Of a DNA stretch of 64,000 nt, positions 1 through 64,000 are shown in pieces (position 1 is the stretch's first letter; each line of letters starts with the position of its first letter). Below the pieces are notes generated by a model. The model was not told where the DNA came from and did not search any database. It worked only from the letters and a program-made list of their open reading frames with translations. Source of the DNA: Flavobacterium sp. AED (lineage in GTDB: Bacteria; Bacteroidota; Bacteroidia; Flavobacteriales; Flavobacteriaceae); contig NZ_JSYM01000004.1 of the NCBI RefSeq assembly GCF_000812945.1, positions 124,001 to 188,000 of the forward strand. Reading direction: 5' to 3'. The translations under genes were made by a program, and so were the position numbers.

Positions 1-528
1 AACAAAAGCAACAAGCATAAATAATGATCCTGCAAGCGTGTAGATAAAGAATTTAACTACCGCTTTTTTGCGTTCTTCCGTATCTCCGTTACCCCATATT
101 AATGCGATGAAATAAATAGGAATCAATGATAACTCCCAGAAAATATAATATAAAAGACCGTCTGATGCTAAGAATGTTCCTGCCATTGCAAATGACATAA
201 ACAAGATTAATGCATAAAATGATTTTGAATTTTTATAGTCATTCCCAAAAGAAGAGAAAATAATAATTGGAGTCAAAACCGTAGTCAATAAAAGCATTGC
301 CAGGGAAAGTCCATCTGCTTTTAAAGCAAAAGAAATATTAGGTTTTGTAATCCACTGTTTGATGAAACTGATATTTTCACCTAAATTATAGTGATTTAAT
401 AATACAATAGAACAGCCTGCAGCAGCCAACCCAAAGAACAAAGCCACTTTTGAAGCTAGTTTATCGCCTGCAAGAAAAGTTGCAAACGCACCAACTAAAA
501 GTATAATTAATATTAGAGATACATTCAT
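1..528 (-). CDS. nuoM: NADH-quinone oxidoreductase subunit M, 5' part only
   Basis: The first 176 codons of a complex I proton-pumping membrane subunit are visible; the rest lies beyond the left edge. Translation from the ATG at 526-528 starts MNVSLILIILLLVGAF and contains the NuoM/Mrp-type signature FWELSLIPIYFIALIWG, whose glutamate corresponds to the conserved charged residue of transmembrane helix 5 in antiporter-like subunits. Several hydrophobic helices follow each other as expected. It starts 9 nt after the nuoL stop and is part of the nuo operon. A second in-frame choice is not apparent in the first codons. Only the C-terminal half is unseen. Confidence 0.93.
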   Translation of the reverse strand, partial: MNVSLILIILLVGAFATFLAGDKLASKVALFFGLAAAGCSIVLLNHYNLGENISFIKQWITKPNISFALKADGLSLAMLLLTTVLTPIIIFSSFGNDYKNSKSFYALILFMSFAMAGTFLASDGLLYYIFWELSLIPIYFIALIWGNGDTEERKKAVVKFFIYTLAGSLFMLVAFV

Positions 529-537
529 AGTATAAGA

Positions 538-2439
538 TTATTGAGCTAAAAATAAATAAGAAACAATGGCACAAAGCCCTAATACGAAAACAAAAAGATA
601 AAGACCAATGCTTCCATTTTGTATTTTCTTTCCTTGGTAACTTATTTCGTTGGTAACTTTTCCGAATCCAAAAACCAAAGCTGATAAACCCGTTTCTATA
701 GTGTCTCTGAAAAAACCAGACAAGACATTAATTGGTTTAACAAAAATAGCATCATAGAATTCATCAACATAATATTTATTGTAAAGTACTTTAGAAAACC
801 CTGTGATTTCAGCATCTTCTCTAGGAACTGTGTTTTGTTTGATGTATTTGGCGTAAGCCAAACCAATTCCTACCAATCCACCCACGACTGCGATAGCCAT
901 CAACATATATTCTGTGGTTCCTAAATGGTGCTCAGCATTCAATAATTTCGGTAAAATAGGCGTTAAATACCCATTCAACCAACTATTACCCGGCAAACTG
1001 ATTAACCCACCTATTGTTGCCAATATCGCTAAAACGATTAAAGGAAAAGTAATCAAAGAAGGACTTTCATGTAAATGGTGTTTTTGCTCCTCCGTTCCTC
1101 TGAATTCTTGGAAGAACGTTAAAAACATCAATCTAAACATATAGAAAGCAGTCATTATAGACGCAACCGAAGCAACAACCCATAATGGAATTGTATGTTC
1201 GAAAGCCACTAATAATATTTCATCTTTAGAGAAAAACCCAGAGAACAATGGAACTCCAGAAATCGCTAATGAAGCAATTAACATGGTGATAAAAGTAATT
1301 GGCATCGCTTTTTTCAAACCACCCATTTTGCGCATGTCTTGTTCTCCATGTAAAGCGTGAATAACAGAACCAGAACCCAAGAACAAACAAGCTTTGAAAA
1401 AAGCGTGTGTGATTACATGGAAAACAGCCACTTCATAAGCACCTAAACCTAAAGCCAAAAACATTAATCCCAATTGAGAAACAGTTGAATAAGCTAAGAC
1501 TTTCTTAATATCATTTTGAACCAAACCAATTGTTGCGGCAACTAAAGCTGTAACTGCTCCAACAATCGCTATAATATCATTTACCAAATGCATACTCGGT
1601 AAATCAAGACTATATAAAAAGTTTAATCTGGTTATCATAAAAATACCTGCAGTAACCATTGTAGCCGCGTGAATCAATGCTGAAACCGGTGTTGGTCCAG
1701 CCATCGCATCCGGCAACCAAGTATATAATGGTATTTGTGCTGATTTACCACAAGCTCCAATAAATAGAGCAAAAGCGGCAACTCCAATCCAATAGCTATT
1801 TAAATTGGTAGCTGTTGAAATAGCCGTTTTTAATGTAGCAAAATCTAACGTCGAGAATAAGCTTCCAAGGATGAAAATTCCAACTAGCAGACCTAAATCT
1901 CCAATTCGATTCATGATAAAAGCTTTCTTAGCTGCATCATTAAAATCTTGGTTTTTATGCCAAAATCCAATCAGCAAATAAGAACAAAGACCTACGCCTT
2001 CCCATCCGATGAACATTACTAATAAGTTACTTCCTATTACTAAAGTGATCATGAAAAATATAAACAGATTCAAATACGCAAAGAACTTGTGCATATTTTC
2101 ATCATCGTGCATGTAACTGATAGAATACAAATGAATCAAAGATCCAATTCCGGTTACAAAAAGCAACCATAAAATTGACAATTGATCTAATTGAAATCCG
2201 AAATCGACTTTGAAATTACTGATTTGAATCCAGTCAAAAAGTGAAATATGAATTCCTTCCGGTTGTGCCGAAATTCCACTGAAGAAATAAGCGGTAGCAA
2301 TAAAAGAAACCACTACAGAAAGTGTCCCAATTATTCCAGAAAGCGATTTCCCCAGACTTTTTCCAAAGAAAACATTGATTAAAAATCCTAAAAAAGGAGC
2401 AAGAACTAAAACTAAAGCTATATTGGTATTCATTTCCAT
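538..2439 (-). CDS. nuoL: NADH-quinone oxidoreductase subunit L
   Basis: The product is the largest antiporter-like membrane subunit of complex I, about 633 residues, close to the E. coli NuoL length (613). Typical features are the motif MFIGWEGVGLCSYLLIGFW with the conserved helix-5 glutamate, PLYTWLPDAMAGPTPVSALIHAATMVTAG, and a C-terminal part that corresponds to the lateral helix plus last transmembrane helix. Two ATG codons lie two codons apart at the start (2437-2439 and 2431-2433); the second gives MNTNIALVLVL, a common start in the family, so the true start may be 2433. The gene abuts nuoK directly and precedes nuoM by 9 nt, so translation is probably coupled. Confidence 0.96.
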   Translation of the reverse strand: MEMNTNIALVLVLAPFLGFLINVFFGKSLGKSLSGIIGTLSVVVSFIATAYFFSGISAQPEGIHISLFDWIQISNFKVDFGFQLDQLSILWLLFVTGIGSLIHLYSISYMHDDENMHKFFAYLNLFIFFMITLVIGSNLLVMFIGWEGVGLCSYLLIGFWHKNQDFNDAAKKAFIMNRIGDLGLLVGIFILGSLFSTLDFATLKTAISTATNLNSYWIGVAAFALFIGACGKSAQIPLYTWLPDAMAGPTPVSALIHAATMVTAGIFMITRLNFLYSLDLPSMHLVNDIIAIVGAVTALVAATIGLVQNDIKKVLAYSTVSQLGLMFLALGLGAYEVAVFHVITHAFFKACLFLGSGSVIHALHGEQDMRKMGGLKKAMPITFITMLIASLAISGVPLFSGFFSKDEILLVAFEHTIPLWVVASVASIMTAFYMFRLMFLTFFQEFRGTEEQKHHLHESPSLITFPLIVLAILATIGGLISLPGNSWLNGYLTPILPKLLNAEHHLGTTEYMLMAIAVVGGLVGIGLAYAKYIKQNTVPREDAEITGFSKVLYNKYYVDEFYDAIFVKPINVLSGFFRDTIETGLSALVFGFGKVTNEISYQGKKIQNGSIGLYLFVFVLGLCAIVSYLFLAQ

Positions 2440-2760
2440 TTATCCTTTTAAGTTTTTTAAATTATCGATAGTAATTGAGCCTAAGTTTCTAAATATTGAA
2501 ACTAGAATTGCTAATCCTACCGCAACTTCTGCAGCTGCAACAGCCATCGAGAAAAACACAAAAACTTGTCCTTGCGCATCTTGATGATAGGTAGAAAATG
2601 CCACAAACAATAAGTTTACTGCATTCAGCATTATTTCAATTGACATAAATACGATAATGGCATTTCGTCTGTATAACACTCCAAAAACGCCAATACAAAA
2701 AAGTATCACGCACAGGAATATATAATTTTCTATACCTATTTGATTTAAAATATTGTTCAT
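2440..2760 (-). CDS. nuoK: NADH-quinone oxidoreductase subunit K
   Basis: This small membrane subunit has 106 residues and three predicted transmembrane helices. I chose the ATG at 2758-2760 ([16 protein letters not shown]) because it gives the usual NuoK length of about 100-110 and starts 1 nt after the nuoJ stop; an upstream in-frame ATG at 2805 would add an unlikely lysine-rich extension inside nuoJ. Conserved family motifs are seen: a membrane glutamate in [11 protein letters not shown] and a second in [12 protein letters not shown], both part of the proton path near NuoJ. The gene ends exactly where nuoL begins. Confidence 0.95.
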
Positions 2761-2761
2761 C

Positions 2762-3301
2762 TTATTTTTGCAGTTTTTCTTTTTTAGACAATAAAACAGT
2801 CCCAATCATGGCAACCAAAAGTAATATGGAAGCAAATTCAAAAGGAACCATATATTCGTTTAGTAATATTCTACCTAATACTTTTATAGACTGAAAATCT
2901 TCGCCAGTAGCAACGTATTCTCCAACAATTGGTTTTGAGTTTATAAAAATCAAAATAAGAACGATGCATATCAAACAAAAAGAAACGATAGCACCTAATC
3001 TGGTAATCCTTGGTCTGTGGACTTCATGTTGTTCATTCAAATTCATCAACATAATGGTGAATAAAAATAAAATCATAATGGCTCCAGAATAAACAATAAT
3101 ATGAACAATTGCCAAAAACTGCGCATTCAATAACAAATAATGTCCTGCAACCGAAAAGAAACAAATCACAAGATAAATAGCACTGTGAATCGGGTTTCTA
3201 CTAAAAATTGTCAAAAATGCAGTGGCTAATGTAATAATAGATAAAACACAAAAAATGATTTGTATCGGTGTTGCATTAGCTAAATCAGGTATATGTATCA
3301 T
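2762..3301 (-). CDS. nuoJ: NADH-quinone oxidoreductase subunit J
   Basis: The product has 179 residues and about five hydrophobic helices, the expected size for NuoJ. The segment [23 protein letters not shown] followed by [28 protein letters not shown] is the family signature, with the conserved tyrosine/glycine-rich helix 3 that forms a pi-bulge in solved complex I structures. Its ATG overlaps the nuoI stop by one base (TAATG arrangement), which points to translational coupling. It anchors NuoA, NuoH and NuoK in the quinone-proximal membrane arm. Confidence 0.95.
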
Positions 3302-3846
3302 TAATTAGCGTTTTTAAGTTGAGCATTTTTCATTGCCATTTCTAAAGGCATGACCAATTTGTCTTTTCCAAAGATAAAATCTTCTCTTTCATAACTGGAA
3401 GGAACCAATACTTTTGAAGTCGTTAGATAAATTGCGTCTTTTGGACAAGCCTCTTCACACAATCCACAAAAAATACAACGCAACATATTAATCTCATATA
3501 TCGAAGCATATTTTTCTTCTCTGTACAAATGTTTTTCATCCGCTCTGCGCTCTTCCGCTTTCATCGTGATTGCTTCAGCAGGACAAGACAACGCACACAA
3601 GCCACAAGCTGTACAATTCTCGCGACCTTCCTCATCGCGTTTCAACATGTGTTGACCACGATAAACGGGACTCATTTCACGTACTTGCTCTGGATATTGA
3701 ATCGTAACTTTTCGAGTAAACAAGTGTTTAATAGTAATAATCAAACCTTTGACTATCGCAATCAGATACATATTTTCCCAAAAAGTCATCTCTTTATTAG
3801 AGACCATTTTTTTTCTTCCCGATAAGGATATACTTTCTATTGACAT
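3301..3846 (-). CDS. nuoI: NADH-quinone oxidoreductase subunit I (two 4Fe-4S clusters)
   Basis: This peripheral-arm subunit of 181 residues carries two ferredoxin-type motifs, CTACGLCALSCP and CIFCGLCEEACP, which bind clusters N6a and N6b and pass electrons to N2 in NuoB. The N-terminal hydrophobic/amphipathic stretch (MYLIAIVKGLIITIKHLF) is the usual membrane-surface helix. Starts are possible at the first ATG (3846) or at two internal ATGs a few codons later (MVSNKEMTF); the N terminus is therefore uncertain by up to 20 residues. A 114-nt gap holding a palindromic repeat separates it from nuoH upstream. Confidence 0.95.
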   Translation of the reverse strand: MSIESISLSGRKKMVSNKEMTFWENMYLIAIVKGLIITIKHLFTRKVTIQYPEQVREMSPVYRGQHMLKRDEEGRENCTACGLCALSCPAEAITMKAEERRADEKHLYREEKYASIYEINMLRCIFCGLCEEACPKDAIYLTTSKVLVPSSYEREDFIFGKDKLVMPLEMAMKNAQLKNAN

Positions 3847-3849
3847 TTT

Positions 3850-3958
3850 TTATTTTTATTTGAAGCTTAATCCTGCTATTCGTTTCAATCTTTTATGTTT
3901 TCAAAGAAAAACATAAAAGGATTTCCACTGCTATCAGGGCTAGGGCTTTTCGGTACTT
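3850..3958 (-). repeat. Palindromic Flavobacterium-type intergenic repeat in the nuoH-nuoI gap
   Basis: The 114-nt gap between nuoH and nuoI is filled by an imperfect palindrome. The centre is a 12-bp perfect inverted repeat, cttttatgtttt (3890-3901) and aaaacataaaag (3908-3919), with a 6-nt loop. Flanking arms (agccctagccctgatagc read on the minus strand, against the complement of agcaggattaagctt) also pair imperfectly. I recall this phrase as part of a dispersed repeat of Flavobacterium genomes, possibly the Flavo-1 RNA family; that identity is from memory and not checked. Being inside an operon it would be transcribed as a hairpin. Confidence 0.6.
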
Positions 3959-3960
3959 AA

Positions 3961-5013
3961 TTAAAATCCTAAATAAGTTGCAATTTCACTTCTCAAAATT
4001 ACAATACCAGTAATCATAATATTGATGATCGATAATGGAATTAATACTCTCCAACCCAAATGCATCAATTGATCGTATCTAAATCTTGGAATAGTCCATC
4101 TTACCCACATGTAGAAGAAAATGAAACTACATATTTTTACAAAAAGAGCTACAATCCCAATAACATTAGCAATATTAACACCCCAATTTTCAACAGCCCA
4201 ACTCATTCCAGGATAGTTATACCCTCCAAAGAATAAAACGGACAAAATCGTTGAAGAGATAAACATATTTGCGTATTCAGCAAATAAATAAAATCCCATT
4301 TTCATTGATGAATATTCGGTATGGTACCCTCCAATTAATTCACTTTCGCATTCCGCTAAGTCAAATGGAGTTCTGTTTGTTTCTGCAAAAGCACAAATCA
4401 AAAAGATTAAAAATGACAATGGCTGATAAAAAACATTCCAATTCATTCCTGCTTGTTGCGCTGAAATTTCTCTTAAACTCAACGTTCCGGTCATCATCAA
4501 CAAAGCAATCATCGAAAGTCCCATCGCAACTTCATAAGAAACCATTTGTGAAGCAGCACGAACCGCACCCATCAAAGAGAACTTATTATTAGATGCCCAA
4601 CCACCAATCATGATTCCGTAAACTCCAACAGATACTACTCCAAAAAAGTACAATAATGCCACATCGATATCAGCTGCCTGAAGTAAAATATCTCTTCCAA
4701 ACAAATGAAAATGATCTCCCCAAGGAATAACGGCACTGGTCATTAAAGCGGTACTCATTGCAATTGCAGGACCAACAAAAAACAAAAATCTATTTGGTGT
4801 ATTGGGTTCAAACTCTTCTTTCGAAAATAATTTCAAACCATCAGCAAGCGGTTGAAACAAACCCATTGGACCTGCTCTGTTCGGACCAATTCTATCTTGA
4901 AGCCAAGCCGCAACTTTACGTTCTGCCCAAGTAGAATACATCGCCATAAGCATTGTAATAGCAAAAACTACCACAATAATTACGCTTTTATCTATGATAA
5001 GTGTACTATTCAT
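3961..5013 (-). CDS. nuoH: NADH-quinone oxidoreductase subunit H
   Basis: NuoH is the membrane subunit that forms the quinone-binding pocket with NuoB and NuoD. The 350-residue product has eight or so transmembrane helices and the family signatures RKVAAWLQDRIGPNRAGPMG and AETNRTPFDLAECESELIGGYHTEY. Acidic loop residues after EYSSMK match the quinone-cavity loop. Its start codon overlaps the end of nuoG by 8 nt, so the two are co-translated. The C terminus is followed by the palindromic repeat gap before nuoI. Confidence 0.96.
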   Translation of the reverse strand: MNSTLIIDKSVIIVVVFAITMLMAMYSTWAERKVAAWLQDRIGPNRAGPMGLFQPLADGLKLFSKEEFEPNTPNRFLFFVGPAIAMSTALMTSAVIPWGDHFHLFGRDILLQAADIDVALLYFFGVVSVGVYGIMIGGWASNNKFSLMGAVRAASQMVSYEVAMGLSMIALLMMTGTLSLREISAQQAGMNWNVFYQPLSFLIFLICAFAETNRTPFDLAECESELIGGYHTEYSSMKMGFYLFAEYANMFISSTILSVLFFGGYNYPGMSWAVENWGVNIANVIGIVALFVKICSFIFFYMWVRWTIPRFRYDQLMHLGWRVLIPLSIINIMITGIVILRSEIATYLGF

Positions 5014-6055
5014 TATTTCCCAAACTTTTTTGATTAATAATGTCTTCCTCAGTCAATGGAATCTCCACCATGCTTATTTTCTTACGGTCTTCTTCTCTAC
5101 CTAGAAGGATATGATCTTCGGTAGCGATTTCAACTTTTTGTAATTTTCTGTTGTATTTATTTTGATTGATAACGGAGTCTTTTTCGAATGCTCTAGGTCC
5201 TTCGATAATCCAATCTTTTATGTCTTTGTGGTCAAAACGACATCCATTACAAATAAATTCGTCTACTTCATGGTACTCGTCTTTTCTTCCCGTAACACGT
5301 TGAATTTCGTCACCAAACATCCAAACCGTAGTTTTTCCGGAGCAGGTAGGACAATCTCTGTGTGCATTGTAAGGCTTACTGAACCAAACTCTAGATTTAA
5401 ATCTAAATGTTTTATCAGTCAATGCGCCTACAGGACAAACATCAATCATATTTCCTGAAAACTCATTATCTACCGCTTTAGAAATACAAGTCGATATATT
5501 AGAATGATCTCCTCTATCCATTACTCCATGAACACGGTCATCAGTCAATTGATCAGCAACCATTACACAACGGTAACAAAGGATACAACGGTTCATGTGC
5601 AGTTGAATATTTGGACCAATATTTTCTGGTTCAAATGTTCTTTTTTCTTCAATAAAACGAGTTTCTGACTTCCCGTGCTCAAAGCTTAAATTTTGCAAAT
5701 CACATTCTCCTGCCTGGTCACAAACCGGACAATCTAAGGGGTGATTAATCAATAAAAACTCTGTTACTGATTTTCTTGCTTCTTGAACTCTCGGTGAAGA
5801 TTTACTATTCACTTCCATTCCGTCCATACAACCTGTTACACAAGATGCCATTAATTTAGGCATTGGTCTTGGATCAGCTTCACTTCCTTTTGCAACTTCC
5901 ACTAAACAACAACGGCATTTTCCACCGCTTCCTTTTAGTTTAGAATAATAGCACATCGCTGGCGGAACTACTTCTCCACCTATCATACGTGCTGCCTGCA
6001 GGATTGTTGTTCCTGGTTCTACTTCTATGCTTTGACCGTCTATGGTTACTTTCAT
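5006..6055 (-). CDS. nuoG: Short NuoG, Fe-S subunit of complex I without the molybdopterin-like domain
   Basis: The product is only 349 residues, whereas E. coli NuoG has about 900. It keeps the electron-wire part: an N-terminal [2Fe-2S] ferredoxin domain with ligands C35, C47, C50 and C72, the His-plus-three-Cys cluster motif (HPLDCPVCDQAGECDLQ) and a 4Fe-4S motif (CILCYRCVMVAD plus a later CPVGALTDK). The C terminus has a remnant of the molybdopterin-type Fe-S domain (CPTCSGKTTVW, then CNGC), after which the large catalytic-like domain is absent. The frame stays open with neighbours closely packed (8-nt overlap with nuoH, 18 nt from nuoF), so this looks like a native short form and not a broken gene. 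Confidence 0.92.
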   Translation of the reverse strand: MKVTIDGQSIEVEPGTTILQAARMIGGEVVPPAMCYYSKLKGSGGKCRCCLVEVAKGSEADPRPMPKLMASCVTGCMDGMEVNSKSSPRVQEARKSVTEFLLINHPLDCPVCDQAGECDLQNLSFEHGKSETRFIEEKRTFEPENIGPNIQLHMNRCILCYRCVMVADQLTDDRVHGVMDRGDHSNISTCISKAVDNEFSGNMIDVCPVGALTDKTFRFKSRVWFSKPYNAHRDCPTCSGKTTVWMFGDEIQRVTGRKDEYHEVDEFICNGCRFDHKDIKDWIIEGPRAFEKDSVINQNKYNRKLQKVEIATEDHILLGREEDRKKISMVEIPLTEEDIINQKSLGNNE

Positions 6056-6073
6056 TTTCTGAAATTCTTGACT

Positions 6074-7441
6074 TTATACGATTACTTTAGAAACTAAATG
6101 CTTTACTTTTTCAAAAGGTTCAGCAACAAAATGATCTCTATTTTTTATTTTTTCCGGGAAACGAATATGATATTCAAACTCATCTCTAAAGTGACGAATT
6201 GCTGCTGCCACTGGCCAAGCCGCCGCATCACCTAATGGACAAATTGTATTTCCTTCAATTTTACTTTGAATGCTCAAAAGCAAATCGATATCTTCTTCAC
6301 GACCGTGACCATTTTCTATTCGGTGCAATACTTTTTCCATCCAGCCTGTACCTTCACGACAAGGGGAACATTGTCCACAACTTTCATGGTGATAAAAACG
6401 AGAGAAATTCCAAGTATTACGAACAATACAAGACGTATCATTGTAAACGATAAATCCACCTGACCCTAACATAGAACCAGTTGCAAATCCACCGTCACTT
6501 AACGATTCGTATGACATCAAACGATCTTCGCCAGCGGCAGTTTTGTAAATTAAATGGGCTGGTAAAACGGGAACAGAACTTCCTCCCGGTACAAAAGCTT
6601 TTAAAGGCCTGTCAGAACTCATTCCTCCTAAATATTCATCAGAATTCATGAATTCGTAAACACTTAATCCCAATTCAATTTCATAAACACCAGGATTTTT
6701 GATATGTCCTGAAGCCGAAATTAATTTGGTTCCTGTAGAACGTCCAATACCAATTTTAGCATATTCCGCACCTGTATTATTGATAATCCAAGGCACAGCG
6801 GCAATTGTTTCTACGTTATTTACAACCGTTGGATTTGCCCAAAGTCCCGAAATAGCAGGAAATGGTGGCTTGATACGAGGATTTCCTCTTTTTCCTTCCA
6901 ATGATTCAATCAATGCAGTTTCTTCACCACAGATGTAAGCTCCGGCACCACAATGAACATAAAGTTCTAAATCGTATCCTGAACCTAATATATTTTTACC
7001 CAAAAATCCAGCAGCTTTTGCTTCGTTAATGGCTTTTTCCAATATTTTATAAACCCACATGTATTCTCCACGAATGTAGATGTAAGAAAGGTTTGCACCC
7101 AAAGCATAACTGGAAGTAATCATTCCTTCAATCAATAAATGAGGAATAAATTCCATCAAATAACGATCCTTAAAAGTTCCTGGCTCAGATTCATCCGCAT
7201 TACAAACTAAATGTCTTGGTTTTCCTGATTTTTTATCAATAAAACTCCATTTCATTCCTGCTGGGAAACCTGCTCCACCACGACCACGCAATCCTGAAGT
7301 TTTTACTTCTTCGACAACTTCGTCTGGTGTTAATGTTTTTAAGGCTTTTTCTACTGAAGCATAACCCCCGTTTTGACGGTACACTTCGTATGTTTTAATT
7401 CCTGGAATATTTATTTTATCTAATAATATTTTTTGTGACAT
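6074..7441 (-). CDS. nuoF: NADH-quinone oxidoreductase subunit F (NADH/FMN site)
   Basis: NuoF oxidises NADH with FMN and passes electrons to cluster N3. The 455-residue protein shows the glycine-rich nucleotide and FMN region (GLRGRGGAGFPAGMKWSF), the FMN-binding GAGAYICGEETALIESLEGK and the C-terminal 4Fe-4S ligands (ESCGQCSPCREGTGW and a last cysteine in NTICPLGDAAAWPV). The length fits the family. It begins 1 nt upstream-adjacent to the nuoE stop, with nuoG following after 18 nt. Confidence 0.97.
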   Translation of the reverse strand: MSQKILLDKINIPGIKTYEVYRQNGGYASVEKALKTLTPDEVVEEVKTSGLRGRGGAGFPAGMKWSFIDKKSGKPRHLVCNADESEPGTFKDRYLMEFIPHLLIEGMITSSYALGANLSYIYIRGEYMWVYKILEKAINEAKAAGFLGKNILGSGYDLELYVHCGAGAYICGEETALIESLEGKRGNPRIKPPFPAISGLWANPTVVNNVETIAAVPWIINNTGAEYAKIGIGRSTGTKLISASGHIKNPGVYEIELGLSVYEFMNSDEYLGGMSSDRPLKAFVPGGSSVPVLPAHLIYKTAAGEDRLMSYESLSDGGFATGSMLGSGGFIVYNDTSCIVRNTWNFSRFYHHESCGQCSPCREGTGWMEKVLHRIENGHGREEDIDLLLSIQSKIEGNTICPLGDAAAWPVAAAIRHFRDEFEYHIRFPEKIKNRDHFVAEPFEKVKHLVSKVIV

Positions 7442-7442
7442 A

Positions 7443-7973
7443 TTATTTATCGTGTAATATTATTTTATCGTTTTTGCAATCAGCAATTAATTGATCGATT
7501 TTTTCTTTATCCAAATGTTCTTTGTAAAAATCGCCTAATTGCATCATTGGAGCGTAACCACAAGCACCCAAACACTCAACTCCTCTAACTTCGAATAAAC
7601 CATCTGGAGTAGGCTCACCAACTTTTACACCTAATTTTTCACAGGTGTAATCCATTAAATCTTCCACTCCATTCAAACAACAAGGAGAAGTTTGACAAAA
7701 TTCGAACATATATTTTCCAATTGGTTTTTGGTTGTACATCGTATAAAACGAAACTACTTCGTAAACCTCGATTGGTTTAATCAAAAGGATTTCGGCTACT
7801 TTATTCATTAATTCAATACTCAACCAATTCTCGTGAGCATCTTGAACTTCATGTAAAACAGGTAATAATGCCGATTTTCTTTTGTCTTCAGGATAATGAC
7901 TTATTAATTCATTGATGCGAGTCATCAATGCTTCCGTCATATTTATTTCTTGTTTGTGATACGTTCTTTCCAT
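7443..7973 (-). CDS. nuoE: NADH-quinone oxidoreductase subunit E (2Fe-2S thioredoxin-like)
   Basis: This 24-kDa-type subunit carries cluster N1a. The four ligands are visible as C93 and C98 (FCQTSPC) and C134 and C138 (CLGAC), in the usual C-x4-C and C-x3-C spacing. N-terminal helices and the VYEVVSFYTMY motif are typical. The first ATG gives 176 residues; an ATG 11 codons later (MTEALMTRINEL) is an equally good start, so the N terminus is open. A 75-nt gap with a short dispersed repeat separates it from nuoD upstream. Confidence 0.95.
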   Translation of the reverse strand: MERTYHKQEINMTEALMTRINELISHYPEDKRKSALLPVLHEVQDAHENWLSIELMNKVAEILLIKPIEVYEVVSFYTMYNQKPIGKYMFEFCQTSPCCLNGVEDLMDYTCEKLGVKVGEPTPDGLFEVRGVECLGACGYAPMMQLGDFYKEHLDKEKIDQLIADCKNDKIILHDK

Positions 7974-7985
7974 TTTTATTTTTTT

Positions 7986-8014
7986 TGCCGCGAAGGCGCA
8001 AAGTCACAAAGTTT
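7986..8014. repeat. Short dispersed-repeat motif in the nuoD-nuoE gap
   Basis: The gap contains tgccgcgaaggcgca followed by aagtcacaaagtttt. I recognise this phrase, or its complement ctttgtgactttgcgcc, as a short non-coding sequence seen many times between genes in Flavobacterium and relatives. This is from memory. It makes no clear hairpin here and has no second copy that I found in the window. Confidence 0.4.
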
Positions 8015-8048
8015 TATTTTAAAATATAAAATCGTTAATCAATACTCT

Positions 8049-9287
8049 TTATGCGTCTAATTCTCCGGCAATAACATTTAAACTTGATAAAATAACAATT
8101 GCATCTGATAGTAATGAACCTTTAATCATTTCTGGATACGCTTGATAATAAATAAAACAAGGTCTACGGAAATGCAATCTATAAGGCGTTCTGCTTCCGT
8201 CTGTAACTAAATAGAAACCTAATTCTCCATTTCCACCTTCTACTGGATGATATATTTCGGCAACTGGAACAGGAACTTCTCCCATTACAATTTTGAAATG
8301 ATAAATCAACGATTCCATGTTGTTATACACGTCTTCTTTTGGTGGAAGATAATAATCAGGAACATCCGCATGGAAATCATTTCCTTCTGGCATTTTTGCT
8401 AAAGCTTGACGAATAATACTCAAACTCTCCCAAACTTCGGCATTACGAACACAAAAACGATCGTAAGTATCTCCGGATTTTCCAACAGGAATAATAAATT
8501 CAAAATCTTCGTAAGAAGAATACGGTTGCGCTACCCTAACATCATAATCAACACCCGCAGCACGTAAATTTGGACCTGTAAATCCGTAAGCCATAGCTTG
8601 TTCAGCTGTTATAGCCCCTACATTTACAGTTCTGTCAATAAAAATTCTATTTCTTTCGAATAAGTTTTCAAATTCTTTCCAAGCTGCTGGAAACTCCTCT
8701 AAAAACACATCTAATTTTCTAAAAGCTTCTGCTGACCAATCTCTTTCGAAACCACCAATTCTTCCCATATTAGTAGTCAAACGAGCTCCACAAATTTCTT
8801 CGTAGATTTCGTAGACTTTTTCTCTAAATTGGAACACATATAAAAATCCGGTATAGGCTCCGGTATCAACACCAAGAATCGAATTACAGATAATATGATC
8901 CGTAATTCTTGCCAACTCCATTACAATTACCCTTAAATATTGTGCTCTTTTAGGAACTTCAATATCTAACAATTTCTCTAATGTCATCCACCAACCCATA
9001 TTATTTATAGGCGATGAACAATAGTTCATTCTATCAGTAAGAGGGGTGATTTGGTAAAAAGGACGGTTTTCAGCAATTTTTTCGAAAGCTCTGTGAATGT
9101 AACCAATAGTTGGTTCCGCTTCTAGAATTCTTTCTCCATCCATCAACAAGATATTTTGAAAAATACCATGTGTTGCTGGGTGAGTAGGCCCTAAATTCAA
9201 AATCGAAAGTTCGCTTCCGTCTTCGTTCAGTTGGGCTGCAATTCTTTTAGCATAGCGATGCTCTGGTGGTAATAATAGTTCTGACAT
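8049..9287 (-). CDS. nuoD: NADH-quinone oxidoreductase subunit D
   Basis: NuoD is the 49-kDa-type subunit that lines the quinone site together with NuoB. The 412-residue product contains the family motifs LNLGPTHPATHG (quinone-site histidine loop), IGYIHRGFEK-like IGYIHRAFEK and the C-terminal PYRLHFRRPCF. It is encoded as a separate gene and is not fused to nuoC as in E. coli. nuoC lies 35 nt upstream and nuoE 75 nt downstream. Confidence 0.97.
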   Translation of the reverse strand: MSELLLPPEHRYAKRIAAQLNEDGSELSILNLGPTHPATHGIFQNILLMDGERILEAEPTIGYIHRAFEKIAENRPFYQITPLTDRMNYCSSPINNMGWWMTLEKLLDIEVPKRAQYLRVIVMELARITDHIICNSILGVDTGAYTGFLYVFQFREKVYEIYEEICGARLTTNMGRIGGFERDWSAEAFRKLDVFLEEFPAAWKEFENLFERNRIFIDRTVNVGAITAEQAMAYGFTGPNLRAAGVDYDVRVAQPYSSYEDFEFIIPVGKSGDTYDRFCVRNAEVWESLSIIRQALAKMPEGNDFHADVPDYYLPPKEDVYNNMESLIYHFKIVMGEVPVPVAEIYHPVEGGNGELGFYLVTDGSRTPYRLHFRRPCFIYYQAYPEMIKGSLLSDAIVILSSLNVIAGELDA

Positions 9288-9322
9288 TTAGTTAATGTGA
9301 AAAATTATAATAGTGAGTATTT

Positions 9323-9844
9323 TTAATAATTGTCTGTCGTTCTTCCAAAGAAACGGTCATCTTTATCCGTTCTTCCGCTATCTTCCATTGGAAATTCTTT
9401 TCGCATTGGAAAAGAAATCATTTCATCCATATTCAAAATACGTTTCAATTGTGGATGACCAATGAAGTTTATACCATAAAAATCAAATGTTTCTCTTTCC
9501 ATCCAATTTGAACTTAAGAAAATATTAGATATCGTTTTTATTTCTGGATTTTCACCGTTGATAAAAGCTTTGATTTTAATTCTTTTATTTTCGTACCAAT
9601 TGTGTAAATGATAAACAACGGCAAATTGATGATCAACATCATTGTCAGGATAGTGAATCCCACACAAATCAGTTAAAAAATGAAAACGTAATGTTGGGTC
9701 ATTTTTCAAAAAAAGAATCACCGCCGTAATTTTATCGGCAGCGACTTCAAATGAAAATATATCTTTTTCCTGCTTGAATTCAAAAACAGCCGAATCAAAT
9801 GTTTCGACTAATTTTTCTTGGATTTGTATTGTTTCTAGCGCCAT
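9323..9844 (-). CDS. nuoC: NADH-quinone oxidoreductase subunit C
   Basis: The product of 173 residues is the 30-kDa-type subunit that packs against NuoD. The conserved block WMERETFDFYGINFIGHPQLKRILN, with the acidic ERE and the DFYGI core, followed by PMRKEFPMED, is diagnostic. It lies 3 nt after the nuoB stop. In E. coli this is fused with NuoD; here the two are separate. Confidence 0.95.
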   Translation of the reverse strand: MALETIQIQEKLVETFDSAVFEFKQEKDIFSFEVAADKITAVILFLKNDPTLRFHFLTDLCGIHYPDNDVDHQFAVVYHLHNWYENKRIKIKAFINGENPEIKTISNIFLSSNWMERETFDFYGINFIGHPQLKRILNMDEMISFPMRKEFPMEDSGRTDKDDRFFGRTTDNY

Positions 9845-9847
9845 TAT

Positions 9848-10396
9848 TTATTTGATATTATAAGAAGCCAATAATTCTTGGTATTCTGGAGAACTTCTTC
9901 TTCTTACGGATTCGTTTCTTACTAATTCCTGCAATTTCATTACACCATCAACAATTTGTTCTGGTCTTGGCGGACAACCTGGAACATAAACATCAACTGG
10001 AATTACTTTATCAATCCCTTGCAAAACAGAATAAGTATCAAAAATTCCACCTGAACAAGCACAAGCACCAACAGCGATTACCCAACGAGGTTCTGACATT
10101 TGCTCGTAAACCTGACGTAAAATAGGCGCCATTTTTTTTGAAATTGTCCCCATTACCATTAGCATATCCGCTTGACGAGGAGAAAAACTCACTCGCTCTG
10201 AACCAAAACGTGCTAAATCATAATGCGAAGCCATTGTAGCCATAAATTCAATCCCACAGCAAGAAGTTGCAAAAGGCAAAGGCCATAATGAATTAGCGCG
10301 AGCCATTCCCACAACATCATTCAGTTTTGTAGCGAAGAAACCTTCCCCAACAACACCTTCAGGTGGCTCAACCATATTTATTTTAGAATCGCTCAT
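9848..10396 (-). CDS. nuoB: NADH-quinone oxidoreductase subunit B (cluster N2)
   Basis: NuoB carries the terminal cluster N2 that reduces the quinone. The 182-residue product has the tandem cysteine pair in FATSCCGIEFMA and the other two ligands in AVGACACSGGIF and YVPGCPPRPEQI. The size fits the family. A 134-nt gap separates it from nuoA, containing near-repeats of tacgaat and attcgatattcgattt (minus strand) but no obvious terminator, so read-through from the nuoA promoter is likely. Confidence 0.97.
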   Translation of the reverse strand: MSDSKINMVEPPEGVVGEGFFATKLNDVVGMARANSLWPLPFATSCCGIEFMATMASHYDLARFGSERVSFSPRQADMLMVMGTISKKMAPILRQVYEQMSEPRWVIAVGACACSGGIFDTYSVLQGIDKVIPVDVYVPGCPPRPEQIVDGVMKLQELVRNESVRRRSSPEYQELLASYNIK

Positions 10397-10515
10397 TTGT
10401 ATTTACGAATTACAATATTTGATTTACGAATAAAATATTCGCTCTATTATATTTAGATTTGATATCATACAATTCTTGAAATCGAATATCGAATTTCTTA
10501 AATCGTACATTTAAA

Positions 10516-10881
10516 CTATTCCCACTCTAACGCTTTCTTTTTGATAATATAAAAAAAACCTACCAAAAGTAAAAGCATAAAAATTACCATTTTAACCATT
10601 CCTTCCATTCCCAATTCTTTAAAATTGATTGCCCATGGATAAAGAAAAATTACCTCAACGTCAAACAAAACAAATAATATAGCAACAAGAAAATATTTAA
10701 CTGAAAACGGAATTCTTGCGTTACCTACTGATTCGATACCGCATTCGAAGTTTTTATCTTTGATTTCAGAGTTGCGTTTTGGACCTAATTTCCCAGAAAT
10801 AAGTATTGTTCCAACTACAAAACCTACAGCTAAAACAAACTGCATTAATATAGGAATATAATTTAATTGATCGGACTGCAT
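10516..10881 (-). CDS. nuoA: NADH-quinone oxidoreductase subunit A
   Basis: The first gene of the complex I operon encodes a small subunit with three transmembrane helices. I chose the ATG at 10879-10881 (MQSDQLNYIPILMQF, 121 residues); an ATG 7 codons upstream is also possible but adds a charged extension. Family signatures are KNFECGIES and the helix-2 motif KYFLVAILFVLFDVEVIFLYPWA with its conserved acidic residues. The promoter at 10913-10943 lies just upstream. Confidence 0.95.
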   Translation of the reverse strand: MQSDQLNYIPILMQFVLAVGFVVGTILISGKLGPKRNSEIKDKNFECGIESVGNARIPFSVKYFLVAILFVLFDVEVIFLYPWAINFKELGMEGMVKMVIFMLLLLVGFFYIIKKKALEWE

Positions 10882-10912
10882 AAGTATGTTTTTTTCGTGC
10901 AAAAATAAGCAA

Positions 10913-10943
10913 CAAAGATAGGTTTCAAGGAATTAAAACACAA
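10913..10943 (-). promoter_or_regulatory. Promoter of the nuo operon (Bacteroidota type)
   Basis: On the minus strand the sequence reads TTG (10943-10941), 20 nt, then TATCTTTG (10920-10913). This matches the Bacteroidota consensus TTG-N17-23-TAnnTTTG exactly. It lies 32 nt upstream of the nuoA start. Confidence 0.75.
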
Positions 10944-11045
10944 GCTAAAAACTGAAATTAATTTCTATGAAAATATGATTTTCTTGCAATTTTTAATGAT
11001 TATAAATAATTTCGTATTCACAATGCCCTTTTTTCATAATAATGC

Positions 11046-11079
11046 AAAAAAAAACGCTCCGATATAATCGGAACGTTTT
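11046..11079 (-). terminator. Rho-independent terminator of the cold-shock gene
   Basis: A 13-bp stem with one mismatch (aaaacgctccgat at 11051-11063 against atcggaacgtttt at 11067-11079) closes a 3-nt loop. On the minus strand it is followed by a run of U's (11054-11046), downstream of the cold-shock gene. Confidence 0.85.
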
Positions 11080-11113
11080 AAACATTCGTAGGCAAAAAAA
11101 TAAATTTTTATGC

Positions 11114-11308
11114 TTAGATCACTGCTACTTTCGCAGCAACTTTTCCTTTTCTTCCTTCTTCTTCTTCATAGCTAACTCTGTCACCTTCGCGTAATTCTTC
11201 CGCGTTGATTCCTGATGCATGAACAAAAATGTCTTTTCCTGTTTCTTCGTCTGTAATGAATCCGTAACCTTTAGATTCATTGAAAAATTTAACTGTACCT
11301 GTACGCAT
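11114..11308 (-). CDS. Cold-shock domain protein
   Basis: This is a 64-residue single OB-fold nucleic-acid-binding protein. RNP1 (KGYGFIT) and RNP2 (DIFVH) are both present, and the N terminus MRTGTVKFFNESKG is typical. Its role would be RNA chaperoning, as in CspA-like proteins. It is a monocistronic unit: its own terminator lies 35 nt downstream and a -7-like TACATTTG lies upstream. The glutamate-rich stretch YEEEEGRKG before the last strand is a small peculiarity of the Bacteroidota forms. Confidence 0.95.
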   Translation of the reverse strand: MRTGTVKFFNESKGYGFITDEETGKDIFVHASGINAEELREGDRVSYEEEEGRKGKVAAKVAVI

Positions 11309-11337
11309 TGTAATAGTAATAATAATTTATAATGGAG

Positions 11338-11345
11338 CAAATGTA
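11338..11345 (-). promoter_or_regulatory. -7 element of the cold-shock gene
   Basis: The minus strand reads TACATTTG, matching TAnnTTTG, 29 nt upstream of the start codon. A clear TTG at the expected upstream spacing is missing (nearest is TTTC), so this is a moderate call. Confidence 0.5.
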
Positions 11346-11437
11346 ATATTTAATATAATACGAAAGACATTCTTCGCTTTTTATTTTGTAAAAATATTGA
11401 TATTCAACGTTTTCTAACAAAATTTAACGATAAACTA

Positions 11438-13186
11438 TTATAAGTCAATTTTTATATGCAGCTCTTTTAACTGTGATATGTCTATTGTAGACGGAGCATC
11501 AATCATGACATCTCTTCCTGAATTATTTTTTGGAAAAGCAATAAAGTCACGGATGGTTTCCTGTCCACCTAGAATTGCAACTAATCTATCCAATCCAAAA
11601 GCTAAACCTCCGTGTGGCGGTGCACCAAACTGAAATGCATCCATCAAGAATCCGAATTGCGCTTTCGCTTCTTCTTCGGTGAAACCTAGATATTTAAACA
11701 TCAATTGTTGTGTCGCTTTATCGTGAATACGAATTGAACCTCCTCCAATTTCATTTCCATTTAAAACCATATCATATGCATTAGCACGAACTTTTCCTGG
11801 ATTTGTCTCCAATAAATGCATGTCTTCCGGTTTAGGAGACGTAAAAGGATGGTGCATAGCATGGTAACGACCACTTTCTTCATCAAATTCCAATAATGGA
11901 AAATCAACAACCCAAAGTGGCGCAAATTCAGTTGGCTTTCTCAAACCTAATCGTGTTGCTAATTCCATACGCAACGCACTTAACTGTCCACGGGTTTTAT
12001 CAGCTGGTCCAGAAAGCACAAAAATCATATCTCCTGGCTGTGCTCCTGTAGTTTTTGCCCAATTGCTTAAATCATTTTGATCGTAGAATTTATCTACTGA
12101 TGATTTATAAGTTCCATCTTCGTTGCATTTTACGTACACCATTCCTGATGCACCAACTTGAGGACGTTTTACCCAGTCAATTAATCCATCTATTTCCTTG
12201 CGAGTATAATTTCCAACTCCGGGAACAGCAATTCCAACAACTAATTCTGCAGCATTGAAAACTGGGAATTCTTTGCTTTTAGCAACTTCATTCAATTCGC
12301 CAAATTCCATTCCGAAACGAATGTCCGGCTTGTCATTTCCATATGTTTTCATGGCATGCTCGTAAGTCATTCTAGGGAATTTCTCTACTTCAATACCTTT
12401 TATTTCTTTTAATAAATGTCTAGTCAGTCCTTCGAAAACATTCAAAATATCTTCTTGTTCCACAAAAGCCATTTCGCAATCGATTTGTGTAAATTCCGGC
12501 TGTCTGTCAGCACGCAAATCTTCATCACGGAAACACTTCACGATTTGGAAATATTTATCCATTCCACCCACCATCAATAATTGCTTGAATGTTTGTGGTG
12601 ATTGTGGCAAGGCATAAAATTGCCCTTCATTCATTCGAGAAGGAACAACAAAATCTCTTGCTCCTTCCGGAGTAGACTTAATTAAATAAGGTGTTTCCAC
12701 TTCGCAAAAATCCAAATCTGAAAGATACTTGCGCACTTCCATCGCTACTTTATGACGAAAAAGCAAACTGTTTTTAACAGGATTCCTTCTAATGTCAAGG
12801 TAACGGTATTTCATTCGGATGTCTTCTCCACCATCTGTCTCATCTTCAATCGTGAAAGGAGGCGTAAGTGACGCATTTAGAATGTTCAATTCAGTAACTA
12901 AAATTTCTATCTCTCCTGTTGGAATATTTTTATTTTTGGCTTCACGCTCAATAACAGTTCCTTTTACTTGAATTACAAATTCACGGCCTAATGTTTTTGC
13001 CAATTCGAAAACTGATTTTTCAGAACGTCCTTCGTCAAAAATTAATTGCGTAATTCCGTAACGGTCCCGCAAATCAACCCAATTCATAAATCCTTTATCT
13101 CGTGATTTCTGAACCCAACCTGCAAGTGTAACTTCAGTATTAATATGTGAGGCGTTCAATTCGCCACAATTATGACTTCTATACAT
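11438..13186 (-). CDS. aspS: Aspartyl-tRNA synthetase
   Basis: This class II synthetase of 582 residues has the bacterial AspRS layout: an N-terminal OB anticodon-binding domain (about residues 1-105), the catalytic domain with motif 2 ([18 protein letters not shown]), the inserted GAD domain (about 280-420), and motif 3 ([14 protein letters not shown]) near the C terminus. It charges tRNA-Asp. It stands alone and is transcribed away from the TlpA-like gene. Confidence 0.97.
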
Positions 13187-13204
13187 GATCTAAATTTTAG
13201 ATTG

Positions 13205-13212
13205 CAAAAGTA
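13205..13212 (-). promoter_or_regulatory. -7 element of aspS
   Basis: The minus strand reads TACTTTTG (TAnnTTTG) 18 nt upstream of the aspS start. No TTG at the standard distance was found. Confidence 0.45.
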
Positions 13213-13310
13213 AACACAAAAATCAAATTAATCCCTAAAAATTATACCCATAGGTACTATTTAAAATAGAATATTATGTTAATGTTTAAAATTTTTATAG
13301 GTAATTTCTT

Positions 13311-13318
13311 TATTTTTG
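13311..13318 (+). promoter_or_regulatory. -7 element of the TlpA-like gene
   Basis: TATTTTTG matches TAnnTTTG, 29 nt upstream of the ATG. A matching -33 TTG is not obvious. Confidence 0.4.
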
Positions 13319-13347
13319 AAATGCTATAAATTCGAAAACAATTAATT

Positions 13348-14361
13348 ATGAAGAAACATTTTTTTACCGCCCTTGTTTTAATCAGTACTTTGAGCGCTAT
13401 AGGTCAAAATAAAAAGTATATGACTATTCAGGCTGAAATAGCTAACAAGAATGGAGACGCAATCTACATCACTGACAGTAAAAACAAATTGATCAAAAAA
13501 ATCCAAGTCAATAAAGAAGGTATTTTCAAAGACACCATGAATGTTGTCACGGGGAGGTATAGTTTATCCGATGGTAATGAATTTACTATTGTATACTTGA
13601 AAAATGGCTTTGATTTAAAGCTAAAAATGGACACCAAACAATTTGACGAATCAATAGTATATGCTGGAAAAGGAGCTATAGAAAACAATTTTTTAGCTCA
13701 AAATTCTCTATTCGAAGAACAAACAAACATAAGCACATTACTTGCTTCTACCGAAGCTGATTTCACGAAAGGACTGGACAAGAAAAAAGTGGATGATTTG
13801 AAGCGATTGGAAAACCCAAAATTAGATCCTCTTTTTGTTGCTCTTCAAAAGAAAAGTATTGATGAAAATTATAATGGTATCGTTAAGTATTACAAAATGA
13901 ATTACGAAGCTAATTTAGCTAAAAGCAAATTGGCGAATACGATGTCTCCTTCTTTTAATTATGATAATTATGCTGGAGGTAAGACAAAATTAGAGGATTT
14001 AAAAGGCAAGTATGTTTACATTGACGTTTGGGCGACTTGGTGCGGACCTTGTCGTGGAGAAATTCCTTTTTTAAAAAAAATTGAAGAAAAATACCATGAT
14101 AAAAACATTTCATTTGTAAGCATTTCAATAGATGTGCAAAAAGATATGGAAAAATGGAAAACATTAATAAAGGACAAAGAATTAGGCGGAATACAACTTT
14201 TTGCAGATAACGATTGGAATTCTAAATTTGCCAAAGACTACGGAATCACCAGTATCCCAAGATTCATCCTGATTGATCCAAACGGAAAAATTATAAACGC
14301 TGATGCACCAAGACCGTCAGCTCCAGAATTAGAAATCCAATTAGACGCATTATTAAATTAA
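13348..14361 (+). CDS. Secreted TlpA-family thiol-disulfide oxidoreductase
   Basis: The product is a 337-residue periplasmic thioredoxin-fold protein. A signal peptide (MKKHFFTALVLISTLSAIGQ) is followed by a helical and beta N-terminal region (about 20-200, the DUF4369-like part common in Bacteroidota TlpA proteins) and a C-terminal thioredoxin domain (about 205-337) with the active site W231-C-G-P-C235 and a cis-proline loop (GITSIPRFIL). It would reduce or isomerise disulfides, or assist cytochrome maturation. The specific partner cannot be read from this context. Confidence 0.88.
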   Translation: MKKHFFTALVLISTLSAIGQNKKYMTIQAEIANKNGDAIYITDSKNKLIKKIQVNKEGIFKDTMNVVTGRYSLSDGNEFTIVYLKNGFDLKLKMDTKQFDESIVYAGKGAIENNFLAQNSLFEEQTNISTLLASTEADFTKGLDKKKVDDLKRLENPKLDPLFVALQKKSIDENYNGIVKYYKMNYEANLAKSKLANTMSPSFNYDNYAGGKTKLEDLKGKYVYIDVWATWCGPCRGEIPFLKKIEEKYHDKNISFVSISIDVQKDMEKWKTLIKDKELGGIQLFADNDWNSKFAKDYGITSIPRFILIDPNGKIINADAPRPSAPELEIQLDALLN

Positions 14362-14495
14362 TTTATATCAAATGAGCAACAAAGTCAATACGAAAGTGTT
14401 GGCTTTTTTTGTGTCTAAAAAAAATCCCAATGTTAAGCTTTTGTCTAATGTTACTAAATTGTTATCTAAAAGTTTTTTTAATGTAAAGTATTCGT

Positions 14496-14503
14496 TAATT
14501 TTG
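14496..14503 (+). promoter_or_regulatory. -7 element of the MORN-like gene
   Basis: TAATTTTG fits TAnnTTTG and lies 33 nt upstream of the chosen ATG at 14537. It supports that start over the one at 14372, which would place the promoter inside the coding region. Confidence 0.45.
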
Positions 14504-14536
14504 ATAAAGAAATGTAAAATATTAAAAACTCAAGAT

Positions 14537-14902
14537 ATGAAAAAATGTATTATTTTAATTGCAATATTGTTCTCAGGGATGATTTTTGCACAAGAATCAA
14601 AACCAGTATTGGAACCTTTTGGTAAAAAACTAAAAGCAACTTACTTTTTTGAAAATGGTCAAGTGCAACAAGAAGGTTTTTTTGAAAACGGAAAACTACA
14701 AGGAGTTTGGGTTGCTTATGATGAAAAAGGGAACAAAATTTCGTCAGGAGAATATAAAAATGGTCAAAAAACTGGTAAATGGTTTTTTTGGTCTGAAAAA
14801 AATGACAATGGCTTCCATAATTTAACTGAAGTTGATTATTCTAATAACACTATCGCTTCCATTAAAAACTGGAAACAAGAAGCATTAGTTAACAGAAACT
14901 AA
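14537..14902 (+). CDS. Exported YwqK/MORN-repeat-like protein
   Basis: A 121-residue product starts with a signal peptide (MKKCIILIAILFSGMIFAQ). Three degenerate repeats follow (TYFFENGQVQQEGFFENGKLQGVW, VAYDEKGNKISSGEY, KNGQKTGKWFFW), the pattern of MORN_2 / YwqK-type repeats. Annotation systems often call these toxin-antitoxin system YwqK family antitoxin, but the signal peptide and the absence of a partner gene argue against that role here. I chose this ATG because of the signal peptide and the -7 element just upstream. A terminator follows 20 nt after the stop. Confidence 0.75.
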   Translation: MKKCIILIAILFSGMIFAQESKPVLEPFGKKLKATYFFENGQVQQEGFFENGKLQGVWVAYDEKGNKISSGEYKNGQKTGKWFFWSEKNDNGFHNLTEVDYSNNTIASIKNWKQEALVNRN

Positions 14903-14921
14903 CGATTATTTTTACTCATAC

Positions 14922-14954
14922 AAAAAAGCTTTCGCACAAAACGAAAGCTTTTTT
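14922..14954 (+). terminator. Rho-independent terminator
   Basis: A 13-bp perfect stem (aaaaaagctttcg, 14922-14934, against cgaaagctttttt, 14942-14954) with a 7-nt loop ends in a T run. The A run makes it potentially bidirectional. Confidence 0.9.
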
Positions 14955-14965
14955 TAGTTCTATGA

Positions 14966-15140
14966 GTGTCCCGTCCTGAAATAGCAATACACAAAAAAGT
15001 ATTCTATGGAAGCAAACACGAATTTTGTTAAGCGTAGTCAGAGAGATTACAGTACGCCCTTAAAACTACAAAACGCAAAACTATTTAAACCATTATATGT
15101 AGAAACAGACATTTGGACTTCTGGGTTTGGAAGATTTTAA
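14966..15140 (+). mobile_element. Remnant of an IS3-like element (left end plus OrfA N terminus)
   Basis: The stretch begins with tgtcccgtcctgaaatag, which resembles the terminal repeat of Bacteroidota IS3-group elements. It continues with an ORF of 44 codons (15006-15140), MEANTNFVKRSQRDYSTPLKL and so on, whose VKRSQRDY-x3-LKL part resembles the N terminus of an IS3 OrfA transposase. After about 21 residues the similarity ends and the ORF stops. No right-hand terminal repeat or OrfB is present. The assignment rests on recognition alone. Confidence 0.45.
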
Positions 15141-15215
15141 ATAGACAAATTCTCAAAAGATTATTTTAGTTATTAAACACATTGTTTTAGCAATCAAATT
15201 ATTATAGAAAAAAAA

Positions 15216-15584
15216 ATGGAGTATAAAGGAAAATCTATCAGACCGTTCATTGGCGCTAAAAATTATGAGATATCACGTAATTTTTATCGTGATCTTGGAT
15301 TTCAAGAGCATATTATATCTTCTGATATGAGCTATTTCAACACGGATGGCTTGGGTTTTTATTTGCAAAATGCCTATGTTAAAGATTGGGTAGACAATAC
15401 AATGGTTTTTATGGAAGTAGATGACGTAAACCAATTTTGGAGCGAATTATTGAAATTACAACTTACTGTGAAATATGAAAATGTAAAATTAGTAGCTATC
15501 CGAGAGCTTGATTGGGGAAAAGAATGCTTCTTACACGATCCATCAGGAATTTTATGGCATTTTGGAGAATTTAAAACGAAATAA
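15216..15584 (+). CDS. VOC-superfamily (glyoxalase/bleomycin-resistance fold) protein
   Basis: The 122-residue cytoplasmic protein has the two beta-alpha-beta-beta-beta modules of the vicinal oxygen chelate fold. Module 1 runs from RPFIGAKNYEISRNFYRDLGF and module 2 from VFMEVDDVNQFWSELLKL to FLHDPSGILWHFGEF. A C-terminal HDPSG-x3-F motif is typical. Not all metal ligands of true glyoxalase I are evident, so a binding or resistance role is as likely as catalysis. There is no functional hint from neighbours; it follows the IS remnant. Confidence 0.8.
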   Translation: MEYKGKSIRPFIGAKNYEISRNFYRDLGFQEHIISSDMSYFNTDGLGFYLQNAYVKDWVDNTMVFMEVDDVNQFWSELLKLQLTVKYENVKLVAIRELDWGKECFLHDPSGILWHFGEFKTK

Positions 15585-15693
15585 GATTTTACATATGTTA
15601 TTATACATCAAAGAAGTATAAAATTACAAAAAAACATATTTACTCCAACCAAAACCCGATATTAGAATTATAAAACGCAACTATTTATATCCA

Positions 15694-16503
15694 ATGAATT
15701 TTAAAAATTTCCCTATTCTTTGCTTACTATTTTTAGCCAATGGTTTATGTTATGCACAAAAAGAATCAATGAACTGGAATGGTAAAAAATGTGCCGTGGT
15801 CCTAACCTATGACGATGCACTGAATATTCATCTTGATAAAGTAATCCCAATTCTTAATTCATTTAACTTCAAAGCAACCTTTTATCTAATCACATCATCC
15901 CCTGTCGTTACGGGGAGAATAGAAGAATGGAGAACTGCTTCTAAACAAGGACATGAATTAGGGAATCACACTTTATATCATCCCTGTGATGGTAGTTTAC
16001 CCGGACGTGATTTTGTAACCAAAGAAAATGATCTCTCCAAATATTCGATAGCCAGAGCAGTAAAAGAAATAAGGGCTGCAAACGAATTTCTAAAAGATAT
16101 TGATGGTAAAGAGGAACGGACTTTTGCATATCCTTGCGGTGATCTTAAAATTGGAGATACTCTTTATTATGATTTTTTGAAGCGTGATTTTGTAGCCGCA
16201 AGAGGAGTTGAGCAGGGATTCCTTCAAGCAAAAGCGGTCGATTTAGCTAATGTAAATTCTTTTGTAGAAAATGGAACTACTGCAGCACAAATGATAACTC
16301 AAATTGAAGAAGCCGAAAAAGCAGGATCATTTATCGTTTTTTTATTTCATGGCGTTGGCGGTGAGCATCCATTAAATATAGATTTAGAAGAACATCATAA
16401 ATTGCTTCTATATTTAAAAGAAAGAGAAAAGGATATTTGGGTTACCACAATGGTAGATTTAACTAAATACATCAAAAAAAAGTGTGAAACCAAACGAATT
16501 TAG
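15694..16503 (+). CDS. Secreted polysaccharide deacetylase (CE4, NodB domain)
   Basis: The product of 269 residues begins with a signal peptide (about 21 residues, ending CYAQ). NodB motif 1 is TYDD (38-41) with the metal-binding aspartate, motif 2 is HTLYH (92-96) with the two histidine metal ligands, and a later FLFHGVGG probably provides the histidine of motif 5. The enzyme would remove N- or O-acetyl groups from a cell-wall or plant polysaccharide. The substrate is unknown. It ends convergently with the symporter gene and shares a bidirectional terminator with it, so it is not in the galactose or arabinose operons. Confidence 0.85.
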   Translation: MNFKNFPILCLLFLANGLCYAQKESMNWNGKKCAVVLTYDDALNIHLDKVIPILNSFNFKATFYLITSSPVVTGRIEEWRTASKQGHELGNHTLYHPCDGSLPGRDFVTKENDLSKYSIARAVKEIRAANEFLKDIDGKEERTFAYPCGDLKIGDTLYYDFLKRDFVAARGVEQGFLQAKAVDLANVNSFVENGTTAAQMITQIEEAEKAGSFIVFLFHGVGGEHPLNIDLEEHHKLLLYLKEREKDIWVTTMVDLTKYIKKKCETKRI

Positions 16504-16515
16504 TTTCACACTTTT
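16478..16515. terminator. Bidirectional terminator between deacetylase and symporter genes
   Basis: A 13-bp perfect inverted repeat (aaaagtgtgaaac, 16478-16490, and gtttcacactttt, 16503-16515) with a 12-nt loop overlaps the last codons of the deacetylase. It is flanked by an A run on the left and T's on the right, so it can serve both convergent genes. Confidence 0.8.
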
Positions 16516-16538
16516 AATAAAATATCAACTACTAATTT

Positions 16539-18224
16539 CTACCAGAACTTCACGTACAAAGCAAAAATAATCAATAGCGTTATTACAATCAATACAGTTG
16601 TTTGTGGTTTTACCTTAAACATTTCTGTATCTAATTCGAATGCTTTTGGATTCACTTTTGGCCCAGCAAAACTGATGGCAATCATTAGAAGCATCGTAAA
16701 TGCAAAAGACAATCCCATACAAATATGGAATGGGATTTCGAATCCACCTTTTCCATTGGCGAAAGCTGTGTACAACAACGTTTCATTTCCAAACAATGCA
16801 GGTGCAAATTCATTAAACAAAACTGATAATAAGAAACCAGAGATTACCCCTACTATAGCAGCTGTACCCGTTGTTCTTTTCCAGAACATTCCAAGGAAGA
16901 ACATAGCAAATACACCTGGACTAATGAACCCTGTATATTTTTGAATGTAAGTGAAACCACCCACACCACCAATTCCTAAAACATCATTCCAAGTAAACAA
17001 AACAGCAAGAAGCATCGCAGCAAAAACTGCATATCTACCTATGTTTACTTGAGCTCTATCAGTAGCGTCTTTTTGAATGTATTTTTTGTGAACATCCAAA
17101 GTATAAATAGTAGAAATACTATTCACTTTACCTGCTAAAGAAGCAACAATGGCGGCTGTCAAAGCGGCCACAGACAATCCTTTTAACCCTGTAGGAAGGA
17201 ATGTTAACATTGCAGAATACGCTCCGTCTTTTCCACCAACTAATTGTGGTAAATGTCCGTTTTCGTGTAAAACAAAAGCAGCAATACCAGGCAACATAAC
17301 GATAAGTGGCATTAATAATTTCAACATACCGGCAAACAATATACCAGTTCGGGCAGTTTGTAAGTCTGCTCCCAAAGCTCTTTGAGTAATGTATTGGTTA
17401 CAACCCCAGTAATTCAAATTAATAATCCAAATTCCTGCTAAATAGGACATCATCCCAGGAAAAGTAAGATACTTATTGATTTCCAATTGAGAAGACGCAG
17501 CAGTCGGTCTTGGAATAATCATTTTGAAATGCTCCGGTGCTTTTTCCATTAATACTTTGAAACCGGCGATTGCGTTTTCACCAAAACCAAAATAGTGTCC
17601 AACAGTAGTCAAAGCGATATAAGAAGTAACTAATCCTCCGATGATCAAAACAGCAACCTGAATTACATCGGTATACGCCACCACTTTCATTCCTCCTAAA
17701 GAAATTAGCAAGGCAAAAAGAGCTAAACCAATCATAATAGCATGTAGGTATTCCCCACCAGCTAAACCATTAATGGCAACAGCTCCTAAATATAAAATAG
17801 AAGTTAAGTTTACAAAAACATATAAAAACAACCAAAAAACAGCCATAATTAAAGCCGTAGATTCGTTATATCTGGTTTTTAAAAACTGAGGCATGGTATA
17901 AATCTTGTTTTTTAAATAAACAGGAATAAACCAAACTGCAACAATAATCAAAGCAATAGCAGCAATCCACTCATAAGCAGCAACAGCAATTCCTAAAAAG
18001 AATCCCTCTCCACTCATTCCAATGAATTGTTCTGCTGAAATATTAGAAGCAATCAATGAAGCACCAATAGCCCACCAAGTAAGAGTTCCTTCTGCAAGAA
18101 AATAAGCTTTTGCATCGTGTTCGTTTTTTTCACGCTTGCGATAGATGGTATATCCATAGGTGGACACCACGATAAAATAGATAATAAATACTGCGTAATC
18201 CGCAAAAGCAAGGTTCTGGTTCAT
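16539..18224 (-). CDS. Sodium/solute symporter (SSS/SGLT family), predicted L-arabinose transporter
   Basis: The 561-residue membrane protein has about 14 hydrophobic helices. Family motifs include GTLTWWAIGASLIASNISAEQFIG (the sodium and sugar-site helix 1/2 region) and the SGLT signature region around LPTGLKGLSVAALTAAIVASLAGKVNS. It imports a sugar with sodium across the inner membrane. It follows galE on the same strand but a 360-nt gap separates them, and that gap contains the most perfect AraR palindrome of the window (18455-18477). I therefore infer L-arabinose as substrate, with galactose as the alternative from its neighbours. Confidence 0.9.
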   Translation of the reverse strand: MNQNLAFADYAVFIIYFIVVSTYGYTIYRKREKNEHDAKAYFLAEGTLTWWAIGASLIASNISAEQFIGMSGEGFFLGIAVAAYEWIAAIALIIVAVWFIPVYLKNKIYTMPQFLKTRYNESTALIMAVFWLFLYVFVNLTSILYLGAVAINGLAGGEYLHAIMIGLALFALLISLGGMKVVAYTDVIQVAVLIIGGLVTSYIALTTVGHYFGFGENAIAGFKVLMEKAPEHFKMIIPRPTAASSQLEINKYLTFPGMMSYLAGIWIINLNYWGCNQYITQRALGADLQTARTGILFAGMLKLLMPLIVMLPGIAAFVLHENGHLPQLVGGKDGAYSAMLTFLPTGLKGLSVAALTAAIVASLAGKVNSISTIYTLDVHKKYIQKDATDRAQVNIGRYAVFAAMLLAVLFTWNDVLGIGGVGGFTYIQKYTGFISPGVFAMFFLGMFWKRTTGTAAIVGVISGFLLSVLFNEFAPALFGNETLLYTAFANGKGGFEIPFHICMGLSFAFTMLLMIAISFAGPKVNPKAFELDTEMFKVKPQTTVLIVITLLIIFALYVKFW

Positions 18225-18584
18225 GAGTAAATGGTTTTTTAGAAATTAATATAAATGAATGCGACTTGTACTATTTTTTTATTGTTAGCTGAACTATTTT
18301 TAGTTTTACATCAAACACATCTTATAATTTGGTTAAAAATATACAATTCCATTACAAAATTTAAGTATAAAATGTGATATGTGTTTAAATTATATTGTTA
18401 TTTTATGAATTACGAAAGTCAAAAGTAAAATAAAAATATTTATTTACGTCATTTATAAATGTATTTTTTACATTTATTACTATTATGTAAGTTAAATACT
18501 TAAAAGAGTGGTGTTTCCCCCGTATTAAATACTAATTTTATTTCTGATTCATTTCACTGGTTTACAATACTGTTTTTATTTATT
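18225..18584 (-). promoter_or_regulatory. 360-nt regulatory gap between galE and the symporter gene
   Basis: This non-coding AT-rich stretch holds the AraR palindrome at 18455-18477 and, on the minus strand, a candidate -7 element TACTTTTG (18427-18420), about 200 nt before the symporter start. Unlike the other AraR sites, the operator lies upstream of the -7 by 27 nt, so it may sit at or above the -33. No coding potential or terminator was seen after galE. Confidence 0.5.
18455..18477. promoter_or_regulatory. AraR operator upstream of the symporter gene
   Basis: Perfect 9-bp inverted repeat ATAAATGTA-N5-TACATTTAT with a TTTTT centre. It is the most symmetrical of seven such sites in the window. 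Confidence 0.75.
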
Positions 18585-19604
18585 TTAGTTGCTCTTTCTG
18601 ATTTTCTGCTCCCATTTCCAAGCACTTGCCATCCCTTCTTCAAGAGTTGACTCTGTTTTCCAGCCAAGAATGTTATTCGCCTTATCTGTATTGGCATAAG
18701 CCGAAATCACATCTCCTTCTCTTCTATCAACAATCTTGTAGGGTAATTTTTGTCCACTTACTTTTTCGAAAGCTGCAATAACTTCTAAAACAGAGCTTCC
18801 TGTTCCTGTTCCAAGATTAAAAGTTTCTATTTTAGCTAAATTCTTTTTGTTAACCAATCGCTGCAAAGCAATAACATGCGCTTTTGCCAAATCGACAACG
18901 TGAATATAGTCTCGCACACAAGTCCCATCAGTTGTTGGATAATCATCCCCATAAACGGATAATTCTTTTCTCAATCCAATTCCGGTTTGGGTAATAAATG
19001 GCACTAAATTTTGGGGAGTCCCTATAGGCAATTCACCAATTTCTGTTGATGGATGAGCACCAATCGGATTAAAATAACGCAACAAAATAGCGTTTATCCC
19101 ACTTACTTTTGTAACATCTGTAATGATTTCTTCGCCAATTTGTTTGGTATTCCCGTAAGGTGACATTGCTGGTTTAACTGAGGCACTTTCATTAATCGGC
19201 ATTGTTTCGGCTTGACCATAAACAGTACAAGATGAACTGAAAATAAAATGAGATTCCGGTTTTTGTTGCAATTCCTGAAGCAAATAGATTAGCGTATTAA
19301 TGTTGTTTTCATAATACAATAACGGGTTTCCAACACTTTCACCAACTGCTTTAGAAGCTGCAAAATGAATTAGACCAGAAACATCAGAATGTCTTTTGAA
19401 AAAATCTTGAACTGATGCTTTCTCTCTCAAATCCAACTTTTCAAAAACTGGCATTATGCCTGTTATAGCAACTATTCCTTTTAAAACTTCTTCAGACGAA
19501 TTAGAAAGATTATCAATAATCACAACTTCAAAACCTTCCTTTTGTAATTCAACTACAGTATGCGAACCAATAAATCCCAATCCGCCAGTAACTAATATTT
19601 TCAT
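18585..19604 (-). CDS. galE: UDP-glucose 4-epimerase
   Basis: GalE interconverts UDP-galactose and UDP-glucose in the Leloir pathway. The 339-residue SDR protein has the NAD-binding GGLGFIGSHT at the N terminus, the SSSCTVYG substrate strand and the catalytic YGNTK (Y-x3-K) motif, then the NPIGAHPS loop. It is the last gene of the minus-strand galactose series, 88 nt after the GH36 stop. The length matches the E. coli enzyme (338). Confidence 0.96.
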   Translation of the reverse strand: MKILVTGGLGFIGSHTVVELQKEGFEVVIIDNLSNSSEEVLKGIVAITGIMPVFEKLDLREKASVQDFFKRHSDVSGLIHFAASKAVGESVGNPLLYYENNINTLIYLLQELQQKPESHFIFSSSCTVYGQAETMPINESASVKPAMSPYGNTKQIGEEIITDVTKVSGINAILLRYFNPIGAHPSTEIGELPIGTPQNLVPFITQTGIGLRKELSVYGDDYPTTDGTCVRDYIHVVDLAKAHVIALQRLVNKKNLAKIETFNLGTGTGSSVLEVIAAFEKVSGQKLPYKIVDRREGDVISAYANTDKANNILGWKTESTLEEGMASAWKWEQKIRKSN

Positions 19605-19692
19605 AATTTATTATTTATGCTATTTAAAAAACAGTAAAAATTCAGTAGATAACTTATAAATCATTTATTATCTTTTTAACTATTTGGTTGCC

Positions 19693-21915
19693 TTATTTTA
19701 CTTCGTTAATCTCTAAAACTACACTCGTTCTTTTCAAAGAAACATTTGGATTTATTCCAGCTTTCATCAAGAAATCGCCTGAGTAAACTTTATCAGAATC
19801 AATTGATGAAGTAACGCCTGGATACACGTTAATTTCTTTTACCGTATATTTTTTCTTTGGATTTAATCCGTTTAATACAACTGGTCGCTCAGTAGCAGTA
19901 ATATTAAATCTATTATTCACTAAGTAGTTAAAAACAACTGCTTTACTTTTCTCTGGATTTACATACATCAATGCTGCAATATTGTTTTCGTGAGGATTCA
20001 CTAGTCGAAACATATCGCCATGCCAAACTATATCTTTAAATGAATTGTAATTCGAAATAGCTTGTTTGCAAAATGTTTTATCATCAGGGTTTAATTTGCT
20101 TGCTACAATATCAAAACCCAATTTTCCCATACTAGCCACATCAACTCTAAATTTTAGTGGTTGTTTTCCCCAATCGGTCACGTGGTTACAGGTTGCAATC
20201 GAAGGGAAGAAATAGGAGTAATCCCATTGAACAAAAATTCTTTCCAAAGGTTCGGTGTCATCTGTTGGCCAAAATTCTGTAAAATACTTCAAAAATTCAT
20301 AATCGCCACGTCCACCGCCACCAGAACATAACATCATTGGAACTTTTGGATATTTGGCACGAATTCGTTGCAGTACTTTATACAATCCTTTGGTGTAATC
20401 TACATACAAATTAGATTGTGGCAATCCTTTTTTATTAAGGTATGCGGAATAGGCGTTATAAATAGTCGCATTACAATCCCATTTTATAAATGCTAATTCT
20501 GGATTTTTTACAAATAGATTATCTACAATTCCAAAAACAAAATCTTGAACTTCGGGATTCGACAAATCTAAAACGAGCTGATTTCTATAATAAATCTCAG
20601 GCCTTTGTGGTTGACGAATTACCCAGTCTAAATGTTTTTCGTATAATTCGCTTTTAGGATTTACCATTTCTGGTTCTATCCAAATACCAAATTTAACTCC
20701 TTCTTTTTTAGCTTCTTTTACTAAGTAGCCCAAGCCGCTTGGAAGTTTCTTTTTATTCTCCTGCCAGTCACCAAGCCCTGCATCATCATTATTTCTTGGA
20801 TATTTATTGCCAAACCATCCATCGTCTAACAAAAACATATCAACACCCAAATCTTTTGCATCTTTAAACAAGCCTTTAAGTTTATTTTCATCAAAATCAA
20901 AATAAGTGGCTTCCCAATTGTTCAATAAGGTAAGACGTTCGCCTTGACCATCAAGAAGTCTGTATTTTCTTGCCCAATCGTGAAGGTTTCTACTGGCTTC
21001 GCCTGTACCATTATTTGAAAGTGCATAAATTAAAGAAGGAGTTTTAAAAATTTCGTTTGGAGCCAATGAATATTCAGAAGCAAACGGATTGATTCCTGCA
21101 ATTAGTCTAAGATTTTTATTAGAGTCGATTTCAAATTCAAGTTTAAAATTACTACTCCAAGCTAATTGACCTAACATCACTGTTCCATCATTTTCTGAAG
21201 CTGGTTTTCCAAAAGAAACCATAAAATTAGGAGTTTGTGTAAGCATCGCTCTGGTTCCTAATTTTGTATCTAAAGATCTTATTCCCTGCACAAGCTTAGT
21301 TTCAACAGGTTGCATTTCTTTTAGATATTCTCCTTGAAAACTGGTGAGATAGAAATCTTTTCCTCCAAAAAACAAATTTGCCGAAGCGTATTTTTGTAAC
21401 AATACCGCTTTCTTCTCGTTATGTTTTATCTCAGTCCATTGCTCAATTACATTTTCTTTTGCCCAAACTTTATAAAACAAAGTCACCTCAAACGGATAAA
21501 TTGGATCTTTAAGAATAATACTGGTAATCGAACTATTAGCATCAATTTTTTCCGTTTTATGACTTACATATTTTAGTTCTAAAGAAGTATTTCCATCTGC
21601 ATGTTTGACCTGAATGGCTGGTTCAGAAAGATTCCAAGTGCCCGATGGTGTGTATGCAGAATTATAAATTCCTTGATTAGAATAATCATAATTATATCCC
21701 GCCGAAACCGTTGCAAATTCACTTGCGTTTTCAAGTGGTTTACCAAAATAAACTGTCATCAAACGATTATTATTATCTGTTTGCAACAGCATCATATTGT
21801 TATTGGTTGCAATAGGTATTGTAACTTTTTGCGCCCATAAACTGATGACACCAAACATAAAAAACAATGTAAAAACACCTTTTTTATTGAAACAGAATTT
21901 TAGTTTTTCTTTCAT
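19693..21915 (-). CDS. Secreted alpha-galactosidase, GH36
   Basis: The 740-residue enzyme would release alpha-linked galactose. I chose the ATG at 21913-21915 (MKEKLKFCFNKKGVFTLFF), which gives a signal peptide ending near SLWAQ; an ATG 7 codons upstream is possible. A beta-rich N-terminal domain (to about 330) precedes the TIM barrel. The clan GH-D nucleophile motif KWDCN has D480 and the acid/base region WPTDDT has residues 552-553. It lies 89 nt downstream of the LacZ-type GH2, in the galactose series. A GH36-like enzyme acting on beta-L-arabinopyranosides is an alternative. Confidence 0.88.
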   Translation of the reverse strand: MKEKLKFCFNKKGVFTLFFMFGVISLWAQKVTIPIATNNNMMLLQTDNNNRLMTVYFGKPLENASEFATVSAGYNYDYSNQGIYNSAYTPSGTWNLSEPAIQVKHADGNTSLELKYVSHKTEKIDANSSITSIILKDPIYPFEVTLFYKVWAKENVIEQWTEIKHNEKKAVLLQKYASANLFFGGKDFYLTSFQGEYLKEMQPVETKLVQGIRSLDTKLGTRAMLTQTPNFMVSFGKPASENDGTVMLGQLAWSSNFKLEFEIDSNKNLRLIAGINPFASEYSLAPNEIFKTPSLIYALSNNGTGEASRNLHDWARKYRLLDGQGERLTLLNNWEATYFDFDENKLKGLFKDAKDLGVDMFLLDDGWFGNKYPRNNDDAGLGDWQENKKKLPSGLGYLVKEAKKEGVKFGIWIEPEMVNPKSELYEKHLDWVIRQPQRPEIYYRNQLVLDLSNPEVQDFVFGIVDNLFVKNPELAFIKWDCNATIYNAYSAYLNKKGLPQSNLYVDYTKGLYKVLQRIRAKYPKVPMMLCSGGGGRGDYEFLKYFTEFWPTDDTEPLERIFVQWDYSYFFPSIATCNHVTDWGKQPLKFRVDVASMGKLGFDIVASKLNPDDKTFCKQAISNYNSFKDIVWHGDMFRLVNPHENNIAALMYVNPEKSKAVVFNYLVNNRFNITATERPVVLNGLNPKKKYTVKEINVYPGVTSSIDSDKVYSGDFLMKAGINPNVSLKRTSVVLEINEVK

Positions 21916-22004
21916 AATAATTAATTTTAACAGCACCTTTCTATCAGCTCAATTTATTTCACCCTTATTTATAATTGCTAAAATAGGGGCGAAATTTTAA
22001 TTTT

Positions 22005-25151
<3,147 letters not shown>

Positions 25152-25208
25152 TTAAGATCGAATTACTTTTATCTGAAGACATAAAGCTATCAGATGTTTA
25201 TAAGAGAT

Positions 25209-25253
25209 GACAAATGATTAATTCGCTATAATAAAACGCATTAACCATTTGTC
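25209..25253 (-). other. Strong intergenic hairpin directly after susD (galactose locus)
   Basis: gacaaatg-a-ttaat (25209-25222) pairs with attaa-c-catttgtc (25240-25253): 8 bp, one mismatch, 5 bp, 17-nt loop. No U-tract follows on the minus strand, so it is not a standard terminator. It could protect the 3' end of susCD mRNA or mark a processing site. Confidence 0.55.
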
Positions 25254-25297
25254 AAGTTCTTATTTAATCTTTTATTAATTAAAAGGTATAACCCAAA

Positions 25298-26815
25298 TTA
25301 CCAATTGGCATTTTGTGTCATTTTTGGATTGTTATTCAACTCACTTTCTGGAATAGGAAAGAAGTTATATTTCGCTGAGTAATTAAGATAACCGCCAACT
25401 TGACTTTCTTTAATTACTTTTTCTAAAGTACCCCATCTTCTTAAATCATACCAGTGAATCCCTTCACGAGCAAATTCAACATTTCTTTGGTGCATAATCT
25501 CATCCATCATTTGGGTTTGATTCCATCCTGTCATTGTGATAGTAGCTAACTTTGCTCTGTCTCTTATTCTTTTAACTAAAGGTATCGCTTCAGCCACTTT
25601 TCCTTGCATCGTTTTTGCTTCAGCAAGCATTAAAAGAACATCAGCATAACGCATTGCATATTCATTCAATTCTGATTTCCAATCCCCTTCATCATTATTC
25701 CACCAGTTTTGGTTTTTTCTAATCCATATAGCATTAGCTCCAAACTTTGATGCAAAATCAGAATTATAATAGGTACTACCCGGATAGTTCCAAGCCAAAG
25801 TAGCAAGAGCTCTAGGATCAAAATTATTATCAACCGTTTTTTCTTTAGTCATGGCATCCAATAATACTTTTGTAGGCAACAACTCAAACCATCCTCCAAC
25901 TTCTCCTGGCGCTAATTCTTGTGCCATAGTAGTTGCTCTAGTTCTTTCGGATGGATTTCCACCCCAAATAGTAGCACCACCTTGTCTGCTGAATTGAATT
26001 TCAAACACTGATTCTTTACTATTTTCATGTTTACCATCAAATAGTTGTGCATAATCATCCAAAAGACCAAACCCATTTGCAGATTCGTTATTTACTAGTT
26101 TAGAAAATTGCTCTTCGGCTTTTGCCCAATCTTTTAAATACAAATACGATTTCCCAAGGTAAGCAATTGCCGTATTTTTTGTTACTCGACCTTTTAAAGC
26201 TGAAGGATAGATTTCAGGTAATGGACTTGTCGCAGCTGCTTGAAAATCAGCAATTATTTGTTTCCACACTTCTTCTTCTGTTGATTTTTCTTTAAAATAA
26301 TCTGCTGATTCTTTTACTAAATCTGTAAAAATTGGAACACTTCCAAATTCATTTACCAAATTAAAATAGTTCAATCCTCTAAGAAAAGTAGCTTCAGCAA
26401 CTATTTGTGCTCTTTTTGTTTCATCAATATTCTTGATTTGAGGAGCATAATTGATTACTTGATTGGCACGAAATATACCAATATACATTGCTTTATACAT
26501 CCCGGTAGTCTCACTTGTACTAGGTGTATTTTTATAACTGGAAACGGCATAACGACCTGGAACATCATTTCTTGCAACAAAATTTTCGGTTCTGTTTTCT
26601 TTCAACTGCATCGCTTGTATTTCCCAATAACCCGCGTTATTATTATCTACTAATACATTGTAAACAGTCGCTAATCCAGACTCTAAATCCTCAGGAGTTT
26701 GCCAGAAAGAACCAGTTGTTACTTTACTAGGATTTTGTAATTCGAGGTTATCAGAGCAAGAGCTTAGCAAAACCAGTCCTCCCATAAAATATAATATTAT
26801 TAATTTCTTTTTCAT
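25298..26815 (-). CDS. SusD/RagB-family surface glycan-binding lipoprotein
   Basis: This 505-residue lipoprotein forms the lid over its SusC partner and binds oligosaccharide at the cell surface. I chose the ATG at 26813-26815 (MKKKLIILYFMGGLVLLSSC), because it yields a signal peptide with lipobox LLSSC; an in-frame ATG 11 codons upstream adds nothing. TPR-like helices include AEATFLRGLNYFNLVNEFG and AYLGKSYLYLKDWAKAEEQF, and the C-terminal WYDLRRWGTLEKV and FFPIPESELNNNP are family hallmarks. It sits 10 nt after SusC. Substrate is inferred as a galactose-containing glycan from the neighbours. Confidence 0.95.
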   Translation of the reverse strand: MKKKLIILYFMGGLVLLSSCSDNLELQNPSKVTTGSFWQTPEDLESGLATVYNVLVDNNNAGYWEIQAMQLKENRTENFVARNDVPGRYAVSSYKNTPSTSETTGMYKAMYIGIFRANQVINYAPQIKNIDETKRAQIVAEATFLRGLNYFNLVNEFGSVPIFTDLVKESADYFKEKSTEEEVWKQIIADFQAAATSPLPEIYPSALKGRVTKNTAIAYLGKSYLYLKDWAKAEEQFSKLVNNESANGFGLLDDYAQLFDGKHENSKESVFEIQFSRQGGATIWGGNPSERTRATTMAQELAPGEVGGWFELLPTKVLLDAMTKEKTVDNNFDPRALATLAWNYPGSTYYNSDFASKFGANAIWIRKNQNWWNNDEGDWKSELNEYAMRYADVLLMLAEAKTMQGKVAEAIPLVKRIRDRAKLATITMTGWNQTQMMDEIMHQRNVEFAREGIHWYDLRRWGTLEKVIKESQVGGYLNYSAKYNFFPIPESELNNNPKMTQNANW

Positions 26816-26825
26816 TTTCGTTGAT

Positions 26826-29800
26826 TTAAAAGTTAAGTTGCATACCAAAAATAATAGTCTTGCTTAATGGATACGATTTATAATCGATTCCTCTACCTCC
26901 AAGTCCATCAGCCGAAACATCTGGATTATATCCTGTGTATTTAGTAGAAGTGAAAAGATTATCACCTGCAACATAGAATCGACATTTGTCAATTGCTAAT
27001 TTTTGACTTAAGTCATTAGGAAACGTATATCCTAATTGAATCGTTTTTAATCTAAGATATGACCCATTTTCAAGGAAACGATCTGAGTAATCAGCACCAT
27101 TATCATTTGGATCATCAATATTTAATCTTGGAAAATTAGAGTTTGGATTAAAAGTAAATGAATTTAAAGTTGAACTGGCATAATTTGTATTTGCTTTTAC
27201 TGTTGCTAAGTCTGTATTATTTCCATTATATATTTCATTTCCTTGAACTCCTTGAAGAGCTAGGGTCATATCAATTCCTTTCCAATCTGCTTGAAGACGG
27301 AATCCATATTCAAAATCAGGGAAAGCACTACCTCTAAATTGTCTGTCTCCAGCATCAATTTTTCCATCTCCATTATAATCAACATATCTGATGTCACCAA
27401 TTTGAGCTCTAGGCTGAATAGGATTTCCATTTACACTATGTGCATCCAGTTCTTCTTGTGTTCTAAATAATCCGTCAGTCTTAACAAGGAAAAAAGAATA
27501 AATAGGATATCCAACTTTACTATAAGTCACTGCTGATCCATGAAATGATCCGCTAGAGCCTGCAAGAATCTGGCTTCCTGTGCTTAGTTCATCAACACGA
27601 TTTTTTACACTTGAAATATTAGAAGTTATAGAAAAATTAACTCCTCCTACCTTTTGATTGTATGTTAATCCCATCTCAAAACCTTTATTTGAAACCTTCC
27701 CTGCATTAGTGTAAGGGTCATTACTAGAACCTACTGACAATGGAATTGGCACACGTAAAAGTAAATCGGAAGTATTTTTCTGGAAGTAATCAAAAGTATA
27801 ATCTAATTTACCATTCCATAACCCTAAATCAAAACCAACATTAGCTGTTGAAGTTGACTCCCATTTTAACCCAATCGCAGGATAATCTGTTTGAATGTTT
27901 CCGATCCAAAGTGTATTTGGCTCTCCTGTACCATAGCTTATTCCTGATGTAATTGACCCCAGATACTGGTAATCTCCAATTTCTTGATTTCCTAAGATAC
28001 CATAACTAGTACGTATTTTAAATTCAGAAACAGGTAAACCTAAGTTTTTGAAAAACTGTTCTTTTCCTATTCCCCATGCTGCAGAAATGGAAGGGAAATT
28101 TCCCCATTTATTTTCTGGGCTAAAACGAGAAGAACCATCACGTCTAAAAGTTGCTGTAAGGATATATTTGTTATCATACGAATATATCGCACGTCCAAGA
28201 TAAGAAATCAATTTACTCTCAGTAGCATACCCTGATATAGCTGGTTGTTCAGCACCTGCCAAAACAAATATACCATCAGGCATACCTTGAACAGAACCTG
28301 AAATAGAACGAAAATTATTTTCATAAATAGTATGTCCTACCAATAAATTTACCGAATGCTTACCAAATTTTTTAGAATAGTTTAAAGTATTTTCTATTTG
28401 ATAGTATTGATTTAATTCACTTCCTTCCGCTAAAGTATTTTTTAAATTCTTGAAGAATCCACCCACTTCATAACGTGGTGTATAGTTATAACTTTTATGT
28501 TCTGAGGCTGTTACCCCAACATTTAATTTATACTTAAACCCATCAAAGAAACTTGCTTCTGCATAGGTATTAATCAATGCTTGGTAATAATCATTTTTAA
28601 CATCAAAAAGATTCAAAGCTGCCACTGGATTGAATATATCAGTAACCGCACCTGATGCTCCACCATATCCACCTACAGCATTTTCATTATAAATTGCAAA
28701 CCCTGGAATCATAGAAATAGCAGCTCCAAGAATATTTCTTCCTTGTCCAGGTATTCCTGGTAAATCATTTCTTTTTTCTTTGGTCAACATTACTGTTTCT
28801 CCAATTTTAAAAATACCTTTTTTGTAATCCGATTTAACTCTTAAGTTAACACGGTCATAATTAGTTTCCTTGATAACTCCTTCTTGATTAAAGTAGCTCA
28901 AAGACATATTGTATTTTAAATTATCTGAACCTCCAGAAAGCCCTAATGAATAGTTTTGTGTAGGAGCTGCTCTGAAAATTTCATTCTGCCAATTAATTCC
29001 TGCTCCAGGAACCTGAGGGTTTAAAGCAATGTCCAATGGTGCTTTTCCTGCTGCACTATATGCTGCATTACTTACCTTTGCCCATTGTTCTTGATTTAAT
29101 AAATCAAGTTTTTTAGTCACACTGGCAATTCCATAAAAAGAATCAAAACTCACTTTCATTTCTCCTTTTTTCCCGCTCTTAGTAGTAATTAAAATTACAC
29201 CATTTGCAGCTCTAGAACCATAAATTGCAGCCGCAGATGCATCTTTCAAAACTTGAATTGATTCGATGTCATTTGGGTTAAGGTTATTCATTGAGGCAAC
29301 AGCAATATCATCAACTAATATCAAAGGATTATTATTGTTTAATGATCCTGCACCTCTAATCTGAATTCTGGTTCCAGAACCAGGGGCGCCACCAGCAGAC
29401 TCTACAGTAACACCGGCAATTTTACCTTGTATTGCACTCCCTAAATTTGTATTACTTTGAGAATCTAATTGTGCTGCTTTTAATCCTCCAACAGCTCCAG
29501 TTAAATCACTTTTCTTAACAGTACCATATCCAATTACTACTACTTCATCTAAGGTATTATTCTCTTCTTTAAGTGAAACATTGATCACTTTTCTACCCGC
29601 AATAGCTTCTTCTACTTTAGTATATCCAATGTAAGAGAAAACTAGTGTAGCATTAGGGTCAGCTACATTTAATTTATAATTTCCATCGCCGTCAGTCATT
29701 GTTGCATTTGTCGTTCCTTTGACAGCTACAGAAGCCCCAATAACGGTTTGAGATGTTTTTTGATCAACAATTGACCCAGTAATAGTGTTCTGAGCCTGTA

Positions 29801-29900
29801 AACTAATACACGACGTCATAATGATTATTGACATTGTGAGTTTAGATGTTAAGAATGTTTTAATCCTTAACAGCTGATTTACTTTCTTAATGATTTTCAT
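26826..29900 (-). CDS. SusC/RagA-family TonB-dependent outer-membrane transporter
   Basis: The 1024-residue protein imports oligosaccharides through the outer membrane with energy from TonB. After a signal peptide (to about residue 36) comes a carboxypeptidase-like domain (ITGSIVDQKTSQTVIGASV, about 40-115), a TonB box region with VVVIGYGTVKKSDLTGAVG, the plug, and the 22-strand barrel ending in KTIIFGMQLNF with terminal phenylalanine. The motif LKDASAAAIYGSRAANGVILITTK is the family signature. SusD follows directly. It starts 164 nt after galT, a gap in which I found no TAnnTTTG promoter, so it may be read from the galM promoter. Confidence 0.96.
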   Translation of the reverse strand: MKIIKKVNQLLRIKTFLTSKLTMSIIIMTSCISLQAQNTITGSIVDQKTSQTVIGASVAVKGTTNATMTDGDGNYKLNVADPNATLVFSYIGYTKVEEAIAGRKVINVSLKEENNTLDEVVVIGYGTVKKSDLTGAVGGLKAAQLDSQSNTNLGSAIQGKIAGVTVESAGGAPGSGTRIQIRGAGSLNNNNPLILVDDIAVASMNNLNPNDIESIQVLKDASAAAIYGSRAANGVILITTKSGKKGEMKVSFDSFYGIASVTKKLDLLNQEQWAKVSNAAYSAAGKAPLDIALNPQVPGAGINWQNEIFRAAPTQNYSLGLSGGSDNLKYNMSLSYFNQEGVIKETNYDRVNLRVKSDYKKGIFKIGETVMLTKEKRNDLPGIPGQGRNILGAAISMIPGFAIYNENAVGGYGGASGAVTDIFNPVAALNLFDVKNDYYQALINTYAEASFFDGFKYKLNVGVTASEHKSYNYTPRYEVGGFFKNLKNTLAEGSELNQYYQIENTLNYSKKFGKHSVNLLVGHTIYENNFRSISGSVQGMPDGIFVLAGAEQPAISGYATESKLISYLGRAIYSYDNKYILTATFRRDGSSRFSPENKWGNFPSISAAWGIGKEQFFKNLGLPVSEFKIRTSYGILGNQEIGDYQYLGSITSGISYGTGEPNTLWIGNIQTDYPAIGLKWESTSTANVGFDLGLWNGKLDYTFDYFQKNTSDLLLRVPIPLSVGSSNDPYTNAGKVSNKGFEMGLTYNQKVGGVNFSITSNISSVKNRVDELSTGSQILAGSSGSFHGSAVTYSKVGYPIYSFFLVKTDGLFRTQEELDAHSVNGNPIQPRAQIGDIRYVDYNGDGKIDAGDRQFRGSAFPDFEYGFRLQADWKGIDMTLALQGVQGNEIYNGNNTDLATVKANTNYASSTLNSFTFNPNSNFPRLNIDDPNDNGADYSDRFLENGSYLRLKTIQLGYTFPNDLSQKLAIDKCRFYVAGDNLFTSTKYTGYNPDVSADGLGGRGIDYKSYPLSKTIIFGMQLNF

Positions 29901-30064
29901 AAATTCATGGTTTTAAAAATTGGTTAGTTAATAATTTTTTTGGGTGTTTATTTAATTATCCTTTTAAAAAAAACAAAAGAATAGTAGCCTTCCTTGCTAA
30001 AGAAAGAAATTGAAATTGAGCTAAAAATCAATTCATTCGGAAATTTTACTATATTCTGTGTGGT

Positions 30065-31117
30065 TTATAGGGAATGCTTATAATGAGATCCTAATAGGTT
30101 TTTTAGAATTTCAGCACTCTTTTCAGGAGTAATGTCTCGTTGTGATTCACCAAGCATTTCATATCCTACCATGAATTTTTTTACGGTTGCAGAGCGTAAT
30201 AATGGTGGATAAAAATGCATGTGAAATTGCCATTCAGGATGTAATTCTCCATCAGTTGGAGATTGATGAATTCCTGATGAGTATGGGAATGACGTTTCAA
30301 ACAAATTATCGTATTTAGTTGTCAATTGCTTTAAAGTCAAGGCGAAATCAGTGATTTCTTCTTTGGTTAAATCAGTAATTTTTCCAAAATGACGCTTGCT
30401 GATTATCATTGTTTCGTAAGGCCAAATTGCCCAAAAAGGAACCAATGCCACAAAATGATCATTCTCAATTACTATACGTTCGTTTAATTTTAATTCCTCT
30501 TGTAAATAATCTTGTAAAAGTGTACTTCCATGTTTATCAAAATATGCCTTCTGGTTATTTTGCGTTTTTTCCACTTCTGTTGGTAATGACGATTGCGCCC
30601 AAATTTGTCCATGCGGATGCGGATTGCTGCACCCCATAACACTTCCTTTGTTTTCAAAAATCTGAACGTGATTGATGTAATCAACATTACCTAAATCGGT
30701 ATATTCTTTTTGCCACGTATGAATGATATTTTCAATAGCAGCAACAGGCATTTCCGGCAGTGTAAGATTGTGTTTTGGTGAAAAACAAACCACTCTGGAA
30801 ATTCCTCTTTCTGGTTGAGCTTTGAAAAAAGTTTCGTTTTTGTCCTCTTCAAATGCAATTTCTTCCTGTTTTAAAGCTGCAAAATCATTTTCAAAGACAA
30901 AAGCATTTTCATACGCTGGATTCACTTCCCCATTCGCACGAACATTACCTGGACATAAGTAACAAGTTGGATCATATTCCGGCAAAGAATCTGAGGTAAC
31001 TGTTTCGTTTTGGCCTTGCCAAGGACGTTTAGAACGGTGAGGAGAAACCAAAACCCATTCGTTAATTAACGGATTATAACGTCTGTGCGGATCTTCGTTG
31101 ATATCAAAATTTTTCAT
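30065..31117 (-). CDS. galT: Galactose-1-phosphate uridylyltransferase
   Basis: GalT exchanges UMP between UDP-glucose and galactose-1-phosphate. The 350-residue product contains the catalytic HPHGQIW motif (in CSNPHPHGQIWAQ) where the second histidine is uridylylated, plus metal-binding residues in CYLCPGN. I chose the ATG at 31115-31117 (MKNFDINEDPHRRYNPL), 1 nt after the galK stop; an in-frame ATG 16 codons upstream would lie inside galK and is unlikely. Confidence 0.96.
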   Translation of the reverse strand: MKNFDINEDPHRRYNPLINEWVLVSPHRSKRPWQGQNETVTSDSLPEYDPTCYLCPGNVRANGEVNPAYENAFVFENDFAALKQEEIAFEEDKNETFFKAQPERGISRVVCFSPKHNLTLPEMPVAAIENIIHTWQKEYTDLGNVDYINHVQIFENKGSVMGCSNPHPHGQIWAQSSLPTEVEKTQNNQKAYFDKHGSTLLQDYLQEELKLNERIVIENDHFVALVPFWAIWPYETMIISKRHFGKITDLTKEEITDFALTLKQLTTKYDNLFETSFPYSSGIHQSPTDGELHPEWQFHMHFYPPLLRSATVKKFMVGYEMLGESQRDITPEKSAEILKNLLGSHYKHSL

Positions 31118-31118
31118 C

Positions 31119-32288
31119 CTAGTTATTGTTATAAAGTGATGTACCGTTTCCGATTTTAACATCATAAATTTTTAATTCTATTCCAAAAGCGTCAAAATAA
31201 AGTGCCGAAAGTTTCTTTTTAATCCCTTCTTCATGTCCTTTTTTTATCAAGTTGATGGTGCAACCTCCAAAACCTCCACCCATTAATCGGGAACCAACTA
31301 CCGCTTCTTCCTTTTTAAGAGTATCAACAATCATGTCTAATTCAGCACAACTTACTTCATAATCAGTTGACAATCCTTCGTGAGTTTCAAACATCAATTG
31401 TCCTAAAACTTCAATTTTCCCATTATCTAATGCTTCACAGGCTAGTTTTACCCGATTGATTTCTTTTACAACAAAAAGACATCTTTTGAAAACATTGGCA
31501 CTCATTACCTTTTGCAATTCTAAAACATGTTGCTCCTTACAATCTCTAAAACTAGTGATCTCAGGAAAATTATTTTTTATAATAGCAATACCTTCTTCAC
31601 ATTGCTCTCTTCTTTCATTATAAGCCGATGTCATTAATGAATGTTTTACATTCGAATCGAATAAAATCAAAGAATAATCAATGAAATCTGCATTATGATA
31701 TTCGAACTCCAATGTTTTGCAATCAATTTTTATGACTTTATTTTCTAAACCCATAACACTCGAAAACTGATCCATTATCCCGCAATTGATTCCTACCCAA
31801 TGCTCAGCACTTTGACCTATTAGTGCAATATCAACTGGTTTTATATTCAAATTGAAAAGTTCATTTATTCCAAATAAAAAACCACATTCTAAAGCCGCTG
31901 AAGAAGATAAACCAGAACCAACAGGAATATTACTGCTAAAAACACAGTTGAATCCTTCAAATTCAAAATCATTTATTTTCAATTGATTAACAACCCCACG
32001 AATATAATTAGTCCAAACATTATCCGTTAGTTCCATTGAATCAGTAACATCAATTTCAAATTCATCATCAAGATCAATCGCAATTATTCTTGATGTATCT
32101 GAATTACTTTTTTCGAAAGCAAAACAAATAATTTTATCAATCGCTGCAGGCAAAACATAGCCATCATTGTAATCAATATGTTCCCCAATGATGTTAATTC
32201 TTCCCGGAGAAAGCACTACTTTTTGTGGCTCAGCACCAAATGTTTCTTTAAAAAAAGCGGTCGTTTTTTTGATTAAAATATCATTCAT
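31119..32288 (-). CDS. galK: Galactokinase
   Basis: GalK phosphorylates galactose with ATP. The 389-residue GHMP kinase has the galactokinase signature GRINIIGEHIDYNDGYVLPAAI, the ATP loop PVGSGLSSSAALE and the C-terminal GGGFGGCTINLI motif 3. Its ATG overlaps the upstream GH2 stop by one base (TAATG), suggesting translational coupling. Galactose-specific residues E-H-x-D-Y are conserved. Confidence 0.97.
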   Translation of the reverse strand: MNDILIKKTTAFFKETFGAEPQKVVLSPGRINIIGEHIDYNDGYVLPAAIDKIICFAFEKSNSDTSRIIAIDLDDEFEIDVTDSMELTDNVWTNYIRGVVNQLKINDFEFEGFNCVFSSNIPVGSGLSSSAALECGFLFGINELFNLNIKPVDIALIGQSAEHWVGINCGIMDQFSSVMGLENKVIKIDCKTLEFEYHNADFIDYSLILFDSNVKHSLMTSAYNERREQCEEGIAIIKNNFPEITSFRDCKEQHVLELQKVMSANVFKRCLFVVKEINRVKLACEALDNGKIEVLGQLMFETHEGLSTDYEVSCAELDMIVDTLKKEEAVVGSRLMGGGFGGCTINLIKKGHEEGIKKKLSALYFDAFGIELKIYDVKIGNGTSLYNNN

Positions 32289-34636
32289 TATTTAGAAATT
32301 GTAAGCGTTCCATTTTGTAATCGTTCGGAACTTGACGTTATTTTTATTGATGTTTTTAAGTTTGATGTTTTAAGAATAATAGTTGCGATTCCTGCTTCGG
32401 CCTTTACTGGATTTTTACCTATTAATTCTGCATTGCCTTCGCTTAAAGCAAAAGTCACTTCATTAGTTGCATCAGGAATAATAGTTCCATTCTCATCTGT
32501 AATTTTGGCATAAACAAAAACCATATCGGGATAATTCGGATTGATTGCTTTTGATGAAACATCATAATTCAATGCTATTTTAGCAGCACTTTCAGGTGTT
32601 TTTACCACATTTGAAACTACTTTCTTTCCTTTTATAAAACCTTCAGCACGTAAAGTTCCCGGAATAAATTTTTCTGCTTTAAAAACAAATGGCGCATGCT
32701 TTAATTCATCACTATTTTGATTTATTGTTGGTTTTTGTTTCCCAACCAAAACATCATTCAAATACAAAGCAACTTCGTCGCAATTACTATAAACGGTTAT
32801 ATTCAATGGAGAATTTGAAGTCCAATAATTCGCAATATGTACCATTGGGCCAGAAACTATTTTTTTATCTAAAATGCTATTTGTATCTCGTTGGCTTTGA
32901 TAAAAATAGTAGGCAAATTTTGGAATCCTAAAAATGTCGCTTATTCCAGAACTCTCTAAATCATTACTGTAACCGCGATTGTAATCGAACATCACCCAGT
33001 TTGCTTCACCAATAGTCTGTACTCCTTTTCTATTCGAATTAGCCGCTTCCTGAAAATTATAGGCTTGTTGCAACAATCTTTTTTCACCATTGCTACGCAA
33101 CTGACGGGAAGTTCTTTCATCTTCTTTCAAATTTGAAAATTCCTTTTGATTAAATCCGGCATTTTGCGCATAATACTCCCAATCACCATATTCAGCAATG
33201 AAAATTTTACGATTTCCTTTGTTGTATTTGGTCCAATAATCTGGTGCTTTTCCGTGCTGACGCGCAGGTATAAACAAATCATAATTATCGTTATCAATCC
33301 AACTGGCACTGTAATTATGAGCAAAAGGCAATTCCTCTTTCAAGGCTTTTGTCGCTTCTTTCATAAAACTTTCACTCATTTCGGTTTCATTCAAAGAGGC
33401 TTCCCAAAAAATAATACTCGGATGATTTCGGTCTCTTCTCGCCATATCCCGAATATCTTTGATAGCATTTTTTTGAAAAGTATCATTCCCGAAAAACTGC
33501 CAACCCGTCAAACTATTCATTACTAAAATTCCCAATTCATCACAAGCATTTAAGAATGCTTCGGCATGTGGATAATGTGATAATCGGACAAAATCAAAAC
33601 CTGCATTTTTAATTTTCACCGCATCACGATATTGTGCTTCATCCGAAATAGCGTATCCTAAATACGGATATTCCTGATGTTCGTTTGTTCCAGTAATGTA
33701 TACTTTTTCGTCATTGAGATAATAACCATCGTCTTTTATTTCGGATTTTCGGATTCCCACTTTTTCCGAATAACTATCGATTATTTTATCATTTGAAATG
33801 ACCTGGACTTCTAAATGGTATAAATTTGGGTTCGAAATTGACCATAAATTTGGATTTTTTACTTCAATCTTTTGAGTAATCGATTTATCTGAATTGGATT
33901 TTATCGTAAATGCTTTGGATTTAAATTCTAGTTTTCCGCCTTCTTTAGTAGTTAGAATAAATTTCAATAAAGCCTGTTTTGCAACTGCAAATTCATTTTT
34001 CAAATCTACCTGAACTGTTCCTGAAGCTTTCTCTTTATTAATGTTATCAAAGTTTGCATAAATCCCGCCACTTGCTTTTTTATCTGCCTGAACGGCATTG
34101 GTAATGTATAATTTATCTGTTGTAAGGAGATATACATTTCTATAAATCCCACCATAATAATTAAAATCTAAATCCTTCAATGATTTTCCCGGAAGAAATT
34201 CTGGATTATCTTCATTGTTGACTTTAACTTTTATCGTATTCTCTTTTTTCGAATTTAAAAAAGGTGTGATATCTATCGTAAATGGCAAATAACCCCCTTT
34301 ATGATTGGTTACTTTTTGATTGTTTATCCAAACATCTGCTTCTTGCATTACTCCTTCAAAATAAAGAAAGATTTTCTTGTTGTTTGAATTTCCAACTTTG
34401 AACTTTTTTTGATACCATGACGTTCCCTGAAATTGATTATTGACTACCAAAGGTTCAATTTTATCAGTATGTGGAATCGTTATTTTCTCCCAATTGGAAG
34501 CTATTTTTTCTTCTCTTTTGAATTCCCAATCAAAACCAAAGTTTATTTTAGTTCTAGATTGCGCTTGCACTTTTCCAAAAGAAAAAGTCAGCGTAATTAG
34601 CAATAGAAAAATAATATGTTTCGGAATCAACTTCAT
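32288..34636 (-). CDS. Secreted GH2 glycosidase (beta-galactosidase-like)
   Basis: This 782-residue enzyme is a smaller GH2 type than the LacZ-like one. A signal peptide (MKLIPKHIIFLLLITLTFSFGKVQAQ) is followed by a jelly-roll (to about 180), Ig-like domain (about 190-290), TIM barrel (about 295-590) and C-terminal Big/DUF4982-type domains. The candidate acid/base is E417 in SLNETE and the nucleophile is E482 in IAEYGD. Chosen start is 34634-34636, four codons inside the longest frame, for the better signal peptide. Because it lies between galM and galK, beta-galactosidase activity is the best guess; beta-glucuronidase or another GH2 specificity is possible. Confidence 0.85.
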   Translation of the reverse strand: MKLIPKHIIFLLLITLTFSFGKVQAQSRTKINFGFDWEFKREEKIASNWEKITIPHTDKIEPLVVNNQFQGTSWYQKKFKVGNSNNKKIFLYFEGVMQEADVWINNQKVTNHKGGYLPFTIDITPFLNSKKENTIKVKVNNEDNPEFLPGKSLKDLDFNYYGGIYRNVYLLTTDKLYITNAVQADKKASGGIYANFDNINKEKASGTVQVDLKNEFAVAKQALLKFILTTKEGGKLEFKSKAFTIKSNSDKSITQKIEVKNPNLWSISNPNLYHLEVQVISNDKIIDSYSEKVGIRKSEIKDDGYYLNDEKVYITGTNEHQEYPYLGYAISDEAQYRDAVKIKNAGFDFVRLSHYPHAEAFLNACDELGILVMNSLTGWQFFGNDTFQKNAIKDIRDMARRDRNHPSIIFWEASLNETEMSESFMKEATKALKEELPFAHNYSASWIDNDNYDLFIPARQHGKAPDYWTKYNKGNRKIFIAEYGDWEYYAQNAGFNQKEFSNLKEDERTSRQLRSNGEKRLLQQAYNFQEAANSNRKGVQTIGEANWVMFDYNRGYSNDLESSGISDIFRIPKFAYYFYQSQRDTNSILDKKIVSGPMVHIANYWTSNSPLNITVYSNCDEVALYLNDVLVGKQKPTINQNSDELKHAPFVFKAEKFIPGTLRAEGFIKGKKVVSNVVKTPESAAKIALNYDVSSKAINPNYPDMVFVYAKITDENGTIIPDATNEVTFALSEGNAELIGKNPVKAEAGIATIILKTSNLKTSIKITSSSERLQNGTLTISK

Positions 34637-34695
34637 TTTTTGGTACAATAAAAATTTAAATAAATAAAAACAGCAATTATTATAATTCGTTTTTG

Positions 34696-35721
34696 TTAAA
34701 AGGATTGAAACTTATAGATCGTTTTATGCTTATAAATCTCTTCTTTTTTTAAAATCGAATTCGGAAAATACTCGTGATTTGGTGCATCAGGAAAATTTTG
34801 TGTTTCAAAACAAATACCACTTAACGAATGATAATCTACATTTCCTTTTCCTTTTACAGTATTGAAACAATTGCCCCCAACATAAATGTGAACTGCCGGT
34901 TGGTTGGTATAAACTGCCATTTTTAGATTATTCTTTTTATTAAAAAGCGAAGCCGAAAATTCATTTCCTTTTTCTAAAACAAACGTTGTATCAATTTTTG
35001 AAGGGCATTTTTTTGGTTGACTAAAATCAAACGAAGAATTAGTCGTATTTAAAAACCTTCCCGTAGGAATATTTTCGTTTGTCGTTTCTAACATTTTATC
35101 GGAATTTATAATCAATTCCTGTTCTGAGATTTCGGATTCGTGACCATCAAGATTAAAATAACTGTGATGCGTCAAATTCACAATGGTATCCTCAGTAGTG
35201 TTTGCTTTGTATTCTATAATTAATTCATTTTCCTCCGATAATGTATAGGTTAACTCAATTGCTAATTCTCCAGGATAATTCTCTTCATTATTTGGACTAA
35301 CGTATGATAACGTTATTGATGGGTTTTTACCTTCATTTACATTTTCTATCTTCCAAATTTTCTGGCTGAAGTTGGCTTTTCCACCATGTAATGAATGGTT
35401 ATTATTGTTTTTATTCAATTGAATTTTTTTTCCATTCAAACTAAAAATACCATCCTTTATTCTCCCGGCAAATCTCCCAACTGCTGCTCCAAAATAAGGA
35501 GCACTTTCTAAATCAAAGGATTCCATGTAGCCTTCTAAAGTATCAAATCCCAAAACTACATCTACAATTTCTCCATTTTTCAATGGCATTTTCAATGACG
35601 TAATAGTAGCGCCATAATTAATAACACTTAATTGCATTCCATTTTTGTTAGTCAATTCACAAGAATCGACAATCTCACCTGCAGGCATTAAACCAAATAA
35701 TTCCATTATATAATTAGACAT
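34696..35721 (-). CDS. galM: Aldose 1-epimerase (mutarotase), cytoplasmic
   Basis: GalM converts beta- to alpha-galactose before galactokinase. The 341-residue product has no signal peptide. Family motifs are GRFAGRIKDGIFSLNGK, HSLHGG, the catalytic NLTHHSYFNLDGH histidine region and GICFETQNFPDAPNH with the base glutamate. I chose the ATG at 35719-35721 (MSNYIMELFGLM); an upstream ATG would add a basic segment and an internal one at 35706 is possible. It opens the minus-strand galactose series, divergent from the gntR gene. Confidence 0.92.
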   Translation of the reverse strand: MSNYIMELFGLMPAGEIVDSCELTNKNGMQLSVINYGATITSLKMPLKNGEIVDVVLGFDTLEGYMESFDLESAPYFGAAVGRFAGRIKDGIFSLNGKKIQLNKNNNNHSLHGGKANFSQKIWKIENVNEGKNPSITLSYVSPNNEENYPGELAIELTYTLSEENELIIEYKANTTEDTIVNLTHHSYFNLDGHESEISEQELIINSDKMLETTNENIPTGRFLNTTNSSFDFSQPKKCPSKIDTTFVLEKGNEFSASLFNKKNNLKMAVYTNQPAVHIYVGGNCFNTVKGKGNVDYHSLSGICFETQNFPDAPNHEYFPNSILKKEEIYKHKTIYKFQSF

Positions 35722-35772
35722 AAAATATGATATATGTTTTATTTTGATTATTTTTTTACGAAATATTAAATT

Positions 35773-35780
35773 CAAAATTA
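35773..35780 (-). promoter_or_regulatory. -7 element of the galactose operon
   Basis: The minus strand reads TAATTTTG, a match to TAnnTTTG, 51 nt upstream of the galM start. The putative GntR sites at 35802-35818 lie where the -33 would be. Confidence 0.5.
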
Positions 35781-35801
35781 TACGATTAATTCATTTTAGC
35801 A

Positions 35802-35818
35802 TACCAGTACCTACCAGT
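35802..35818. promoter_or_regulatory. Putative GntR operator: TACCAGT direct repeat with 10-bp period
   Basis: TACCAGT occurs at 35802-35808 and again at 35812-35818, one helical turn apart, in the divergent galM/gntR promoter region. It stands out as a GC-richer patch in an AT-rich gap. That it binds the neighbouring GntR protein is inference. Confidence 0.5.
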
Positions 35819-35849
35819 TTTTCGTATATTGCGCAAAAAATTTCCATTT

Positions 35850-36848
35850 ATGAAAATTATTTCAATCCAAAACAATCTTGGAGTTCCAAAATATAAGCAG
35901 ATAATTCTCTCCGTTGAAAAGGCAATAGAAGAAGAAAAACTAAAAAAAGGAGACCGGCTTCCTTCTGTAAATAAAGTTTGTTTAGCCTCATCATTGTCAC
36001 GTGACACTGTTCTACAGGCATACGATGAATTGAAAAAGAGAGGTATTGTTTACGCCATTCCAGGGAAAGGATACTACATTAAAAGTGTTGAAATCACTAT
36101 AAAACAAAGGATTTTTTTACTTTTTGATGAGTTAAACATTTTCAAAGAAGACACCTATAATTCATTTGTAAAAAACATTGGAAAAAATGCACAGGTAGAT
36201 ATCTTTTTCCATTATTTTAATGTGCAAGTTTTTAAAAAACTAATAAATGACAATAATGGGAATTACACGAAATACATTATAATGCCAACAAACTTAATCG
36301 ATGTAGCTGAATTTATAAAAACCCTACCAGTAAATGAAGTTTTTATACTAGATCAGACCAATATTGAACTAGAATCCTATCCTGCAATTTACCAGAATCA
36401 CAAAAAAGACATCTTTAATGGGTTATGCAAAGGAAAATCTAGGTTAAATAAATACAAAAAACTCATTATGATTTTCCCTGGATTTAGAGAACCACCGGGA
36501 ATGAAAGAAGGTTTTTTAGATTTCTGTAACAATTATTCATTTAATTACGAGGTCATTACCGAGTTTGCCGACAGAGAAATAAGCATCGGTGAAGTATACA
36601 TCATACCTAACGACAGAGATCTAGTTCGTGTGATTGAAAAATCAAAGCTCCAAAACTTAAAATTAGGCAGTGATTTTGGCATTATTTCCTATAACGAAAC
36701 TCCTCTCAAAAAAGTAGTGGCAAATGGAATTACGACAATTTCCACAAATTTTGAAGCCATGGGAAAAATTATGGCACAGATGATTCTACAAGGGAAAAAA
36801 GAACAAATAGAAAACAAGTGTGCCCTAATTATTCGAAATTCTTTGTAA
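35850..36848 (+). CDS. GntR-family regulator with a LacI-like ligand domain
   Basis: The 332-residue protein has an N-terminal winged helix-turn-helix (about 10-75; YKQIILSVEKAI, RLPSVNKVCLASSLSRDTVLQAYDELKKRGIVYAIPGKGYYI) and a C-terminal periplasmic-binding-like domain (about 80-330) as used by LacI-type sugar sensors. I chose the ATG at 35850 (MKIISIQNNLG), 7 codons inside the longest frame, as it fits the family start. Divergent position next to galM makes it the likely regulator of the galactose locus. A hairpin terminator follows. Confidence 0.9.
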   Translation: MKIISIQNNLGVPKYKQIILSVEKAIEEEKLKKGDRLPSVNKVCLASSLSRDTVLQAYDELKKRGIVYAIPGKGYYIKSVEITIKQRIFLLFDELNIFKEDTYNSFVKNIGKNAQVDIFFHYFNVQVFKKLINDNNGNYTKYIIMPTNLIDVAEFIKTLPVNEVFILDQTNIELESYPAIYQNHKKDIFNGLCKGKSRLNKYKKLIMIFPGFREPPGMKEGFLDFCNNYSFNYEVITEFADREISIGEVYIIPNDRDLVRVIEKSKLQNLKLGSDFGIISYNETPLKKVVANGITTISTNFEAMGKIMAQMILQGKKEQIENKCALIIRNSL

Positions 36849-36889
36849 AAAACAATTCTTTTATTTACATACATAAATTTAAAAAAATA

Positions 36890-36930
36890 GGAATCTCATT
36901 TTTTATTGGCAAAGAAAATGTGATTCCCGT
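36890..36930 (+). terminator. Probable terminator of the gntR gene
   Basis: ggaatctcatttt (36890-36902) pairs with aaaatgtgattcc (36915-36927): 13 bp with one mismatch, 12-nt loop, followed by cgtttt. The T tract is short, so this is a moderate call. Confidence 0.5.
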
Positions 36931-36956
36931 TTTAGAAAAGCAAGAAAAATAATTTA

Positions 36957-36989
36957 TTTGTTATTGTAAAATAAATTTACATATATTTG
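36957..36989 (+). promoter_or_regulatory. Promoter of tkt-tal
   Basis: TTTG (36957-36960), 21 nt, TATATTTG (36982-36989) is a good match to the Bacteroidota consensus. The AraR operator begins on the last base of the -7. The start codon is about 265 nt downstream, giving an unusually long leader (to 37257) in which I found no ORF or clear structure. Confidence 0.65.
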
Positions 36990-37011
36990 CAAATGTATTT
37001 TTTACACTTAT
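36989..37011. promoter_or_regulatory. AraR operator at the tkt-tal promoter
   Basis: GCAAATGTA-N5-TACACTTAT. It covers the expected transcription start, consistent with repression. Confidence 0.7.
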
Positions 37012-37257
37012 TATTAATTTCTACGTTATTCACTCAAAAACAGTCTCTTATTTGATTGATTTAAAAACCACAGAAAAAAATAATTAAATACAGCAACCCG
37101 TTTTTAAAACTATTAGCGCATTAAATTTTGACCAACCACTTCAAAACAGAACCGTTTGAGATGGATTTAGAAACTTTAAATTTTCTATGTTGAAATGCCT
37201 ATACTAAAAACGAACTATGTACTTTTTCTATTTACACCAAATTATGACAATTAAATT

Positions 37258-39297
37258 ATGAATAAAAAAATTGATCAATTAGCAGCCGATAATATAAGAG
37301 CACTTGCCATTTCTATGGTAGAAAAAGCAAATTCAGGACATCCAGGAGGTGCTATGGGAGGTGCTGATTTTATGCACATTTTGTACACTGAATATGTGGA
37401 TTTTGATCCTACAGAAATGGATTGGACATTTAGAGATCGTTTCTTTATGGATGCGGGACATTTATCAGCGTTAATGTATTCTCAATATTATTTATTGGGG
37501 AATTATAAAAAAGAAGACCTTCAAAATTTTAGACAATGGGGCTCTGTTACACCAGGTCACCCAGAAGTAGATGTACTTAGAGGGATTGAAAACACATCAG
37601 GTCCACTTGGTCAAGGGCATGCTATGGGAGTTGGAGCCGCTATTGCAGCAAAATTTCTAGATGCAAGATTCAAAGGACTTTTCAATCACAAAATATACGG
37701 TTTCATAACTGATGGTGGCGTTCAGGAAGAAATTTCTCAAGGAGCCGGGAGAATCGCGGGACATTTAGGATTGAATAATTTTATCATGTTCTATGATTCT
37801 AATAACGTACAGCTTTCTTCTATGACAGAGGAAGTTACCTCAGAAAACACAGCCATGAAATATGAAGCTTGGGGATGGAATGTAATAACCATTGATGGTC
37901 ATGACCATGATCAAATTAGAAAAGCGTTGAATGAAGCTCATGCAGAATCTGAAAAACCTACTCTGATCATTGGAAAAACAATTATGGGAAAAGGTTGTGT
38001 TACTGCAACTGGCGCCATGTACGAAGGAGAATGTGAATTGCATGGAAAACCTATTGGTGACACCAAAGCAGATTATGTAAAAACGCTTATTAATCTAAAT
38101 GCAAATCCTGAAAATCCGTTTGCCATTTTTGAAGAAGTGGAAACGCATTATGCAAAAATACTAGCAATAAAAGCGGAAAAATCAGCTTATAAAAAACTTC
38201 AAATTGCAAGTTGGAGAAAAGAAAATCCGGAACTATCTCAAAAGATGGATTTGTTTTTATCCGGAAAACTACCTGAATTAGATCTAAGTAGCATTATCCA
38301 AAAACCAAATGCTGCCACTAGAGATGCTTCATCCGCTGTATTGGCCTATTTAGCGGAAAACGTGGAGAACATGATTGTTTCTTCGGCAGATTTATCCAAT
38401 AGTGACAAAACAGACGGATTCCTGAAAAAATCATCTGTTTTACAAAAAAATGATTTTAGCGGAGCCTTTTTACAAGCGGGAGTTGCGGAACTTACCATGA
38501 CTTCAATAGCTAATGGAATTGCACTTCACGGAGGTGTTATTCCTGTAGTAGCAACATTTTTTGTCTTTTCTGATTATATGAAACCTGCCATTCGATTAGC
38601 CGCTATTCAAGAACTTCCGGTAAAATATGTTTGGACACACGATTCTTTCCGAGTGGGTGAAGACGGACCAACACACCAACCTATTGAACAGGAAGCGCAA
38701 ATTCGTTTAATGGAAAAAATAAAAAACCATTCAGGTAATCAAAGTTTTCTGGCGTTGCGCCCTGCAGATGCTATAGAAACATCAGTGGCTTGGAATATGG
38801 CATTAAACAATACCAAAACACCAACCGGTTTGATTCTTTCGAGACAAAATATCAAAGACATTCCAGCACAAGGAGCTTCAAGATATGAAGAGGCAACTGA
38901 ATCAACAAAAGGAGGTTATTTGGTTAAATCAACGCAAGATCCTGATATCACTTTAATTGCAAATGGATCAGAAGTGGCAACACTTTTAGAAGCGGCAGTT
39001 ATATTGGAAAAATCTAAAAATCTAAAAATAAACGTAGCGTCAATTATATCTGAAGGTTTATTCAAAGAACAATCAAAAGCATACCAAGAAAGCATTATCC
39101 CAAAAGGGAAATTAGTATTTGGATTGACTGCTGGGCTTCCGGTAAACCTTGAAGGGTTGATTGGTGATAGCGGAAAAGTAATGGGACTGGACCATTTTGG
39201 TTATTCAGCTCCGGCAAGCGTATTGGACGAAAAATTTGGATTTACAAGTGAACACGCTTGTGCAGCAATCCTTAAATATATTGAAGAAAGTAACTAA
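37258..39297 (+). CDS. tkt: Transketolase
   Basis: The 679-residue thiamine-diphosphate enzyme transfers two-carbon units in the pentose phosphate pathway. N-terminal signatures are ANSGHPGGAMGGADFMH and the thiamine-binding GFITDGGVQEEISQGAGRIAGHL region; the pyrimidine domain motif near DSFRVGEDGPTHQPIEQ and a C-terminal domain follow. In this locus it processes xylulose-5-phosphate made by AraA-AraB-AraD. The usual GDG of the thiamine motif reads TDG here, a small deviation. It is followed by the transaldolase-like gene after 27 nt, and its promoter carries an AraR site. Confidence 0.95.
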   Translation: MNKKIDQLAADNIRALAISMVEKANSGHPGGAMGGADFMHILYTEYVDFDPTEMDWTFRDRFFMDAGHLSALMYSQYYLLGNYKKEDLQNFRQWGSVTPGHPEVDVLRGIENTSGPLGQGHAMGVGAAIAAKFLDARFKGLFNHKIYGFITDGGVQEEISQGAGRIAGHLGLNNFIMFYDSNNVQLSSMTEEVTSENTAMKYEAWGWNVITIDGHDHDQIRKALNEAHAESEKPTLIIGKTIMGKGCVTATGAMYEGECELHGKPIGDTKADYVKTLINLNANPENPFAIFEEVETHYAKILAIKAEKSAYKKLQIASWRKENPELSQKMDLFLSGKLPELDLSSIIQKPNAATRDASSAVLAYLAENVENMIVSSADLSNSDKTDGFLKKSSVLQKNDFSGAFLQAGVAELTMTSIANGIALHGGVIPVVATFFVFSDYMKPAIRLAAIQELPVKYVWTHDSFRVGEDGPTHQPIEQEAQIRLMEKIKNHSGNQSFLALRPADAIETSVAWNMALNNTKTPTGLILSRQNIKDIPAQGASRYEEATESTKGGYLVKSTQDPDITLIANGSEVATLLEAAVILEKSKNLKINVASIISEGLFKEQSKAYQESIIPKGKLVFGLTAGLPVNLEGLIGDSGKVMGLDHFGYSAPASVLDEKFGFTSEHACAAILKYIEESN

Positions 39298-39324
39298 ATA
39301 ATCAAAAAACTAAATAATAAAGAA

Positions 39325-39981
39325 ATGAAATTTTTTATCGATACCGCAAATTTAAAAGACATAAAAGAAGCCAATGATCTAGGAATTCTAGACGGTGTAA
39401 CCACTAACCCATCGCTAATGGCGAAGGAAGGAATTACGGGTGCTGAAAATATTATTGCACATTACGTAAAAATATGTGAATTGGTAGATGGCGATGTTAG
39501 TGCCGAAGTAATTTCAACTGATTTTGCAGGAATGATTACCGAAGGAGAAAGACTAGCGGCTTTACATCCTCAAATTGTTGTGAAAATTCCAATGATTAAA
39601 GATGGTATAAAAGCAATAAAATACTTTTCGAATAAAGGAATCAGAACCAACTGTACTTTAGTATTTTCAGCAGGTCAAGCCTTACTTGCTGCTAAAGCCG
39701 GTGCAACTTATGTGTCCCCTTTCATTGGAAGGCTAGACGATATTTCAACAGATGGAATGGCATTAATTGCCGAAATCAAATTGATTTACGATAATTACGG
39801 ATATGAAACACAAATTTTAGCTGCTTCAGTACGTCACGTCATGCATATTTTGAATTGTGCAAAAATTGGAGCCGATGTAATAACTGGTCCATTAAGCGCC
39901 ATTGAAGGTTTGCTAAAACATCCCCTTACTGATAGTGGTTTAGCAACATTTTTAGCAGATTATAACAAAGGAAATAGTTAA
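39325..39981 (+). CDS. Small transaldolase / fructose-6-phosphate aldolase-like (MipB/TalC family)
   Basis: The product has 218 residues, the size of the short transaldolase/FSA subfamily. The N terminus [36 protein letters not shown] is typical, and the Schiff-base lysine lies in [10 protein letters not shown]. It is followed by [33 protein letters not shown]. Its role with tkt is to complete the non-oxidative pentose phosphate pathway during arabinose growth. The choice between transaldolase and F6P aldolase activity cannot be made with certainty by eye. It is co-transcribed with tkt (27-nt gap). Confidence 0.92.
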
Positions 39982-40122
39982 ACCCAAAATTTAGAACTAC
40001 TTATATTTTAGTCATTTTTATAATTACAGTAGTTCTGATTTATAAGAAATAATCTGAGATCTTGAAATTGTAGTAAATCAAAGAAAATAGGATTATCTCT
40101 GCCTAATTTTAGTTAGTTATAC

Positions 40123-40159
40123 AAAAAAAGGAAGCTCTTAAATAAGACTTCCTTTTTTT
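40123..40159. terminator. Bidirectional terminator between tal and araR
   Basis: aaaaaaaggaag (40123-40134) pairs with cttccttttttt (40148-40159), with further pairing of cttta-type bases inside the loop. A and T runs flank it, so it serves both the plus-strand tal and the minus-strand araR gene. Confidence 0.85.
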
Positions 40160-40185
40160 ATGCTCTGAAAACAGACTAAAACTAT

Positions 40186-40875
40186 TTATAAATTCAATAC
40201 AAAATTATCCAATAATTTTGCATCGTATTTTTCTTTGTCAAAGGTATATAGGTACGATCCTTTTCTGGAGGACATCATGTCTTTCTCTTCTAATTTTATA
40301 AGAATATCTAACGAATTGATTTTACTGATAAAATTTCTTTTGTCCAGTTCTTTACTTAAAATGGCTTCGTATAATTCCAATAATTGACGCATGGTAAATT
40401 TTTCTGGCAAAAGCTCAAATCCAACCGGTTTTATAGAAGTTCTATAACGCAATCTTCTAATAGCGTGTTCTACCATAGAATCATGATCAAAAATTAATTT
40501 AGGAGCCTGAGCAATACTAAACCATTGTGCATGATAATTTTGAGTCAATTCTGCGTTGTGATTCTCAATATTAATTAATGCATAATAAGCAACCGATATA
40601 GTTCTTTCGACAGGGTCACGATTTATTTCACTGTAGGCATATAATTGTTCCATATAGATATCCTGAAGACCTGTATAGCGATCAAGAATTCTAATTGCGG
40701 CAGTATCTAATACTTCTTCTTTTTTAAGAAACCCCCCTATTAAAGACCATTTCCCTTTTTCAGGTTCAAAATCTCTTTTAATCAAAAGTATTTTTAAACC
40801 TTCATCATCAAAACCAAAAATGATACAATCTACCGCCAATAAAACTTTATCCGCAGAACTATAACTATTAAGCAT
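40186..40875 (-). CDS. araR: AraR-type (NrtR family) regulator: degenerate Nudix domain plus winged helix
   Basis: The 229-residue protein has an N-terminal Nudix-fold domain (about 8-140) and a C-terminal winged HTH (about 155-229; FTMRQLLELYEAILSKELDKRNFISKI). The Nudix box aligns as G48-x5-E54-x7-R62-ILDRYT-G69, but the catalytic glutamates are replaced by I63, R66 and Y67, so hydrolysis is not expected. Such degenerate-Nudix regulators include the L-arabinose-responsive AraR of Bacteroides thetaiotaomicron. Position between tkt-tal and the arabinan genes, and its own AraR site, support the same role here. Autoregulation is likely. Confidence 0.88.
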   Translation of the reverse strand: MLNSYSSADKVLLAVDCIIFGFDDEGLKILLIKRDFEPEKGKWSLIGGFLKKEEVLDTAAIRILDRYTGLQDIYMEQLYAYSEINRDPVERTISVAYYALINIENHNAELTQNYHAQWFSIAQAPKLIFDHDSMVEHAIRRLRYRTSIKPVGFELLPEKFTMRQLLELYEAILSKELDKRNFISKINSLDILIKLEEKDMMSSRKGSYLYTFDKEKYDAKLLDNFVLNL

Positions 40876-40927
40876 ACTACTTTTTTTAGGGTAAATATAT
40901 AAACTTCCTTATAGGTTTCATAATTTT

Positions 40928-40950
40928 ATTAATGTAGATTTTACACTTAG
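40928..40950. promoter_or_regulatory. AraR operator at the araR promoter
   Basis: ATTAATGTA-N5-TACACTTAG, 53 nt upstream of araR. It is adjacent to the weak -7 TAAATTTA (40951-40958, minus strand) and suggests autoregulation. Confidence 0.65.
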
Positions 40951-41365
40951 TAAATTTAAAACAAAAAAATGACACTTTAAAATAGGGTTCAATAAGTATT
41001 TAACACTTCATTTAAAATAAGGCTTTACGCATTTCAAAATACCCTTTTTACCTTCTAATTTGAAAAAGATAACACGTTGAATTTCAAAATTATTGATTCA
41101 TGAAATACCATTTCAATCGATTGAGAAGAAAAATGATTCTTTATCAGGTTACAATTTGACTTTTTTTCTAAAAAAAGCACACTTTAAACAAGACTTTTTT
41201 TACAATATCACTCTGATTTATAGTTAAAAAAGAGAATATTCCATTTTTTTTTAAAATAATTAACACATCGCGTTTTTTGTAGAAAAGTTTGTTTTTTTAC
41301 TAAAAGGATGGATTTTAAATAAATAAATTGTAAAAACGGGAACTTTTTTTACAAAACCACAATAT

Positions 41366-41388
41366 TTAAATGTTGTTTTTACACTTAA
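41366..41388. promoter_or_regulatory. Second AraR operator upstream of susC
   Basis: TTAAATGTT-N5-TACACTTAA. Its centre is 99 bp from the centre of the susC-proximal site (41465-41487), which would suit DNA looping. Confidence 0.6.
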
Positions 41389-41432
41389 TTTACAAGATGT
41401 ATTTTTTTAAGGAGTTTTTTTTATCAGATTAA

Positions 41433-41465
41433 TTTGTTTTTGTTGTTTTTTTTTAATTAAATTTA
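41433..41465 (+). promoter_or_regulatory. Promoter of the arabinan SusCD operon
   Basis: TTTG (41433-41436), 21 nt, TAAATTTA (41458-41465), one mismatch in the last base of the -7. The geometry is identical to the tkt promoter, with the AraR operator starting on the last -7 base. Confidence 0.55.
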
Positions 41466-41487
41466 CAAATGTAAAATACACACTTAT
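41465..41487. promoter_or_regulatory. AraR operator at the susC promoter
   Basis: ACAAATGTA-N5-CACACTTAT, ending 22 nt before the susC start codon. Confidence 0.7.
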
Positions 41488-41509
41488 AAATTAACCAAAA
41501 CAAAACAGA

Positions 41510-44500
41510 ATGAAAACAAACCAACGATTATTTTTCTATTGCAATTTTTTATTGCCAAGAAAAGAATGGCTATTAGCAATAATAGTTATGTTATTTTCTT
41601 CTTATACTCTTTCTGCACAACAAGATAAGACTATAAAAGGAATCGTTACATCAACAAAAGACGCGATGCCTTTACCGGGTGTAAATGTTTTAATAAAAGG
41701 TACCAACAAAGTAGTTGTTACTGGCTTTGATGGAGAATATTCAATAAAAGCGGACTCAAATGATATTCTTGTCTTCAGTTATATAGGTTTTGCAAATCAA
41801 GAAGTTACTGTAGGGAACAAATCTCAATTAAACATAGTAATGAATGATGATTTGAATAAACTAAATGAAGTAGTCGTTGTTGGATACGGAACTCAGAAAA
41901 AATCAGATCTTACCGGATCAGTGAGTGTAGTAAACATGGACAATGCCAAAAAAACAGTAAGCTATGATGTTGCAAAAATGCTTCAAGGGCAAGTTGCTGG
42001 TGTAACCATGCAAAGCTCTGGAGAACCAGGAGGTTTTGTTAATATTAAAATTAGAGGAATCAGCTCTTTTAGTAATAACAATCCGCTTTTCGTAGTAGAT
42101 GGTATGATTGTAGACAGTCCTTATGATTTTGCTACAGGAGAAATAGAATCTATGCAAGTTTTAAAAGATGCATCTTCGGCAGCGATTTATGGGGTTCGTG
42201 GAGCTAATGGTGTAATCATTATTACTACCAAAAAAGGGAAATCTGGTAAATTTGACATTAAATACAAATCCCTTGTTGGATTTCAAAATGTAGCTAAAAA
42301 ATGGTCTCTAACTGACAGAGTAGGGTATCAAAATATTACTAGCGCAGCTGAGATAAATGCTGGATTAAGTGTAGCTCCAGGAAATGACCCAACAAGTCCT
42401 TCTTATATCAATAATGTAGATACTAACTGGCAAAAAGCGGCATTCCAAACTGGTATCATAGAAAACCATTCCTTAACTTTTAGTGGTGGGGCAGAAAGCT
42501 TAGGATATAACATGAATGTAGATTATTTCAAAAACAGCAGCTATCTTAATTCACCACAAGATTACAAGAGATTATCTACCACTTTAAACTTAACAGGTAA
42601 AAAAGGGAAATTTAAATACGGTTCAAAAATAGGTTTCACTCAATCTGGTAAAGAAAATTTTAACGAATACAATGCTGGGGAATCGCCAGTTAGTGATTTA
42701 TTAGGTGCTATTCCTACAATGCCTGTTTATGATGTAAATAGACTAGGTGGATACGGAGGAACAACTAACTTAACACAAAGAGCAATCTCAATGAACGTTA
42801 TTGGATACAATAACTTAATAACAAATAACGCCAAAAGAAATCGTTTCATTGGGGACATTTGGGGAGAACTTGAAATCGTAAAAGGATTAAAATACAAAAT
42901 TGACGCTAGTTTTGACAGATTAGATTGGCAAAACAGAAAATTTGTACCGCCAAGTGATTTAGGTTGGTATTACATTACTACTAATGATGAAGCTTCACTA
43001 GATGTATCTACTGGAAGTCAGTCTAGAACTTTCCTTAATAATTTATTAACTTACGAAAAAGCAATTGGTAAACATAAATTTGATGTTTTAGCAGGATGGG
43101 TTCAAGAAAGAAATGATAATTACAACCACTGGTCAAGAGGTGTGGGTTACAAACCAGGCGAAATTAGCCATTTAGAATATGCTGATGCAACAAGTGCTGG
43201 GGAGTATGAAAATACGGTTACTGGTGTATCATACTTGAGTAGAATAAATTACGGCTATGATGATCGTTATTTGTTACAAGCTAACTTTAGACAAGATAAA
43301 ACGTCTCTTTTTAGCCAAAAATACAATAAAGGTAATTTTTACTCTTTTTCAGGGGCTTGGAAAATTAGTAATGAAAAATTTCTTCACTTACCAGAATGGG
43401 TAAGCAATATTAAATTAAGAGGTGGTTACGGTATATTAGGAAATAATACGATACCAACTTATTTCTTCGCTAGTACAATTAATAGTTTTGCTGGTTATGA
43501 TTTTAATAATCAATTAGCTCCAGGTACAACAGTAGTAAGTGCATTAGATCCAAATGTACATTGGGAAGAAACAAAAACTACCAATGTGGCACTTGAGTTA
43601 GGATTATTCAATAATGACTTGCAGTTTACGGCTGAATATTATGTTAAGAAATCAACTGATCTTTTAATTGGTGTTCCATTACCATTTTCAACAGGTGCTT
43701 TTCCTGCTAGTGTAACTACAAATGCAGGTGCGGTTAGAAATAACGGTTTAGAGTTTTCTGCAACATACAATAACAATCATCATGATTTCAAGTACAGTAT
43801 CTCTGCTAACTTAGGAACCTTGAAAAATAAAGTATTACAAATTGGTCTTGATGGAAATCCAATCTATGGTGCTGCTTCAAAAACAGAAGTGGGTAGATCA
43901 ATAGGTGAGATTTATGCTTATGAAACAAATGGAATTTTTCAAAATGCAGCAGATATTGCTTCATCTCCAACACAAACAAATGCCGGAATTGGGGATGTTA
44001 AGTTCAAAGATATCAATGGCGATGGTAAGATTAGTGATCTAGACAGAACATTCCAAGGAATTACAATTCCTAAATACAGTTACGGAATCAACTTTAGCAG
44101 TTCATATAAAAACTGGGATTTCTCTATGTTTTGGCAAGGAAGTGGTGGAAACAAGGTATTTGATGGTATGTACCGTAATTTAATGGCTGGTCAATATGGA
44201 AACCATAGTACTGACGAACTTAATTATTGGACGCCTACAAATACAAACACGAATGTACCACGTCCAATTATTGGAGATCCAAATGCTAACACAAGAGATT
44301 CTAATAGATTTATTGAAAAAGGGGATTATATAAAATTACAAACTATGGAGATTGGATATGAAATTCCTGTTCCAACTGCAAGTTTTATTCAAAAAGCTAA
44401 AGTATTTGTAAATGGTCAAAACCTATTGATAATCAGCAAATACAGAGGATACGACCCTGATTTTAATAGCAATGACGGATTGTTCTCTAGAGGATACGAT

Positions 44501-44557
44501 GGTGGTTCATTCCCAAATCCTAGAACTGTTTCTTTAGGACTTGAAGTGAATTTTTAA
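41510..44557 (+). CDS. SusC/RagA-family TonB-dependent transporter (arabinan locus)
   Basis: The 1015-residue outer-membrane transporter has a signal peptide (to about 37, ending TLSAQQ), a carboxypeptidase-like domain (IKGIVTSTKDAMPLPGVNVLIKG, about 42-115), the TonB-box region EVVVVGYGTQKKSDLTGSV, a plug with VLKDASSAAIYGVRGANGVIIITT, and a barrel ending PRTVSLGLEVNF. It would import arabino-oligosaccharides. Its promoter carries an AraR operator. SusD follows after 31 nt. Confidence 0.96.
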   Translation: MKTNQRLFFYCNFLLPRKEWLLAIIVMLFSSYTLSAQQDKTIKGIVTSTKDAMPLPGVNVLIKGTNKVVVTGFDGEYSIKADSNDILVFSYIGFANQEVTVGNKSQLNIVMNDDLNKLNEVVVVGYGTQKKSDLTGSVSVVNMDNAKKTVSYDVAKMLQGQVAGVTMQSSGEPGGFVNIKIRGISSFSNNNPLFVVDGMIVDSPYDFATGEIESMQVLKDASSAAIYGVRGANGVIIITTKKGKSGKFDIKYKSLVGFQNVAKKWSLTDRVGYQNITSAAEINAGLSVAPGNDPTSPSYINNVDTNWQKAAFQTGIIENHSLTFSGGAESLGYNMNVDYFKNSSYLNSPQDYKRLSTTLNLTGKKGKFKYGSKIGFTQSGKENFNEYNAGESPVSDLLGAIPTMPVYDVNRLGGYGGTTNLTQRAISMNVIGYNNLITNNAKRNRFIGDIWGELEIVKGLKYKIDASFDRLDWQNRKFVPPSDLGWYYITTNDEASLDVSTGSQSRTFLNNLLTYEKAIGKHKFDVLAGWVQERNDNYNHWSRGVGYKPGEISHLEYADATSAGEYENTVTGVSYLSRINYGYDDRYLLQANFRQDKTSLFSQKYNKGNFYSFSGAWKISNEKFLHLPEWVSNIKLRGGYGILGNNTIPTYFFASTINSFAGYDFNNQLAPGTTVVSALDPNVHWEETKTTNVALELGLFNNDLQFTAEYYVKKSTDLLIGVPLPFSTGAFPASVTTNAGAVRNNGLEFSATYNNNHHDFKYSISANLGTLKNKVLQIGLDGNPIYGAASKTEVGRSIGEIYAYETNGIFQNAADIASSPTQTNAGIGDVKFKDINGDGKISDLDRTFQGITIPKYSYGINFSSSYKNWDFSMFWQGSGGNKVFDGMYRNLMAGQYGNHSTDELNYWTPTNTNTNVPRPIIGDPNANTRDSNRFIEKGDYIKLQTMEIGYEIPVPTASFIQKAKVFVNGQNLLIISKYRGYDPDFNSNDGLFSRGYDGGSFPNPRTVSLGLEVNF

Positions 44558-44588
44558 AACTAACCAAACAAATTAAAAACGAATCAAA

Positions 44589-46151
44589 ATGAAATATAAA
44601 ATATTTAATTATCTAACCGTTTTCTTCTCACTAGCAGTCGTAACGACTAGTTGTGTTAACAATGAAGATTTAGTTCAAGTTGACCCAAATAATGATGCAG
44701 TAGATTCATTCTGGAAAACAGACCAAGACGCTATTGAAGGCGTAAATGCCGCTTACGGAAGCTTATTGACCGATGGTACTTACATGAGAAGTACACCTTT
44801 ATTATTAGACTTAAAAGGGGATGACACTAGAAGTAACAGTCCATGGGATGCGATGTACAATGTGGGTCGTTTTAACTCAAATGTTTCGAATTCTGCCATT
44901 TATGGCTGGGCTTATGAAACGTATTATCAAGGTATTTACCGTGCAAATCAAGTTATAACAAAAGTACCTACTATCGAAATGGCAGATGCAACACTTAAAA
45001 ATAGAATTCTGGGTCAAGCCTATTTCTTGAGAGGATTGTATTTATTTCATGCAGTAAACATGTTTAAAAGCGTACCATTGCCAACAGAAATTTCTGTTTA
45101 TTATCCTCAAAAAACAAACGAAGAAGGTTGGGCGCAAGTTATTGCAGATTTCAAAGCTGCTGCTGATTTACTTCCAGCTTCTTATGACAATGTTACTGGT
45201 TTAGACGCAGGTCAAAAAGGACGTGCTACTAAAGGAGCAGCTTTAGGATATTTAGGAAAAGCATACTTGTTTACTAAAGATTTTGCAAATGCAAAAACAA
45301 CATTTAAACAAGTGATTGATTTAGGGGTTTACTCTTTAGTAGCTAATTACCGTGATAACTTTACAGACTCTAACGAAAATAATTCAGAATCACTATTCGA
45401 AGTACAATTTAGCAGACAAGCTGGTGGTGTTGATTTAGGTTGGGGTGGTGCTCCAGCTTCTGGTTGGGGGAAAACATCCGCAAGAGCAATTACTTACGGA
45501 CCTAGAGCTTTTGGATGGACAGACGTACAACCAACAAGAACATTATTTAATGAATTCCATGATGAATTGACTACTTCTGGTGCAGTAGATCCACGTTTAG
45601 ATGCTACAATGTTTTACAACAAACCAGGTGGAATGCAACTTTATGGACAAAATTTCGCGACTTTTTACGCAGGAAATCCAGGAGATTTAAATGATTTGTT
45701 CTGTAGAAAATACGAGAATTCAGATGGGGCTTATGCGAATGAATTCGATTGGCGTTCAGGCATAAACGAGCGTTTATTAAGATATTCTGATATATTACTA
45801 ATGTATGCTGAATGTTTAAACGAAACAGGCGATACACCAGGTGCATATACTTACATTCAAATGGTTAGAAACAGAGTTGGCTTACCTAATTTAGCTACAG
45901 CAAAACCAGGATTAAGTCAAGCTGCCATGAGAGAACAAATAGGTCACGAAAGATTCTTAGAGTTCCCATTAGAAGGGCACCGTTTTGATGATATTCGTCG
46001 TTGGGGTTGGTTACAAGATGCTACAAAATTAGCATGGTTAAAATCAAGAGACGTTGAATTTAATTCCTATGCAACAGGGAGAGAATTTTTCCCAATACCA
46101 CAATTGGAAATGGATAACAATCCAGGAACAATTCAAAACAGTGGTTATTAA
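44589..46151 (+). CDS. SusD/RagB-family surface lipoprotein (arabinan locus)
   Basis: The 520-residue lipoprotein pairs with the SusC just upstream. Its signal peptide ends in a lipobox around VVTTSC. Family hallmarks are the helices RANQVITKVPTI, ILGQAYFLRGLYLFHAVNMF and GYLGKAYLFTKDF, plus the C-terminal FDDIRRWGWLQDATKLA and FFPIPQLEMDNNPG. The surface tryptophan-rich region (e.g. GWGGAPASGWGKT) may bind the glycan. A strong hairpin lies right after the stop. Confidence 0.95.
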   Translation: MKYKIFNYLTVFFSLAVVTTSCVNNEDLVQVDPNNDAVDSFWKTDQDAIEGVNAAYGSLLTDGTYMRSTPLLLDLKGDDTRSNSPWDAMYNVGRFNSNVSNSAIYGWAYETYYQGIYRANQVITKVPTIEMADATLKNRILGQAYFLRGLYLFHAVNMFKSVPLPTEISVYYPQKTNEEGWAQVIADFKAAADLLPASYDNVTGLDAGQKGRATKGAALGYLGKAYLFTKDFANAKTTFKQVIDLGVYSLVANYRDNFTDSNENNSESLFEVQFSRQAGGVDLGWGGAPASGWGKTSARAITYGPRAFGWTDVQPTRTLFNEFHDELTTSGAVDPRLDATMFYNKPGGMQLYGQNFATFYAGNPGDLNDLFCRKYENSDGAYANEFDWRSGINERLLRYSDILLMYAECLNETGDTPGAYTYIQMVRNRVGLPNLATAKPGLSQAAMREQIGHERFLEFPLEGHRFDDIRRWGWLQDATKLAWLKSRDVEFNSYATGREFFPIPQLEMDNNPGTIQNSGY

Positions 46152-46190
46152 TATTATTTTGAGTTAGTTAATTATAATTTTAGCATTCTT

Positions 46191-46235
46191 TAGTATCATG
46201 TGGTAAGCTTTTAATTAGCTTACCATGTGATATTA
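46191..46235 (+). other. Strong intergenic hairpin directly after susD (arabinan locus)
   Basis: A 19-bp stem with three G-U pairs (46191-46209 against 46217-46235) closes a 7-nt loop; the core is tggtaagct / agcttacca. No T run follows. It occupies the same place as the hairpin at 25209-25253 in the galactose locus and may separate expression of susCD from the enzymes. Confidence 0.6.
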
Positions 46236-46250
46236 TAACTTAGAGACAAC

Positions 46251-47798
46251 ATGAAAAAAGCCCTATTAATCTTATTTATTTTTACTTTTTGCAATCAACT
46301 TATTGTTGCACAAAAAGAAACCACAGTACTTTCTATAAAAAATACTGCCAATGCACCAACTATCAATAAAAATATCTACGGACATTTTGCAGAACATTTA
46401 GGAAGATCAATCTATGGTGGCTTCTTTGTTGGGGATACTTCAAAAATACCAAATACAAATGGAGTCCGTAACGACATTATTGATGCTCTTAAAAAATTAA
46501 AAATCCCTAATTTAAGATGGCCAGGCGGTTGTTTTGCGGATACGTATCACTGGAAAGATGGTATTGGTCCAAAAGAAAACAGACCAACAATTGTAAATCA
46601 ATGGTGGGGAGGAACTACTGAGGACAATAGTTTTGGAACTCATGATTTTTTAAACATGTGTGAATTACTTGGAGCAGAACCTTACTTATCCGGAAATGTG
46701 GGAAGCGGTACCGTTCAGGAACTTTCTGATTGGGTACAATACGCCAACTTTGGTGGTAAAAGCCCAATGAGTGATTTGCGTAAAAAAAATGGCAGAACTG
46801 CACCTTGGAAAGTAAAAATTTGGGGAATTGGAAATGAAGCTTGGGGTTGCGGAGGTAATATGAAACCGGACTATTATGCTGGCGAATACCGTAAATATGC
46901 CACATTTATGTCTGATTGGGAAAACACTGGCGGATTGATGCGTATTGCATCTGGCGCAAGTGATGCCGATTATAATTGGACCGAAACATTAATGAAGAAT
47001 ATCCCAGGAAGTATGTTGGGCGGTGTAGCAATGCACCATTATTCTGTAATTGAATGGAACAAAAAAGGAGATGCAGTAGATTTTACCGAAGGGCAATATT
47101 TCACCACCATGAAAGAAGCCTTAAAAATGGATGAACTTATTACCAAACATGGCGCCATCATGGATAAATACGATCCTGAGCAAAAAATTGCTTTGGTTGT
47201 AGATGAATGGGGCGGTTGGTACGATGTAGAAAAAGGAAGCAATCCTGGATTTTTATACCAACAAAATACGATGAGAGATGCTGTTTTGGCAGGGGCAACT
47301 CTTAATATTTTCAATAACCATGCTGACAGAGTTCGTATGGCTAATCTAGCGCAATGTGTAAATGTTTTGCAAGCCGTTATTCTTACGGATAAAGCCAAAA
47401 TGATTTTAACACCTACTTATCATGTGATGCAAATGTACAGCGTACATCAAGATGCAAAATTATTACCAATTACAATAAATTCTCCACTATACACCTATAA
47501 TGGCGAAACACTTCCGGCTTTATCTGCTTCAGCATCAAAAGATAAAAACGGATTAGTTCATATTTCATTAGTAAATATTGACTCTAAAAAAGAAAATAAA
47601 ATCGAAATCGACATAAAAGAACTTGGAATCAAAAATGTTTCGGGAAGCCTATTAGCATCCCCAAAATTGCAAGATTTCAATTCCTTTGACAACCCAACAA
47701 AAATCCAACCGACCGCTTTCAAAGGGTTTGAAATAAAAAAGGGTAAGTTAGTAATAACAGTTCCTCCTTTTTCTGTAATAATGTTAGAAGGTAAATAA
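46251..47798 (+). CDS. Secreted alpha-L-arabinofuranosidase, GH51
   Basis: The 515-residue enzyme removes terminal alpha-L-arabinofuranose from arabinan or arabino-oligosaccharides. A signal peptide (about 20 residues, IVAQ) precedes the TIM barrel. The acid/base is E196 in GIGNEAW and the nucleophile E319 in VVDEWGGWY. The C-terminal beta-sandwich ends VPPFSVIMLEG, typical of GH51. It starts the enzyme block, 16 nt after the strong hairpin. Confidence 0.93.
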   Translation: MKKALLILFIFTFCNQLIVAQKETTVLSIKNTANAPTINKNIYGHFAEHLGRSIYGGFFVGDTSKIPNTNGVRNDIIDALKKLKIPNLRWPGGCFADTYHWKDGIGPKENRPTIVNQWWGGTTEDNSFGTHDFLNMCELLGAEPYLSGNVGSGTVQELSDWVQYANFGGKSPMSDLRKKNGRTAPWKVKIWGIGNEAWGCGGNMKPDYYAGEYRKYATFMSDWENTGGLMRIASGASDADYNWTETLMKNIPGSMLGGVAMHHYSVIEWNKKGDAVDFTEGQYFTTMKEALKMDELITKHGAIMDKYDPEQKIALVVDEWGGWYDVEKGSNPGFLYQQNTMRDAVLAGATLNIFNNHADRVRMANLAQCVNVLQAVILTDKAKMILTPTYHVMQMYSVHQDAKLLPITINSPLYTYNGETLPALSASASKDKNGLVHISLVNIDSKKENKIEIDIKELGIKNVSGSLLASPKLQDFNSFDNPTKIQPTAFKGFEIKKGKLVITVPPFSVIMLEGK

Positions 47799-47809
47799 AA
47801 AAGAATACA

Positions 47810-49426
47810 ATGAAAAAATCAAATTCCATTTTAAAATTAGTACCCTATCTAGTGCTTTTTTTAGTAGCTGTTACCGTTAGTAGTTGTTCGAGTAGTGACG
47901 CTCCTACCCCAACTCCAACACCAACTCCTGTGCCGCCAGTAGTGGTTGTACCCGGTTTTCCTGGACCTAGCTATTTAGATAATTATTCCTCCATTTCTTC
48001 TTGGGGTTCTAATTCACAATGGAATTTAGCAAACGTTCACGACCCAACAGTTGCCAAATGTGGCGATTATTATTATATGTATCAAACGGATGCTTCTTAT
48101 GGAAACGCCACTGAAGGACATGGACATTTTTTTTACAGACGTTCTAAAGATCTTGTCAATTGGGAATTTATGGGATCATCTATGACAACAGCTCCGGCTT
48201 GGGTAAAGGATTCTTTGAATAACAAAAGAGCAAGAATGAATCCTGCTTTACCACCAATTGAAAATCCTAATTATGGATATTGGGCTCCTTGTGTTCGAAA
48301 AGTGGGAAACAAATACCGCATGTATTACAGCATTGTGGTCGATAACCCTATAATTGGAAGTACTTTTGATAACACTTGGGGGGAAAGAGCCTTTATTGGT
48401 TTGGCTGAAACCGATGATTTAGCTTCAAATGTTTGGACAGATAAAGGAATGGTGGTTTGTTCAGAACCTGACGGATTAAAACCATATTCTTTTACAGGCA
48501 CCAGAAATTGGGATGATGCTTATTTCAAATTCAATGCTATTGATCCAAGTTTTGTTGAAACTCCTGGGGGAGAGCAATACCTAATTTACGGATCTTGGCA
48601 TTCTGGTATTGCAGCCTTAAAACTGAATCCTACAACTGGGAAACCGGATCAATTGAAAACGCTGAGTGATTATGGAACCCGTATTGCCACCCGCAGTGCT
48701 ACAAGTCGCTGGCAAGGTTCCGAAGGACCAGAGATTATATACAATTCAGATACTGAATATTACTATCTATTCATGGCTTACGACGGACTTGATGTTCCCT
48801 ACAATACTCGTGTGGCTCGTTCCAAAAACATCATGGGTCCTTATCTAGGAATCAATGGTGCCGATGTGACCAGTGGCGCCGATTGTTGGCCAATGCTAAC
48901 ACATCCTTATTCGTTTAATAATCATACCGGTTGGGTTGGAATCTCACATTGTGCTGTTTTCCAGAACCCAGAAACCAAAGAATGGTTTTATTCGTCTCAA
49001 GCACGTTTACCGGAGGGAGTTCCAGGAATTGCAGTATCTAATGCTATAATGATGGGTCACGTTCGTGGCATACAATGGACAGAAGACGGATGGCCAGTAA
49101 TTGCTCCCGAACGTTATGCTGCCGTACCCACTACAACCATTACCGAATCCTCCTTTTTAGGAACATGGGAACAAATAACGATGAATTACCAATACAAAGT
49201 CATTCAGAAATCAGTCACTATATACTTAACTGCCGACAAAAAAGTGAGCGGTGGTGCTACAGGAACTTGGTCGTATGACAGTACCAATAAAACATTAACC
49301 GTAAATGGAAATAAATGTAAAGTAAGCGATGCTTGGGACTGGGAAAGTGCAACCCGTAAAGTAACCATAACCTATTCCGGCCTTACTACAGGAGGACTTC
49401 CGGTTTGGGGTAAAAAAATAAACTAA
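47810..49426 (+). CDS. Surface or periplasmic endo-1,5-alpha-L-arabinanase, GH43 lipoprotein with C-terminal beta domain
   Basis: The 538-residue enzyme is a lipoprotein (lipobox VTVSSC, Cys26) with a (PT)n linker (about 32-42). The five-blade propeller has the GH43 triad: base D78 in NVHDPTVA, pKa modulator aspartate in NAIDPSFVE, and acid glutamate in GSEGPEII. The segment GISHCAVFQ carries the histidine that coordinates calcium in endo-arabinanases. A C-terminal domain of about 85 residues (LGTWEQITM to the end) resembles the lipocalin-like beta domain of extracellular arabinanases. It probably cuts arabinan backbones at the cell surface. Confidence 0.88.
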   Translation: MKKSNSILKLVPYLVLFLVAVTVSSCSSSDAPTPTPTPTPVPPVVVVPGFPGPSYLDNYSSISSWGSNSQWNLANVHDPTVAKCGDYYYMYQTDASYGNATEGHGHFFYRRSKDLVNWEFMGSSMTTAPAWVKDSLNNKRARMNPALPPIENPNYGYWAPCVRKVGNKYRMYYSIVVDNPIIGSTFDNTWGERAFIGLAETDDLASNVWTDKGMVVCSEPDGLKPYSFTGTRNWDDAYFKFNAIDPSFVETPGGEQYLIYGSWHSGIAALKLNPTTGKPDQLKTLSDYGTRIATRSATSRWQGSEGPEIIYNSDTEYYYLFMAYDGLDVPYNTRVARSKNIMGPYLGINGADVTSGADCWPMLTHPYSFNNHTGWVGISHCAVFQNPETKEWFYSSQARLPEGVPGIAVSNAIMMGHVRGIQWTEDGWPVIAPERYAAVPTTTITESSFLGTWEQITMNYQYKVIQKSVTIYLTADKKVSGGATGTWSYDSTNKTLTVNGNKCKVSDAWDWESATRKVTITYSGLTTGGLPVWGKKIN

Positions 49427-49458
49427 TTTATTTCCTTTTGCTATTTAATTAAGGAACA

Positions 49459-49492
49459 CAAACGGCCCTTTCTATTTTAGAAAGGGCGTTTG
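49459..49492 (+). other. Intergenic hairpin between two GH43 genes
   Basis: caaacg(g)ccctttct (49459-49473) pairs with agaaagggcgtttg (49479-49492): 14 bp with one bulge, 5-nt loop. The following sequence is A-rich without a T run, so this is more likely an mRNA-processing or stability element than a terminator. Confidence 0.6.
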
Positions 49493-49511
49493 AATAAAAA
49501 ATAAAACAAAA

Positions 49512-50507
49512 ATGAAAAACATATTTTTAACCCTATTTTCCGTTGTCATAATTTCTTCTTGTAAAACAGTAAAAACTGATGAAGGTATGGCTTCCGCCAA
49601 TGGGGGGAAAAGCAGCAATTCAATAGTACTCAACAATCCCATCATAAAAGACAAATACACAGGTGATCCTGCAGCTTTGGTTTACAAAGACAAAGTATAT
49701 CTTTATGCAGGTCACGATGAAGCGCCAAATGATTTCAATTTTTATAAAATGAATGAATGGCTGGTATATTCCTCATCGGATATGGTGCATTGGGAGGAAC
49801 ACCCCGTACCGCTTAAAGTCACTGATTTTGCTTGGGCAACATCCGATGCTTGGGCTTCTCAAGTTATTGAACGCAACGGAAAATTTTATTGGTATGTAAC
49901 CGTTTCACATGGAGCCATCAATGGGAAAGCCATAGGTGTTGGTGTTTCTGACAGTCCGACAGGCCCTTTCAAAGATGCGTTAGGAAAAGCACTTGTTACT
50001 AATGATATGACCACACAAACTAAGATTGATTGGGATGATATTGATCCAACAGTCATGATTGATGATGATGGTCAAGCGTATCTTTTTTGGGGAAATTCCG
50101 TTTGTCATTATGCAAAATTAAAAGCAAACATGATTGAGCTTGACGGTCCAATACAAACAATCTCATTACCCAATTTTACCGAAGCTCCTTGGATTCACAA
50201 ACATAACAATTGGTATTATTTGTCCTACGCTTATCAATTTCCTGAAAAAATCGCCTATGCCATGAGTAAATCTATCAATGGTCCATGGGAATACAAAGGA
50301 ATTTTGAACGAACTCGCTGGAAACTCAAATACAAATCATCAAGCTATCATTGCGTTCAAAGGAAAAGATTATTTTATTTATCACAATGGTGCTACTCAAC
50401 CCAATGGTGGCAGTTTTAGAAGATCCGTTTGTGTAGACCGTTTGTATTACAATGAAGATGGAACTATGAAACGAGTAATTATGACTTCGGAAGGGATAAC
50501 TCAGTAA
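49512..50507 (+). CDS. GH43 lipoprotein, exo-acting arabinofuranosidase/xylosidase type
   Basis: The 331-residue lipoprotein (lipobox VVIISSC) consists of one beta-propeller. GH43 residues are the base aspartate in YTGDPAALV, the aspartate in DDIDPTVMI and the acid glutamate in NFTEAPWIHK. The layout resembles GH43 exo-enzymes annotated as alpha-L-arabinofuranosidase or beta-xylosidase. With arabinan-specific neighbours, arabinofuranosidase is more likely. It follows a hairpin after 19 nt. Confidence 0.85.
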   Translation: MKNIFLTLFSVVIISSCKTVKTDEGMASANGGKSSNSIVLNNPIIKDKYTGDPAALVYKDKVYLYAGHDEAPNDFNFYKMNEWLVYSSSDMVHWEEHPVPLKVTDFAWATSDAWASQVIERNGKFYWYVTVSHGAINGKAIGVGVSDSPTGPFKDALGKALVTNDMTTQTKIDWDDIDPTVMIDDDGQAYLFWGNSVCHYAKLKANMIELDGPIQTISLPNFTEAPWIHKHNNWYYLSYAYQFPEKIAYAMSKSINGPWEYKGILNELAGNSNTNHQAIIAFKGKDYFIYHNGATQPNGGSFRRSVCVDRLYYNEDGTMKRVIMTSEGITQ

Positions 50508-50615
50508 GTAGTTTCAGTCGCAGTTTTCAGGAATTGCTTTAAACAGGAACGATTAATAAAACCATTTAAACTTACATTTTCTTAAATGACTGATATGGTT
50601 TAAAAAAAATAAAAC

Positions 50616-51596
50616 ATGAAATTAGATAAAAAAATACAACACCTGCTCCTCATACTTATACTGGCAATAACAACTTCGTCATGGGCGCAGGACATTACTG
50701 TTCATGATCCGGTGATGATTAAACAAAAAGACACCTATTATTTATACTGTACAGGACAAGGAATTAGCGTTTTTAGTTCTAAAGACTTGAAAAACTGGAA
50801 TCCAGAACCTGCGATATTCAATGAAAAACCAGTTTGGGTTGATTCAGTAGTTCCTGATTTTAAAAATCACATTTGGGCACCTGATGTTTCCTTTCACAAC
50901 AACACCTATTATTTGTATTATTCAGTTTCTGCTTTCGCAAAAAACACTTCGGCGATTGCAGTGGCTACTAATACCACTTTAGATCCAAAAGACCCGGCTT
51001 ACAAATGGGTAGATCACGGAATTGTAATTCAATCTGTTCCTAACCGTGATATGTGGAATGCAATAGATCCAAATTTAACATTCGATGACAATAACGTTCC
51101 TTGGTTGGCTTTTGGTTCTTTTTGGGACGGTTTGAAAATGGTGAAATTAAATCCCGATTTAAAATCAATTGCCCAACCTGAAGAATGGCATACGATAGCC
51201 AAACGCAAACGAACTTTCGAATTAGTAGATACTGACCCGGGCGATGCTGCTTTAGAAGCTCCTTTTGTGTTTAGAAAAAACGGGTATTATTACCTGTTCC
51301 TTTCTTGGGATTTGTGTTGCCGAGGTGAAAACAGCACTTATAAAGTAGTCGTGGGAAGATCAAAAAACATAACTGGTCCTTATGTAGATAAAGACGGAAA
51401 ACTATTAACCGAAGGCGGCGGTTCTTTATTGATTCAAGGGGATAAAAACTGGTATGGAGCTGGTCACAACAGCACCTATACTTTTGACGGGAAAGATTAC
51501 ATTATTTTTCATGCCTATGAAATCAAAAATAATGGAAGGCCAAAATTAGAAATCAAAGAATTGCAATGGGATGCCAATTTATGGCCAAAGTTCTAG
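50616..51596 (+). CDS. Secreted arabinan endo-1,5-alpha-L-arabinosidase, GH43
   Basis: The 326-residue enzyme has a signal peptide (ending SSWAQ) and one GH43 propeller. Residues seen are the base aspartate in ITVHDPVMI, the second aspartate in NAIDPNLTF and the acid glutamate in DAALEAPFVF. GHNSTYTFDGKDYIIFHAY includes the histidine calcium site of endo-arabinanases. It lacks the C-terminal domain of the larger GH43 at 47810, so it is probably the periplasmic arabinanase acting on imported oligosaccharides. Confidence 0.88.
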   Translation: MKLDKKIQHLLLILILAITTSSWAQDITVHDPVMIKQKDTYYLYCTGQGISVFSSKDLKNWNPEPAIFNEKPVWVDSVVPDFKNHIWAPDVSFHNNTYYLYYSVSAFAKNTSAIAVATNTTLDPKDPAYKWVDHGIVIQSVPNRDMWNAIDPNLTFDDNNVPWLAFGSFWDGLKMVKLNPDLKSIAQPEEWHTIAKRKRTFELVDTDPGDAALEAPFVFRKNGYYYLFLSWDLCCRGENSTYKVVVGRSKNITGPYVDKDGKLLTEGGGSLLIQGDKNWYGAGHNSTYTFDGKDYIIFHAYEIKNNGRPKLEIKELQWDANLWPKF

Positions 51597-51629
51597 ATTA
51601 AATATATAAATCGATTAATAGTAGGTAAA

Positions 51630-53597
51630 ATGACCTTGATAAAAAAAACAATACTAGCAATTTCTGTATTAATGACCGTCTATGGACAGAGCCAACAGCG
51701 TACAAAGAAATCAAATGCAACAAAAAAATCAGGTTATACCATCACTCCTGTAAACATTCAGAATGTAAAATTAACCGATGCGTTCTGGTTGCCAATAATA
51801 AAAAAGGTACAGGAAAAAACCATCGAATATGCCATTCATAAATGTGAAGAAGAAGGACGTCTTGATAATTTTTTAATTGCAGGCGGGAAAATGAAAGGAA
51901 CCGTAAAAGGACAAATGCCTTTTGACGATACTGACGTATACAAAATCATCGAAGGCGCTTCAAACACATTAATAAGTGAGCCCAACCCAAAACTCGAAAC
52001 TTTACTGGATTCGCTCATAAGCATTGTGAAAATTGGTCAGGAAAAAGATGGTTATTTAACGACTTGGAGAACTATAAATCCAGCTAAACCACCAGCTCCA
52101 TGGGTACCCGTGATAGAAGGAAAGCGTTGGGAATCCTTGCAAATAAGTCATGAATTGTACAACTCAGGCCACATGATAGAAGCTGCCGTTGTGCATTATC
52201 AAGCTACCGGAAAAAGAAATTTCTTGGACATTGCCATCAAAAATGCCGATATGTTAGTACGCACTTTTGGTGATGGAGCAACCCAAGTTCATGGTGTTCC
52301 AGGTCATCAAATTGTAGAAACTGGTTTGGTAAATCTCTATCAAATCACTAACAACAAAGCCTATTTAAATTTGGCTAAATACTACCTGGACAATAGAGGA
52401 AATCCAAAAAACCATAAACTATATGGAACTTATGCACAAGATGACATTCCCGTTATCCAACAAAAAGAACCAGTAGGTCATGCCGTAAGAGCAGTATATA
52501 TGTATGCAGGAATGACCGATATTGCCGCAATATACAACGACAAAGACTACTTAAATGCCGTAAATGCTTTGTGGACGAACATGGTCAACAAGAAAATGTA
52601 CATCACTGGTGGGATTGGTGCTATACATGACGGCGAAGCATTTGGTGCAAACTACGAATTACCAAACCTTACAGCCTACAACGAAACTTGCGCCGCTATT
52701 GGCGATGTCTATTGGAACCACAGACTGCACAACTTAACTGGCAATTCAGAATATTTTAATGTAATCGAACGCACATTATACAACGGATTAATCTCCGGAA
52801 TTTCATTAGATGGAAAACAATTTTTCTATCCAAACGCATTAGAATCAGATGGGGTTTACAAAAACAATAGAGGTTCTTGCACTCGCCAATCGTGGTTTGA
52901 TTGTTCCTGTTGCCCTACCAATTTGATACGTTTTATTCCTTCCATTCCGGGATTGATTTATTCTACAACTAAAGACGTGCTTTATGTGAATTTATATGCT
53001 TCCAATACGGCGAAGATAGCATTGGAAAACACAAAGTTGGAAATTTCACAAAAAACCAATTATCCATGGAATGGTAAAGTATCTCTTACCGTTACTCCTA
53101 AAAATGAAACTCCATTTACCATAAAATTACGTATTCCAAGCTGGGCGAGAAACCAAGTTTTACCGGGAGATTTATACAGTTATAAAAACACGTCGGCTGC
53201 GAAAACTTCAGTTACGATAGACGGAAAACGTATCGCCTATAAAGAAGACAAAGGATATATTACCATTACCAGAAAATGGAAAAAAGGAGAAACAATAGCA
53301 CTAGATTTCCCTATGGAAGTGAAAGAAGTCGTGACCAATACCAAAGTAGCTGGCAACATAGGAAAAGTAGCTTTAGAATACGGACCAATTGTATATGCTA
53401 TTGAGGAAATTGACAATGCAACAGCTTTTGATAAAATTGCTATCGATGCAAATGACACTTTCGAAGTTAAAAAAGAATCTAATCTTCTAGAAGGTGTAAA
53501 TACCATTCAAAACAAAAAATTAAAAGCTATTCCTTATTATTCTTGGTCCAATAGAGGCGTTGGAAAAATGAAAGTCTGGATAGATTATAAAGAATAA
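51630..53597 (+). CDS. Secreted beta-L-arabinofuranosidase, GH127 (former DUF1680)
   Basis: The 655-residue enzyme hydrolyses beta-L-arabinofuranosides as found in plant extensins and some pectic side chains. A signal peptide (ending VYGQS) is followed by an (alpha/alpha)6 barrel and beta-sandwich domains. The zinc/cysteine catalytic set is visible: E352 and C354 in YNETCA, and C427-C428 in FDCSCCPTN. In the Bifidobacterium enzyme the matching second cluster holds the catalytic cysteine nucleophile. Its place in an arabinan locus fits L-arabinose release. Confidence 0.9.
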   Translation: MTLIKKTILAISVLMTVYGQSQQRTKKSNATKKSGYTITPVNIQNVKLTDAFWLPIIKKVQEKTIEYAIHKCEEEGRLDNFLIAGGKMKGTVKGQMPFDDTDVYKIIEGASNTLISEPNPKLETLLDSLISIVKIGQEKDGYLTTWRTINPAKPPAPWVPVIEGKRWESLQISHELYNSGHMIEAAVVHYQATGKRNFLDIAIKNADMLVRTFGDGATQVHGVPGHQIVETGLVNLYQITNNKAYLNLAKYYLDNRGNPKNHKLYGTYAQDDIPVIQQKEPVGHAVRAVYMYAGMTDIAAIYNDKDYLNAVNALWTNMVNKKMYITGGIGAIHDGEAFGANYELPNLTAYNETCAAIGDVYWNHRLHNLTGNSEYFNVIERTLYNGLISGISLDGKQFFYPNALESDGVYKNNRGSCTRQSWFDCSCCPTNLIRFIPSIPGLIYSTTKDVLYVNLYASNTAKIALENTKLEISQKTNYPWNGKVSLTVTPKNETPFTIKLRIPSWARNQVLPGDLYSYKNTSAAKTSVTIDGKRIAYKEDKGYITITRKWKKGETIALDFPMEVKEVVTNTKVAGNIGKVALEYGPIVYAIEEIDNATAFDKIAIDANDTFEVKKESNLLEGVNTIQNKKLKAIPYYSWSNRGVGKMKVWIDYKE

Positions 53598-53689
53598 AAG
53601 AGATATTAAATTATAAAAAAACAGATAATAGACGGAAAGATTAGTGAATTTTAATCCGCTGAATTGAACTTTTAAACAAATAAAGAAAC

Positions 53690-55675
53690 ATGAAACCAAA
53701 TTTAATCACCAAATTAACCCTTTGCGGTTTATTGCTAAATGGTATATACGCCAATGCCCAAAAAATAAATCTCGAAGTAAATACCAGCAAAACAATTACT
53801 AAAATTCAACCAACGATGTATGGTGCCTTTTTTGAAGACATTAACTTTGCTGCTGATGGTGGATTGTATGCTGAAATGATCAAGAACCGTTCTTTTGAAT
53901 TTGACACGCCTCTTATGGGCTGGGAACAACCCAATAGTGATACCCATTCTTTCAATGCAGCATCCGGTATTGCCACAACTATCAAAGCATTAGAAAACAA
54001 AACCAATCCTAGTTTTTGTAGAGTTCTTGTAAATAATGACAAAGGATTTGAAATAATTAATACCGGATTTAGAGGAATGGGAATTAAGAAAGATGCTAAG
54101 TACAATCTTTCTCTAAAAGCGGCGAATCACAATGGCGCTATCAAAAAAATTATCATCCAATTTATTGATAAAAACAAAAAAGTTTTAGGTGAAACCAGCA
54201 TTACACCAACATCTAATGACTGGAAAGGGTATTCTGCTCAATTTACAGCAACCCAAACCGAAGCAAAAGCACAATTGAAAATCACTTTTGAAGGAAGTGG
54301 AACCATCGATTTAGATATGATTTCATTATTCCCCGAAGACACTTGGAAAAACAGAAAAAATGGTTTACGAAAAGACATCATACAATTATTATATGATATG
54401 AAACCAGGATTTTTAAGATTTCCCGGAGGTTGTATTGTTGAAGGAAGAACATTGGCACAACGCTACCAATGGAAAAAAACCGTGGGCGATATAGAAAATA
54501 GAGAGACATTAATAAACCGTTGGAATACCGAATTTACACACAAACCAGCACCGGATTATTTCCAGACTTTTGGATTGGGATTTTTTGAATATTTCCAACT
54601 TTCCGAAGATCTTGGTGCACAACCCTTACCTATTTTAAGTTGCGGAATGGCTTGTCAATTTAATACTGGGGAATTAGTCCCAATGGATGAATTAGATCCC
54701 TATGTGCAAGATGCATTGGATTTAATCGAATTTGCAAATGGCGGCGTTGAAACTCCTTGGGGTAGAATCCGTTCAGAAATGGGGCATCCAAAACCTTTCA
54801 ATTTAAAACTTATTGGTGTTGGAAACGAACAATGGGGTCCTCAATACATCGAAAGATTTAAAGTATTTGAAAAAGCCATAAAATCAAAATATCCAAAAAT
54901 GACGATTGTTTCAGGTGCAGGTCCATTTCCAGAAGGTGATTATTTTGATTATGGTATGCAGGAACTTAAAAAGTTAAATGCCGAAATCGTTGATGAGCAT
55001 TATTATAAAAACCCACAATGGTTTAGAGAAAATGCAACTCGTTATGACAAATACGACAGAAAAGGACCTAAAGTTTTTGCAGGAGAATATGCCGCTCAAA
55101 GTGTTGCTATTGCAAGTCCTGATAATAAAAACAACTGGGAATGTGCGTTTTCTGAAGCTGCTTTCATGACTGGTTTAGAAAGAAATGCCGAAGTGGTAAA
55201 CCTAACTTCCTATGCCCCATTGATGGCGCATGAAGAAGCTTGGCAATGGACACCGGATTTACTTTGGTTCAATAATTTAGAAGCGTATGGTTCTGCTAAT
55301 TATTATGTTCAAAAATTATTTTCAACCAATAAGGGAACTGACTTAATTGCAATTACCAAAGACGGAAAACCAGTAACTGGCCAAAGTAATTTGTTTGCTT
55401 CGGCGGTAAAAGATGTAAATACAAAAGAAGTAATTGTAAAACTGGTTAATACATCCGCAACTGCACAAGAGGTAAATATTGATTTAAAAGGAAGCAAATT
55501 AGCGGCTAAAGGAACTCTTATAACACTTACAAGTGCAAACCTGGAAGATGAAAATTCTTTTGCAGCACCTAAAAAAATAAGTCCTACAGAAAAGGAATTT
55601 AAGTTAAAAGGTGACAAAGCGCAAACAAGCCTTCCAGCCTATTCAGTAACAGTTTTGAAGTTAAAGATGAAATAA
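53690..55675 (+). CDS. Secreted alpha-L-arabinofuranosidase, GH51 (long form with inserted domain)
   Basis: The 661-residue enzyme is the long GH51 form. After the signal peptide (ending YANAQ) and a first strand set (IQPTMYGAFFEDINFAADGGLYAEMIKNRSFEF), a CBM-like beta-sandwich is inserted (about 75-215). The barrel carries the acid/base glutamate in IGVGNEQWGPQYIE and the nucleophile glutamate in VFAGEYAAQ. C-terminal sandwich ends LPAYSVTVLKLKMK. It is the last enzyme of the SusCD-led series; a hairpin follows. Confidence 0.92.
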   Translation: MKPNLITKLTLCGLLLNGIYANAQKINLEVNTSKTITKIQPTMYGAFFEDINFAADGGLYAEMIKNRSFEFDTPLMGWEQPNSDTHSFNAASGIATTIKALENKTNPSFCRVLVNNDKGFEIINTGFRGMGIKKDAKYNLSLKAANHNGAIKKIIIQFIDKNKKVLGETSITPTSNDWKGYSAQFTATQTEAKAQLKITFEGSGTIDLDMISLFPEDTWKNRKNGLRKDIIQLLYDMKPGFLRFPGGCIVEGRTLAQRYQWKKTVGDIENRETLINRWNTEFTHKPAPDYFQTFGLGFFEYFQLSEDLGAQPLPILSCGMACQFNTGELVPMDELDPYVQDALDLIEFANGGVETPWGRIRSEMGHPKPFNLKLIGVGNEQWGPQYIERFKVFEKAIKSKYPKMTIVSGAGPFPEGDYFDYGMQELKKLNAEIVDEHYYKNPQWFRENATRYDKYDRKGPKVFAGEYAAQSVAIASPDNKNNWECAFSEAAFMTGLERNAEVVNLTSYAPLMAHEEAWQWTPDLLWFNNLEAYGSANYYVQKLFSTNKGTDLIAITKDGKPVTGQSNLFASAVKDVNTKEVIVKLVNTSATAQEVNIDLKGSKLAAKGTLITLTSANLEDENSFAAPKKISPTEKEFKLKGDKAQTSLPAYSVTVLKLKMK

Positions 55676-55679
55676 TCGC

Positions 55680-55721
55680 AATAGAATAAATTTATAACAA
55701 ACGTTTATTATTTATTCTATT
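55680..55721 (+). other. Hairpin at the end of the arabinan enzyme series
   Basis: aatagaataaa (55680-55690) pairs with tttattctatt (55711-55721), 11 bp perfect, with a 20-nt loop. No T run follows. It separates the enzyme genes from the araBDA promoter and may be a weak terminator or mRNA 3'-end stabiliser. Confidence 0.5.
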
Positions 55722-55774
55722 CGTAAATACCTGTTTTAATGCTGTTTTAATAAAAATTACAATGTTAAATTAAA

Positions 55775-55797
55775 TTAAGTGTTTTTTATACACTTAT
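55775..55797. promoter_or_regulatory. AraR operator upstream of araBDA
   Basis: TTAAGTGTT-N5-TACACTTAT. It ends 13 nt before a TATATTTG -7 element and so covers the -33 region. Confidence 0.7.
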
Positions 55798-55810
55798 AAA
55801 TTATTTATAC

Positions 55811-55818
55811 TATATTTG
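55811..55818 (+). promoter_or_regulatory. -7 element of araBDA
   Basis: TATATTTG matches TAnnTTTG exactly, 24 nt upstream of the araB start. The -33 region is occupied by the AraR operator. Confidence 0.6.
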
Positions 55819-55842
55819 TCATTATAATTAAAAGAATCTAGA

Positions 55843-57534
55843 ATGAAAAATTATGTTATAGGATTAGACTATGGAACAGATTCTGTTCGAGCGATGTTAA
55901 TAGACACTGAAAATGGACAAGAAATAGCATCAAATGTTTGTCATTACAAGCGATGGAAAAACAAGGAATATTGCAACGCATCCATAAACCAGTTTCGTCA
56001 ACACCCTTTAGATCATATCGAAGGATTAGAAACCACTATAAAATATGTTGTTGAAAATAGCAATGTAGATCCTTCTCTTATACGAAGCATTTGCATCGAC
56101 ACAACCGGTTCTTCTCCTGTACCCGTTACTGAAGATGGAACACCATTAGCTTTGACAAAAGGTTTTGAGAACAATCCTAATGCCATGATGGTACTTTGGA
56201 AAGATCATACTGCTATAAATGAAGCCAACGAAATCAATGAGCTTGCCGCTACTTGGGGTGGAGAAAATTTTACCAAATATGTTGGAGGAATTTATTCTTC
56301 AGAATGGTTTTGGGCAAAAATTCTACACATAGCCAAACAAGACGAAGCAGTAAAAAATGCCGCTTACACTTGGATGGAACATTGTGATTTAATGACGTAT
56401 TTATTGATTGATAATAAAGATTTAAAATCATTCAAAAGAAGTCGTTGTGCTGCGGGTCATAAAGCCATGTGGCATGAAGACTGGAATGGTTTACCTCCAG
56501 AAGAATTCCTAGGAAAACTACATCCTTATCTTGCGGCACTTCGTGGAAGATTATACGATGAAACGTATACTTCAGACCTTGTAGCAGGAAATTTAAGCCA
56601 AGAATGGGCAACCCGATTGGGACTTACAACTGATACGGTTATAGCCGTAGGAACATTCGATGCACACTCTGGTGCTGTAGGAGCAAAAATAGAAGAACAC
56701 ACATTGGTTCGTGTTATGGGAACCTCAACCTGTGATATAATTGTTGCTTCAGAAGAAACAATAGGGACTAAATCAGTTCGTGGAATCTGCGGACAAGTAG
56801 ATGGCTCTGTAATTCCGGGTTATATCGGTCTTGAAGCAGGTCAATCCGCTTTTGGAGATTTATTGGCTTGGTACAAAGAGTTACTACTATGGCCAACAGA
56901 TCATTTATTAGCTACTTCTACCCTTTTGACAGCTGCCCAAAAAGAGCAACTAAAAGAAGAAATTAGTGATAATTTAATTATACAATTAACAGCTGAAGCT
57001 GAGAAAATCCCAGTATCCGAAAGTGTGCCAATCGCACTAGATTGGATTAACGGAAGAAGAACTCCGGATGCTAATCAGGAAATAAAAAGTGCTATTTCTA
57101 ATTTATCATTAGGAACCAAAGCGCCTCATTTATTCAAATCTTTGGTTAACGCCATCTGTTTTGGTTCTAAAAAAATCGTAGACCGTTTTGAAGAAGAAGG
57201 AGTAAAAATAAACAGCGTCATCGGAATTGGTGGTGTAGCGAGAAAATCTCCTTATATCATGCAAACTTTGGCTAACGTTTTGAACAAGCCTATTAAAATT
57301 GCAGCTTCAGACCAAACACCAGCATTAGGCGCCGCTATTTATGCAGCAGTTGCAGCAGGAATTTATCCTAACGTAATTGAAGCCAGTCAAAAAATGGGAA
57401 GTGATTTTGATGGAGAATATTTCCCTCAATTAGACAAAGTTGCAGCGTATCACAAGTTGTTGTTAGCGTATGACCAATTAAGTTCATTTGCAGATCCATC
57501 TCTTAAAAAACTTCAACAGGAACAGTATGTATAA
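55843..57534 (+). CDS. araB: L-ribulokinase
   Basis: AraB phosphorylates L-ribulose. The 563-residue FGGY-family kinase has the N-terminal phosphate motif GLDYGTDSVRAMLID, the ribulokinase-typical CRYW-like CHYKRWKN, the catalytic aspartate in GTFDAHSGAVGA and the C-terminal GIGGVARKSPYIMQTLANVLNKPI adenosine-binding region. Length equals E. coli AraB (566) closely. It overlaps araD by 8 nt. The promoter carries an AraR site. Confidence 0.97.
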   Translation: MKNYVIGLDYGTDSVRAMLIDTENGQEIASNVCHYKRWKNKEYCNASINQFRQHPLDHIEGLETTIKYVVENSNVDPSLIRSICIDTTGSSPVPVTEDGTPLALTKGFENNPNAMMVLWKDHTAINEANEINELAATWGGENFTKYVGGIYSSEWFWAKILHIAKQDEAVKNAAYTWMEHCDLMTYLLIDNKDLKSFKRSRCAAGHKAMWHEDWNGLPPEEFLGKLHPYLAALRGRLYDETYTSDLVAGNLSQEWATRLGLTTDTVIAVGTFDAHSGAVGAKIEEHTLVRVMGTSTCDIIVASEETIGTKSVRGICGQVDGSVIPGYIGLEAGQSAFGDLLAWYKELLLWPTDHLLATSTLLTAAQKEQLKEEISDNLIIQLTAEAEKIPVSESVPIALDWINGRRTPDANQEIKSAISNLSLGTKAPHLFKSLVNAICFGSKKIVDRFEEEGVKINSVIGIGGVARKSPYIMQTLANVLNKPIKIAASDQTPALGAAIYAAVAAGIYPNVIEASQKMGSDFDGEYFPQLDKVAAYHKLLLAYDQLSSFADPSLKKLQQEQYV

Positions 57535-58219
57535 AGATTTAAAACAAGAATGCTACGAAGCAAACATGCAATTAAACGCATTGAACTTAGTAGTCTATAC
57601 TTTTGGGAATGTGAGCGCAGTAGATAGAAAAAATGGTGTTTTTGCCATAAAACCCAGCGGCGTTCCTTATGAAGATTTAAAACCGGAAGACATTGTTATT
57701 GTGGATTTTGACAACAACATTATCGAAGGCAATATGCGTCCTTCTTCGGATACAAAAACGCATGCTTATTTATATAAAAATTGGCCAAACATTGGCGGTG
57801 TGGCACACACTCACGCTACCTATTCTGTGGCTTGGGCACAAGCACAAAGAGACATTCCAATATTTGGAACAACACATGCCGATCACTTAACATCCGATAT
57901 TCCTTGTGCAGCGCCAATGGTTGACTCACTTATCGAAGGAAATTACGAACACAATACAGGAATCCAAATCTTGGATTGCTTCAAAGAAAAAAATCTTTCT
58001 TACGAGGAAGTAGAAATGGTTTTGATAGGCAATCACGGTCCTTTTGCTTGGGGAAAAAATGCAGCGAAAGCGGTTTATAATAGTAAAGTTCTTGAAGTAG
58101 TAGCGGAAATGGCTCACTTAACATTACTGATAAATCCAAATGCACCAAGACTGAAAGATTCCTTAATAAAAAAACATTACGAACGTAAACACGGAAAAGA
58201 CTCGTATTACGGACAGTAA
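57527..58219 (+). CDS. araD: L-ribulose-5-phosphate 4-epimerase
   Basis: AraD converts L-ribulose-5-phosphate to D-xylulose-5-phosphate. I chose the ATG at 57527 (MYKDLKQECYEANMQL), giving 230 residues, equal to the family norm of 231, with an 8-nt overlap of the araB end; an upstream in-frame ATG lies inside araB. Class II aldolase motifs are GNVSAVDRKNG, KPSGVPYEDL, the metal histidines in GGVAHTHATYSVAWAQ and the catalytic region GNHGPFAWG. Confidence 0.97.
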   Translation: MYKDLKQECYEANMQLNALNLVVYTFGNVSAVDRKNGVFAIKPSGVPYEDLKPEDIVIVDFDNNIIEGNMRPSSDTKTHAYLYKNWPNIGGVAHTHATYSVAWAQAQRDIPIFGTTHADHLTSDIPCAAPMVDSLIEGNYEHNTGIQILDCFKEKNLSYEEVEMVLIGNHGPFAWGKNAAKAVYNSKVLEVVAEMAHLTLLINPNAPRLKDSLIKKHYERKHGKDSYYGQ

Positions 58220-58277
58220 TTGTCCAACACATTGAACAGTTAAAACGATTAAACAAATAAACGATTAAACAAAAAAT

Positions 58278-59792
58278 ATGATCGATATATCTCAAAAAGA
58301 AATTTGGTTTGTAGTAGGAAGCCAAGAATTATACGGTGAAGAAACACTACGAAAAGTAGCGGAACATTCCCAACACATCGCAAAAGGATTAGATGCTTCA
58401 TCACATATACCGGTAAAAATCGTGTATAAAGATGTGGTAAAGTCTCCAGCTCAAATTACAAATGTATGTTTAGAAGCTAATTCAAACAAAAACTGTATTG
58501 GTATTGTGGCTTGGATGCATACTTTTTCGCCAGCTAAAATGTGGATTGGTGGTTTAAGCATTCTTAAAAAACCGTTGTGTCACTTACATACACAATTCAA
58601 CGCTGAAATTCCATGGGCTTCTATGGATATGGACTTCATGAATTTAAATCAATCGGCTCACGGAGACAGAGAGTTTGGTTTTATCATGTCCAGAATGCGT
58701 AAAAAACGTAAAGTGGTTGTAGGACATTGGGAAGACGAACGCGTTCAAAAAAAATTAGGCATTTGGTCCAGAGTGGTTTTAGGTTGGGATGAATTCCAAA
58801 ACTTAAAAGTTGCGAGAATTGGAGACAATATGCGTGAAGTTGCAGTAACTGAAGGAGATAAAGTCGAAGCCCAAATCCGTTTTGGTTTTTCGGTAAACGG
58901 TTTCGACTCTTCAGACGTTATAAAACATATAGATAAAGTTTCTGATGCAGACATCAACAAATTGGTTGAAGTTTATGAAGCTTCGTATACTTTAGCTCCA
59001 GCGCTTCAAAAAGGCGGTGCTCAAAGAGACTCATTAGTAGAAGCTGCTAAAATAGAAATAGGCCTTAGAGCTTTCCTTGAAGAAGGTGGTTTCAAAGCGT
59101 TTACAGATACTTTCGAAAATCTGGGTTCATTAAAACAACTTCCAGGAATTGCAGTACAACGCCTTATGGCTGATGGATACGGTTTTGGAGGTGAAGGTGA
59201 CTGGAAAACAGCGGCGATGCTTAGAGCAATGAAAGTAATGAATGTAGGTCTTGAAAGCCAAGGTGGAACTTCATTCATGGAAGATTACACCTATCATTTT
59301 ACACCTGAAAAATCGTATGTTTTAGGTTCTCACATGTTAGAAATTTGTTCTTCTATTGCTGATGCAAAACCTTCTTGTGAAGTACATCCATTAGGAATTG
59401 GAGGAAAAGAAGACCCAGTCCGTTTAGTATTTAACGTAGCTGCAGGAAATGCCATCAATGCTTCATTGATTGATATGGGCAACCGTTTCAGATTGATTGT
59501 AAACGAAGTAGAAGCGGTAAAACCTATGGCTGATTTACCTAAACTTCCTGTTGCGCGTGTATTATGGGATTGCAAACCTAACCTTGATATTGCTGCAACT
59601 ACATGGATCTTAGCAGGTGGTGCGCATCATACCGTGTACAGTCAAGTGCTAACAACGGAATATATGGAAGATTTTGCCGATATTGCAGGCATAGAATTGC
59701 TTGTTATTGATGAGAAAACGACTATCAGAGATTTTAAAGATAAAATTAATGCTAACGAAGCGTACTATCATTTGTTTCAGCACGGTCTATAA
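58278..59792 (+). CDS. araA: L-arabinose isomerase
   Basis: AraA interconverts L-arabinose and L-ribulose. The 504-residue product (E. coli 500) begins [19 protein letters not shown], the standard N-terminal motif. Manganese and substrate residues are seen in the glutamate and histidine segments of [12 protein letters not shown] and LGSHMLEI. It follows araD after 58 nt and is the third gene of the catabolic operon. Confidence 0.97.
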
Positions 59793-59811
59793 TAACTAAA
59801 AAAAAGTAATT

Positions 59812-60999
59812 ATGAATGTAATAAAACGTTGTATTTATGGAATTTCCATTATGAGTTTAGCAAGTATGAATATTCAATGTAAAGGAGATAAAAAGGCTGG
59901 AGCCGATGAAACTGCTTTAGAAGCTAAAGCGACAGATTCAGTGTCTATAGCAAAAGCAGAGTATGGCACTACGCCAAAAGGAGAAAAAATAGAGCGCTAT
60001 ACCCTTAAAAACCAAAAGGGAATGGAAGTAAATATCATTACTTATGGTGGTATTATTTCTTCTTTAAAAGTGCCTAACAAAGCGGGGAAATCCGAAGAAG
60101 TTGTTATCGGGTTCAATTCTTTGGAACAATACATGAAAGCTAATCCATACTTTGGAGCTATCATTGGAAGATATGGCAACCGAATTGCAAAAGGTAAATT
60201 TACTTTAGACGGAAAAGAATATTCATTAGCTATCAACAATGCACCTAATGCATTACATGGTGGCCCAGAAGGCTTTAACAGAGTCGTTTGGACTGCCGCT
60301 GAAGCAAAAGGTGGAGACAGCGCATCCTTGAAATTGAAGTATGTGAGCAAGGATATGGAAGAAGGTTATCCAGGAAACTTGACCGTTTTTGTAACCTACA
60401 CGCTAAAAAATGATAATTCTTTAGATGTACTTTATGAAGCGACTACTGACAAGAAAACGATTGTGAATTTGACACAGCATTCGTATTTCAACTTGTCAGC
60501 AGATTTTTCTAAACCTATTTTAGACGAAGAGATCACAATCGATGCAGATAAATTAGTTCCAGTTGCTGCAACACTTATCCCAACAGGTAAACTAACGGAT
60601 GTAACTAATACGCCTTTCGATTTCAGAAAACCAAAAGCTATTGGAAAAGACATAGAAGCCAAAGATGAGCAATTGAAAAATGGATTGGGTTACGACCATT
60701 GTTGGGTACTAAACAATCAGGATAAAGGATATCGCTTTGCGGCATCGGCCTATGATGCAGGAAGCGGAAGAGTATTAGAAGTATATACGGATCAACCGGG
60801 AATACAATTCTATACCGGAAACTTCTTAGACGGGACTTTACCAATGAGAAACGGTGGCATGTACGCGCACAGAACAGGCTTTTGTTTAGAAACACAACAC
60901 TATCCAGATTCTCCAAATCAAAAAGATTTTCCATCTACGGTTTTAAGCCCAGGGGAGAATTACAAAACGAAAACAACATTTAAATTTTCAGTAAAATAA
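59812..60999 (+). CDS. Aldose 1-epimerase, lipoprotein form
   Basis: The 395-residue mutarotase starts with a lipoprotein signal (lipobox SMNIQC, Cys about 23) and an alanine/lysine-rich spacer before the catalytic fold. Motifs are GRYGNRIAKGKFTLDGK, NALHGGPEGF, the catalytic histidine in NLTQHSYFNLS and the base glutamate in GFCLETQHYPDSPNQ. It differs from the cytoplasmic GalM at 34696-35721 by export. In the araBDA operon it would equilibrate arabinose or galactose anomers in the periplasm. A terminator follows 93 nt downstream. Confidence 0.92.
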   Translation: MNVIKRCIYGISIMSLASMNIQCKGDKKAGADETALEAKATDSVSIAKAEYGTTPKGEKIERYTLKNQKGMEVNIITYGGIISSLKVPNKAGKSEEVVIGFNSLEQYMKANPYFGAIIGRYGNRIAKGKFTLDGKEYSLAINNAPNALHGGPEGFNRVVWTAAEAKGGDSASLKLKYVSKDMEEGYPGNLTVFVTYTLKNDNSLDVLYEATTDKKTIVNLTQHSYFNLSADFSKPILDEEITIDADKLVPVAATLIPTGKLTDVTNTPFDFRKPKAIGKDIEAKDEQLKNGLGYDHCWVLNNQDKGYRFAASAYDAGSGRVLEVYTDQPGIQFYTGNFLDGTLPMRNGGMYAHRTGFCLETQHYPDSPNQKDFPSTVLSPGENYKTKTTFKFSVK

Positions 61000-61092
61000 A
61001 TTTAATAAAAGGACACTAACTATTATAGATTATTTTTCTATACCGTAATTAATAAGTTGAATGGTTTGGTTTATCATATGGAATTAGTTAGT

Positions 61093-61123
61093 AACCCCGG
61101 AAGTAAAGCTTCTGGGGTTTTTT
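61093..61123 (+). terminator. Rho-independent terminator of the araBDA operon
   Basis: aaccccggaag (61093-61103) pairs with cttctggggtt (61109-61119), loop 5 nt, then a T run to 61123. Confidence 0.92.
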
Positions 61124-61344
61124 ACACCTGTTTATTCCGTTTTAGGTTTCTTTATAAAGCAATAAATAAAGTGTCCTTTACTATAATGACAAATTTCAAT
61201 CTACAAATTTGCAATATGATAAACCTCTAGCCTACAAATAGATTCCAATAATACCAAGTAGGCTTTAAATTAACTGGGAATAATCCTTATTATTTTTCAT
61301 TTCGATACTAAAATAGTATAGCAATATCTTAAACTAACACCCAC
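61124..61344. other. Intergenic stretch with one inverted repeat
   Basis: Between the two convergent terminators I see no gene. The only structure is agcctac (61229-61235) against gtaggct (61258-61264), a 7-bp stem with a 22-nt loop. A lone aagtgt at about 61170 is not part of a full AraR site. Confidence 0.4.
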
Positions 61345-61380
61345 AAAAAAACCTCGAAAGCATAAACTCTCGAGGTCTTT
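61345..61380 (-). terminator. Terminator of the GH97 gene
   Basis: acctcga (61351-61357) pairs with tcgaggt (61370-61376). On the minus strand it is followed by a run of U's (61350-61345). Confidence 0.75.
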
Positions 61381-61407
61381 TAAAATTAATAACATCCTTT
61401 TAAAACA

Positions 61408-63327
61408 TTATATCTTCACCACAAACCCACCATGAGGTTTCATCATTACTTTCAGTTTAGTGCTTTTTGATACTGTATTTTGCTGAAATCCTTTCTCATT
61501 TTCAGAAATAATAAACCCTTTAGCATTGGTTACAAAAGACAAATCGATCTCTATTTCTTTAATAGTATTTTCTCCATTAATACCAACGATATGCCAAACG
61601 TTATCTTTTTTTCTTGCCATTACAATGTACTTCCCTGGATAACCGGCAATAAATTTGGAATCATCCCAATTCGTCGGAATATCTTTTAAATAATCCACTA
61701 CGTACTGTGGCATTTTGGCCATTCCTTCTGGAATTTCAGCAATATGTTGCACTCCGGATAAGAATAAAACAGGCAATGCCAATTCGAAAGCTGGAGTAGT
61801 TTTTCTAGTTATGTTTGGAATGGAATCCAAGACCATTGGCGTAAAATCCATTGGATCAAAAACATTACGTGCAAAAGGAAGCATTGAGCAATGACTTGGA
61901 GCCAAATCTGCAATATCCTGAAAAAAGGTAATGTATTCATACCCCTTAACTGCTTCAGTGGAAACTAAATTAGGGTACGTACGTTGCCATCCTCTAGGCA
62001 AAGTGGCACCATGGAAATTAACCATTAGTTTATGGGCTGCAGCATCTACTAACATATCATGATAATACCCAATCATCGATTGTCCGTCACCACCAAAGAA
62101 ATCTACTTTAATCCCCGCAATACCCATATCTGTAAGTTTAGTAAATTCTCTATCTCTGTCGGCATGAGTCAATAATTTGCTTTTAGGATGGTATTCAGTG
62201 CTGTTCCAAGATCCTGATGAATTGTACCAAACCAATAGCTTCACATTTTTACCTTTGGCGTAAGCCGCTAATTCCTTCATTTTATCATAGCCAATTCTAG
62301 TGTCCCAATCGGCATCAATTAAGCAATACGGCCAATTCATTTTGGAAGCGTAATCAACGAATTTTACCGTAGTTTCATAATTAACCGATTCATCTTTTAG
62401 CAAAACCCAACTCCAAGAAGACAACCCACTTTTTATGAAAGAAGTATCCATAGCGATGGACGGATCAGCTAAATCAGTTCCCATGGTACTTTCGGTGATT
62501 GTTTTTAAGGAACCAATGGTTATAATTCTCCAAGGGGTAAACCAAGGCAATGTAGATTCAGGATTCAAAGCACCATTAGGAAAAATCTCTTCTTTTTGTG
62601 GAAAAGTTACCTGCATCGCTTTTGAAGTGTCATTATACACCAATCGGCTGCCACAGTAATTTCTTGGTAATCCCACTTCAGAAACTAAAAGCCAAGTGTT
62701 ATTCGTATGGAACAAAGCCGGATACACCCACCCTTCTCCAATCGCTGGTTTTGTATTTACGGGAACGCCCATAGCATAATGTTCCTCATAAGCAGGATTG
62801 GTTTCTTTCCATCCTGTTTTAGCTTTAGACATGGGTTGCAGCCAAGCTTTTGTCGTTGTGTCAAAATTATAAGCAGTTTTTTCTTCCACTATTTTTTTTA
62901 TTGCTGTTGAAGTTTCAGGAAAATGGTATCGCAACGCAATTCCATCGTGGGATAATTGAAAAATAATTTCCATAGCTTCTCCGGTACTGTTTTGCAAACG
63001 TACCGTATATTGATTTGCAGCATAAGAGATTTGTTTTCGTTTCCCTTGCAACATGGAATAGGTTGATTTAATTGGTTTTGGAGTAGAAACATTTACTATT
63101 TTTAAACCGGTATAAAAATTGGCATCTTCTCTTATAATCCCCAAATCCGAAGTATTGATGACCAATTTATCTTTAAAGAAAACTTTGTAAGAAGGCGTCT
63201 TCTTTGAAGTTAGATTAAATTCCATTTTTATTGTTTTATCTGAGTTGACAAAATAATAAGCGGTTGGTTTCCCCGCAAACGAAGTCAATGACACCGCCAA
63301 TAAAGCTAGCAAAACTATTTTTTTCAT
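61408..63327 (-). CDS. Secreted GH97 glycosidase, predicted beta-L-arabinopyranosidase/alpha-galactosidase type
   Basis: The 639-residue enzyme has a signal peptide (ending SLTSFAG), the N-terminal beta-super-sandwich (about 25-285), a TIM barrel and a C-terminal beta domain. GH97 exists in inverting (glutamate base) and retaining (aspartate nucleophile) forms. The motif GIKVDFFGGDGQ with D409 fits the retaining form, as in Bacteroides alpha-galactosidases. A Bacteroides retaining GH97 (BT3661) is described as beta-L-arabinopyranosidase/alpha-galactosidase. The AraR operator directly before the start codon makes arabinopyranoside cleavage the most attractive role here; this is inference. Confidence 0.9.
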   Translation of the reverse strand: MKKIVLLALLAVSLTSFAGKPTAYYFVNSDKTIKMEFNLTSKKTPSYKVFFKDKLVINTSDLGIIREDANFYTGLKIVNVSTPKPIKSTYSMLQGKRKQISYAANQYTVRLQNSTGEAMEIIFQLSHDGIALRYHFPETSTAIKKIVEEKTAYNFDTTTKAWLQPMSKAKTGWKETNPAYEEHYAMGVPVNTKPAIGEGWVYPALFHTNNTWLLVSEVGLPRNYCGSRLVYNDTSKAMQVTFPQKEEIFPNGALNPESTLPWFTPWRIITIGSLKTITESTMGTDLADPSIAMDTSFIKSGLSSWSWVLLKDESVNYETTVKFVDYASKMNWPYCLIDADWDTRIGYDKMKELAAYAKGKNVKLLVWYNSSGSWNSTEYHPKSKLLTHADRDREFTKLTDMGIAGIKVDFFGGDGQSMIGYYHDMLVDAAAHKLMVNFHGATLPRGWQRTYPNLVSTEAVKGYEYITFFQDIADLAPSHCSMLPFARNVFDPMDFTPMVLDSIPNITRKTTPAFELALPVLFLSGVQHIAEIPEGMAKMPQYVVDYLKDIPTNWDDSKFIAGYPGKYIVMARKKDNVWHIVGINGENTIKEIEIDLSFVTNAKGFIISENEKGFQQNTVSKSTKLKVMMKPHGGFVVKI

Positions 63328-63329
63328 AA

Positions 63330-63352
63330 TTAAGTGTTTAATTTACACTTAC
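63330..63352. promoter_or_regulatory. AraR operator at the GH97 promoter
   Basis: TTAAGTGTT-N5-TACACTTAC. On the minus strand a -7-like TATTCTTG (63359-63352) ends on the first operator base, as in the tkt and susC promoters. The start codon is 3 nt away. Confidence 0.7.
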
Positions 63353-63526
63353 AAGAATACGAAAATAAATTTATATAAATAACGATGTAGTTAAAATTTC
63401 CTGACTCAATTTAGAATATCACAAAAAAAAATTTAGACACAAAAAAGGCTACAAGTAAACCTCTAATCAGGTAATTAACTCTGACAAACAATTTTTTTTT
63501 GGAGAAGAAAAAACATCTAAAACCAA

Positions 63527-63554
63527 AAAAACCGCTTCTTTCGAAGCGGTTTTT
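63527..63554 (-). terminator. Terminator downstream of tRNA-Leu
   Basis: aaaaccgcttc (63528-63538) pairs with gaagcggtttt (63543-63553), 4-nt loop, with a U run on the minus strand. It starts 2 nt after the tRNA 3' end. Confidence 0.9.
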
Positions 63555-63555
63555 G

Positions 63556-63635
63556 TACCCGGAGCCGGAGTCGAACCGGCACGGTTTCCCACAGGTGTTT
63601 GAGACCAGCGCGTCTACCAATTCCGCCATCCGGGC
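63556..63635 (-). tRNA. tRNA-Leu (anticodon CAA)
   Basis: The 80-nt minus-strand sequence folds as a class II tRNA. The acceptor pairs gcccgga with tccgggt; the D arm is gcggaattggtagacgc, the variable arm tgggaaaccgt and the T arm gccgg-ttcgact-ccggc. The anticodon loop ctcaaac has CAA at 63601-63599, reading UUG. CCA is not encoded. The anticodon stem ctggt/acctg has a U-U mismatch at pair 28-42. Confidence 0.95.
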
Positions 63636-63646
63636 TTAGCTAGACA

Positions 63647-63668
63647 TGAAATAACGACAGTTATTTCA
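63647..63668 (-). other. Hairpin in the 5' leader of the tRNA precursor
   Basis: tgaaataac (63647-63655) and gttatttca (63660-63668) form a perfect 9-bp stem with a 4-nt loop, 11 nt upstream of the mature tRNA 5' end. Confidence 0.5.
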
Positions 63669-63724
63669 ACGCAATAAAAGATGTGATTGTGTTTAAATCA
63701 ACCATCAATTCCTTTAACACGGTG

Positions 63725-63754
63725 CAAATGTAAAAAATAATATTAAATGTTCAA
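63725..63754 (-). promoter_or_regulatory. Promoter of tRNA-Leu
   Basis: On the minus strand: TTG (63754-63752), 19 nt, TACATTTG (63732-63725), a full match to the Bacteroidota consensus, 90 nt upstream of the tRNA. Confidence 0.65.
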
Positions 63755-63798
63755 CTAAAAATACTTAAAATTTTCCTTTCAGAGTTGAATAAATTTTA

Positions 63799-63806
63799 TA
63801 AATTTG
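63799..63806 (+). promoter_or_regulatory. -7 element of prs
   Basis: TAAATTTG matches TAnnTTTG, 49 nt upstream of the prs start. A TTTC at 63776-63779 is the best -33 candidate. Confidence 0.5.
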
Positions 63807-63855
63807 CACCTCGCTAAAAACGGAACACACAACTAACTACAAAACAACAAATTAA

Positions 63856-64000
63856 ATGTCACACCTAGAACCAGAAGCTAAAATTTTTGCTTGTTCACAA
63901 AGTGTCTATCTTGCAGAAAAAATAGCAGAGCAATACGGAATTCCATTAGGAAAAATCACCATGTCAAAGTACAGCGACGGTGAGTTTCAACCTTCTTACG
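63856..64000 (+). CDS. prs: Ribose-phosphate pyrophosphokinase, N-terminal part only
   Basis: The first 48 codons are visible (MSHLEPEAKIFACSQSVYL and onward to SKYSDGEFQPSY), then the window ends. The segment SKYSDGEFQPS matches the conserved N-terminal RFSDGE motif of PRPP synthases. The enzyme makes PRPP from ribose-5-phosphate and ATP. The start follows the -7 element at 63799. Confidence 0.9.
   Translation, partial: MSHLEPEAKIFACSQSVYLAEKIAEQYGIPLGKITMSKYSDGEFQPSY

Follow-up and report, generated by a model that had tools for sequence, protein, structure and literature searches.

A predicted AraR-type arabinose regulon with repeated palindromic operators in Flavobacterium

The window, that is, the whole 64-kb stretch of Flavobacterium sp. 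AED DNA analysed here, carries genes for the breakdown of arabinan, the catabolism of arabinose and the onward conversion of pentose phosphates, together with an AraR-type regulator and a series of similar palindromes. Promoter elements listed below are predicted; the -7 boxes are consensus matches and are numbered as in PMC9723704.

16539..18224, minus strand: SSS-family sodium:solute symporter (Pfam SSF)
18420-18427, minus strand: predicted -7 box of the transporter, TACTTTTG
18455..18477, no strand: predicted AraR operator before the SSS-family transporter (consensus match, matrix)
36982-36989: predicted -7 box of tkt-tal, TATATTTG; this would place the operator at about -5 to +18
36989..37011, no strand: predicted AraR operator before tkt-tal (consensus match, matrix)
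37258..39297, plus strand: tkt, full-length transketolase (profile matches)
39325..39981, plus strand: transaldolase / fructose-6-phosphate aldolase (TIGR00875 above cut-off)
40186..40875, minus strand: araR, AraR/NrtR-family regulator with degenerate Nudix and winged HTH domains, 229 aa (Pfam, PDB 5bs6, residue comparison)
40892-40899, minus strand: predicted -7 box of araR, one mismatch
40928..40950, no strand: predicted AraR operator before araR itself, suggesting autoregulation (consensus match, matrix)
41366..41388, no strand: predicted O2, the upstream operator at the arabinan susC promoter, separated from O1 by 99 bp
41458-41465: predicted -7 box of susC, TAAATTTA, one mismatch
41465..41487, no strand: predicted operator O1 of the susC promoter (consensus match)
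41510..46151, plus strand: susC and susD pair of the arabinan locus
46251..55675, plus strand: arabinan-degrading enzymes, namely two arabinofuranosidases (presumably GH51-type), three GH43 and one GH127
55686..55708, no strand: predicted second operator before araB, decayed and lying 89 bp upstream of its partner, matrix score 10.7
55775..55797, no strand: predicted operator before araB (consensus match)
55811-55818: predicted -7 box of araB, TATATTTG; this would put the operator over the -33 region
55843..60999, plus strand: araB (FGGY kinase), araD (class II aldolase family), araA and aldose epimerase
61408..63327, minus strand: GH97 glycoside hydrolase (best solved relative 5xfm, E-value = 5.5e-137)
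63330..63352, no strand: predicted AraR operator before GH97 (consensus match), found at the same place before GH97 in the congener G010
63352-63359, minus strand: predicted -7 box of GH97, TATTCTTG, one mismatch

No second match to araA occurs in the genome. The symporter is proposed to be the arabinose transporter, its substrate being deduced.

In the product of araR a Nudix-like domain precedes a winged HTH domain. The Pfam families NUDIX, NrtR_WHD and AraR_C all match above cut-off; a GntR domain has no Pfam match in 40186-40875. The protein matches BtAraR of B. thetaiotaomicron (PDB 5bs6) with an E-value of 8.7e-67, 102 of 217 residues (47%) being identical. Its Nudix box is broken: the REUXEEXGU segment retains R62 and has I63, R66 and Y67 in place of the three glutamates, in agreement with the degenerate-Nudix regulator described in the first-pass annotation; AraR proteins of Bacteroidota have lost two or three glutamates of this signature. 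The residues that hydrogen-bond arabinose (R34, R86 and H131) are all kept and are invariant in 12 aligned orthologs; six of the seven residues of the hydrophobic pocket are also retained (Y5, F36, G47, G48, F49 and F129, with V92 replaced by T), as is D178. Six DNA contacts, K179, R180, N181, K184, K204 and R205, have been called absolutely conserved, for a set of AraR proteins from Bacteroides and Prevotella (PMC4666351). The Flavobacterium protein keeps K179, R180 and N181 and has K184S, K204R and R205K. We do not take these changes as failed AraR membership, because of the composition of that published set and because the operator arms are alike. K204R and R205K retain the charge.

Scanning the window with the palindrome originally noticed, ATAARTGTA-N5-TACAYTTAT, and allowing at most three mismatches produced nine matches (100 shuffles: mean 0.46, maximum 3, none reaching nine). 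All seven sites of the first-pass annotation are real, although six are imperfect and the consensus is matched exactly at 18455 only; there are two mismatches each at 36989, 40928, 41465 and 55775, and three each at 41366 and 63330. AARTGT-N7-ACAYTTA is a better core, being exact at six of the seven sites and having one mismatch at 40928. All seven lie outside ORFs of at least 100 aa, as their description as intergenic implied, and the transport, degradation, catabolic, pentose-phosphate and regulator genes said to follow them were indeed found downstream. In a leave-one-out matrix analysis of the window, every held-out site outranked all non-site positions. The remaining two matches lie before araB (55686, intergenic) and inside susC (43326). 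The latter, with a score of 12.9, was treated as a chance match, as was 45285 inside susD (score 15.3).

A genome-wide search, named from the outset as a check on the regulon, favours it at the level of pattern scanning. Exact matches to the symmetrical core in the 3.93-Mb genome (six forward and four reverse) all fall at six of the seven sites, and the reversed-pattern control gives 1 and 0 matches. With the one-sided pattern AARTGTA-N5-TACACTTA and at most one mismatch, all ten rows obtained genome-wide correspond to the seven places. Among 17 other two-mismatch places, a count that leaves out one more (C7:167294), 16 are inside ORFs of at least 100 aa, and all score no higher than 14.5, versus 22.1-25.5 for the seven sites. 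At up to three mismatches the enrichment is gone genome-wide (271 and 248 matches versus 307 and 293 in the control).

We surveyed relatives with the exact core, since one-mismatch counts over 60 genomes were mostly no higher than those of the reversed control and hence uninformative. In the genus survey (37 genomes, both strands counted, reversed-pattern control), each of the nine genomes whose AraR is 83-100% identical has 10-15 exact core matches (control 1-6), and the other 28 have 0-4 (control 0-8), except for G018, in which six of the nine matches represent one repeated palindrome with a different centre. The motif thus goes with the presence of AraR within the genus. G037 and G052, which lie outside the genus, show 12 exact matches apiece despite a best AraR-like protein of only 39-40% identity, so that match count alone is no proof of AraR. 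The seven-site matrix was also scanned over 80 named Bacteroidota araR loci, with 20 permuted matrices as a control. Sites scoring at least 18 number 186, in 71 of the 80 loci (mean for permuted matrices, 0.65), and 171 of them have a homolog (at least 60% identity) of araR, susC, arabinofuranosidase, araB, the transporter, tkt or tal no more than 500 bp downstream. Nine loci have no site scoring at least 18, and three of these have none of at least 13 within the fetched stretch. In congener G010 sites are present at all six promoters. Unlinked sites in congeners precede genes of mixed function, among them those for melibiase-type and rhamnosidase-type enzymes and a BadF-type ATPase; we left them uncounted as regulon members. 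The BT0365 operator of B. thetaiotaomicron, which has been gel-shifted (PMC4666351), scores 17.5 with the seven-site matrix and its arms match the Flavobacterium motif; two published BT0356 sites score just 9.2 and 6.5.

Judging from the predicted -7 boxes, operators appear to hold a fixed position relative to the promoter for several targets. All 10 tkt sites and all three tal sites have an exact TAnnTTTG at a single offset, and 19 of 23 transporter sites have the box at +50, with the remaining four at +49. Sites on the araB side are more variable, the commonest offset being common to only 13 of 29, and few sites at susC and araR have an exact box (no offset accounts for more than 3 of 45 and 4 of 65 sites, respectively). 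Predicted operators at tkt, susC and GH97 overlap the end of the -7 box and the start site, that at araB overlaps the -33 region, and those at araR and the transporter lie just upstream of the core promoter. For the latter two, simple blocking is less obvious.

Operators are paired at two promoters, with a spacing of 99 bp on the susC side and about 89 bp on the araB side, where 55686 occupies the position at which some relatives carry a second operator. The 99-bp set comprises 19 genomes selected because they carry a pair at this spacing: the window and G010 make up two, and the other 17 come from the 41 loci L104-L144. Two more of the 41 have strong susC-side pairs at other distances, 356 bp in L109 and 164 bp in L129. 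Altogether there are 21 pairs at 99 bp and 14 at 89 bp, counting sources, so that some genomes appear twice (e.g. L065 and L136). These pairs are the sole part of the system that might hint at an unreported mechanism. One tentative possibility, which we regard as rather unlikely, is that AraR of Flavobacterium switches through two operators in a set geometry, with a dimer on each and the two bridging the promoter region at susC and araB through a DNA loop or another cooperative complex. If so, its repression architecture would differ from that of Bacteroides, where tandem sites lie close together, and its logic would be similar to that of AraC and B. subtilis AraR, both unrelated, which repress by loops. 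An argument for looping from helical turns was set aside: 89 and 99 bp are about one turn apart, but neither clearly corresponds to an integral number of turns, and the genomes are relatives of one another.

Could the palindromes belong to another regulator, AraR being a bystander? The GntR/LacI-like protein encoded at 35829-36848, some 140 bp away from the tkt operator, comes from a palindrome-binding family, but it adjoins a galactose locus (galE, GH36, GH2, SusCD, galT, galK and galM) in which no position reaches a score of 12. That locus (18585-35775; best position 11.8) was accordingly dropped as part of the regulon. Moreover, the motif precedes araR and homologs of AraR targets in 71 of 80 loci, goes with AraR in the genus and resembles the published BT0365 operator, all of which make ownership by this protein very unlikely. 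An AraR-like paralog sharing or owning the sites is likewise highly improbable. Seven stretches of the genome, AraR itself included, match NrtR-like proteins; however, one candidate, the tandem pair C4:87391-88848, adjoins FGGY-kinase and xylose-isomerase-like genes, no position in the 20 kb around it scores above 11.2, and across the genus the motif follows AraR itself.

It is more improbable still that the regulator is a NAD-type NrtR answering ADP-ribose in an incidental arabinose neighbourhood. Its best NCBIfam match is indeed the ADP-ribose-responsive NrtR model, but at 133 bits this misses the cut-off of 400. The protein retains Y5 and F36, which in BtAraR take up the nucleotide space, V89 rather than arginine occupies the position of the ADP-ribose-contacting arginine, and the genes behind the sites serve arabinose and pentose phosphates.

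The regulon proposed in the first-pass annotation is backed by the AraR-type protein, the conserved arabinose residues, the BT0365-like arms, the co-occurrence within the genus and the 80-locus scan; confinement of high matches to these promoters and the fixed position of predicted -7 boxes at several targets add to this support. The seven sites are almost certainly bound, to judge from these comparisons, by a known type of sugar-sensing repressor. We estimate at about 0.93 the probability that this is an arabinose regulon under an AraR of the Bacteroidota NrtR/AraR branch, with binding, arabinose as effector and repression carried over from Bacteroides work. When L-arabinose is lacking, AraR dimers would sit on the 23-bp palindromes at six promoters and keep RNA polymerase off. 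L-arabinose freed from arabinan would bind the dead Nudix domain, the winged helices would move and the dimer would release the DNA. Release would switch on uptake (susCD and the SSS transporter), arabinan breakdown (GH51-type, GH43, GH127 and GH97 enzymes), araBDA and araR itself, as well as the transketolase/transaldolase pair, which would carry pentose phosphate onward. The literature searched yielded no Flavobacterium data on binding, induction or mutants.

The find is solid and mostly a new example of an already described kind of regulon. It adds the transketolase/transaldolase operon, the register between operator and -7 box, three changed DNA contacts and fixed-spacing operator pairs. 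It takes a repressor known from gut Bacteroides into free-living degraders of plant polymers, for which no earlier description was found in the literature searched. It also supplies candidate operator and promoter sequences in Flavobacterium, suggests that the AraR switch extends to the pentose-phosphate exit of arabinose catabolism, and offers a concrete double-operator geometry.

The closest known system is the AraR regulon of Bacteroides, established by gel shift, crystal structure and an araR mutant, which in B. thetaiotaomicron is derepressed (PMC4666351, PMC5061871). The Flavobacterium system shares with BtAraR (BT0354) the family, the arabinose pocket, a GTGT...ACAC-type palindrome before arabinose genes and the location of araR near its targets; the targets, reported for Bacteroides and predicted here, include ara catabolic genes, SusCD, GH51, GH43 and GH97 (PMC4666351, PMC5061871). 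It differs in the 47% identity and the three listed DNA-contacting residues, in the addition of tkt/tal, and in the operator arrangement: two sites lie 3 bp (or 42 nt) apart at Bacteroides araMPRDAB, and 99 bp apart at Flavobacterium susC. In addition, hybrid two-component regulators also act on some arabinan loci in Bacteroides; the genes assigned at 37-63.4 kb here include no such regulator. XylR (BT0791) is likewise an NrtR-family sugar regulator of Bacteroidota, but belongs to the different, xylose branch and is 33% identical to BtAraR (PMC4666351); in this genome that branch is perhaps represented by the tandem paralogs beside xylose-like genes. AraR of Bacillus subtilis, too, is an arabinose-relieved repressor of arabinose genes, but it is an unrelated protein, described in PMC4666351 as having a GntR-type DNA-binding domain and a LacI-like sensor.

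All seven 23-bp palindromes that the first-pass annotation had assigned to the window as operators of AraR, the NrtR/AraR-family regulator encoded at 40186-40875 on the reverse strand, are present where it placed them. None overlaps an ORF of at least 100 aa and, as had been proposed, they precede genes of transport, degradation, catabolism and the pentose-phosphate pathway, or the regulator gene itself:

18455, palindrome preceding the SSS-family transporter
36989, palindrome preceding transketolase-transaldolase
40928, palindrome preceding the regulator gene araR
41366 (O2) and 41465 (O1), palindromes preceding susC
55775, palindrome preceding araB
63330, palindrome preceding the GH97 enzyme gene

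The full consensus, ATAARTGTA-N5-TACAYTTAT, did not hold throughout: it is exact at 18455 only, and the other sites carry two or three mismatches. The core AARTGT-N7-ACAYTTA is exact at 6/7 sites, with one mismatch at 40928, and nine matches to the consensus with at most three mismatches occur in the window versus 0.46 expected. A pattern scan of the 3.93-Mb genome (in which the window is C4:124001-188000) with the core and a one-sided pattern, named beforehand as a possible refutation of the regulon, showed the motif to be confined to these sites at high match level. The exact core matches, six forward and four reverse, all fall at six of the seven sites; the core read backwards gave one forward and no reverse match. 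With at most one mismatch, the one-sided pattern yielded ten rows genome-wide, all at the same seven places, and with up to three it showed no excess over the reversed control (271 and 248 versus 307 and 293). Among 17 of the 18 two-mismatch places elsewhere in the genome, 16 lie within ORFs of at least 100 aa, and the best score, by a matrix built from the seven sites, is 14.5 versus 22.1-25.5 for the seven.

Nudix, NrtR_WHD and AraR_C matches in the regulator exceed Pfam cut-offs, and its Nudix domain is indeed degenerate, with other residues in place of all three glutamates in the REUXEEXGU segment of the signature. The closest solved relative by sequence is Bacteroides thetaiotaomicron AraR (BtAraR; 5bs6, also 5dd4, 5ddg and 5deq; E-value = 8.7e-67), with 102/217 residues identical in an ungapped comparison. 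The arabinose contacts reported for BtAraR, R34, R86 and H131 (PMC4666351), are all retained, as are 6/7 further pocket residues. K179, R180 and N181 are also kept, and S, R and K stand at K184, K204 and R205. Because K205 is, like R180 and N181, invariant among 12 aligned orthologs and S184 (like K179) is found in 11, the changes at 184 and 205 represent a lineage trait.

In a genus sample of 37 genomes (the window's and 36 others), AraR at 83-100% identity is encoded in nine, each with 10-15 exact core hits, summed raw over both strands (reversed control, 1-6). The remaining 28 have 0-4 (control, 0-8), except G018 with nine, where a single repeated palindrome with a different centre accounts for six. 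Outside the genus the link is less clean: G038, G040 and G053, with AraR 53-58% identical, have 17, 6 and 8 hits, and G037 and G052 have 12 each though their best relative is only 39-40% identical. In the best 80 of 584 confirmed relatives from named genomes (42 labelled Flavobacterium, which also supply the AraRs nearest to that of the window, at 90-94%), 186 sites scoring at least 18 were found in 71 loci, versus a mean of 0.65 for 20 matrices with permuted half-site columns. Downstream genes were counted as homologs of window proteins at ≥60% identity within 500 bp, other ORFs being left out; 171/186 sites precede a homolog of araR, susC, arabinofuranosidase, araB, transporter, tkt or tal. 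Six lie within ORFs that are homologs of window proteins, possibly an artefact of start codons that our script had placed too far upstream, and seven do neither. The congener G010 has sites at all six promoters: araR (score 13.1), susC (two), tkt, GH97, araB and transporter.

Several variants were observed. In L111, L115 and L143 the tkt-type operator stands directly before tal, which suggests that tkt was lost or moved. In L110, L114, L119 and L131 (~10800-11020) such an operator with an exact -7 box lies between the araR 3' end, which it faces across a terminator-like hairpin (by eye), and the next gene; no gene of at least 100 aa separates it from its neighbours, and it could be a deletion remnant or drive a short arabinose-controlled transcript. 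An unlinked site precedes a 283-aa BadF-type ATPase-like gene by 48-49 bp in congeners G010 and G003 (L187:3834 and L192:758).

Several operators stand at a fixed distance from a box of the type TAnnTTTG, the sigma-A -7 box (-12 to -5) reported for F. psychrophilum (PMC9723704). An exact box occurs at offset -7 in 10/10 tkt and 3/3 tal sites, at +50 in 19/23 transporter sites (+49 in the other four) and at +37 in 13/29 araB-side sites, a total that includes second operators. Exact boxes are rare elsewhere, reaching at any one offset 3/45 for susC, 3/30 for arabinofuranosidase and 4/65 for araR; with one mismatch allowed, a box lies at -7 in 21/45 susC and 22/30 arabinofuranosidase sites and at +50 in 25/65 araR sites. 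In the window, tkt, transporter and araB have an exact box; susC O1, GH97 and araR have one with a single mismatch. From these window distances, an AraR dimer is predicted to occupy the transcription start at tkt, susC and GH97 and the -33 region at araB, and to sit just upstream of the core promoter at araR and the transporter. By analogy with B. thetaiotaomicron, for which mutant and gel-shift work is reported (PMC5061871, PMC4666351), AraR likely acts by repression, which L-arabinose would relieve.

The spacing of the susC operators O1 and O2 is exactly 99 bp in every one of 19 genomes, a set selected for carrying this pair that comprises the window, G010 and 17 of the 41 loci L104-L144. 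By contrast, O2 lies between 336 and 449 bp from the araR operator of that intergenic region. No genome pair (0/171) differs in the 99-bp spacing, versus ~44% expected at an equal per-base indel rate, the genomes being related and selected. O3, where present (12 loci), lies 64-67 bp from O2, and L109 and L129 have two strong susC-side sites 356 and 164 bp apart. On the araB side, 14 sources, among which at least one genome is represented twice, show an additional site at a spacing of 89 bp; it is often the weaker of the two, and that of the window, at 55686, is decayed. Fixed spacing may come from DNA looping, from a complex formed cooperatively, or from an activator that binds between the operators and also sets their distance; that AraR itself bridges the paired operators seems rather unlikely. 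Between the araB operator positions (window 55709-55774), a stretch with CTGTTTTAATGC is kept in most of the 14 sources and is possibly a site for another regulator.

The operon tkt is the only full-length transketolase match in the genome (a split one, 36-37% identical, lies elsewhere), so a copy of its own, under arabinose control, may serve the pentose-phosphate step. Between the putative arabinose transporter and tkt lies a galactose/galactoside locus (18585-36848) with galE, GH36, GH2, SusD, SusC, galT, galK, GH2, galM and a GntR/LacI-like regulator. Since the transporter and tkt operators are only 521 bp apart in F. cellulosilyticum (L106), this block was either gained in the window lineage or lost in L106. 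Elsewhere on the contig, two tandem AraR/NrtR-type regulators (L072:9392-10849; G000:C4:87391-88848), perhaps duplicated XylR-type regulators, adjoin FGGY-kinase, xylose-isomerase-like and SusCD genes; similar pairs are present in G006, G008 and G015.

None of the papers listed in a literature search gives an account of an AraR regulon in Flavobacterium. AraR has been reported in 17 Bacteroides and 15 Prevotella species (PMC4666351); the main text of that paper contains neither 'Flavobacteri' nor 'transketolase', and the latter is likewise missing from the parts of PMC3878776 examined. An AraR regulon is well supported in this genus, for which we found no earlier description; the type of regulator is known. 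The regulon is ordinary in kind and its promoter geometry is testable; compared with the Bacteroides/Prevotella system as described in that main text, from which transketolase is absent, the regulon in the window includes tkt.
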